Of a stretch of 64,000 nt of DNA, positions 1 through 64,000 are shown piece after piece. The notes below the pieces were generated by a model. That model saw only the letters and a list, made by a program, of their open reading frames with translations. It made no database searches and had not been told where the DNA came from. Numbering within the stretch: the stretch's first letter is position 1; the number at the start of each line of letters is the position of its first letter. The position numbers and the translations under genes were made by a program. Origin of the DNA: Siphonodentalium dalli (taxonomy: Eukaryota > Mollusca > Scaphopoda > Gadilida > Siphonodentaliidae); the NCBI GenBank assembly GCA_032622095.1, contig CP136061.1, positions 42,039,797 through 42,103,796 of the forward strand, in the 5' to 3' direction.

Positions 1-1480
1 AAACATCATTATTTGAGGAAGATTGCTCGGTTTCCATGGCAACAGTTGAATAAAACACAACAATTACACATCACAGAAATCCAGATTCAAATTGCATGTC
101 AGAAAACAAATTCCAGAAAAGTTATATTGTGTCGGAAGTGTTATAGGACTGCATTTCTTTCCAATAACGGCATTTTTTGTATTTTTTAAATATCGTTTCC
201 ATGGTAACATGTCTTTCTCACAGGATTTGGATTTTACAACAGTTTTATTGAAACTCCTGATAAGTACACGGAAGAGGTTATCATAATATGTATTCATTAT
301 TACTCTAGCCAATGTAGTATCTAATAAATATAGCAATTCCAAAATTTTCGATATTTTTGCAAAAATCATCATTTTTCACCCAAAAATGGCAATAAAACCC
401 ACAAAACAGATGTTTGTACCCCAATTGATACTGTAATAGTTAGAACATTGTTTTCGTGGAAAAAAAACATCAAAATATTATCTTTAAAGACATATTATGT
501 ACTTGTTCGGGTACGTGAAACTGATTAGATAGAATCCAGGAGCTATGCCAACTGTAGGAATTTAGCATTCTACTAACATCACCGTAAATCTGAAGCAAAT
601 CGACTGAACCACTCCACAGAAAACATCGTCTGAACAACGCTCAATTGTAAATATTTACTACTCGATTCGGGACGCATCAATCGGCGATAAACTGACGGAA
701 ATGATTTCGCCATCGAGAGTCACTGCATTTAATTAAGATATAAGAATGACGGTGTTTATTCTTAATTTGGATATAATATTTGTAAAAATACTTACTTTGA
801 ACAAGAATAATCTACATTTCTATTTGATCACCCTACCAGAGTGTTTCACATCACTTTAACATCTGGTCCTGTCCCAAAAATGGGATTAAATTCGTTTTTA
901 CCATCTGCTGAAGGGTAATTATCTCAAAATGTGTCTACATTGTTTAAACGCCGTTTCCATAGCAACGGCACCACTTTCAATTTTTACAGCAGGGCGGAAC
1001 ATGAAGCTGACATCTTCTACTTTCATATGATATATAATTTTTCCGTGTGTAAAGAAAAAAATTAAACTCGAAAAATAAGCCCCGTTGGGGCCAATACCGC
1101 TCATCTATATGGGGAAAATTACATATATAAGAGAATGCTCCAGTTATTTGTTATAATATTACTGTTTATTTGCAAAATATGTTCACCCACGGATGTGATG
1201 TCATATGATGTACCCTCCCACCAAAGGGTTAATGGGTTTGGCCATTTTGGCATCATGTCTCGAGGTGATACAGAATTGTGCCCCATGTGAAACATGCAGA
1301 GTGGATCAGCCGGGCCCCATGGTACAACTGTTTATTGATTGGTCACCCGAATGGGGTTCGATATGGATCAGCCGGGTCCCAGGACACAACTGTTTATTGA
1401 TTGCTCACCCGAGTGGGGTTCGACATGCAGCAAGGACTACAAACAAAACATCAGTTTCAATCCAAGGCTGGATACAGAGT
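1..1480. other. Downstream flank, mostly unremarkable AT-rich DNA
   Basis: Lies beyond the UTP20 stop on the minus strand. 1-480 shows nothing recognisable. 484-862 is a copy of the TTAAAG-ended repeat described separately. 1300-1430 holds an imperfect two-copy duplication containing CAACTGTTTATTGATTG. No convincing gene. Confidence 0.6.
484..862 (+). repeat. TTAAAG-ended dispersed repeat, copy 1
   Basis: About 380 bp, starting TTTAAAGACATATTATG with the phrase CTTGTTCGGGT and ending near CACATCACTTTAA. Near-full copies are at 4917-5288 and 42376-42750. Part of it is at 38925-39099, and an inverted fragment is at 37218-37276. Both ends read TTAAAG inward, so it may be a non-autonomous DNA element with a TTAA target, but the target duplication is not clean. 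Confidence 0.6.
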
Positions 1481-1481
1481 G

Positions 1482-1985
1482 TCTGTTATTTGCAGAATGA
1501 GGTTCCCAGAGTGTGAATTTAGAGATGCTATCCTACACGGTGGGCTAGCATCACCAAATTCACCCTCCGGTATTCTCATTCTGCTTAGGCCTCAACTGCT
1601 ATGGGAGACATAGAATCAGATTGAAGATCCCCATTTGAAGTTTAGTTGGTGATCAGTCACCTCATTTTTGCATTTTATCTTCTGCAAATTAGGGGGATAT
1701 AGAAACTGAAGAGAAGTAATTAAAAATATTATTTTCAGACTATAGATACTTTCCAGGAAATGAGGCCAAAGCAGAATGAGGTCCTCAAAAGTTTATATAT
1801 TTATCCATCTTCTTATATAGTGGTGAATTTTTACATACTTATAATAGAAAGGTTTCGCAACAAATACGTTTTAGGGTGAGGGTTAGGCTACCACTTAATC
1901 AAAGTATGCTGAATAGTGTCACTAAATTCACCCTCTGTGGACTTCATTCTGCAAATGTCAGACACACTATATCCAGACTTGATTT
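1482..1985. mobile_element. Foldback repeat family G (GGACCTCATTCTGC), dimeric copy
   Basis: Diverged copy of the commonest dispersed repeat here. Its core is an inverted pair: GCAGAATGAGGTCCCC, a phrase reading GAGGGTGAATTTAG, a short loop, then the complement ending GGACCTCATTCTGC. Full copies carry two such hairpins about 250 bp apart and ends like GTCATTTGCAG. I count about 12 copies: 1482, 3825, 9988, 12100, 20100, 22225, 38575, 40535, 45035, 48035, 55060 and 55600. Superfamily unknown. Confidence 0.7.
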
Positions 1986-2508
1986 TTATCTCTTTAAAAT
2001 GTCAACAAATCACACGAAATATCAGGAAAAAATACACATGTTCATATTAAAGTATATATTAACACATGTCGTCATGTCGAACACTGAATATTTCATAAAA
2101 CATGATGCATATATTTTTGGTAGAATAATATTGCACTAGTGATATTTGAGTTGTTCTCATCCATGAATCAGATCGAGTTGCATTAGGTTCGAGAATAGTC
2201 ATCCTATCTCCTATATATATAAAACAAATGGCTTATTCTCAAACAGTATTAACATATGAACACTATGAGATGCACAAGTAACGTCTCCATACACTGGACT
2301 TCAGACGAGGTCTTGATGGTATGTTCCAACGATGGTAGTTCCATAGATGATCATAGATGGTGTGGCATATTCTCCTTCACAAGATACTGATCCTAAACCC
2401 ATTAAGGAGGATCATTATTAGATACGTTATCACAATATTTCACAAGCACAAACTTGAGTTACTGAAATAATGTGAATTTGAACCAAATTGATGTTAAATC
2501 TGTTTTTA

Positions 2509-2640
2509 TCAGCTGGACTTCTTCATTCTCTTTATTTTGAAGTTTATATTCATTTCCGCAATCTTTCTTTTCTTCGCTTCCTTCTTATCCATATTTTTCT
2601 TGAGCTTTCTCTTGGCAGCGATTTGTGGGTTAGTGATGGT
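2509..2640 (-). CDS. UTP20: UTP20 terminal coding exon 22
   Basis: 132 bp, 43 codons plus TGA. It encodes [16 protein letters not shown], then [13 protein letters not shown] and ends KKSS. TNPxIAAKKKxKK and EAKKRK are the hallmark of the UTP20 tail and probably act in nucleolar localisation or RNA contact. The acceptor is TTGTAG. I saw no canonical AATAAA in the few hundred bases downstream, so the 3' UTR end is not placed. Confidence 0.95.
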   Translation of the reverse strand, partial: TITNPQIAAKRKLKKNMDKKEAKKRKIAEMNINFKIKRMKKSS

Positions 2641-5600
2641 CTACAACAAAGGAAATGAATATCATTCAAGATAAATAAGAGATTGCACCAGCAGTGCTGG
2701 CATACCACCCCACAGTGCTGGCATACCCCCCCCCCCCCCCCACAGTGCTGGCATACCCCCCCCCCCCCAATGTGCTGGCATACCACCCCACAGTGCTGGC
2801 ATACCCCCCCACAGTGCTGGCATAACCCCCCCCCACTGTGCTGGCATACCACCCCACAGTGCTGGCATACCCCCCCCCCCCCACAGTGCTGGCATACCCC
2901 CCCACTGTGCTGGCATACCACCCCAGTGCTGGCATACCACCCCACAGTGCTGGCATACCCCCCCCCACTGTGCTGGCATACCACCCCAGTGCTGGCATAC
3001 CACCCCAGTGCTGGCATACCCCCCACAGTGCTGGCATACCACCCCACAGTGCTGGCATACCCCCCCCCCCCCCCCCCCCACAGTGCTGGCATACCACCCC
3101 AGTGCTGGCATACCACCCCACAGTGCTGGCATACCCCCCCCCCCCCCACAGTGCTGGCATACCCCCAGTGCTGGCATACCCCCCCCCCCACCCCACAGTG
3201 CTGGCATACCCCCCCCCCCCCCCACAGTGCTGGCATACCACCCACAGTGCTGGAATACCCCCCCCCCCCAGTGCTGGCATACCCCCCCCCCCCCCCCCCA
3301 CTGTGCTGGCATACCACCCCAGTGCTGGAATACCCCCCCCCCCCCCCCCACAGTGCTGGCATACCACCCCACAGTGCTGGCACACCCCCCCCCCCCCCCA
3401 GTGCTGGCATACCACTCCACTGTGCTGGCATACCCCCCACTGTGTTCGTATACCCCCCCCCCACACTGCCGGCATACCCCCCCCCACTGTGCTGGCATAC
3501 CACCCCACAGTGCTGGCATACCCCCCCCCCCCCCCACACTGCTGGCATACCCCCCCCCCCCCCACAGTGCTGGCATACCCCCCCCCCCCCCCCCACTGTG
3601 CTGGCATACCACCCCACTGTGCTGGCATACCCCCCACTGTGTTGGTATACCCCCCTCCCCCCACACTGTGCCGGCATACCCCCCCCCCACTGTGCTGGTA
3701 TACCCCCCACTGTGCTGGCATACCACCCCACTGTGCTGGCATACCCCCACAGTGCTGGCATACCCCCAAAGTGCTGGCATACACCCAGGGTGGAAAATTC
3801 AAATATGGGCAGGTAGGAACCAAAATACTGAGGACCCAAGAGGGTGAATTCGGTGATGCTGTGTGGGGTAGCATCACTAAATTTACCCTCTGGTGAGCTC
3901 ATTCTGCACATGAGGGGAATGTTTAGGTATTGAAGCAATTCTCAGCCCTGGTATAAGTACTGCGGTGGGAGAAGGAAGATTTGAATGATTATTCCAGGCC
4001 CAGTTTTGAAAATGTATGCAGCATTACCAACCCCTCCCACCAGATTTTAAAATGAATAGCAGAATCCTCTTATATATGTATACTAGCCCATTCAAAAACC
4101 AAATTTCAAATCGATAGCTCTACCCGTTTCCGAGATCTGGTCTGCGCATGCGCGAAGCTGGCGTCGCACGGGCTCGGCGACCCGATAAAATTCGTATCCG
4201 GGGAAAGATACATTCACATAGCAAATTTCAAGTCGATAGCTCCACCCGTTTCCGAGATCTCGTCTGCGCATGCGCGAAGCTGACGTCGCACGGGCTCGGC
4301 GACCCGATAAAATTCGTATCCGGGGCAAGATACATTCACATAGCAAATTTCAAGTCGATAGCTCCACCCGTTTCCGAGATCTCGTCTGCGCATGCGCGAA
4401 GCGGGCGTCGCACGGGCTCGGCGACCCGATAAAATTCGTATCCGGGGCAAGATACATTCACATACCAAATTTCAAGTCGATAGCTCCACCCGTTTCCGAG
4501 ATCTCGTCTGCGCATGCGCGAAGCTGGCGTCGCACGGGCTCGGCGACCCGATAAAATTCGTGTCCGGGGCAAGATACATTCACATAGCAAATTTCAAGTC
4601 GATAGCTCCAGCCGTTTCCGAGATCTCGTCTGCGCATGCGCGAAGCTGGCGCCGCACGGGCTCGCCAATACGACAACCTGGTCAAACTACACACACGTAC
4701 AAAGTTTCGTCCCGATCGGTCGAGAATCATAGATTTGTATAAATGACAAACAGACAGACAAGACAGACAGAGGTCTTCAAAATATATATGAGATAAGAAA
4801 TAATCACATGGATCATTGGTGAAACTGATTTGGTGAACACAGACAGATTCAACCATAGAAACTAATTTGGTGAACGCAGTCCAATTCAATCATAGAAACT
4901 GATTTCCTTATATATTATTAAAGACATATTATGGACTTGTTCGGGTGCATGAAACTGATCAGTTAGTATTGAGGGACGATGCCAACTGGAGGAATGTGAC
5001 ATTCTACTAACATTGACGAAAATCTCGAGCAAATAGACCATTACCACTCCATCGTCGGAACCATGCTCAATTGTAAATATTTACTACTCGATTTGGGATG
5101 CATCTATCAGCGATATATTAACGAAAACGATTTCATCATCAAGAGTCACTGCATTTAAATAATATATAAGAATGACGGTGAGTGCTGTGTGTCAATTTGG
5201 ATATAATATTTGTAAAAATAACTACTTTGAACAAGATTATTCTCCATTTCTATTTATCACCCTACTGGTGTGCTTCACATCACTTAAAAGCTATAGCGTG
5301 CTTCCAATTAGTTTATTTAAATATTACAATCTATAGTGTGTTTCCTATTAGTCGATATAAATCTTACATCTATAGCACGTTTCCTCTTTCTGATGTCTTT
5401 TCTCTCCACTCTGAATCTCACTATGTCCGAATAAAGCTTGGTGAATGTTTCCGTATCAATGATTTTCTTCATAATGCTGATCACCTCCTTGGCCAATGTT
5501 CTCAGGCTCTTGTCTGAAAAAGAGATTTATAATAAAAACAAAAGCATTGCTACTCGCTAGGGCATGACAAAATATGACCGTGGTAATTCCAACAAAGGGC

Positions 5601-8600
5601 CATAAATCGAGTGAAAATTAGTGGGTGGAACCCAAATTCGAACTTCATCTGTATTTTGGGTTAGTAAATTCACATAAAAAATTTCATTCAAGTCAGATTC
5701 ACTAAAGTTATCATCTGGAAATTAAATTGAGTGCAATATCCAACAAAAAGGGCCATAACTCGGGTGAAAATAGGCAGAACCCATATTTGAACTTGACCTG
5801 TATTTGGAATAGTAAACCCACATACTAATTTCATTCCAATCAGTTCAGACTTAGTAAAGTTATCATTCCGAAATGAAAAAAAAGCAAATGGACGGACGCA
5901 CCAATAACATAATAAGTTCTGTTTTTTTCAAAACGGGCGTATAAACACAATGCACATATGAGCCTTCATAAGAATATAGTGTTTCTTTAAAAAATTTCTT
6001 AATATTTTTTTGCGGTTCATGAAAAATACTTGTGTCTCAACTGAGCACGGGTGAGACCTCTATATTGCTGGACACACTTTCAAGATCCTTCATTGGCCAG
6101 AAATCGCATAAGTTTAAAAAGTTAAAAAATATTCTAAATCAATAGCAACTGACTGCAATTGTGCTAAAGTAGGTATTTACTCAGTGACGTCGATTTGATG
6201 TATAGAAGTAAAGAGGTTAACCCTTTCTATAATAAATGGATTCTCCCATCAGTTATATAATTATACATTGGAATGGTCTATTATTCAGTTGGAGTGGTGT
6301 TTAGGTAATTAAGAGTAGACACCGAACATACAAAAAGATAATACAAGAGCAGAATGATTCATATTAACCCTTTACCCAACAGAACGGCCCTGTGCCAATG
6401 CATTCTCTTATATATGTGAGTCGACCATAGGTCGCCTCGCAAAAATAAGAGAATGCATTGGCTTAACACATTAAAAATTATAAAATTGTTAAAGAATGTA
6501 AGAAACAAGAGGTGGCATCAGAGATGCTGGGTCTCGTTTTCGGTGGCTTACCACCAATTGGTGTGCATCAGTATCGGTAGACTAATTAATAGGTAAAATC
6601 GAAAAAATGACTAATTAAGGGCCATAACTCCATCAAATTTTATCGGGCCAGACTGGTTTTCGAACTCGTCCGACATATTTTGACAAGTATGTCTATTCCA
6701 AATTTTAAACAAATCGGAGGACGTTTGTTGAAGTTATCACACTAACGAGCTAAAAATTCACGAAAAATGACTAATTAAGGACCATAACTCTATCAAATTT
6801 TATCGGACGAGGCCGGTTTTCGAACTCATCCGAGATATTCTTGGGAGACACCTATATACCAAATTTCAATCAAATCGGATAACGTTTGTTGAAGTTATCG
6901 CGCTAACGAGCTGAAAATTCAAAGGGCCATAACTCTGTAATAAATGTGCGGACGAACCCGATTTTGTTTCTGCAGCTTACGATCATGGATATGTACTCAT
7001 ACACCAAAATTTTAATCCGTCAATAAACGGTTGAGTTATAAGCAAAACACGCCGCCCCGCCCGCCCGCCCGCCTGTCCGCCGTCCCTCATCAAACTATAA
7101 GTCGAGTTTTGGAAAAAAACTCGACTAAAAATGGTAAAAAGTGTTTAGGCCAATGCATTCTCTTATATATGCGAGGCGACATATGGTCGACTCGCATATA
7201 TAAGAGAATGCATTGGCACAGGGCATAACTGTAACTATCACAATGTGATCAAGGAGCCGGTTCCAATGATATCCATATTTGTATGGTTTTATTGAGACAG
7301 ACCGAAGATATTTTAGGCTGTTGAAGCTCTATTTGGCCGGTTTTGGCCGGTTTGTTGGGTAAAGGGTTAATTGGTGGGAAATGTTCAGATAATAAGTTCA
7401 ACAAATGGCTTACATGAACACTATGTCGTTTGTTGAACGTTTTATCTGAATATTTCCTAAGGGAAGTACTCATCAATGAGTAGAGAAACAGTAAAAGTAC
7501 AAGCGCCATTACATAAACTGATATGAGAAGTTGAGGTTGCATTGTGAAGCCATCATAAATCCAGGGATTGATTTTAATTTTTTTAATTTCTATAGCATTT
7601 TGCAGCACTGGGTAGATTTTCTATAGCATTCCCTTCAAATACATGTTTTTTCAATGTAAATTGGTTAGCAGAAATTGGAAATTGCATCGCAAATATTGGG
7701 ATGCGAATCCAGTTAAATCGAGCCATGAAATCTATTTTTATTTTTAATACCTTGAGTGATGGTTGAGTCTTCCAACTCCCTTTGTAGAGCGGGCAGCACT
7801 ATTGGTAGAACAGTTGGTAGGAGTTCACTTCCAACATCCATGCAGACGGCAGCTATCCATTTGAACACAGCGGTTCGCTGAGAACAAGTAATTATACATG
7901 TTGAATTTATAATTGTTTGTGTTTGTATTAGGTTATATATTTATGTATGATTATATCCACTAAATGTTCTACAATAGAGAGATTTAGGCTGGAAACCTGT
8001 ATGCCCATCAAGAAATATCAGACTATATTATTTGTCATGGTGTGGTGGGGAATCATGACCAATCATTGAACAGCTATACAGGGTCCGTGCTGGACCGAAA
8101 TTTACTTTTGCCAAATGAAAATATTATTGGCCAAACTATTTTAGCATTTGCCAAATGCTATCCTGATAGTATCATTTTCTGCAACCTTAAGTCTTATGTT
8201 TCGCCACTAACAGTTTGAAAGACTTTTGATATTGATAGAAAAGTAGTTAGTTAATAATTAATTATACTCGCATCTCTATTGTGGTTTATCATACAACAAT
8301 AAGCCAGTCGCCAAACAATACAATGGTAGAATGGTTGCATCATCAGAAGGGCACATCACAGGAGGATTAGTAATCCCTCCCAACCATCAGTACTAATACT
8401 ATGCAATTAACTGCATCTTAATAGGTGTTAACTTTCCCTAAACATTCTAAAACACCACTAATTATGTTGTTAAGAGTTTCCTGAAATGAATGGTAATGAT
8501 TCACCAATATTTTTCAAATTGCTTGATGAATTAAAAAGTGACTTACCAAAACTTTTGCCAAATGAAATTATTGTTTGCCAAATGTGAAATATTTTTGCCA

Positions 8601-10687
8601 TTGGCAAATTTGGCAAGTGGCAGCGCGAACCCTGCAACTTTAGTCTGCTGATTAACTCTGGACAACACAGAGTGTGAAAGTTACGAATGAGTAGCAGCCT
8701 TATCTACTGCTGACTTTAGTGTCTCAAGAGTTTGGTAGCCCAGGGGTTAGAGTGTCAGACTTATAATGGTGTTAAAAACACCGGCATGAGTTTGTGCCCG
8801 CCGGTGGACTACCGTCTCCACAAAAGTGGCTTGGCCGGATTGAACGCTGTAGAGCAACAAGCAATTTCAAATCTCACGCCAAGTTGTGACCCTTGAGGAA
8901 AGGTCACTTGTACTGTGCTCGCTTCGTCGGACCTAGATGAGAAATAGCGACCTGGTCATTCGGTAAGTGTAAGCCACTCTAGTAAAGTGCCTAGTGACGA
9001 TGCAACCAAGTAACCCTACAAGAATTATCATCTGGAAACAAAGTAGACTAAAATTTGACAAAGACCCAAAGATATCATTAATTGATACAAAAACTACATT
9101 TTGAGCCAATGTATTCAAGATGTACAAATGTTTGTGGTGATCAAACAATCCTAACTAATATTATGATCCAGGGACCAAAACAATTTTTCTAAATTGAAAA
9201 ATTCACTAAAATGGCAGTCTTTATTGATTTTAACCCTTTCATCATGGGAGCTGCACTGGTGCAGCATTCAAAATCCTGTGGTAGTGCATTCTCTTAGATA
9301 AGAGTCTCCCATAGGGAGCCTCCCATATATAAGAGAATGCATTGGCACAGAGTATATTTGCAAAATTTAGGAAGCTCCAGTCATGGAAGGGTAATTGGAG
9401 ATATCCACGAGACAAACCTCACATTGACAGTTACTTTGGGGTCATATTATATGGGCAAGGGAATGCATTTTGTATTTATCTATCTACTGGTCTACAACTG
9501 ACTGATATTGCTCACAACGGATCATAGAACATAAACATTTGAATATAAAGGGCAGTTAATCCAAGGTGTTCTAGGCTGTTATATTATATTGCTTTGGTGT
9601 TGCCTTTATCTTGACATTTGTAAAATGCAATGGGGCAGATTGCTCTGGACAATATTAGTGAAGTTTCCACTTCTGGAGTCCAAGACAGGGGTACATCTAC
9701 TGTAGGCCCTGGATACGAGCATTCCGCTGCCAATGTATTATGGGTATTACAGAACAATTGGAGATACCCACGAGACAAACCTCACCTTGACAGTGACTTT
9801 GGGGACATGTATGGCCTCAAAATTCGCTTCTTTGATAACTTTCTGCATGAGCCAGCCAAGAGATAATTTGACATCTTTAGAATCATTTGTTGGCTCTGTT
9901 TTCGGTATCTGTTCTAATCGTCTCACAACTTTTGCCAAGAAAACCAAATTTTTCACAACCTGAAAAAAGTGAATTATTCCATTTATTCAAGCATAGCGGG
10001 CTAGCATCACCAAATTCACCATCTGGGAAACTCATTCTGCAAATGACAGGCACACTATTTCAAGACTTGAATTTATTAAATTCCTATGTGTGATTTAACT
10101 TGATTTCTCGAGTGATTATATTCAACTATTGCATTAATAATTATGCATTATACAGTACTGCCCTAATTAATCGACTGCTCAACCACAGCAGAATTATGGG
10201 TATATGGCTTGTTGCCATTCATCGGAAAGCTCTCCCTGAGAGCTTTCCGCTGAATGGCAACAAGCCATATTTCCGACTAAATCCTGAAAAGTTACCCATA
10301 ATTCTGCTGTGGTTAAGAAGTCGATTACTTAGAGCATTACTGTAGGTATAAATTAATGGCAGTATTATTTGGATTTCTGGTAAATTGGATGCTTACAGTG
10401 TTCGCGCTGGACCGAAAAAAAGTTTAGCCAAAAGTTTAGCCAAATGAAAATTTTATTAGCCAAATGAAAAAAACTTTAGCCAAATGTTTTTTGGCCAAAT
10501 TAAAAAACACTTTGGCCAAATTAAATCATCGTTTTCTGGTCGGTTCACAATTAATGACTAAAACGTAAAATCTAACAGACACAGGTAAAATACACAATAA
10601 TTTAAATAATTTTGATGAACTAGAAGTATTTTTATATATATCATTTATTAAAAATTTATTAATCTTTATGTGAAAGAGTGAATTGGT

Positions 10688-10734
<47 letters not shown>

Positions 10735-13700
10735 AACCCGGGATTGTCCTTCTTAATGTCATTATTTGTTTTGTTTAATATCAATATCTTTTTTAAATCA
10801 TTAAATATTTATCCTTGCGAAAATATCTAAGTGACATCTGGAAACTAATAACTTAATATTGTTACGCGATTATCAAATTACAATCTGTCATAAAAGCATG
10901 CATATTATTTTGACTGTATCGGTATTGACGACAAATAGCCACAAAATATCTGTCGTTATTCACATTTGGCTGATTAAGCTATTGTCTTACACTTGGTGCT
11001 CATAAACCTCGACCGTCATAAATACAATGTCATCATAAACATGCATTGTGCAGGCGCGCCGTGAGTGACCAGACAGACAATGGGCTGAATGGGGGATTAG
11101 GGGATTAAATGTAAAAATTAATAATGTCCTTTTGCTGCTTCGTGCAGAGTGACGTAATATTTCTCCAGATTAAAACAGGCTGTTACGAACAAATTGCTTA
11201 TATACCGGGGTCAATGCACTTTACAAACATTGCTTTCTTCACATTGTTATAATTCAACCACGGTCGGTTTAATGTACATGCGTCTTTGAATGTCCGTCTT
11301 GTGATAACTAAAGATGATTGCATATCACTTTGTGATCGCTAGGTTGATAGAGTTGTCGATCGGGTTTCCCTTTGTACGATATTTCATAAGTACGAAAATA
11401 ATGAAATACTTTCGTCACCTAACTTCGTCTTGAATGTCGATCTATTGAGCGCTTTTATTAATTAGCTTTCTGGCTCCATGCTTTCAGTCTCCATTTGGAT
11501 TAAAAAAAAGTTTAGCCAAAAGTTTAGCCAAATGAAATTTTTATTAGCCAAATTCGAAAAAGATTAGCCATTGGCTAATTTGGCTACCGACAGCGCGAAC
11601 ACTGGATGCTTATAGTGGAATATAATAAACAGAATAATCACTTGATTGAACTGGCGACGTGAACAATTCATTCGAGGCAGTGACTATTTTGTAAAACTCG
11701 TGTTTGTACACGTGCATGCCACAAATAAAAGTCATATTGTTTTGAGCTCTTCCGATCAATATTCCTGGTTTTAAAATTGCTGTAATCATTAATTTATTCA
11801 TATGATGGCATTGATATGAGATTGGTTCTTCTGCATCATAGTCGTAAAGTCATCGGGTGTGACTATAGTCAACACAAATAATTGATAATGAAATCTGATA
11901 ATCATGACATACTAAACACACAATCCAGACAAATAAATAACCATTTATCAGTTTACCTGAAAACAGTTAGTAAAACAGTTTCATCCATCTAAATCTTTCT
12001 ACAGGCCAGAATTGTTCCACTTAATGAATCTTAATTAAAGAATGAACCTAACCAGTTTGGGTTTGTTTTTCTATATCCCCAAATTGGCCGACGACACAAT
12101 GCATAAGGTTCCCAATGGGTGTACATCACAATATACACCATTTGGGAACTTCAATCTGAGTCTATGTCTCCCACAGCAGATGAGGCCATCCAGAATGAGG
12201 TCCCCAGAGGGTGAATTTGGTGTTGCTAGCCCGCTATGGGGGATAGCATCACTAAATTCACCCTCTGGGGACCTCATTCTGCAAATTTGGAATTACTAAA
12301 TTAGAAGTTGGACATAGCAAGTTCTTGCTTTAACTTGCTTGCTCATGAACAAACTACGCGTGTCATTCTTCTAATGGGTCGAGGAATGGAGCGTCGGGAA
12401 CTGTTGAATGCAATTGGGAGATTTCATGCCATGGATCCTCTAATCATTTCCATGATAACACAGGCACATACCTGGGCAGATAACTCCGAGTTGAGATACC
12501 TTGACTGTAGTTGGGAAATGGAATTATGTATCAGCTGCTTAACCTATCAAAAGAAAATCAGAATTAATAGAATGAGATTTTATGGTGGTTTGTAGCCTCT
12601 TTCTTAACGACCTGCTCCTTTACACCTCTAATCAGGTGTTCGTACAAGAGCTGTCATAATAACTAGAGTCTAATTAAATAACAATCCTTCGGCTATGGTG
12701 ATTCCTCGGGAAAACTCATTTATGCCTATATGTCCTTGACCTCGCTCATATAGGCATGTTTCTGTCTGTGTTTCACAAAATGCTTTATAACAATATACAA
12801 GATGATATTTATGTCTTATCTACTATATATATTAGAACTTCTGTCTATCTGTCTGTGGCTGTGTGTGTCTGTGTTATAGACTCGAAAACTGCTTGACCGA
12901 TTCGACTCAAATTTGGTATGTAGGCCTACTTTCATGGATGGGTCCAATTTCACGTGCGACCATGTCCTTGAACTTGACCTTGCTCATATAGGCATGTTTC
13001 TGGACCTCGACCAATCCGACTCGAGTTTGGTATATAGGACTACTTTTGATCCCGGGAACAATATGGGCGGGTCCAATTTCATGTGCGACATTGTCTTTGA
13101 CCTCGCTCATATAGGCATGTTTCTGGACCTCGACCAATCCAACTCGAGTTTGGTATGTAGGCCTACTTTGATGCTAGGAACAATATGGGCGGGTCCAATT
13201 TCACGTGCGACCATGCCCTTGACTTTGCTCATATACGCTCATACAGACATGTTCTGGACGTCCAGATGCTGTATATTCTGCGATCACAAAGAAATCTTTA
13301 AATAGCTCGGACGAAGTCTGGCACATCAGCTAGTATTAAATATTTGCAATAATTGTATTATTGTCTGATAAAACACAAACAAAATTACTTTTATTCACTT
13401 AAATAATATTCATCATGATTTACAGAAAATACAATGTCAGATTAACACTATGTTGTAAACTGAGGTTTTGCACATGGGGGTCCTTGAAGTTAAGCCCAGT
13501 CTCAATTTTTTTAGTAAGAAAAATTCACGATCCCCCTGGGACTACTGCCGGAAGTCGGAGATAAATCACGGGCCCCCTGGGACTACTGCCGGAAGTCGGA
13601 GATAAATCACGGGCCCCCTGGGACTACTGCCGGAAGTCGGAGATAAATCACGGGCCCCCTGGGACTACTACCGGAAGACGGAGAAAAGGCAATTGATGAC

Positions 13701-16700
13701 ATGAACGCTGAGCAGTAATCTGACATTCGATATATTTTGTTTATTCTAGACATTTACCTTACCTCAGAAAACTATTCACCAGCTATCCGTCAAATGACAG
13801 CTAGCCAGTTCTGATTTACTCAAATATATTGGATATATCGTTATCAAGATTTCTTTTGTCCCAAAGCGACCATGTAGTGTCTGATAGCACATAAAATAGT
13901 AGTTATCGTTTGATGTGTTCCCGAATCTGGAATAATCTTGCATTGTTTGTAATGATAGGGTTAAATGTATAGCAGTGAGCACAGTGTGTAGGAGAGATAT
14001 ATAACACGATGAATATGAGCGTACACCAGCGTACACACATAATTAACAAAATCATACCTCAATTGTATAACAAAGAGATGAGCAGAAGAGTCTGATAATC
14101 CAGTAACAGTAGTGTGAAACACGCTGTAGTGAAAGTACAGTAATGCCCTTAATAATCAACTCCTTAACCACAGCAGAATTATGGGTAATTTTTCAGGATT
14201 TAGTCGGAAATATGGCTTGTTGCCATTCATCGGAAAGCTCTCAGTGAGAGCTTTCCGATGAATGGCAACAAGCCATATTTCCGACTAAATCCTGAAAAAT
14301 TACCCATAATTCTGCTGTGGTTAAGATGTCGATTATTCAGGGCATTACTGTATAGGGAACACGGGTATCATGATATCTTATTTGGACACATGATACCCCA
14401 ACTCTTGAAATAACTACCAGTGCTCGAGATACGACTTCACTTCACCCTGAAATAACTACCAGTGCTCGAGATACGACTTCACTTCACCCTGAAATAACTA
14501 CCAGTGCTCGAGATACGACTTCACTTCACCCTGAAATAACTACCAGTGCTCGAGATACGACTTCACTTCACCCTCAAACTTGATACCACCAACATCTCTG
14601 TAAACTTATACATTGTCCTTGCCGACAGAATTACATCTTGAAATATAAAGTTATCAAAAACCCTGGACTCATCTTGTTTCCACATGGCCAATTCCATTCT
14701 ATGGGACAACAGGGTCCGCGCTGGACCGAAATTTACTTTTGCCAAATGAAAATATTTTTTGCCAAATTCTTTTAGAATTTGCCAAATATTATTCCCGATA
14801 TCATTTTCTGCAACATTGATTGAGTCTTATGTTTCGACGCTCGCGGTTTGATATCGATAAAAAGCAGTTAGTTAATAATTTCACTCATCTCTATTGTGGT
14901 TTATCATACAACAATAAACCAATCACCGAACAATACAATGGTATAGAAGCGTTGTTTCATCAGAGAATTAGCTATGTAAACACCACCATCACACTAAATA
15001 CAGGTAATCCCTCCACCCATCGATACTAATGATATCAGATTAACTGCATTAATGGAGGTGTTAACTTTTGCGAAACCATATAAAACACAACTAATATAAT
15101 TCAATTGTAATAATTTCCTAAAATGAATGGTATTGATTGACCGATATTTTTTCAACTTTATTAAGGAAATAAAAAATTACTAGCCAAAACTTTTGCCAAA
15201 TGAAAATATTTGTTGCCAAATGTGAATTATTTTTACCATTGGCAAATTTGGCAAGTGGCAGCATGAACCCTGGACAACAGATTCTATTCCACTAAACAAT
15301 GGGACAGCTGATGACACATATGTAACTCACTCTTAGTTTGGTTCCTTTTGACATGAAATCATTGGAGAATCTGTGATCACTTTCAGTTGCCATGGTAACA
15401 ACATCTTCCGGCCTGTACATAGCAAATGCCAGACCATATATCTGAGCTGTGGACAGTCGTACCCACATATGGGCATGCAACATGTGATTCTGGACATGAT
15501 CTGTAAAACAAAGAAGAAGTCAAAATTTATTTAAATGTCACTGAATGCTGCCATTGTAACGACATTCAACATAAATTTACTTGTAATAAAAGGCTGCTAG
15601 GCCACACATCCCCCAAATAAGGTGGATTTATTTGACTGGTGGTATTTATAGAATGAAAATTTTATTCTGGGAACAATCATTGAATAAAACTTTGCCAACT
15701 GTCACTGTTTTTAGCATACCTAGTTTTATTTGATTAGATACCAAAATAATCATGAAATTCTAAGTTAACAATATGTTCATAACTCTGGTAAAAATTGGTG
15801 GTCCGAACCTAAATTCAAACGTGACCTGTATTTACATGTAAGTAATCCAGATACCAAATTTGAAAGCAATCAAAGAACTAAACTAAAGTTATCAACCGGA
15901 AACCAAAATAAATTGACAAGGGTCAAATAACTCTGGTAAAAATGGGTGGGGTCGAACCAAATTTGAACTTGAACTGTATTCTCATAAGTAATCTGCATAC
16001 ACATTTGAAAACAATCAGATAACCAGATAACTATTAAAAACTGAAGTTATCATTCGGAAAACAAGTGAGATCAGGGGACAATGAATTGGTGAAATTTGAT
16101 GGACGGCTAAGACAAATGTATTTAATACTAACCTAAAATGGCACTAATGTTTGCTGAAAATTTCTTGTTACCAAGGAGACCGCATTCCCGGATGAGTTTA
16201 ATGAGAGAAGTAAGTATGGCATACAATAAATGGTCCATCTCCGATTCCTCACATTCAGACTCGTCCTCATTCTGTTAAAATAAAATAGATTTGATGTGTA
16301 TTCCATGTGTTAACATTATGTTAAATAAAATAGGTTCGATGTGTACTCCGTGTGTTCTCATTCAGATGACAACAGATTTCATATTGAAATGTCAAACTTT
16401 GTCCATTCAGCTTCTAGAGTATAGCTTAACATTTTGAACAGAAAATTGCCAAAATGGAACAAATCATTAAGTTATGTATATTTGTTATATTTTAAAGGGG
16501 CACAAAATAATTATAACACTAACTGGTATTAACCCTTAAAATACGGAATGGATTCTCCCATTCAGTTATAAAAATATAGATTGGAATAGTCTATTATCCA
16601 TTTATAGAGGGTATTTAGGTAATAAAAACAGACGACAGACAGAATAACAGACACTAGTAATACAAGAGCAGAATGATTCACATTCATTGGTGGGAAATGT

Positions 16701-19700
16701 TTTGATAATAAGTTCAACAAACTACACTTATTATCTGAACATTTGCCAACAAACTACTCATCAATGAGTATTCATTATAGAGAGGGTTAATAAGGGAACT
16801 ACTCATCAATGAGTATTCAGTATAGAAAGGGTTAATAAGAGAACTACTCATCAATGAGTATTCAGTATAGAGAGGGTTAATAAGGGAACTACTTGTCAGT
16901 GATAGGGTCCTGCGAATATTCGATTCGATTCGAAAGTCAAATTCGATTCGAATTAGAGTCGAAATTGCAACTCGAAATTTCGAATATACACTGGCGGAAA
17001 AGTAGGCTGTTTACGGACAAGTACACATGTCGATCTGAGCTGTTTCTGTGCCAATCAATTCCAGAAATGTATGTATATATGAACCTTATAATTCTTATTG
17101 TACATCGCGAATGATAAATATAAGTATAGCCAGCAATTAGCCACTATAGGACGACTGAATTCTAGCTTTCAACATGGTAGCCAAAAGCTCCTGATATCGC
17201 CGATGGACCGACGACGTGTGTAAATTCTAATAGCTAAGCGCGCTGCACACGATACGATATATATCTTACGACAAATATCTGGCACCGGTTACGGGTCGAA
17301 TCGTAGCGTGTGCGGTGGAAAATCGTACAACATTTTGTCGCACGATCGGCCCCGCAAGGAATAAAATAATTTTGATTTTCTACGATCGAGTCGTGCGATT
17401 TATTCGAAGTAGCCAATCAGATTCAACTACTAATATGATCATGCGGCGATCACATGTTTTATTTCGCAACAACATGGCGTCCAGCGTGTCCTTCAACTTG
17501 AGTTCAAGTTGGTTAGCAAAGTCATTAGCAGGATATTTTGGACGGCGGAATATATTCATGCCTCTGCCATACAACTATAATTGTTGAATACAAAACTAAA
17601 CAGAATAGGTGGACTGGACATCAGCAAATTGGTGTCTATATAATATCTGATTGTGAATGTGTGCATGTGGGGAATTAAATCAGGTCTATGGACTTTTTTC
17701 GTCTATAGCACTACAAACACTTGCAATATTAATATTTATTCGTATAAAATATCTGCGATAAATACCAATATAGACCTATACCTCGTTATTAACAACCCAT
17801 TGCATTTACAAGAAAGTAAACATCCAGATTGTACGGTCCGATCACATCGTGTGCGGTGATCTACCATGCACAAGGGGTAAAACAGAAGTCGCACGACTAA
17901 AATCGGACAGTGTGCGCACACATATCTTACAGTCGCAAGGGTCTGCGACAAATATCGTGCAACAAATATCGCTCCGTGTGGGGCCCGTTTATGAGACTGA
18001 ACAACCGCTAGTGTTATCCACCATCTGCCCGTCTCAGATTCCGCGTTATCTAATATCGCTGAGAATGTAAACAACACATGTTCCCGGCGTCGAAAAAAGT
18101 GCATTTTGGCGGTGTTTTCTTTATTGACTTTCAGTTTCGGAGCGTTCTTTGACACCTGACAAAATGTCGTCCATTATTCATGTTTATTTTAAACATGACA
18201 AAAATGCAGGCAGTTCAGGGACTGACACGTGTGATGAATGCAACATGGTGTGTAAATCGCAATCGTCTGGGACAACCACCCACCTATGGAATTTATCTGT
18301 CCAAGAAGCATCCAGCACTACATAAACAGGCTACCCTGCGACTGTTGTTGCATCTTTAAGTTTATAACGGGTGTTTCCGAATGCCGATTTGCATGTACAT
18401 GCAAATTGTACAAATTTCGCGTGATTTTAGTGGTTTAGTGGTTATATATTAATCGTCGTGACGGCCGCATGGACGTTTTAATCTGTATTTTTTCTCGCCA
18501 ATTTTCAACTGAAGTTAATAGTATCGCAAACGACGGTTCATCGCAACATAAGTTATGATGGAACTTTTCATGCATGTAGTTCATAGAACGTATCACAAAT
18601 TGTTTAATCATTGACAAAACATGCCTAATTGAGAATGCAACACACAGGTATGATTCGATTCGATATTCGATTTCGTGAGTTCGATTCGATCAAAATCTCC
18701 AATTCGCAGGACCCTAGTCAGTGAGTACTCAGTATACAAAGGGTTAATAAGGGAACTACTGGTCAGTGAGTATTCAGTATAGAAAGGGTTAATAAGGGAA
18801 CTACTCGTCAATGAGTATTCAGTATAGAAAGGGTTAACAAGGTAACTATTTGTCAAAGAGTATTTAATATAGAAAGGGTTAATCAAATTACATTGAAATA
18901 AACTGTAGCATTCTGTGGCAGATAAAATTTATAAAATTGGGCCGATTCTAATTACATGAATGTTACCTTCTCGTACCGACCGGGTTCCAGTTGCTGCTCT
19001 AACACGGGTAAAAGATTGGGCAGATGTCTATCAAATTGAGCTGATTCAACTTGAGCGAACAAACCAACAAGTTGAGCGGCAAGATTTCTGTGATTCACCT
19101 GCAGAAGAGATATGGTGGTTTGAATTGATGTAGGTTATCCCTTTACCCAACAAAACGGCCAAATAAAGCTTCAACAGCCTAAAATATCTTCGGTCTGTCT
19201 CAATAGAACCATACAAATATGGATATCATTGGAACCGACTCCTTGACCACATTGTGATAGTTATGCCCTGTGCCAATGCATTCTCTTATATATGCGAGTC
19301 GACCATAGGTCGCCTCGCATATATAAGAGAATGCATTGGCACAGGGCCCTTCTGTTGGGTAAAGGGTTAAGGCAGTAACAATTGAAATCAGATTAGGTCC
19401 ACATAATGTCTCCATGATTCTTTCCTAACATTGCATAATATAGGATACTCATATCTTCAGAATCTTAAATTCTGGGAACGAACTAATGTTGAACACTCTG
19501 CTGGGATGACTAGAACACACAATAAAGTAGATATTTTCCATCACATTTATATCCATATTACAGCAGCAACATCATTCTTATATACGACGTCTAGGACGGG
19601 TGGCGTGTAATAAACATAAAACAACATGTGTGTGAATGGGTTTGGTAATATGACACTTCTACCATCGCAGGAAGGATAGAATGCAGGAAGGATTCTATCC

Positions 19701-22700
19701 TTCCTCACTGGCACTCGTGCCATTATCAACAAACCTATTCACACACTAGTGTTGTTCTGTGTTTATTACATGCCACTCCTGACGTTATCGACAAACCCAA
19801 TTCAGACACTCGTGTTGTCCTGTGATTATTACATGACACTTGTGGGGTTATGTATATTTCCTAAAAAAAATGAGGTGTTGTGTGTATGATACATTTATTA
19901 TTTTATCAAAATTGACGTCAAAATATGAATTGTATCCTCATTCCCAGACGAGTTATTGCACTACCAGGATGTTATATTACTCTCTTAGCACTGCGTCATG
20001 AGATCATTTGTTTGCATCCTTGCACTTTATGTTAACAGAAAAGATTGGTCAAGTTGTAGCTTTCAGGAAAGTGGTAGACAGGCCTGAAAATATGGCGCTG
20101 GACATCTGCATAATGAGGTCCCCAGAGGGTGAATTTAGTGATACTAGCATCACTATTCACCTCATTCTGCATGGCCTCATTTGCTATGGGAGACCTAGAT
20201 TCAGATTTAAGTTCCCAGATGGTGAAGATGGTGATGTGTCCCCATTGGACACCTCGATTATGCATTGTGTCCTCTACCAATTTGGGGATAAAGAGAAATT
20301 AAACAAAAAGGGAAAAATAAACTTTCTAAAGAAGCTGAAAAAACTTGTAAGTTTAAGCAGAATTAGGTTCCCAGATAGTGAATTTAGTGATGCTAGCCCA
20401 CTAGGCAGGATAACTTCACTAAATTCACCCTCTGGGGACCTCTTGATGCAAATGTCCAGCACCATATTTTCAGACCTGATGATGGGGTGTTTCTTTTTGG
20501 TTTGGAATAAACTGGTGTAGATAATATAATAAACTGGTGTAGATAATATATTCTAATGCACTTAGGCCAATATACCCCCGGAAACACCACATATTTGCGG
20601 GGGGTTATTCATTCAATAACCTGTCGCAATGTATAGTCCGGTTCACCGCTTCAATGTTAGATATTCCTACGCGCCAATATTGCCGTTAGCTGAATTCCTA
20701 ATCTCGGACATGCATGCCCAATCCAGCACCGATCACTGTTCCGTTTCACTCCATGACGTCACCCTTACGCAATACACACCGGCGACGTTACGGAGTAGAT
20801 TATAGAGTTGGCGCCCTTGCTACTGACTTCCGTTACTAGCTCGTTGCTATATAAACAAACCAGCGATGCCTCTTTTGTCTAAAATTGACAGTCAGTACAT
20901 TCGCGCTGTATACATGTACTTTCAGAAAATACAAAACACCACACCGTTATATTCCACCAATGTCAGTGTCTCGATATCATTTTGACCAAATTTCTTGACA
21001 TGAAACCGCGAGATACGGCGTGAAATACAACGCATTGAGTAAACAATTTCCCATTGTTTTTCAATTCAACTTCAAGTTCGCGGTAAATTCAAAACTTCAA
21101 TTTGAAAGTGGTAAACATCTGAAAAAAAAATCAGGTACATGCAGAAACTAATTGTTGTGCATATTTATTTCTATTTGAAGTGGCAATTTTTCATGTTTAT
21201 CAGCATTTTTAACGATAAGAGCGATGGTAATTGAGGGACTATATTTTATCTAGCGAATTAAATTTAAAATAAAAAGTCATGAATTGGCTGAGTGTTTTCT
21301 ATGGCCGCACATTTCGTTGATAATTACGAGGCATTTGTTTGTCTAAATAACGTTTTAAAGTTCGAAGAGCATTAGAATGGGGATAACAGTGTGGTGTTTT
21401 GTGATTTCGGAAAGGTACATGGCGAATATACTGTGGCAAATACCCGTTAATGGGCTCCGGCTCCGCCGTCGCCCATTAACTAAATTTGCCACAGTATATT
21501 CGCCATGTACCTTTCCGAAATCACAAAACACCACACTGTTATCCCCTAAATAAACTGGTGTAGATAATATAATAAACTGGTGTAGATAATATAATAGTTA
21601 ACTGTCGAGAAACTGGAATGCAAGGATAATTTTCACGCGTCAGCCGCCTCTGTATATCATTTGAAGAGTAAAATCTTACACTACTCAGAACAGTTAACAC
21701 TTTCATGAGCTGTGCCAGGTCACGGTAAATATGGTTAGGCCAATGCATTCTCTTATTCCATATGGGAGACTCGCCTATATAAGAGAATGCATTGGCACAG
21801 GGTTTCCGCAAAATTTCAGGAAGCTCCAGTCATGGAAGGGTTAACGATTATCTATTAACTTACTGACGGGTCACTGAACCATTTCATAGCAATTCCAAAC
21901 AGCTCGTTTCTCGTATTGTGATCCAACTGAAAATATAAATAAATCAGCAAGTGACAGAAATTTCCTGCATAACTAGCGATATTAAAGGCAAACATGAGTA
22001 GGGCTGTTGTCCAGGGCATACCCCCACATGGCGTCTGCCTAATGTAAATATACCCAGATGAACAAAGTAGGATAACTCTAGATATAATAACCAGGGGAAC
22101 ATCAGTGAATCCAGTGAAGAAACTCCTTTGAATGCCTTCTGATTGTGAACATCATAACCAAATTTTGATGGCGTGTTATGTATGATGTTAAAAATACTTC
22201 GATATATGAAACTGTAGCAAGCGTGAGTTTATCTAGTGTGCCTCTCATTTGCATAATGAGGTCCCCAGAGGGTGAATTTAGTGACGCTATTCTGCATAGC
22301 GGGCTAGCATCACCAAATTCACCATCTGGTGAACTAATTCTGCATGGCCTCATCTGTATGGGAAACAGACTCAGATTGAAGTTCCAAATGGTGAATATTG
22401 TGATGTACACCCATTGGGAATCTCGTCTGCCAATTTAGGGATTAGAGAAACTAAACTAAAAAAGAAATAGAATGTCTGTGAAGAAGTTTCTATAGAAATT
22501 TGATAATAAAGAAACTTTCCAGAGAAGATGAGGCCTTAAGCAGAAAGAGGATCCCAGAGGGTGAATTAGCGATGCTAGCCCGCTATGCGGGATAGCATCA
22601 CTAACTTCACCCTCTGGGGACCTTATTCTGCAAATGACAGGCACACTAAACTCAGGCTTGTACTGTAGTTTGTTTTTTTATTACCACACATTTTACCATA

Positions 22701-25700
22701 TATCATCGAGGAATATAATGCTGTCTCTGTCAGGGTATATTCATGACAAGTGTACCTTTTCTAGAAGCAGCTTTATAACCAGAGAGATCTGTTTACGACA
22801 TCGCATCGAGTCATCGTTCAACAACGCCGCAGATAAAGGAATGAAGAATAATCCGGCATGCTGCATCAAAACATCCTGTAAAGAGAGAGAATGATTAAGA
22901 AATTTATTATATTTTCATCAACTTTGTACGTTAAAATATAAATCGTATCCCCACTGCCAGAAGACTGAACGTTTTATTCCACTCGCAAGATACTATCCTA
23001 CTCACAGCGCTACTTCATGATGTCAAATTTGTGAGTCAATCGGTATCCTTGCAAATTATTTTAATTGAAAAGGCTGGTGAGGTTGTAGCTTTAAGAACGT
23101 ATTAAGTCTATCCAAGTGTTGTATTATGGTCTGGGTAGTAACAAACTTGTGTATAAAATATAATAAACACAAAAGTTCAGGCCTGGCAATATGGCGCGAG
23201 CGATTTTATCGCTCGCGCGTCGCCCGCGCAATTTCAATTTGGCGTGGGCGATATATCGCTCGTGCAACATTCACTACCCAACATGCTATGTTAACAGTCG
23301 GCTACCACCGGTATATCTAATTAGGCCAAACCATGCTACACACCCGTCACCAGTGACAGACTGACGATTACATGACCTAACTGTGAAATTTGTATTGTGT
23401 TCACAGTACGATCCTAATAAAACAACACTAGCTGTGACCACTGGCGAAAACTCCTCTCACATGCCATAATCATGCATTGTTCATCACATAAAGACACTAG
23501 CCAGGTTCCTATCTAAACACCGCAGAGTGTGAAACACACCTGCAATTTATAAGGCCTTACTAACTACCTGCATGCCCCAGTGTGAATCGGACCGTGTCGG
23601 TGACTAAGGTAACACACTCATTGGATCGCTTGCTACACACATCAAAGCATGCTGTGTATACATTTTTTTAAACATTCAGACTACAGGCTACAGTTGAGTT
23701 CAAAATCAATTTCGATAACAAAATGGTACCACTACTAGTAATTTGTGTCATTGCTCCGATTGATTAAGATAATATATGAAATTAGGCCCTATATACGGAC
23801 TACCTATTATTAATTTGAATACATTTGTTCTCAAAGTCTGTGTAGGCCTATACATACAACAATGCGACTTTTGGAAAATCTACTGTATGCAGTTATGCTT
23901 ATTCTTATCTTAGTACACCTGCACGTAGGCCTATGCATGCATCCAGATTATTGACAGATCATGTATGGGTGAGTGACGTGTTTGATGTCAAATTATGACA
24001 CGGTAGGCCTACACATTGTTATCCATTTATACAGTAACGTAACCCGTCATTGATTCTGGTTAGGTAACTTGGTCACTCAGGTATAAAGGAACAAACACAA
24101 ACATATCATGTACATGTATGTACAATATATGCATGGCATAATGATTGATTCTGGTTAACTTACAATAATATCTCACCATGATGTCACCTCATACATGTAT
24201 TATACAGTACTATAACAGCATGTAATATATGATATAAATATATTATAATGATTGATTGATTCTGGTTAACCATTAGGTCACTTGGATCAGGCATAAAGGA
24301 ACAAACACAATACCATATATGCAAGACATGGTATAACATTTATAAAAGTACTTTATTAAACATTAATAAGTTATAAAACATTCATTGATAATTTCACAAT
24401 TAATATATGATTATAAATTAATTAAATTTAAATATTATCACTTACCACATAATAAGTTATATGCAATATGACATATGTCAGTTTACTTGTATTTCATATG
24501 TTACAACATAAATACCCCATAAAACAGAAATTGCCCCTGGCCTGCAAAATATTTTAGCCCCTGCAAAGTATTTTGGCGAGGGCGAATTTTAGCCCCTGCA
24601 GATTTTTCATAAGGCCAGCACTGAAAGTTAACTGTTCTGAGTTGCGTACTGTTTTCTCCTCTCGTGATATGCAAGGATTATTTTTACTCGGCTAGTGCCT
24701 CATAAAATAATCCTCCACATCTCATTTAACTAAACCTGTACGCTACTCGGAACATTTAACTAAACCTGTACGCTACTCGGAACATTTAACTAAACCTGTA
24801 CGCTACTCGGAACATTTAACTAAACCTGTACGCTACTCGGAACATTTAACTAAACCTGTACGCTACTCGGAACATTTAACTAAACCTGTACGCTACTCGG
24901 AACATTTAACTAAACCTGTACGCTACTCGGAACATTTAACTAAACCTGTATGCTACTCGGAACATTTAACTATTATCCATATATCTTCTTCAAGCTCCAA
25001 ATTAAACCAAGTAAATGAATAAACTAAGATCAGTCCATAAACTCATCATACTACCGATGTAACTTGAGTCGTATAAGTAGCGGTTGCCTATAATACAGAC
25101 TATAATATAGTATGATTCATGTATTATTGTAGACCTAAGAAAGTGATGGGGACCCCATAGCATGGACTTCATGTAGAATAGGACAAAGCTGTCTTACTAT
25201 TGGATATAGAGCGACAAATACAGAGTTATAGTCTGAAGTGAGATAGAACAAGAGGTGTGCACTCGAGTGCTAGCATACCCCCAGGAGATTGCATACAAAA
25301 AATTATTGAAATCGGTTCATAGTTGTTCGAGTTATGAGGTAGGACGGACAGACGGACACACGGAGGGAGAAAGTGTGACGGACTGCTCGACGGACGCAGT
25401 CAATCCAGTATACACCCCCATTTTCTTCGAAAGTGGGGGTATAATTATATCTTAGGCAAACAAATGGAGTCATATGGAACTGGTTAAACACTATACTGAG
25501 TGCTGGGAATAGTGCCGATTCTCGATATATACATGTATGATACTTACAGCGGGAAAACTAGAGAACATGGTGGCGAGCATTTCCAGTGCCGATTCTCGAC
25601 CAGTTTCCAGCTCGTACTCCAGCTGGGCAACGTAAAAATCAAGGTGACCTTTGAGGTGCTTACCAACGGGATAGTACAACAGATACTGCATCACAACCTG

Positions 25701-28700
25701 TCAAAACATAAACAGATACTGCATCACAACTAGTGTTCAAACGATTAGTCGACAAATAATCGTCGACGTTGGTTTGTCGGAAAATCGACTCTAACTTCCA
25801 CAGTCGACTAGTCGGAATACAGTATATTTTCTCATCAGCTGGCCTTGACAATGCATGGTTTCACTAAATGTGGGTCAGAAAAGCAGCAAAGATAGCTAGT
25901 CTATGTTCAAGAAGCTTTCCAAAGTCCGAACATATGTAATAATGTCGAGCTTGACATAGAACTACGCCAAAATTCGCCAATGCGATAATTCAAGTTAACC
26001 ACTACTCATTTTCAATACAAGAGCAGTAACTCTATATTTGACTTCCTAAAAAGCACGTGGTCCATAAACAGTGAGTATTAGGTCGCGGCATACTCAGGCC
26101 TTCGATTATAAGGCGTGCGATCGCGCTCGCGCACCATAGCACGCCTGAAATTAAATCTTGGCGAGTAATTAATCACACTCCTCGGCGATATTCGGCGCAC
26201 GATTGAAAAAGGGTTTATAATAACGATCAACCTTGTTTGCTGGAGAAGACTGACAGACATGCCGTATACGATGGAAGTAATTGTTTTAAGTTTTGCGCAT
26301 GCGCTAGAACATTATTATAGTCAGGTGCGTTTAGCGATGTCGTCGCATTCGTATGTAGGTCTGAGTAATTCTCGGCTAGATATTGTTACCAACATGACAT
26401 ATTTAAATTAATCCCACCGTGCACCCCATCACCAATGCAACGTAATTTTGGTACCATGATTGTGTTGCGTTCTAAATGAAGCCGCCCCGATGGGCGGTGA
26501 AGATGAATAGAAATTGAAATGAGTTCGCGGCAATCAAACATTATTTTTTTAAATATCGATAGAGTTCACACAACAGGAAACTCTCACGTGGTTACATGGT
26601 CTCTGACCGCATTTCATAACAACTTACATCCAACGGAAGCATTACGACGCAATTCGAGAATGGAGTTTTAATTACTTCAATGTGGAGAATACATGTGTAC
26701 AAGATGAATCACAATGGTGATAAAATTGATTTAATTTTGAGTCTTCGTTTGTCATTTTATACCCCCGAAATATCCACCAAAATCACACGCCTGGGTTTCA
26801 GGTTAGGCGAGTGACCAACCACACTCCTGCATTTTACAGAATCGAAGGCCTGCATACCGACGTCTCACGCATGTTCCAGGTTAATGCCACGATGTTATCA
26901 TTTATTTTGGTTCAAATAGTCATGAAACGGCGACAATTAACTTGCTGAGAAAATTATTCTTTTTATATATATACTCCCTATACCGCGGACGCAAAAATTC
27001 GTAGTGTGCATTTCTAACCAACACAGGTAAAGAGGGAGGGGCTTCCACAAAAGTGTTCATCGATACTAACTGATTCTGACTCTCCGCTTGCTACGTACGC
27101 CTTACAGAAGTTATGGAAACTTACAAAGTAGGCCTATGTACGCATCATCGTATATATAATGGGTGTCACACAGTGTGTGTGTTTTCTTTTATTTTGAGCT
27201 GACTCCGAGACTGAGTATCGTTTATTTTCTTATACCCTGGCAGGAAAGTATTTATTTGATTTCATGATTAAACAGAAAATCCCTCAATTATTTCCTCAAT
27301 TATTTCTTCTCATTATCATCGTAGATTCGTAGGGAACTTATTTGCGATCGGTGTGTTTCTAGAGCACTGGTTCATTTGCAACAAAACCATGTGACGTGTC
27401 ACGTGATTCAATTCTCCAATCACAGTAGAGTGTAAATATTGTGATGATGGCACGGAATTTGTAATTTTCTTTCACATGTGTTTCATTAGTATAAGGTTGG
27501 TGATGTATTTGGCCGACTAGTCGACGTCGACTCGACTTTTGGGGTTCGACTAGTCGACTCCAGAATCCCAGAGTTGTTTGAACACTAATCACAACCTGTC
27601 AAAACATAAACAGATACTGCATCACAACCTGTCAAAACATAAACAGATACTGCATCACAACCTGTCAAAACATAAACAGATACTGCATCACAACCTGTCA
27701 AAACATAAACAGATACTGCATCACAACCTGTCAAAACATACAATAGTTAAAAATCTTTGATTTAATTCTCACTATTCTAAGTATTCATGCCGGGGTCAAA
27801 ATCAGGAGGAAACAAACATGGAACAATTTTGACAAGAGCATCGCTAGGGCATGGTAAGAGCATCGCTAGGGCACAATAAGAGCATCGCTAGGGCATGATA
27901 GGAGCATCGCTAGGGCACGATAAGAGCATCGCTAGGGCATGGTAAGAGCATCGCTAGGGCATGATAAGAGCATCGCTAGGGCATGGTAAGAGCATCGCTA
28001 TGGCACAGTTAAGAGCATCGCTAGGGCATGACAAGAGCATCGCTAGGGCATGGTAAGAGCATCGCTAGGGCACAATAAGAGCATCGCTAGGGCATGATAA
28101 GAGCATCGCTAGGGCATGATAAGAGCATCGCTAGGGCATGGTAAGAGCATCGCTAGGGCATGGTAAGAGCATCGCTAGGGCATGGTAAGAGCATCGCTAG
28201 GGCACGATAAGAGCATCGCTAGGGCATGATAGGAGCATCGCTAGGGCATGGTAAGAGCATCGATAGGGCATGATAAGAGCATCGCTAGGGCATGGTAAGA
28301 GCATCGCTAGGGCATGGTAAGAGCATCGCTAGGGCACGATAAGAGCATCGCTAGGGCATGATAAGAGCATCGCTAGGGCATGATAAGAGCATCGCTAGGG
28401 CATGATAAGAGCATCGCTAGGGCATGGTAAGAGCATCGCTAGGGCACGATAAGAGCATCGCTAGGGCATGATAAGAGCATCGCTAGGGCATGATAAGAGC
28501 ATCGCTAGGGCATGATAAGAGCATCGCTAGGGCATAAGAGCATCGCTAGGGCATGGTAAGAGCATCGCTAAGGCATGATAATAGCATCGCTAGGGCATGA
28601 TAAGAGCATCGCTAGGGCATGGTAAGAGCATCGCTAGTTCATGATAAGAGCATCGCTAGGGCATGATAAGAGCATCGCTAGGGCATGATAAGAGCATCGC

Positions 28701-31700
28701 TAAGGCATGATAATAGCATCGCTAGGGCATGATAAGAGCATCGCTAAGGCCTAAAAAATATATACGTTTGTTTCCGCTAACCCGACCGACCCTATTTTAA
28801 ACCACCGACTCTAAACTTTTTATTTTGAGATTTTTTTTTTAAATATCTAAATCTCTATTATATTGGAAGAAAACCAACAATGATATTTTTGTTGTTGGTA
28901 ATTAAAACAAATTAGGCATAATTCCATTGTAATTTGTAACTATTATTAATTAATTCGTTGGAATTACCGGTAGACGAGTGTGCAGACCTACTTCCGGTAT
29001 CGTTTCGTTATGAAATTGTCAATGCGTATGAAATAACTGCGGTACGTTTTTTCATTCAAAATTTATTTGAACTTTGACAAAACAATCTATGATCCGAGAA
29101 TGGGTTAATCCATTAGTTATTGATGACTTCACCACTACAATATAAATACATTAACTATTTAACCACAGCATAACATTTATTTCTACGAACATTTCATATT
29201 GGTACATTGAATAGTGTCAAATAATGATCAAGTTTCCTATTTTCGTGGTACATATACATCGTTTTTATCATACAGTCACAATGGGCTTGATTCAGTGCAG
29301 CTTTAAACCTTCAGGTCTAACAAATATAGGGTTTCCACTTATCTAATTGAATTCAATTAAATTTTATTGAATTTAGAACAAATATTGTTTAAAAAGCAAA
29401 CTTTTTTTTCAAACTTCAAAGTTATTATTTTTTTTTTTTTTTTAAATTAGAAGCTCGGTGACTCAAACCAATACACGTCCTCCCAAAGCCTCAGTAATTC
29501 ATCTTAGAAGATTCCTCCTAGCTACTTAATTCAGCTTGGGCTATTTTTTTTAGACAAATGTTTACAAACTGTCAGTTTCATATTTTTACCACGAAATTCC
29601 ACCCCATACTATTATTTTGCCCCGTATGTTTTTTTTAATTTTCCAAAAAATTCCACCACATACTATTATTCCGCACGTATGTTTATTGGGCACTCACGAG
29701 GATTGTTGTATGCACCGCATGCACCGGAATACGTCTGCAAGTCACTGGTCACCCTTATGCATCTGCGGCCCCGGGAATATGCACTGCAACTGCCCACAAT
29801 AATGTGGGGAGTTTGATGCAGAAGTGAAACCTGCGTTACGGACATGTTATAAAACAGATAAAATGAACGTTATTGTCCCATTTTAGCTTTGTTATATCTC
29901 CCTGAGATTGTGTTTTTGTTTTATCTTTATGGGCTAAGCAAATTAGCAATAATATGGCCTGTAATGTCTAAAATTTCCTTAAATATGACACAGTGAATTG
30001 CATCCTGAAAAAATAAAAAGATTTAAAAAAAAAAAAAAGTTTTGCCAACCTACCTACCCAATTTTTGTTCAGTCCGTTAGCGGAAACAAACGTATAATTT
30101 TGTTAGGCCTAAGGCATGATAAGAGCATCGCTAGGGCATGATAAGAGAATTGCTAAGGCATGATAAGAGCATCGCTAAGGCATGATAAGAGCATCGCTAG
30201 GGCATGATAAGAGCATCGCTAGGGCATGATAAGAGCATCGCTAAGGCATGACAAGAGCATCGCTAAGGCATGATAAGAGCATCGCTAGGGCACGATAAGA
30301 GCATCGCTAAGGCATGATAAGAGCATCGCTAGGGCATGATAAGAGCATCGCTAGTTTATGATAAGAGCATCGCTAGGGCACGATAAGAGCATCGCTAGTT
30401 CACGATAAGAGCATCGCTAGTTCATGATAAGAGCATCGCTAGGGCATGATAAGAGCATCGCTAGGGCATGATAAGAGCATCGCTAGGGCATGATAAGAGC
30501 ATCGCTAGGGCATGATAAGAGCATCGCTAGGGCATGATAAGAGCATCGCTAGTTCATGGTAAGAGCATCGCTAGGGCATGATAGGAGCATCGCTAGGGCA
30601 CGATAAGAGCATCGCTAGGGCATGATAGGAGCATCGCTAGGGCATGATAAGAGCATCGCTAGGGCATGATAAGAGCATCGCTAGGGCATGATAAGAGCAT
30701 CGCTAGGGCATGATAAGAGCATCGCTAAGGCATGGTAAGAGCATCGCTAGGGCATGATAAGAGCATCGCTAAGGCATGATAAGAGCATCGCTAGGGCATG
30801 ATAAGAGCATCGCTAGTTCATGATAAGAGCATCGCTAAGGCATGATAAGAGCATCGCTAGGGCATGATAAGAGCATCGCTAGGGCATGATAAGAGCATCG
30901 CTAGGGCATGATAAGAGCATCGCTAGGGCATGGTAAGAGCATCGCTAGGGCGTGGTAAGAGCATCGCTAGGGAATAAGAGCATCGCTAGTTCATGATAAG
31001 AGCATCGCTAGGGCATGGCAAGAGCATCGCTAGGGCATGGTAAGAGCATCGCTAAGGCATGATAAGAGCATCGCTAAGGCATGATAAGAGCATCGCTAAG
31101 GCATGATAAGAGCATCGCTAGGGCATGATAAGAGCATCGCTAGGGCATGGTAAGAGCATCGCTAAGGCATGATAAGAGCATCGCTAAGGCATGATAAGAG
31201 CATCGCTAAGGCATGATAAGAGCATCGCTAGGGCATGATAAGAGCATCGCTAGGGCATGGCAAGAGCATCGCTAGAGCATGGCAAAATATGCCCTTTGGC
31301 CATTTTGAATTGTACTACTGCAAAATACAGTAACAATTTGAGCTTACAAAGAATATCTGATATACCCATAATTTAAAAACCAAAATGAAAGAGCGGTAAC
31401 TCATTGGACAGAACAGAATAATTGGACAGAACAGGTGTTATTGGTCGGAAACCAAAAATGTTAACAGATGGTAAAATTCTAAGTCGAAAAAGGGCCGTAA
31501 CTGATGTAAAAATAATTGAACGGAACTCACATTTGAACTTGGCCTGTATTTATAGCTGGGAAATGATATTTTTTTTAAATATAATATATATTTCCTTAAA
31601 GAAAGCCTGAACACTGAACTATATGGATAGATGTCCTGCGTTTGTAAAACCATAGTAGAAAAGGGGTTAACTTTTTTGTGGTCGCCTACGGTACCTCGCG

Positions 31701-34700
31701 GTCTTTAGTGGCTTGCTCGTATTAGTCACGCATGCGCAGTCCCAATATAACCGACTGAATACGCCAGTTTATTTTCAACTCAATCAGGAGATTGGCGAGT
31801 TGCGGGGTTGGGAATGGCACCGCCATGGGAGGGCCCTATGATAGTTCAGTGTTCAGGCTTTCTTTAAGGAAATATATATTATATTTTTTTAAATATCATA
31901 TTTCCGCTAAAGGAAGCCGTTCACACTGAACTATATGGATTAGAATGCAAGCCCAGGAGGAGGCACGAGCAATAAAGTTAATAGCCAAATTTTGGAGGGA
32001 ATGCACTCTTCTAAAACAGATTGTACCTAAATATGAACTCTTTAATGAATCTGTTATGATTAGGTACGTGAAATAACTCATATAATTAGAGTGCTATATT
32101 GCCCAAACATGTACCTCCCCCCCTTGTTTTTGGAAGCAACATCCCAGGTGGTGCCATTCAATTCGGAATTGCGAGCGAACCGAGCAATTCTCTGTTCTTC
32201 ATCCGTCAGTTCTAAGAATCCAGCCGATTTGAGATTCGAGGAGACTAACTCCCTCTCCGCCTTAGCGACATAACGACCTGCACTGGAGGAGGCCCACTCC
32301 AAAGATGACAAGACAACCAACATTAAGAGTTTAACTAACTGCTGTTCACCAATGCAAATGGCAGATAACCTGATGCCCAATCTATGGCACAGGTATCAAA
32401 TGGAGAGCCCATTAGCCCAAATGGGTTATACAACTATAAGCGAGTCAAGCCATCGGATCAGAGGGAGCCCCCACCATCGCATGCTGCAGGTGGTCATGCC
32501 CAAGCTAATATCCTGGCCAAGCTGGAGGGTGGGGAGAGGTCATTTTTCTCCGATCCCTTCACGGAGGAGTGGCAGGCAAGGCCGTGTCGTTAATTCGATC
32601 GTGACCAGGGGGACTCAGCGCTTTACCTCATGGGTACGGCCCGCTAGCGTCTGGTGGGGGCCAAATGGCCTGGAGGTCCCAAGTACCCCTGCAGCTCCAC
32701 CAGACGTATCCCCACGAATTGGTTGAACCGTCGATACGTAACCGGAGGAGCGTGAACTGGTCCTGCCCTTAGAACAGTTTTCACACGTTCACATGTCCCT
32801 GAGGTACCTATGTATCACAATATACACATTGCGTATATATATATATATATAAAATGATATAATATATATATCCGGGGGATATACATATTAAGTTTTCCTC
32901 ATGAGACCATGTCAGAAGGCCCTTCCAAAGCTGCGCCCATCAATCTAATGGGCGGAGCCAGATCACAGCTCCCTGTCATGATCCAACGTATCACTAAATA
33001 TAGATATACAATCCCACAGAGAACATGTCTCATGTCTCTGAGGTATCACCGTTTCACAAGATATCATTGCAGAAACCCGGTGACACAAATCTTTCGCATA
33101 TATAGATATATAAAATGATATAATAGATATATCATGGTGATATATAAGTCATCATGAGATCATGTCAGAAGACCCTACTAAAGCTGCGCCCAACAATCCA
33201 ATGGTCGGAGCCAGAGCAGAGATCCCTGGCACAATCCAATGTATCATTAAAGATATATATATAGCCCCTCAGAGAACATGGCCGAACACCGCAGGTGACC
33301 AGAGCATCCGATGAGAAAGCCAACCGCTACTCTCAGGTGCCAAAACAATAGTGTCGGTACGAGTATTAATTTTGGAGAAATTTCCCAACGAGCACCATCC
33401 TTTGGAATGGAGACAGACAGCAAAATGTGCAATTACAAGTATTATGTTCAGCCTAAATCCACACACATTACTATTATTAGGCCATCACGACCACTAGGCA
33501 CCCGAGAGCAGTCCGCGTTCCCAGCGGAATACCCACCGCGATCCGATTCTAAGAAATGAAGGTGCGCCTTCTACAACCGAAATCAGTTCAAATGATGTAA
33601 AATGTAGTCAGATGATGAACACAGGTAAATTTTCACGGTCACCATACGGAATATTCAGGTCTGAGCCTCTGCCCCCCCCAAACATGCAGCAGAACGACCT
33701 AGGTGTGTGATAGGTCGGTTAGTGTTAAGCATGCAGCAAACTAGGGGAAGACCCGCTCTAAAAATGGCTCCCCTAGGAAGGAAAGGAATGAAATTATCAT
33801 CCTCCTAGTAAAGGATACACATCCCTTTATAATGTTGTTTTATTTTAATTTGAAGAGCCAAGATAGAGAGGAACTCCCCCGACCTAAGTGGTCCCGCTTA
33901 TGGCATGTTTAAGGAAGAGAGGACAGCATAGACCGAAATGCGCAGTTGGCAGCATGGCTTCAGGCCCTTATGATCGGGCATCTGTGCCATGGGGATGGGA
34001 TGCCACTCGAACGGGGTGGTCCCCTGCCTGCGTCTTAAGAAAGGTCGGTAATGCTGGTCAATGAGCTTCCTCGAAAGCTTAGCTGGACAGCGCAAACGTC
34101 TTTGCCTGTTTTATTGTCTATGTGCCAGATAATCAAATTGATATGGGCAATAGAAGTATGAAGAGCCATGCTGATGGCCTCTTGTCGGAAAGGCTATTGG
34201 CAGTGGTCGTGGGACACATGGCAATATAAATGCTTTCCATGTAAATATGCTTCATTCGTGTGTGAAGTATATTCGCCATATCAACGGTATGAAAGGTCGG
34301 GACACGTATATATTTTAAAATTCATTGAGACTCCAACTAGTCCATGAATACCTTCAAAATACCTACCATGCCCTTTATGAACAATGCATGCTGTATTGGA
34401 TGTACAGCCTGTTCTTGTACCAAGCTCACATTTGATATGGTTACTTGCCATAAATAATGTCTCCCCCCACCTTCCTCGTCTTGGAATACCACTGCTATTA
34501 TATCGTTATTCATTGGGGAACGTCATCCAGGCCACGGTCGCCAGTTATTGCCAGTGGGCCAGTTACCTGGAGGGGTCAAGTCACCACGACTCTAAATACC
34601 TGTCAGGCTGGAATCATTCACATAATTGAGTCAAGAAGGGGAAAGGTTGTTCAAACCAAAGTATCTTCAAATATATTTGTAGATAGTGAAACCATGAGTA

Positions 34701-37700
34701 AACACCGTCAGAGTGACGATAAGCCTCTTGCCTTACTCTAGAGAATGCAAACCGGAGCACCCATGATTTGTAATTTTGTGTCCCAATTAGAGCCATATCC
34801 AGAATCGTAGTAATCCAGCCCCCCCCCCCCCCCCTCCAGTAGTGTTCTGTAACATGCACACACCTAGGTGTGTACATGTGTCAGCCATTAAGTTTTTATT
34901 GTCCACACCCGATCGCACAGCGTAGTGCACCCACGACAACATACCTGAACAAGTGTTGTAATGGGGAAAGTCGGCATTTGCATTCGGAGTTTATTCAGTA
35001 ATCTCAAATGGGACTTGTTAGCCTGACAAACTTGGTATCGGACCGAGTTCTGATTTCTGTCAGAATACCCTGACCAGGGTGCAATCCCCGGTCCGCTAGC
35101 ACATGGCTGAGATTGTTACATTGAAGGTGATGCGCCGTTACGAGAATCAAACCATGAACATAATTATAACACTTGTCCAATATCAATCTCTGTCAATTTA
35201 TTAAAGTAATAATGACACTACTGTTTTTACATTGAATTGATAAACCCAGATGTAAATTGTAATCAACTTTTAAGTTCAAATGTGACCAACACATCTGGAT
35301 CAGTTGTATTGAGCCATAAAACAACAAAGTATTATGAGAAAGAATGTAGTTCATAACATTATGATAAATAGCGTCAGTAGCGATGGTAATTATTGCTAAA
35401 TAAATGTCCACGCGCAAAATAAATTCCCACGAAATTAGGAGACTCCGGGTAGCGAATCACGTGGCAATTTTTATATCTGACAAATTATATCATACCTTAT
35501 AGGTTCTATAATAATTACATAGATGAATTGTTCACAATAGTCTATGCGCCTCGTAAGGCCTTGAAATGGCGGCTGATTATGGTGAAATGTCGATTTTCAG
35601 ATTCGAAAAATATTAAGTCCGCCGCCTATTTGAAAACACGGAACAATTGTATGTTTGAAGCGAAGCGGTCCGTGAATTCGAAACAATAATTCTAAAAACT
35701 AACGCGTAGGCGACCAGTAATTATTGTATCGATAAATTGAATTTGTTATCTAGTTGTTAAACGACAAATTCGGAACAATACTTCCTTTAGACTTCTCTCT
35801 TTGGTAGCAGAAAATAAACTGGCGTATTCAGTCGGTTATATTGGGACTGCGCATGCGTGACTAATACGAGCAAGCCACTAAAGACCGCGAGGTACTGTAG
35901 GCGACCACAAAAAAGTTAACCCCTTTTCTACTATGGTTTTACAAACGCAGGACATCTATCCATATAGTTCAGTGTGAACGGCTTCCTTTAGCGGAAATAT
36001 ACACATACCGACTTTGGTTCAGATCAAATAATCCAAACTGGAGTTATCGTTCGGAAACAAACAAAAAATGTTAACAGACTATTACATAATACAACCTTTT
36101 TTTAAAAGGGTGTATGAAAAATTGTTATATGCTCAAAGATGGTCTCATATCAAATTTTCTGGTATAATATACATATAACCAATTTGGGACATTTGACGGC
36201 TCACATTAGTTCGGAGTGTACCATGTGGGATAAATCTATATCTAAAAGTTCTAAATATAATAACGAAAATAATGTCTCACTTGTTTATCGCATTATAGAA
36301 GAAAATATCAAAATGAAAACTGCATCATCATTTTGTTGCGATGATGGATGTATTCAACACCATCGACTTTACAATGATTTGTATGTCACTTGGCAATGAG
36401 TAATGGATTTGAATTTTTTATATTGGTTTTACCGATTGTGTAAATACCGGCCAACGTGTATTATGCGTAATTACCTATTCAGTGTCCAACATTTCCTGAT
36501 GTATGTAACTCATAAACCTCTTGTTTTCCCTGTGGTTTATTTTTAATTAAGAGTTTTACTAGTTTTCTCTGTTTTAAATTCGCACACTGATGTTTGCGCG
36601 AAAAATGATACTACATGAATATAAATACAAGTAAGGTAATAAGTTATGAATGGGTAAATTGTAAACTTCAAAGCAGAGTTAAGTCCCCTTGTTATGCTGG
36701 TCTGACCACTGCTATCATGTACACATAATGTAAGAACACTGTAGTTTTTATTTAAGACTTTTGTAGGTTACAATTCAATATGAATTATTCTGAGACACTG
36801 AACCATCAATATTCACTTGGAAATAGGTGAGGTAAAATAGGCCAGGTAAAATCAGAATAAATTGTAACAGACAACAGTCTCAAACAATAAATGTTAAGAT
36901 TTAATACATTCTGTATACGTGATGGCAGCTGATCAGACCACAATAGCGAGGGGATATAACTCTGACTTATGATTCATAACTGAGTACTCATGAGTCGTTA
37001 CTTGTATACTTTTACAAATGAATGGAAGAATAAACTCAGTAATTACCTGTCTGCACTGGAGTCTGACAAATGCTGCGTCAGCGTTTATCGACATTTCCTG
37101 AATTTTTTCCAGTAAAATCTTCAACTCTTTGAATTTGAGATGACGGGACAGGATAGCCTGTGGAGTGAAAAGGTTAATAGTTATATAAATTGCTCACTGA
37201 TGGCAAATTTCCATGGCATAGTGCCTGAGTCCTAACTTATCAGTTTCATGCACCCGAACAAGTCCATAATATGTCTTTAATTAAACCTTTCATGACTGGA
37301 GCTTCCTGAAATTTTGCGAAAACCCTTTTATAGTAAACGTCTTCATACTTACTCGTATAAGATTGAACACAGATGCCTGTTGTCCATGGTCATAAATATC
37401 CATGCTTATAGTAAAAGTCTTCATACTTACTCCTATAAGATTGAACACAGATGCCTGTCGTCCATGGTCATATATATCCATGCTTACAGTACAAGTTTTC
37501 ATACTAACTCGTATAAGATTGAACGCCGATGCCTGTTGTCCATGGTCATAAATATCCATGCTTATAGTAAAAGTCTTCATACTTACTCCTATAAGATTGA
37601 ACACAGATGCCTGTCGTCCATGGTCATATATATCCATGCTTACAGTACAAGTTTTCATACTAACTCGTATAAGATTGAACGCCGATGCCTGTCGTCCATG

Positions 37701-40700
37701 GTCATAGATATCCGTGCTTACAGTAAAAGTCTTCATACTTACTCGTATAAGATTGAACGCCGACGCCTGTCGTCCATGGTCATATATATCCTCCTCACAG
37801 AATGACAGTAGTAACTGCAGCTGACTTTCATCAATGGTGTAATATTTCACAGCTCGTATCAGGATTGTCACAGACTACAATTAAAAAATAAATGTAGTTC
37901 AAATAAAAGGTCGCTGACCACGTGTCTCCTGAAAAGGTCTCTTTTTAGTATTGGTTCAGATCCAATCACACAAACAAAAGTTATCATCCGGAAACCTCAA
38001 TACGACAAAATTCTAAGTAAAAAAAGGCCCATAACTCCAGCATAAATGGGCAGACCGAACCCATATTACTCATAAACTCACATATCAAATTTGGTTTCGA
38101 AACGATGGCCCAAAATAAAGTTATCATCCAGAAACTTTCCGAACGGACGGACAGATTCTAAGTCGAAAAGGTGCCATGACTCCAGTAGAAATGGGCGGAC
38201 CAAACCCATATTACCCATATTCAAACTTGTCCTGTATTTGGAGCTGATAACCTCACATACCAAATTTGGTTCAGATAAAATCACACAAACAAAAGTTATC
38301 ATCCGGAAACCTCAAAACGACAAAATTCTTAGCCAAAAAGGGGTCATAACTCCAGCAAAAATGGGCAGACCAAACCCATCTTACTCATAATCTCACATAC
38401 CAAATTTGGTTTTGAAACAATAGCCCAAAATAAAGTTCTCATTCGGAAACTTTCACCAAATTTGTTTTTTTCGGGGGACAATTAGCATCAAGTCCAGAAG
38501 CCAATCTGGTAAATGGCTATAAGCAGCAAAACGGAAAGTTCGTATAAACTGCAAGCCTTCAAATAGTGAGTCCGTCATTTGCAGAATGAGGTCCCTAGAG
38601 GGTGAATTTAGTGACACTATTCCAGACGGCAGACTAGCATTACCAAATTCACCCTCTGGGTACCTCATTCTGCTTTGGTCTCAACTGCTATGGAAGACCT
38701 AGAAGCAGATTGAAGTTTCCCAGTTGAAATTGTTAATGTTCACCCTTTAGTCACCTCGATTATGAATTTTATCTTCTGCAAATAAGAGGAGATAGAAACT
38801 GAACAGAATTAACTAATAACACAGTCAATTCTAGATTCTCGTAAATATTCTCGCAAATTACCCTGGATTCTCGCGAAAAAGTATGTTTGGATTCTCACAA
38901 AATCAGATGAAATATATGCCCTGTGCGATAAACTAGCGAAAATGATTTCGCCATCGAGAATCACTGTATTTAATTAAAGTAAGAATGAAAGAAGGTGGTT
39001 GTTGTCAATTTGGATATAATATTTGTAAAAAATACTACTTTGAGAAAGATTAGTCTCCATTTCAATTTGATCACCCTACCGGAGTGTCATATCACTTTAA
39101 TGATATATAAACTCACCTTAAACGTGGTCGCTATAAGTTCTGTGTTATAAACTCACCTTAAACGCGGTCGCTATAAGTTCAGTGTTATCTCCCTTTGCTG
39201 CTCCTGGCGATGCATAATTCTTCAGAATATGGAATATTCCGTTTGCGATTTGTTTAATATTGTCTTTCATTGATGGGAGTTCCAGCTTAAGAAACCACGC
39301 CATACACCGTAAACAGAAGGAGTTCATCTGCAATTTAAATCATAATGAAATCAGAAGCTACGCCATATTAAACAAATAAATTTATAAAAAGATATATAAG
39401 AAAATAGCATTAAATTGGTAAAACGTGGCTCAGGCAACAGTAATTTAATAGCCTGGTATAGAACCCCTCATACAACTTTTTCATCAATAATTGAGAATGC
39501 ACTGGCTTACAAGGTCAATGTAAATATTGTTAGGCCAATGTATTCCTTGTATATGCGAAGTTCCCTATGCGTTGGAACAGGGTTTTCGTAAAACTACAGG
39601 AAGCTGCAGTCATGGACGAGGTAAGATTATACAAGTTTCCATGAAAAGAATGCCAGCACTCAAACATTTGAGAAAATCCATAAATAATTCATGTGCGCTC
39701 AAAAGTATTGTTGTATAAAACAACAAAATATTCATATATAGAGGTGAATATGGACTGACCTTAACATGTTTAGCCAGCAGTCAGTCTGAGGATCGGAACA
39801 AGCGGGTCGAGAAGTGTTAGATGTATAGAGGTGAATATGGACTGACCTTAACGTGTTTAGCCAGCAGTCAGTCTGAGGATCGGAACAAGCGGGTCGAGAA
39901 GTGTTAGATGTATAGAGGTGAATATGGACTGACCTTAACGTGTTTAGCCAGCAGTCAGTCTCAGGATCGGAACAAGCGGGTCGTCGAGAAGTGTTAGATG
40001 TATAGAGGTGAATATGGACTGACCTTAACGTGTTTAGCCAGCAGTCAGTCTGAGGATCGGAAAAAGCGGGTCGAGAAGTGTTAGATGTATAGAGGTGAAT
40101 ATGGCTGACCTTAACGTGTTTAGCCAGCAGTCAGTCGGAGGATCGGAACAAGCGGGTCGAGAAGTGTTAGATGTATAGAGGTAAATATGGACTGACCTTA
40201 ACATGTTTAGCCAGCAGACACTCAGTGAGGATTGGTACAAATGGGTCGAGAAGTGTTAGATGTTCCTCCGTCTTCAAGTCCACGATACCCTTCCTCAGAC
40301 ATAGATGCAGAAGCTGGAAGAGAAACAGAGGTACAGTAATGCTTTAAATAATCGACTCCTTAACCACAGCAGAATTATGGGTAACTTTTCAGGATGTAGT
40401 CGGAAATATGGCTTGTTGCCATTCATCGGAAAGCTCTCAGCCATAATTCTGCTGTTGTTAAGGAGTTGATTATTTAGAGCATTACTGTAGTGTATGTGTT
40501 CATAACTTACTCATTGAGAATATTCAAGCCTTGAAATAGTGTCTGTCATTTGCAGAATGAGGTCCCCAGAGGGTGGATTTAGTGATGCTACCCTGCTCAG
40601 TGGGCTACCATCACAAAATTCACCCTCTTGGGACCTCATTCTGATTAGGCCTCATCTTATGGTTAGTATCTATAGTCTCAAAATAACATTGTTTTAGTTA

Positions 40701-43700
40701 CTTCTGTTCAGTGTTTATATTCCCTAATTCCCAGAAGATAAAATGCATAATCAAGGTGACTAATAGGCGAACATCAACTTCAATCTGATCCTCAAATGGC
40801 CATTGAGGACTGAGTTCCTCAGAGAGTGAATTTGTTGAAACTAGCATCACTAAATTCACCCTCTGGGGACCTCATTCTGCAAATGTCACACACACTATTC
40901 CCCCCTCTCTCTCTGCCACCTGCTATCCCCCTAACACTATCTTCTCCATTTTTTTTCCATCCCTAACCCAAATCCAGTTATATAGCTCCACTTCTCCTTC
41001 AAAACAATTATTTCCGACCCTTTCCATCTGAGCTATACCCCCTTGGGGATGGGGCATGTAGCCAAAGAGGAGAAGACTTCATACAAGTCCTCGGGCTTGT
41101 TGTCTGATCCTCATTTCCATACACATATTCTTCTATTTTGCATATATGTGTCATCTGTATATTGTTATTTGTTTGGATTTATAAATAACAAGAGCTACGC
41201 TGGGCGTGCAAAATACACCCTCCCTGGGGAAAATTGGCGAACTTGAGCTGTCTTTTCTCCTAATAAACCCACATACCAAATTTGATTGAAATCGGTTCAC
41301 TCTAACTAAAGTTATCATCCGGAATTACGTCAAATAAGGGGCATAACTCCGGTGAAAATTGGCGGACAGAACCCAAATTCGAACTTGAGCTGTCTTTTCT
41401 CCTAATAAACCCACATACCAAATTTGATTGAAATCGGTTCACTCTAATTAAAGTTATCATCCGGACAACAAATTTCAGGGATTTTCTAAGTCAAATTACG
41501 TAAAAAAAAGGGGCCATAACTCTCGCAAAAATTATCGGATTAAAACGAAATTCGGACTTGATCTGTATTTCGATATATGTAATCCACAAAAAAACGGGTA
41601 TTGCGTATAAACATTCCAAAATCGAGTTATCATCCGGAAACCAAAAAACATAAGAAAAACTGAATTTTCTGAGTCGAAAAAGGGGCATAACTCTGCCAAA
41701 AATGGTCGGACAGAACCCAAGTTCGAACTTGACCTGTGTTTTGGTGGGAGAAAGTAATAAACCAAATTTGGATTCATTCCGATAAACTATACTAAAGTTA
41801 TCATCCGGACAACAAATTTCAAGGATTTTCTAAGTCAAAAAACGTCAAATAAGGGGCATAACTCCGGTGAAAATTGGCGGGCGGAACCCAAATTCGAACT
41901 TGAACTTAATTTTCGGCTAATAAACCCACATACCAAATTTGATTAAATTTGGTTCACTCTAACTGAAGTTATCATCCGGAAACCAGGTTAACGGACGCCC
42001 GGACGGAACGACGGACCAATACTATAATACGGCCGTTTTTTCAAACGGGCGTATAAAAATATGTTTACACAAATCTTAGTTATCAGTTGACAATTACAAA
42101 ACAGTAAAAAAACTATGAGTGGCTTTAATGAAGAGTGCTGCGCTGGTGCTGCATTAAAGATCATGTGCCAGTGCATTCTCATATATATGCGAGGCTCCAT
42201 AAAGGGAACTTCGCATATATAAAACAATGCACTCGCTTACAAGTACAAGATAAATATTGTTAGGCCAATGTATTCTCTTATATATGCGAGGCGCCCAATG
42301 GGAGACTCACATATATAAGAGAATGTATTGGCACAGGGTTTTCTCAAAATTTCAGGAAGCTCCAGTCATGAAAGGTTTAATTAAAGACATATTATGGACT
42401 TGTTCGGGTGCATGAAACTGATAAGTTAGTACTCAGGCACTATGCCAACTGTGGGAATGTGGCATTCTGCTAACATCGCTGAAATCTAAAAGATATCGAC
42501 CATACCACTCCATAGATATCATCTGAACTACGCATAATTGTAAATATTTATAGCTTGATTCGGGACGTAACAATCGGCAATAAACTAACTTAAATGATTT
42601 CGCCATTGAGATTCATTGCATTTAGTTAATATAAAAGAATGACAGTGTGCGTGCTGGAAATTTGGTTTAATATTCATTAAAATAACTATTTTGAGCAAGA
42701 TTATTCTCCATTTCTATTTGATCACCCGACAGGAGTGTTTCAAATCATTGCTATATTTTGGTGAGAGATTTAAATTTACCTGCAGACCAAATTCACCCAG
42801 AACATGTGTATTGACTTTTTTGCTAGCTTTCGGCTTCAATCCGCCCCGCGGAAGTGCCTTGGTAACGACTAAGCAGCTTTCTGGCTGTAATCTAGAATCA
42901 GCCTCCGTTTGCTTCTTGTCTTTTCTGAAAAAAATATTTGTATTATATGCTTGCCTATAAAATAAAGTAAAATTACTGAAACGTAGATCGTCGTATGTAT
43001 CTCTCCAAAGCTGCAGTGAGATACGACTTGGTTATTTCACTCTTCCATTATTTCACTGTAGCTTGCGAATGAAGTCATGAATTTGCCATTAAAAGCAGTT
43101 TGCTACCTATCAGTTGATCTATGTCAGAAATTTGAGTCAACCAGATGCATGTTGATTTCCATGTACTGTTTAATTTGTTGTGCTTTTAAAAGTGAAAATG
43201 CCAAAAAGTTTAGCAAATGTGAGCATTAATAAGGTGCATCTAATAAAAAGAACACCAACAGTTTTTGTTTGAATACCTGTATCACTTGGGGGTATTACGA
43301 TTATAAAGGGTAAGATTTTCAATACCATTCTCTTACAGTCTTTTTTTTCCAAAATCGGTAAACCCTGAAGGCAGTATTTCATCGAGGTTACAGGTCATAC
43401 TGGCCCATTACTGGGTACATTGTGGTTTACCTTTGTAGGAATATGAAGAAACTGCTTGGTCTTTATACACCGTATTTAATTGAAAACAGAACCGCAGGCA
43501 GCAAGTAAGTGTTAGGAGACAAGTGGGGGGGGGGGGGGCATTGTTGTAAGTTGGTTGTAAAGTAGTTCTTAGACAAAGTGTTGCAGCTTATGGTTATTAG
43601 TTCGCCCTCGAAATATTGCAAAACTTATGCTGCGAGCGCCATGCACACACTGATCAACACCTTTAACCCTTTAATGATGGGAGCTGACCGAGTGCAGCAT

Positions 43701-46700
43701 TAACCCTTTACCCAACAGAACGGCCCTGTGCCAATGCATTCTCTTATATATGCGAGTCGACCATAGGTCGCCTCGCATATATAAGAGAATGCATTGGCTT
43801 AACACATTAAAAATTATAAAATTGTTAAAGAATGTAAGAAAAAATGGTAAAAAAAGATTTTTTTTAGGCCAATGCATTCTCTTATATATGCGAGGCGACC
43901 TATGGTCGACTCGCATATATAAGAGAATGCATTGGCACAGGGCATAACTGTAACTATCACAATGTGGTCAAGGAGCCGGTTCCAATGATATCCATATTTG
44001 TATGGTTCTATTGAGACAGACCGAAGATATTTTAGGCTGTTGAAGCTTTATTTGGCCGGTTTTGGCCGGTTTGTTGGGTAAAGGGTTAAATATCTTGAGC
44101 CAGTGCAATATCTTATATATGTGAGTCTCCATATGGAGCCTCTAATAATTAAGAGAATGCACTGGCTTACACGGTCAAGGTAAATACTGTTTGGCCAATG
44201 TATTCTCTTATGTATGTGAGGCTCCATATGGAAGACTCACATATATAAGAGAATGCATTGGCACAGGGGGTTCTCAAAAGTTCAGGAAGCTCCCATCATG
44301 AAAGGGTTAAACAGTTTCCACCAATGAAGATGAATCCTTCCGCATTTGTATTATCTTCTGGCCTATTTGTTGTCTGCCATTTTAACTGAACATTCCTCCA
44401 AATGAAAATAGACCAATCCAAACTGTACTTTTATAACCAAATGGGAGAAACTATTTAGTATAGAAAGGGGTAATAATAGGAACATCATTCCAACTACAAC
44501 CAATCTCATTTGTTAAGACTGCTGGTAAGGTCAGGCGAAGCTGTCAATAAAAGTGAGAGGCATACCACTATTTAAGGTTAGCTATTCTCCCTTCTTACCT
44601 CTCTGCCTCCTTGAGGAGTGGTAATGTCTGAGTAGTGAGGCCATGGATAAATATGAGGAGGATATCAGCCTTCATCGATCGGTTGTTTACCAGACTGTTT
44701 GCGATCCTTCTGAGAACATTCTCAACTTTAACGGCGACTTTCTTGCTGTGTGTACTTTCTAAAATCTGAAAATAAAATGTCAAGTGCAATTACAGTAATG
44801 CACTAGATAATCGACTCCTTAACCACAGCAGAATTATGGGTAACTTTTCAGGATTTAGTCGGAAATATGGCTTGTTACCAGTTATCGGAAAGCTCTCACT
44901 GAGAGCTTTCCGATGAATGGCAAAAAGCCATATTTCAGCCTAAATCCTGAAAAGTTACCCATAATTCTGCTGTGGTTAAGGAGTCAATTATTTAAGGCAT
45001 TACTGTATGTCAAGGAAGAGAGCCTGGAAATAGTGTAACATTTGCAGTATGAGGTCCCCAGAGGGTGTATTTAGTGACATTATCCCACATGTTAGACTAG
45101 CATCACAAAATTCACCCGCTGAGAACCTCATTCTGCTTAGGCCTCAACTGCTATGGGAGACCTAGGATCAGATTGAAGTTCTCCAGTTGAAGTGGGTGAT
45201 GTTCACCCATTGGGCACCTCAATTATGCATTTTATCTTCTGCAAATTAGGGGATATAGTAACTGAACAGAAGGGAAAAATTAATTAAAAACAATGTTAAT
45301 TTGAGACTATCGATACTTCCCAGAGGATGAGGCCTAAGCAGAATGAAGTCCCCAGTGGGTGAATATTGTGATGCTAGCCTGCTGTGGAGGGTAGCATCAC
45401 CTAATTAACTCAATCTGCAAATATCAGACACACTAACTCCAGACTTGCAAGGAAGGAAGAAGCAAAGTGGAACCCAAGCCTGAATACCTCTTATTTAACC
45501 CCTTTCTTTACTAAATAGAATCTCCCATTAAATTATACATAACAAACAACTATACAAATTGGAACGGTCTATTATTCATTTGGAGGGATGTTCACGACAG
45601 ACAGGCAAAAAGACATTAATGCGCAGAAGGATTAATTTTCATTGGAGGGAAATGTTCAGATAATAAGTTCAACAAACATTTGTTAAACTTATTATCTGAA
45701 CATTTCCTATGGGAACTACTCATCAATGAGTACAGAAAGTGTTAAATATCTTTTGCAGATCCCCTCTTTTGTTGTCCATATCTGACAAATAGGTTTTTAA
45801 CCATTTTTTTTATTAAACAGACATGGCTCATTCGAACCCCAAAATATACATAATTTGGTAAGAAGTATCTCAAAACATACATCTATGAACAAATTCGTCA
45901 ATATATCCCTCTAAGACGTTCATGACACTACATGTTGACGATTAAAACAAAGAGAAAGCAGCACATGAGTTATTAAATTGTTAAGATACTGCAAAACAGT
46001 AAAACCTCTCCAAACCGAACCCTCTATAAACCGAATCCCTCTACATACCGAACAATTTGTCCGGTCCCGAATTCACCCAAGTGCATTCTCACTAAAAATT
46101 ACCTCTATAATCTGGAAACTCTCTATTCTGAACATCGGACGGCATTTCTAGTCCATAAGTTAACAAATACATAAATTTTTACCTCCGAAATCCAAACAAG
46201 GAAATTGACACCAATCAAACGCATGTGCTGTAGATTTGACATACTTGATGCTGAGCTCTTATTGGCTTTGGAGGGAGAGAGAGAGTAGTTGGGTAACAAG
46301 TGCCTGGGATATCGCATCAGGGATGGTCGAAAAAATTGAGTGATCTTCTCCTTCACCCCATTGGCGAAAAATGGGGATCATTTATAATTAAAACTGTATT
46401 AGTGACAATATACTGCCATCGTGCACTTTTAGCGAGCTTCATTAGTGTTTTGTTTGGACAGTGGTCGTAAAATTAAGAGTCCACCTCAGCACAATGATTG
46501 ACGTAAAAACATAGGTGTTGGTGCTCTATTCTCTGTGAAGTCACCATTGTTCACTCAATGTGTGAAATGAGCACAGTTATCTAATATGACACCTGCTGTT
46601 ATAATCTGGTTCAAATCCACTGAACAAAGATACGCTAATTAAATCTGGCTCAGTATACGCTTATTCAACAGTACGAAACTACAATACATGTGCTACATTA

Positions 46701-49700
46701 ATATTTTCAGCGACATTTTTGAATCACCATAAAATTTATCGTTTACAGTCTTATCTATATAGCAGTGCATGTATTATGTATTATTAATATGTTTTAATTC
46801 TTATTATACCGTGTTTGATGTTATTTATATTTTATTTTTGGTTGTGCGTCAACAACTCTTACTGGCGAAGTCAATACATTCCAATCGTAGTGCGATTTTC
46901 TATAAACTGAACACCTCTCTAAACCGAACAGAAGGGCTGGTCCAAAGGGTGTTCAGTTTGTAGAGGTTTTACTGTATACTTTTTCCGAAAGTCGCGCGTT
47001 ATTCCGTTTCCAATTCCAGAATAGCAATGAATACAAATGTCGCAACATTTTATTGGAACCCAACAATCTTGTTCCAAGTTGTACTTTTTATAACTTCTAT
47101 GCGTCTTTCTGGGACATAAAATGCTCACAGAATGGTAGTTCAGGTATTCGTCAACCTATTTCGCTACCGGGAAAAATTCAAAAGCAAATATTGTAAGGTG
47201 TATTTTAATATTATAAGGTGTATTTTAATATTATAAGGTGTATTTTGGAGTGCAAACTGCTATGTCACTTTAAATTAAAGCTGATAGGGTAACTTTCATG
47301 TCAGTCAGACTTGTGTCTGTCAATCTATATTGCTAGCTCAGGTTTTCGCTAAAAATGACAGAAATATTACCTGGTGACACACACCAATGCCTATACGTGA
47401 TTAGCCACTGTAGCATACAGAGATCAGTATCATTTGGCTGCATACCTGATTTAGTGGGATACGTACCTGTTTTAGAGGGATATGTATACAAACCAGTTTT
47501 AGTGGGAATTCTACCTGATTTCGTGGCTGGATGAGGTTCCCTACCTAACTGTTTTAGTGGCTGGATGAGGTTCCCTACCTACCTGTTTTAGTGGCGTGAT
47601 GAGGTTCCCTAGAGCAGCAGGACTAACATATCTAGAGACGGTGGCATACGAGTCGTAACTTTTAAGCGATCTCGCTTCTAAAACTTTTGTGGTAATTCCT
47701 TCTACTTCCTTTTCGACTCCGACTGTGCCGAAGATTTCTTCATTAAAAACCTAAAATAGAACAATCAAAACATGAAAAGTCGCCAGGTGTTTCAATCATT
47801 GTCGTACATAGTACATTGCATACAGAAAAGAACTCATTCTTGCCTCAAATTCTTTTGTTGCATAATTTCCATGTTCAGGTAGTCTCCCATTAAATGGACA
47901 TGGCTCATTCCAAACAAATGCGTCGATATAGTGCAGAAGATACGTGTTTTGTTTCTTGCATTTTTCAGTAAAAAAGTCAGCGGTCATGTAAAAATCAGAC
48001 TATTGGAAGAAAATCTAGATGCCGTCACACCCAAGCCTGCAAATAGCGTGTGTCATTTGCAGAATGAGGGATAGCATCACCAAATTCACCCTCTGGAGAC
48101 CTCATTCTGCTTAGGCCTCATCTTCTGGGAGTATGGTATCTATAGTATCAAATTAATATTGTTTTTAGTTACATTTCCCTTCTAGGAAGTTTCTATATCC
48201 CCTAATTTGCAGAAGATAAAATTCATAATTGAGGTGCCCAATGGGTAAACATCACCAACTTCAACAGGGGAACTTCAATCTCTGATCCTAGGTCTGCCAT
48301 AGCAGGTGAGGGCCTGAGCAGAATGAGGTCCCCAGAGGGTGAATTTAGTGATGCTAGCCCTCTGGGGACCTCATTCTGCAAATGACAGGCACACTAAATG
48401 AAGAGAAAGCAGTGCATGTAGTTTTTTTTTACTACTTTCAAGTTAAGATAACACAATATTCCTTTTCCTTGAAAGAATATTTTAGGACATGAGGAAAATA
48501 GAATTTAAACAAACCTCAATAAGACTTTTAAGGCAGCAGTCCAGCCCTCCTGGTTTTAAGTGATCTGCGAGCTTCGTCAGAATCTTACTGATGGTGTATG
48601 ACAGCACATGGAGCTAGAATAAAGAAATAATGCAAGAACTTTATAATGAAAGTGTCAATGACACTGTAGCTCAACTTGGAAAGGGAATAATTTAATATAT
48701 TACAGTCAATGGAGCGATTAGGAATGTGGAAAGTTGAATGTCTAATACTAGTTTATAGACATGAAGAGAAAAGTAAAAACCAAGATGGCTGCTGGCGGCC
48801 ATGTTTTCGGCCGAATGACCCCAAAATGAGTCGTTCCCATCTACATGTCATCGTTAACATCAATGACAAATTTTATGACGATCAGACTAAAGGTACGACC
48901 TGTAGCCCATGCTAAAGAATTTAGTCATACAAAGAGTAAAATCCAAGATGGCTGCTGGCGGCCATGTTTTTTGGCCGATTGACCCCAAAATGACTCGTTC
49001 CAATCTACATGTCATTGTTAACATCCATGACAAATTTTATGATGATCAGACTAAAGGTACGACCTGTAGCCCGTGCTAAAGAATTTAGTCATACAAAGAG
49101 TAAAATCCAAGATGGCTGCTGGCGGCCACGTTTTTTCGCCAAATGACCCCAAAATTACTCGTTCCCATCTACATTTCAACATTAACATCCAGGACAAATT
49201 TCATGATGATCAGACGAATAGTACGACCTGTGGCCCGTGCTAATGGATTAAATTTTGAAATCCAAGATGGCCGCTGGCGGCCATGTTTTTTGTCCGAATG
49301 ACCCCAAAATGACTCGTTCCCATTTACATTCCAATTTCAACAGCCATGAAAAATTTTATGATGATCAGACTAAAGGTACGACCTGTAGCCCGTGCTAAAG
49401 GATTTAGTCATACAAAGAGTAAAATCCAAGATGGTTGCTGGCGACCATGTTTTTTGGCCGATTGACCCCAAAATTACTCGTTCCCATCTACATGTCATTG
49501 TTAACATCCATGATAAATTTTATGATGATCAGACTAAAGGTACGACCTGCAGCCCGTGATAAAGAATTTAGTCATACAAAGAGTAAAATCTAAGATGGCT
49601 GCTGGTGGCCATGTTTTTTGGCCGAATGACCCCAAAATTACTCGTTCCCATCTACATGTAAATATTATCATCCATGACAAATTTCATGATGATCAGACAA

Positions 49701-52700
49701 TCAGTACGACCTGTGGCCCGTGCTAATGGATTAAATTTTGAAATCCAAGATGGCCACTGGTGGCCATGTTTTTTGTCCGAATGACCCCAAAATGACTCGT
49801 TCCCATCTACATTCCAATATCAACAGCCATGACAAATTTTATGATGATCAGACTAAAAGTAGGACCTGTAGCCCGTGCTAAAGGATTTAGTCATGCAAAG
49901 AGTAAAATCCAAGACGGCTGCTGGCGGCCATGTTTTTTGGCCGATTGACCCCAAAATGACTCGTTCCCATCTACATATCAACATTAACATCCAGGACAAA
50001 TTTCATGATGATCAGACGAATAGTACGACCTGTGGCCCGTGCTAATGGATTAAATTTTGAAATCCAAGATGGCCGCTGGCGGCCATGTTTTTTGTCCGAA
50101 TGACCCCAAAATGACTCGTTCCCATTTACATTCCAATTTCAACAGCCATGAAAAATTTTATGATGATCAGACTAAAGGTACGACCTGTAGCCCGTGCTAA
50201 AGGATTTAGTCATACAAAGAGTAAAATCCAAGATGGCTGCTGGCGGCCATCTTTTTTGGCCGAATGACCCCAAAATGACTCGTTCCCATCTACATGTCAT
50301 TATTAACATTCATGAAAAATTTTATGATGATCAGACTAAAGATACAACCTGTAGCCCGATTGACCCCAAAATTACTCGTTCCCATCTACATGTACATGTC
50401 ATTGTTAACATCCATGATAAATTTTATGATGATCAGACTAAAGGTACGACCTGCAGCCCGTGATAAAGAATTTAGTCATACAAAGAGTAAAATCTAAGAT
50501 GGCTGCTGGTGGCCATGTTTTTTGGCCGAATGACCTCAAAATTACTCGCTCCCATCTACATGTCAATATTAACATCCATAACAAATTTCATGATGATCAG
50601 ACAATCAGTACGACCTGTGGCCCGTGCTAATGGATTAAATTTTGAAATCCAAGATGGCCGCTGGCGGCCATGTTTTTTGTCCGAATGACCCCAAAATGAC
50701 TCGTTCCCATCTACATTCCAATATCAACAGCCATGACAAATTTTATGATGATCAGACTAAAAGTAGGACCTGTAGCCCGTGCTAAATGATTTAGTCATGC
50801 AAAGAGTAAAATCCAAGACGGCTGCTGGCGGCCATGTTTTTTGGCCGATTGACCCCAAAATGACTCGTTCCAATCTACATGTCATTGTTAACATCCATGA
50901 CAAATTTTATGATGATCAGACTAAAGGTACGACCTGTAGCCCGTGCTAAAGAATTTAGTCATACAAAGAGTAAAATCCAAGATGGCTGCTGGCGGCCACG
51001 TTTTTTCGCCAAATGACCCCAAAATTACTCGTTCCCATCTACATATCAACATTAACATCCAGGACAAATTTCATGATGATCAGACGAATAGTACGACCTG
51101 TGGCCCGTGCTAATGGATTAAATTTTGAAATCCAAGATGGCCGCTGGCGGCCATGTTTTTTGTCCGAATGACCCCAAAATGACTCGTTCCCATTTACATT
51201 CCAATTTCAACAGCCATGAAAAATTTTATGATGATCAGACTAAAGGTACGACCTGTAGCCCGTGCTAAAGGATTTAGTCATACAAAGAGTAAAATCCAAG
51301 ATGGCTGCTGGCGGCCATCTTTTTTGGCCGAATGACCCCAAAATGACTCGTTCCCATCTACATGTCATTATTAACATTCATGAAAATTTTTATGATGATC
51401 AGACTAAAGATACAACCTGTAGCCCGATTGACCCCAAAATTACTCGTTCCCATCTACATGTACATGTCATTGTTAACATCCATGATAAATTTTATGATGA
51501 TCAGACTAAAGGTACGACCTGCAGCCCGTGATAAAGAATTTAGTCATACAAAGAGTAAAATCTAAGATGGCTGCTGGTGGCCATGTTTTTTGGCCGAATG
51601 ACCTCAAAATTACTCGCTCCCATCTACATGTCAATATTAACATCCATAACAAATTTCATGATGATCAGACAATCAGTACGACCTGTGGCCCGTGCTAATG
51701 GATTAAATTTTGAAATCCAAGATGGCCGCTGGCGGCCATGTTTTTTGTCCGAATGACCCCAAAATGACTCGTTCCCATCTACATTCCAATATCAACAGCC
51801 ATGACAAATTTTATGATGATCAGACTAAAAGTAGGACCTGTAGCCCGTGCTAAATGATTTAGTCATGCAAAGAGTAAAATCCAAGACGGCTGCTGGCGGC
51901 CATGTTTTTTGGCCGATTGACCCCAAAATGACTCGTTCCAATCTACATGTCATTGTTAACATCCATGACAAATTTTATGATGATCAGACTAAAGGTACGA
52001 CCTGTAGCCCGTGCTAAAGAATTTAGTCATACAAAGAGTAAAATCCAAGATGGCTGCTGGCGGCCACGTTTTTTCGCCAAATGACCCCAAAATTACTCGT
52101 TCCCATCTACATATCAACATTAACATCCAGGACAAATTTCATGATGATCAGACGAATAGTACGACCTGTGGCCCGTGCTAATGGATTAAATTTTGAAATC
52201 CAAGATGGCCGCTGGCGGCCATGTTTTTTGTCCGAATGACCCCAAAATGACTCGTTCCCATTTACATTCCAATTTCAACAGCCATGAAAATTTTTATGAT
52301 GATCAGACTAAAGGTACGACCTGTAGCCCGTGCTAAAGGATTTAGTCATACAAAGAGTAAAATCCAAGATGGCTGCTGGCGGCCATTTTTTTTGGCCGAA
52401 TGACCCCAAAATGACTCGTTCCCATCTACATGTCATTATTAACATTCATGAAAATTTTTATGATGATCAGACTAAAGATACAACCTGTAGCCCGTGCTAA
52501 AGGATTTAGTCATACAAAGAGTAAAATCCAAGATGGCTGCTGGCGACCATGTTTTTTGGCCGATTGACCCCAAAATTACTCGTTCCCATCTACATGTCAT
52601 TGTTAACATCCATGATAAATTTTATGATGATCAGACTAAAGGTACGACCTGCAGCCCGTGATAAAGAATTTAGTCATACAAAGAGTAAAATCTAAGATGG

Positions 52701-55700
52701 CTGCTGGTGGCCATGTTTTTTGGCCGAATGACCCCAAAATTACTCGTTCCCATCTACATATCAACATTAACATCCATGACAAATTTCATGATGATCAGAC
52801 GAATAGTACGACCTGTGGCCCGTGCTAATGGATTAAATTTTGAAATCCAAGATGGCCGCTGGCGGCCATGTTTTTTGTCCGAATGACCCCAAAATGACTC
52901 TTTCCCATCTACATTCCAATATCAACAGCCAAGACAAATTTTATAATGATCAGACTAAAGGTACGACCTGTAGCCCGTGCTAAAGGATTTAGTCATACAA
53001 AGAGTAAAATCCAAGATGGCTGCTGACGGCCATGTTTTTTGGCCGAATGACCCCAAAATGACTCGTTCCCATCTGCATGTGATTATTAACATTCTTGACA
53101 AATTTTATGATGATCAGACTAAAGGTACGACCTGTAGCCCGTGCTAAAGAATTTAGTCATACAAAGAGTAAAATCCAAGATGGCTGCTGGTGGCCATGTT
53201 TTTGGGCCGAATGACCCCAAAATTACTCGTTCCCATCTACATGTCAATATTAACATCCATGACAAATATCATGATGATCAGACGAACAGTGCGACCTGTG
53301 GCCCGTGCTAATGGATTGAATTTTGAAAACAAAGATGGCCACTGGCGGCCATGTTTTTTGTCCGAATGACCCCAAAATGACTCGTTCCCATCTACATTCC
53401 AATTTCAACAGCCATGATAAATTTCATGATTATCAGACTAAAGGTACGACCTGTAGCCCGTGCTAAAGGATTTAGTCATACAAAGAGTAAAATCCAAGAT
53501 GGCTGCTGGCGGCCATGTTTTTTGCCCGAATAACCCAAAAATGACTCGTTCCCATCTACATGTCATTGTTAACATCCATAACAAATTTCATGACGATCAG
53601 ATGAACAGTACGGCCTGTAGCCCGTGCTAATGGATTGAATTTTGAAATCTAAGATGGCCACTGGCGGCCATGTTTTTTTTCCGTATGACCCCAAAATGAA
53701 TCATTCCGGTACAAATGTTGATGTCAACAGCTATGACAAATTTCATAATGATCCGATCAAAGGTACGTCCTGTAGCCTCTATTGTTGACGCTGCCCGTAC
53801 ACACGCACACACGCACACACGGACGACGGACGACAAAGCCATGGCAATAGCTCAAACTTTACAAAGTAAAGTTGAGCTAATAATGATGATCACGATCGGC
53901 GAGATTTGGCGATTCATGATGTGACAAAGACTCAATAATATTACCAGGGACGTTCGGCGAGATTTGGTGATTCATTATGTGACAAAGACTCAATAATATT
54001 ACCAGGGACGTTCGGCGAGATTTGGTGATTCATTATGTGACAAAGACTCAATAATATTATCAGGGACGATCGGCGAGATTTGGTGATTCATTATATGACA
54101 AAGACTCAATAATATTATCAGGGACAACAGACAAATCATAGCATTATGTGATGGCAACCATGTAGCCACACAAGATATATCTTAAATATTTCAAAACAGC
54201 AGTCCGCTTTAGCGGGCACATTGTAATTTACGTTCACCACCACAGCCTGCTATTATGAGCAGTGACGTTCGTTTCCTGTTCCGCGATTTTAATCAGCATG
54301 ATGTCATTTCTAAAAATAGAATCATCTATAATTAACACTTGATCATGAGTAACATGTTTGGCGTTTAGTATTTCCTGGTTGTCAAAATGGTATATGTGAA
54401 CAATTCTCGGTGAAAATGAATATATATTACGATGAATTCTCCAACGCAGAGTTTTACGAGAGACTTAATGTCACTGATTTTGTACTCGACAAGCTTATTG
54501 AAAATGACAGCGGTCGCAGTGCTGTTTTTGTCCGAATGAACTCAAGATTGCGAGGACGATCAAAATCAAGATACCGATGACAATTCTGCAGGATGCGGAC
54601 GTATTCATCATCTGCCTTTCTTTTTCTAGGAGAATCTGACTTTAGAATCGAAAGAAGGCTATTGTATGATATGCAGACCAAGGCAGAACCTGACAACTCC
54701 TGAGATTGATTTCATCTCAGGTGTGCATAGGTAAGCGGACAATATGCTAAACCCATATCAATAATAACCGAATGCATGTATACCTGGTATCCACGGGTTA
54801 GACTAGTCCTCAGCTCCGTTAATAGGTACGGGAAGTATCGAGGTCCCAGCGTGTCGACGATCTGTAACAGAGTGTCTCTTGCTGTTTCTCGAATGTTGTA
54901 TGATCGTGACTTCAGAAAGTTACAAACTTTAATTAGGATACTGAAAATAATAAAGATCTATAGTATATACCTTGGCATTCCATCTAACTAAATTCTGCAT
55001 CTAACCTAATTATCAGCGAGTATCCAGTATCCGAGTGTATACACCCAAGCCTTCAAATAGTGTGTCCGACATTTGCAGAATGGGTTCCCCAGATGGTGAA
55101 TTTAGTGATGCTATCCCGCACAACTCTGGGAACCTCATTCTGCCAAGGCCTCACATCTTCGGGGAAGTATCTATAGTCGACATTGTTTTTAAGTTACTTT
55201 TTCCCCTTCTGCTCAATTTCTATATCCCCTAATTTGCAGAAGATAAAATGTATAATCGAGGTGTCTAATGGGTGAACATCACCAACTTCAACTGGGGAAC
55301 TTCAATCTGATTCTAGGTCTCCCATAGCAGTTGAGGCCTAAGCAGAATGAGGTCCCAGAGGGTGCATTTGGCATCACTAACCCTCTGGGGACCTCATTCT
55401 GTAAATGTAAGACACAGGCTTGCATACACATATCCAGGGATGAAATTCCATGCCTTTTCCATGATTTTCTGTAATTTTCCATGAACTCGAAGTGATGAAC
55501 ACTTAGCAAGGTGAAACTTCAAAATTAATGTGAGATGAATAGCTCACTTTGACAACCGGAAGAAGTTATAACCAAAACTCACGAAAAACACCTCCAAGCC
55601 TGCAAATAGCGGGTCTGTCATTTGCAGAATGAGGTCCCCAGAGGGTGAATTTAGCTGTGCGGGATAGCATCACTAAATTCACCCTCTGGGGACCTCATTC

Positions 55701-58700
55701 TGCAAATGACAGACACGCTATTTGCAGGCTTGCACACCTCTGGAAAATAATTATTGTTACATAGCCTCTTTTTTGCGACTGATTATTGAATAATAATATT
55801 GATAATATTTCGCATATTTTCTGGGCTTAAAAATGTGTTGTTTCGCTAATGAACAATAGTGGTTACAGTTAACAAAGTCCAGAAATTGTATTGTGTAATT
55901 TTGTCACAAATAAATGCTAATCAGACTCATTATCGCTTATAACTATGTAATAAAACAATAAAAACAATAAAAACAATCAATCTGGGACATTTGATGTTCG
56001 GAGCATAACTATGGGAACACAATACTGATCTCTATCGCTATAACGTATCGTCTGAATGGTCTGCTCTAAAAATACAATAAAGTGTCCCATTTAATCATCT
56101 CATTTTATAATAAAATATTTGAAATAAAATCAATATTATTTGATAGAAGCCTTTCGGGACAGGAGTCTTCAATTCATAATTATTATTTTATATCCTCGAA
56201 CTGAACAAAATTAAATGTGTACTAGTATATCAATAGTACAAGAAAATAACAGCTACTAACTATAAAGATCACACATCTACCTATTTAGTTAGGATAAGAG
56301 CAAGTGTGCACTGTGACGCTATTGTTTTTTTGTTATATTCATTATATATTACATTATGACAAATTGTAACAAAAAGAAATAAAATTATAATAAAAAAAAA
56401 GGTACAATTTAGGGGCGTGTAACTGAGTGCTATTTACTTACCCTGATAAGAGGGATGTTTAACTAAGTGCTATTTACTTACCCTGGTAAGAGGGTGTTTA
56501 ACTAAGTGCTATTTACTTACCATGGTAAGAGGGGTGTTTAACTAAGTGCTATTTACTTACCCTGGTAAGAGGGGTGTTTAACTAACTGCTATTTACTTAC
56601 CCTGGTAAGTGGTGTTCTAATGATTTCTGAGGGAGGAACTTGAGTAATTTGACCATCGCCATCGCTATGGGAACCCGTAAAATCTCCTCATCCTCAGGGT
56701 ACTTAGTACCGGCCAGTTTATGAACATCGTCTCCTCGAACCTGGATAAGAAGTAAAGTCGTTTACAAGCTGCAATATGAACAGGAACCAACATCGAGTAC
56801 ATATAGGCAGTACAATGCATTAACCCTTATACAAGCTTTAACCCTTTCATGATGGGAGCTGCGCTGGTGCAACATTAAAGATCCTGTGCCAGTGCATTCT
56901 CTTATATATGAGAATGCACTGGTTCATAAGGTAAAGGTAAATATTTTTAGGCCAATGCATTCTCTTATATATGCGAGGCTCCCTATGGGAGACTCACAAT
57001 ATATAAGAGAATGCACTGGCTTACAAGGTCAAGGTAAATGCGAGGCTCCCTATGGGAGTAGGGTCCTGCTAATTGGAGATTTTGATCGAATCAAATATCG
57101 AATCGACTCGAGGAAATCGAACCGAATATCGAATATCAAATCAAATCATACCTGTGTGTTGAATTCTCAATTAGGCATGTTTTTGTCAACGATTAAATGA
57201 TTTCTGAAACGTGCTATGAACTTCCACGAAGTTCCGTCGTAACTTATGTGGTGATCAACCGTCGTTCGCGATACCATTAACTTCAATTGATAATTGTCGA
57301 GAAAAAAAAACACATTAAAACGTCCATGCGGCCGTCACGACGATTAGTATACAGTTAACCTGCTAAACGGATTATCGGAACTAAAATCACGCGAAATTTG
57401 TACAATCTGCATGTACATGCAAAATTGCAAATCGGCATTTGGAAACACCCGTTGTTATAAACTTGAAGATGCAACAACAGACGCAGGGTAGCCTGTTTAT
57501 GCAGTGCTGGATGCCTCTTGTAGATGGGTCGTTGTCCCAGATGCTTGCGATTTATACACCATGTTGCATTCATAACACGTGTAAGTTTCTGCACTGACTG
57601 CAGCTTAATTTATCATTGTAGCGATTGCCGGTCATCATTATTTCCTATTTTCGTTGTACTAAATATTTCTATCATAACAGTCCGTAATTCATCTCAAAGT
57701 CATTATTTATCAGTTACGCATAAATACCTAATTATAAGGCGTAATTCCTATACGTATTCTACTAGTTATCACTTCGTATTATTTCGCATTTTATATTATT
57801 ACGCAACTTCATTCGTAGCACATTGTTTGTAAACAAATCCTTGTGTACCGCGGGAAATCCCACGTGCACGTGCGAGTTACCATTGGTGCAGCGACCCTAA
57901 CGATTGGTGGCGCCACCACCCCGGCTATAAATACGAGCCAACCGTTGGAGCCGTTGCCCTGTTGTCACTCGCATGCCATGGTTTACGTGATTACGTTTAC
58001 TCCAACTGCCATAACGTAAACAGTAATCAGCTGTGGTTAATTTCTATAGTAATTCGTAGTATTTTGTCGTTGGACTTTTAATACTATATCTAGTATTCTT
58101 GGGTATTTCCTTTCGGGAAATTGGTTCTTTAAGGTGATTATCTATTCCGATTACGCTTTCCGTACTTTGATGGGATATTTAGCGTATTTTTATGCAGTTT
58201 TAGCCTAATTTAGGGACTTTTTGGACTTAGTCTATTTGGTGGAATGTTTTTACCTGTGAGGAATTAGGGGTATTTCAGCTATTCCGGACCATTCAGCAAG
58301 GAGCCTAGCCATACCTATCTATACTACTGCGAGGAGATGTAGCTAAAATCCACAGAAGGTTGATGTTGACCAAATCGAGGGCTCAGATTGAAGATTACCA
58401 CCATGGAATGTGATGACACTGATGTGAGTTGTGACTGGTCAGACTAATGAATTTAATATATTGCACTGAATTGCTGCTAGTGCTATAGCCCATGGTGATG
58501 ATGTGGTCAGAAGCTAGTCCCTTGCTATATAAATCCTGAAGCTGCGTGATGGTTACTATTTGGTCGATTGCCGTGCCGATGTCACTGTCAGGTATTGTGC
58601 TCATCCCGGATGTATCCCTCCAATCAGTCCATTATCAGGTCGTCCGGCACTATCCAGGGTCAACCAGTCATGTAAGGTTACCATGCTCCTATTATACTCC

Positions 58701-61700
58701 TCACAGGTAGCTCGATGTAGTCGATTAATTATGCAGAATAATATTGAATCCTGGAACTTCTGTAATTTGTCCAGGTTAGTTGGAGACATTCAAGTTTGTC
58801 GATTATCTGTCAATCAGTATGACTATTAGTATTATCACATATCGCTTAAGTTAATGTCTTAAGCTCAGTCCATGCTAATAAGTTAGCGCATACAGTACAG
58901 TGTGTCCGCTGTGTAACTCAGGTCACGTAGTTGTTATAGCGTGTTTTTATTGAATACGTTGGTTCGTATCGATTGTGTGTTAACCAGTCATAGCTATCTT
59001 AGACCTATATTCCATACATATTCCGGTTAGTCAACTTATAGCGGATATAAGACCCGAGTTAATTACACCTATTACTTTTCCGCAAGTTGTACACTAAGGA
59101 TCCAAGTAGTCATAGATTTTGTTACAAGTTTGTTTGTTATACATGTATTTTCTTGTTGACTAATTGTGAATAAATCCATCTTGTGTTCTATATCGGTCTC
59201 GGCTCTAGAGTGAATTGGGTGTTGTGTTTATTACACAGTCTAAGAGTCATAACCTTTTATTTAGCAGACATATTGAACATATTAGATACACATTGACTGT
59301 CCCAGTCCTGAGTAGTATAGTCGTGTCATGCCAACCCCATATTTATCGGCATAGTCGATATCTGTTCCCCTAGCAAAGACCCACCATTGGTCTGATTATA
59401 GAGGGTGCAATAGATGTCCTGATGTTATCCAGCTTTACAGTGTTGACGATCCGGCTGCTGTGCCGCCCTATCCACTGTATCAGAAGTCTCAGATGTCAGG
59501 CCATTCAGGAAATACAGTGTCGACGATCCGGCCGCTGTGCCGACCTATCCACTGTATCAGAAGTCTCAGATGTCAGGCCATTCATGAAATACAGTGTTGA
59601 CGATCCGGCCGCTGTGCCGCCCTATCCACTGTATCAAAAGTCTCAGATGTCAGGCCATTCAGGACATACAGTGTTGACGATCCGTCCGCTGTGCCGCCCA
59701 ATCCACTGTGTCAGATTCCTCAGATGCTAGGCCATCCAGTAAAACAGTGTTGACGATTCGGCCGCTGTGCCGCCCTATCCACTGGTATCAGATATCTCAG
59801 TCACCACGCTACCCAATCATGCAGTGTCGACAATCCGGTCGTTGTGCCAGCCTATCCACTGCTGTATCAGATGTTCATACACCACATCACTTATCCACGG
59901 TCACTCAGGTAATGTCACCATGTGAGAGAACCCATGGCAAATATATGGTCCTTCGGAATTGTCAAAGGCCATATTATGCTGACACGCAATTACCAATCAA
60001 TTTAACGTTATTATCAGACAGACCTCAGCTTAGCAATTGGGATGTGTATAGCAAGTGTAATGAGTTGACCAGTTATTCCTAATGTAGTAAATTCTTTATC
60101 CACTCTACCAATAGTTGAAGCATTTCAATATACTTCGGGGTTCTGTAATTTAGGGTTTCGCTCGGCCCAGTGGTACATCCTTTAGATACCCCTACCCCCA
60201 TCACGCTACAATCATGTTTAAAATAAACATGAATAATAATGAATAATTGTTAAGGAACGCTCCGAAACTGAAAGTCAACTTCAAAAGAAAACACCGCCCA
60301 CATGCACTTTTCGACACCGAGAACACGTGTTGTTTACAATCTCAGCTATATTACATAACGCGGATCTGAGACGGACAGTCGGCTGATAACGCTAGCGGTT
60401 GCTCAGTCACATATATAACTACTATAATTTATGCGCGTCGTCGGTCCATCGGCAATCTTCAAGCTTTTGGCTAGCATGTTCAAAGCTAGAATTCAGATGT
60501 ATTTAGTTGTCCTACATGCATGGTTGCTAATTACTGGCTATACTTATATTTAGTAGCATGCGAACATTCGCGATGTACAATAAGAAATAAGGTGCATATA
60601 TGTGACCCGCCATATCAAAATCCAGTCAGAAGTCGGGATTTTTTTACCCTGTACCAATGCATTCTCTTATATATGCAAGTCGACCATAGGTCGCCTCGCA
60701 TATATAAGAGAATGCATTGGCCTAACAATTTTAATAATTTTTTCTTGTATTCTTTAACAATTTTATAATTTCACCCATATAGAGCCCCAGACAAACATGA
60801 GCAGACGACACTCTTCTATATGCTTCTATATATGTGTGGGGCTCCCTGCAGGGTAATGGATGTTTTTTAATTTTATGTCCTAAAAATTATAATTAACATT
60901 TATTTAAAAAACATGATAAAAAATTGTTAAGCCAATGCATTCTCTTATATATGCGAGGCGACATATGGTCGACTCGCATATATAAGAGAAGGCATTGGCA
61001 CAGGGTAAAAAAATCGCGACTTCCGACTGGATTTGATATGGTGGGTCACATATTTATCATTTTCGGGAATTAAATGGTACAGAAACAGCTAAGTGTCCGT
61101 AAACAGCCTACTTTTTCGTCAGTGTATATTCGAAATTTTGAGTTGGAATTTTCGACTAGAATTCGAATCGAATTTGACTTTCGAATCGAATTTTGAATAT
61201 TCGCAGGACCCTATATGGGAGACTCACAATATATAAGAGAATGCACTGGCTTACAAGGTCAAGGTCAATATTGTCAAGCTCAAGTCATGGAATGGTTAAC
61301 CTCAACATAAAGGCTGCAAAGTTACCAACTACAAGTTTGTTTTACATTTGACTTGACTAATTAGTCATCGTCACTCAACCAACTAGTCAAGTTCTGTTTA
61401 TACATTTGATCAGGGGCGCCGGAAGAGGGGGGGGGGGCAGCTGACTCCCCCTGCCCTTGACCAAGGGGGGCGAGCGGGGGCAGGACTTGCCCTTTTTCTG
61501 GAGACAGAAAATGCTTTTTGTGTGTTTAATCTCGTGTTTTTATAGCAAAATGTGACTTTTTTGGTCCAAATACCACCAATTTCACAAGGAATATTAATTT
61601 TTGTCAATTTTATCACAAAATGGCCATAAAAACCGACAAATACCATTAAAAAATGGGGATTTTTGCCACAATGAATTTATGGTTATTTTCCCTTTTTTTG

Positions 61701-63051: not shown

Positions 63052-63249
63052 CTATAAAATAAAAACATTCCAATTGTAACATCCTTTTTCTATGAAGTCG
63101 CGAATCGCAGCATTTGTGTCACAGAGTCAGCTATACTCCAAATCGTTGCGCCAATCTTTTAATTTTCACTCTCAGTGATTTTACACATTCGAAGATGCAG
63201 TCACACTGAGTGACCCAGCTAGCTATCAGTAGAAATACCAAAAACAGCA

Positions 63250-63701
63250 TTAACCCTTTACCCATCAGAACGGTCCTGTGCCAATGCATTCTCTTATATA
63301 TGCGAGTCGACCATAGGTCGCCTCGCATATATAAGAGAATGCATTAGCTTAACGCATATTAAAAATGATAAAATTGTCAAAGAATGTAGAAAAATATTAT
63401 AAAAATTGTTAAAAAATGTAAGAAAAAATTATAAAATTGTTAAAGGTAAGAAAAAATGGTAAAAAGTGTTAAAAAAAAGATTTTTTTAGGCCAATGCATT
63501 CTCTTATATATTCGAGGCGACCTATAGTCGACTCGCATATATAAGAGAATGCATTGGCACAGGGCATAACTGTAACCATCACAATGTGGTCAATGAACCG
63601 GTTCCAATGATATCCATATTTGTATGGTTTTATTGAGACAGACGGAAGATATTTTAGGCTGTTGAAGCTTTATTTGGCCGTTTTATTGGGTAAAGGCTTA
63701 A
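63250..63701. mobile_element. TTAA-MITE family A copy, with family C abutting
   Basis: TTAACCCTTTACCCATCAG to TATTGGGTAAAGGCTTAA. The linker has extra TAAAATTGTTAAAG repeats. A partial family C copy (TTAACCCTTTCTATACTG) starts at the same TTAA, 63698, and runs to about 63860, so the two share a target. Confidence 0.85.
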
Positions 63702-64000
63702 CCCTTTCTATACTGAATGGATTCTCCCATTAAATTATTAAGGTATACATTGGAATGTTTTACTATTCATTTGGAAGGGTGTTCAGGATAAATGATCAGA
63801 CGACAGTCAGGCGAAACGATAACACAAGTGCTGAAAGTTTCATATAAAAATTTTTGTTTTGTTTTGTTTTTTTTAATAATTTTTATTCAGGTCATAAACA
63901 TGAATACATGGTATATAATAAATGATTATAATGGTAGCTAAGATGTAGTGTCATCCACTTATAGATATACTATAGCTATTCGTTTAGAAATTTCTTTATA

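Follow-up and report, generated by a model that had tools for sequence, protein, structure and literature searches.

The window analysed here is a stretch of 64 000 nucleotides (C1:42039797-42103796) from a genome of 2.23 Gb in nine contigs, and its minus strand carries the C-terminal third of the UTP20 gene. The exon translations match human UTP20 (PDB entry 7mq8_SP) with an E value of 4.6e-142 over residues ~1752 to 2733 of 2785. A total of 21 exons could be placed, 20 of which bear a donor in the window. The gene and the repeats at its exon edges are as follows, with exons numbered in the direction of transcription.

2512-63051, minus strand: C-terminal third of UTP20, 21 exons placed from their translations, the last coding exon near 2512-2640
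62777-62905, minus strand: donor array of exon 1 (63051-62888), diverged, 51 bp unit (18 exon + 33 intron) x2.5, from TRF
61933-62227, minus strand: 42 bp x7 array in intron 1, displaced by ~0.7 kb, with 19/20 bases of the exon 1 donor edge
56411-56609, minus strand: donor array of exon 2, 40 bp unit x5.0, GT kept by 4/4 spare donors, from TRF
47511-47611, minus strand: donor array of exon 5, 34 bp unit (29 exon + 5 intron) x3.0, from TRF
39737-40263, minus strand: donor array of exon 8, 87 bp unit (67 exon + 20 intron) x6.1, from TRF
39106-39188, minus strand: donor duplication of exon 9, 40 bp unit (32 exon + 8 intron) x2.1, from TRF
37328-37791, minus strand: donor array of exon 10, 78 bp unit x5.9, in frame, the second donor being reached without a stop, from TRF
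27588-27740, minus strand: 33 bp x4.6 array ~1.9 kb upstream of exon 12, with 45/45 bases of the exon 12 intron-exon junction
25698-25730, minus strand: acceptor unit of exon 12 (25697-25548) present once more, 33 bp, immediately before the exon
25511-25525, minus strand: exact 15 bp copy from the interior of exon 12, just past the exon 12 donor
18917-18948, minus strand: displaced and weak copy from the interior of exon 15, just past the exon 15 donor (24/32 alignment columns)
9393-9445, minus strand: donor edge of exon 18 copied once at a displaced position (49/53 bases, local alignment)
5284-5385, minus strand: donor array of exon 20, 40 bp unit x2.5, from TRF

Seven of the 20 UTP20 donors in the window thus lie within TRF arrays that repeat the exon end, the donor and the start of the intron as one block. 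The initial annotation, made from the letters of the window, had described such arrays at exons 1, 2, 5, 8, 9, 10 and 21, and TRF finds an array at all seven; by position, its exon 21 is probably our exon 20, where neither spare donor keeps the GT in register. It had also reported that the acceptor side of exon 12 is repeated, as is indeed seen both in the adjacent 33 bp copy and in the array upstream, and that exon 19 has a displaced copy of its donor edge, which we recover at exon 18, probably the same exon. Apart from the numbering of these two exons, the initial description stands. If the interior arrays are taken as background, each as a single event, 0.54 donors would be expected to be crossed by chance instead of seven of 20; the Poisson P of 1.7e-6 is nevertheless biased, because the window was picked for this very pattern. 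With arrays at least 90% identical, five donors are crossed compared with 0.13 expected. The window contains further repeats: a C-rich array of ~21 bp units (CCCCCACAGTGCTGGCATA) beside the last UTP20 exon (2692-3787), a run of 46 G (10688-10733) and, in the intron between exons 3 and 4 (48772-53777), about 30 copies, 74% alike, of a ~164 bp unit, which at a guess is a diverged satellite or the core repeat of a transposon.

The 70 kb directly upstream of the window (L001-L007), which correspond to residues ~972-1718 of the human protein and leave out the N-terminal part, yielded 15 recognised exons; a few of their edges are approximate and some small exons are missing from this count. One donor array (48 bp x8.9; 0.47 expected) and three acceptor arrays (84, 82 and 56 bp; 0.47 expected, P = 0.012) are found there, so that over the two stretches of UTP20 TRF detects arrays at 8/35 donors and 3/35 acceptors, to which exon 12 is added by alignment. 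The introns of this part of the gene also contain an array of ~93 copies, 93% alike, of a 41 bp unit (L005:5389-9191) and, in four TRF rows, a palindrome-like and MITE-like element of ~200 bp (TRF 103 bp x1.9, GCAGAATGAGGTCCCC...), which recurs at L164:711-905 and L167:710-905. A reading frame at L005:704-916 resembles, in diverged form, the exon that follows directly (LNSWEDKRL...) and is perhaps an old tandem duplication of a whole exon.

The frequency of such arrays beyond UTP20 was measured in a sample of 160 exon hits from the kinesin, SNF2, myosin and ABC families, chosen before the sequence had been seen and fetched with 500 bp on each side; splice scores around the match ends served to fix the exon edges. 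TRF arrays cross the donor of 12 of these exons (7.5%, 95% interval 3.9-12.7%; L037, L040, L056, L058, L064, L068, L072, L077, L082, L087, L133 and L166) and the acceptor of four (L110, L111, L150 and L154). BLAST, run without TRF, returned copies in the downstream intron for 12/160 exons and upstream copies for 6/160. At L085 and L028, weaker upstream copies of the exon start that TRF missed (87.5% and 79% identical, respectively, by BLAST in gene orientation) are possible older acceptor duplications. Three arrays close to an edge were not counted as straddling it (gene-oriented coordinates): a 21 bp x21.9 array that begins 9 bp past the donor (L106:631-1081), a perfect 31 bp duplication that begins 3 bp before the donor (L017:685-746) and a 40 bp x13 array that finishes at the acceptor (L081:1-523).

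The anatomy of the donor units was examined in 20 arrays (seven from the window, one from upstream UTP20 and 12 from the sample). The units are 30-95 bp long and combine 9-72 bp of exon (mean 36) with 5-33 bp of intron (mean 19); acceptor units measure 20-127 bp. Every one of the 20 donor units includes an exon part, and the arrays do begin inside the exon, as originally noted. The intron fraction of the unit, 0.376, departs weakly from uniformity (KS P = 0.04), and the breakpoint on the intron side falls within 33 bp of the donor in 20/20 arrays with units of up to 95 bp, an observation made afterwards. Nine of the 20 donor arrays have a unit length divisible by three, which gives no sign of an in-frame bias (P = 0.34). 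Identity to the functional copy is often 90-100% and in some arrays 75-88%, and the copy number at donors runs from about 2 to 15.6. MITE-like and tandem elements abound in the genome, and one might therefore think of a mobile element, or of a single spreading repeat, inserting at splice sites in the manner of introners. Yet the 20 donor units all derive, locus by locus, from the exon end and intron start at which they lie, and the periods differ. The arrays are thus independent of one another, in keeping with the initial description, and an insertion of this kind is very improbable, among the less likely explanations.

Once formed, the arrays appear to be inherited and to change in length. 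A 30 bp donor array is common to three close kinesin paralogs with 14.5, 11.5 and 14.5 copies (paralogs, not haplotypes), and the duplication at L133 is also present in its paralog L170; shared arrays with differing copies among paralogs argue for inheritance with changes of length. TRF detects no L133-type duplication at the same place in the 14 other myosin paralogs fetched, many of which are close copies of one another. In the exon 8 array of UTP20, the copies are 0.86-0.90 identical to the functional copy and neighbours are 94% identical to each other (TRF; one array). Among the myosins, eleven hits to the same exon, from closely similar muscle-type heavy chains, cluster at C4:274.2-275.5 Mb (G000). 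The best-scoring chains for the muscle myosin exons are 3i5f, 2ec6, 2os8 and 1dfk, chains of squid and scallop, so that the genome is most likely that of a mollusc or a relative.

We may wonder which donor the spliceosome would choose in such a row. The second donor, if used, leads to a frame shift or a stop in 15/20 arrays, and for this reason the exon-proximal donor is presumably the one in use, as judged from the reading frames; genes such as UTP20 would suffer otherwise. First-donor use should not be taken for granted, however, since in human OCT1 an 8 bp duplication of a donor causes 38-52% of minigene transcripts to be misspliced in cell lines, compared with 0.3-0.6% in liver, according to the portion of PMC8137991 on this variant. 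The GT is kept in 77/83 spare donors of the 20 arrays, and 65/83 equal or exceed the first donor in score. Moreover, the mismatches to the functional copy amount to 2.5% in the donor, 6.9% in the exon and 10.9% in the intron.

This preservation, together with the high copy numbers reached at donors, would be expected if selection kept the spare splice sites, as the initial annotation had suggested. Such sites might serve, for instance, as extra U1 sites that secure exon recognition or guard against premature polyadenylation in long introns. We find no positive sign of it. When only the columns that vary among the spare copies are considered, the donor is as variable as the rest (7/114 compared with 49/566 elsewhere, P = 0.46), which speaks against purifying selection on the spare donors. 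Compensation for weak donors fares no better, the array-bearing donors not being significantly weaker (P = 0.10). Most second donors would break the frame, and high identity is in any case expected of young arrays. Selection for spare donors is therefore improbable and, like the mobile element, one of the less likely explanations.

The question of whether exon edges are struck more often than introns depends on how an array is counted. The comparison fixed before the sample was fetched shifts pseudo-edges into the intron and shows no excess at the donors of the 160 exons: 12 are crossed compared with 11.1 expected, with four acceptors crossed. Over a range of thresholds, 8.2 to 11.5 are expected compared with 10 to 12 donors observed. 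Tandem arrays cover ~7% of the nearby intron positions, and a nearby copy is no commoner for exon ends (10/160) than for 40-base intron blocks (8/160 to 24/156). These results favour the plain alternative already raised in the initial annotation, namely that tandem expansion is rife in introns and hits edges at the ordinary rate, exon sequence being merely easier to recognise, as does the near-expected number of donor arrays outside the kinesins (two compared with 1.4). On the other hand, both the pseudo-edge and the block measures give long arrays more weight, since n copies in an intron enter the count n times. Because an exon edge is one ancestral point whereas an n-copy intron array offers n targets, each array should be counted once.

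We therefore hold the event count, in which each array is one duplicated unit counted a single time, to be the right measure, even though it was devised after the pseudo-edge result. It gives 11 donors compared with 1.7 expected (P ~2e-6) and four acceptors (P = 0.1), and among arrays at least 90% identical seven donors compared with 0.9. In a relocation count, also devised afterwards, all 60 arrays were moved randomly within their own regions in 20 000 trials with even margins for donors and acceptors: the 12 donors observed compare with a mean of 3.2 and were reached in three trials (P = 0.00015), while over the whole sample acceptors stay close to chance (four compared with 3.1, P = 0.38). 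The donor excess holds with an 8-base margin (11 compared with 2.8, P = 0.00005) and for arrays of at least 2.5 copies (ten compared with 1.5, reached in 0/20 000 trials). A count of left boundaries within 100 bp points the same way (11 donors compared with 4.7 expected). At least one interior array, that of L043, repeats the unit of L040 and is the tail of a donor array, so the test is conservative. Two other sources of an excess were discarded: GC content is not the driver, the GC-standardized expectation being only 0.87, and slower decay of a constrained copy does not account for an excess that persists among arrays at least 90% identical. The null models applied to the 160 exons thus disagree, the pseudo-edges showing no excess and the event and relocation counts showing one. 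The plain alternative stands in so far as expansion is indeed widespread in these introns, and sits poorly with the donors counted by event (expectations of 1.7 and 3.2 compared with 11-12, also for event-counted arrays at least 90% identical); as a full explanation we regard it as rather unlikely. Taken together, the data suggest that donors are frequently copied in tandem in this genome, and more commonly at exon edges than random placement would give.

The excess is unevenly distributed. In the relocation count of TRF arrays, kinesins have ten donor arrays compared with 1.8 expected and no acceptor array compared with 1.9, whereas SNF2, myosin and ABC genes together have two donor arrays compared with 1.4 (P = 0.41) and four acceptor arrays compared with 1.3 (P = 0.035). 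Donor arrays are present at 10/80 kinesin exons compared with 2/80 in the other families (P = 0.03), and at 0/40 SNF2 exons. In each half of the sample, one of the two exon edges appears to be struck in excess; by event count, the edge excess is clear at kinesin donors and weaker elsewhere. Among the 160 sampled exons, donor and acceptor arrays stand at 12 to 4, and in the 70 kb of UTP20 upstream of the window at 1 to 3. These two sets together have arrays at 13/175 donors and 7/175 acceptors, a contrast that is not significant (Fisher P = 0.25). The roughly 7-to-1 preference for donors first reported is thus seen in the window and in the kinesins (ten compared with none) and is not significant among the pooled exons outside the window; a strong bias of this kind characterizes the window and the kinesins, and is not established in general.

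This distribution bears on what is prone to duplicate. Exonic DNA as a whole, rather than the splice site, might be so, owing to chromatin, methylation or germline transcription, with only the duplications that cross an edge surviving selection. Such exon-wide proneness, which is one form of the explanation that we consider best, would fit units that hold more exon than intron (the means of 36 and 19 bp and the intron fraction given above), as well as the acceptor arrays in excess outside the kinesins and in the upstream 70 kb of UTP20 (three compared with 0.47). It sits less well with the whole sample, where donors exceed chance and acceptors do not, nor is GC content what drives it. Poorer tolerance of acceptor copies could explain this lack of an acceptor excess. 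We regard exon-wide proneness as quite possible, short of probable. The narrower form, in which the duplications arise from a process at the exon end, for example breaks or nicks at the 5' splice site where RNA polymerase has paused, draws on the intron breakpoint lying within 33 bases in 20/20 arrays, and we put it forward a little more tentatively still.

On balance, we lean towards the following reading: the arrays are boundary minisatellites, or 'mirages', in which exon ends or exonic DNA duplicate in tandem, the copies are tolerated and edges are struck above the intron rate. The starting event is a tandem duplication of 30-95 bp at the donor, which takes in the exon end, the donor and the opening 5-33 bases of the intron. 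Slippage or unequal exchange would then expand the pair of copies, up to 15 units. As suggested by the reading frames, the exon-proximal donor would stay in use, which would leave the duplication nearly harmless and able to be fixed. With an acceptor, the duplication would place a spare AG ahead of the genuine site, and splicing probably tolerates this less well. The excess itself is most likely mutational, exon ends or exonic DNA being prone to duplicate, and duplications lying wholly within exons would be purged by selection.

Mirages were described in amphioxus as minisatellites at the exon-intron boundaries of Adh3 (Canestro et al., 2002, as cited in PMC3087553); the passages of PMC3087553 devoted to them add the amphioxus globins BflGb6 and BflGb9 and suggest that mirages may be general in cephalochordates. 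To judge from sequence, our arrays fit this kind. In both, tandem units span the exon-intron boundary (here in 20 donor arrays plus the acceptor arrays), and both 5' and 3' boundaries are concerned (here 12/160 donors and 4/160 acceptors). According to the same passages, the amphioxus units range from tens to ~160 bp, compared with 30-95 bp at donors and 20-127 bp at acceptors here; many copies keep their AG/GT, as the GT is kept in 77/83 spare donors here, where the donor side was counted; and the copy number varies, which here refers to the kinesin paralogs only (14.5, 11.5 and 14.5). Mirages are further characterized by length instability between haplotypes or in the soma, by regular splicing that goes undisturbed and by inner copies that are homogenized to the exclusion of the boundary copy; the observations here that touch on these traits are the paralog counts, the reading frames that point to the first donor and the identities within the exon 8 array. 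The mirages treated there concern single genes, whereas the present arrays occupy 12/160 sampled donors, with a background comparison, in a 2.2 Gb genome whose muscle myosin is mollusc-like. What is new is thus the taxon, a first frequency and the comparison with background.

Other known systems come close in part. The relevant section of PMC2812944 reports that minisatellite units (mean 30 bp) vary at exon-intron boundaries in human segmental duplications; it is concerned with primate segmental duplications only and ties them to novel introns, whereas here conserved genes have an existing intron at the repeated edge. In intron gain by tandem genomic duplication, as presented in the pertinent parts of PMC4974935 and PMC2891723, a short exon duplication with splice motifs gives rise to a new intron; short exon-derived tandem copies with splice motifs are shared with our arrays, but here it is the edge of an existing intron that is copied. 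The OCT1 variant as set out in PMC8137991 is likewise a duplicated donor, although a single 8 bp polymorphism and no array. Introner-like mobile introns are related to one another across introns, a relatedness that is absent among the 20 donor units, each of which is exon-derived and locus-specific. Beyond these systems we recognized no further report of such arrays among the open-licence papers that our searches listed, whose silence is weak evidence.

Mirages had been described for a few amphioxus genes. Their presence at 12/160 sampled donors in what appears to be a protostome suggests that they are more widespread, as a trait of certain animal genomes. Each such row, with up to 15 near-identical donors, tests in nature which of them the spliceosome picks, and alternative splice sites and new introns may arise from it. 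Should the excess over the intron prove real and mutational, exon ends would be fragile in a way that still awaits an explanation. If, in addition, the sample is representative and a process at the exon end is at work, about one donor in 13 would have a row of spare copies at its side, from which new splice forms and introns could be built in this lineage.
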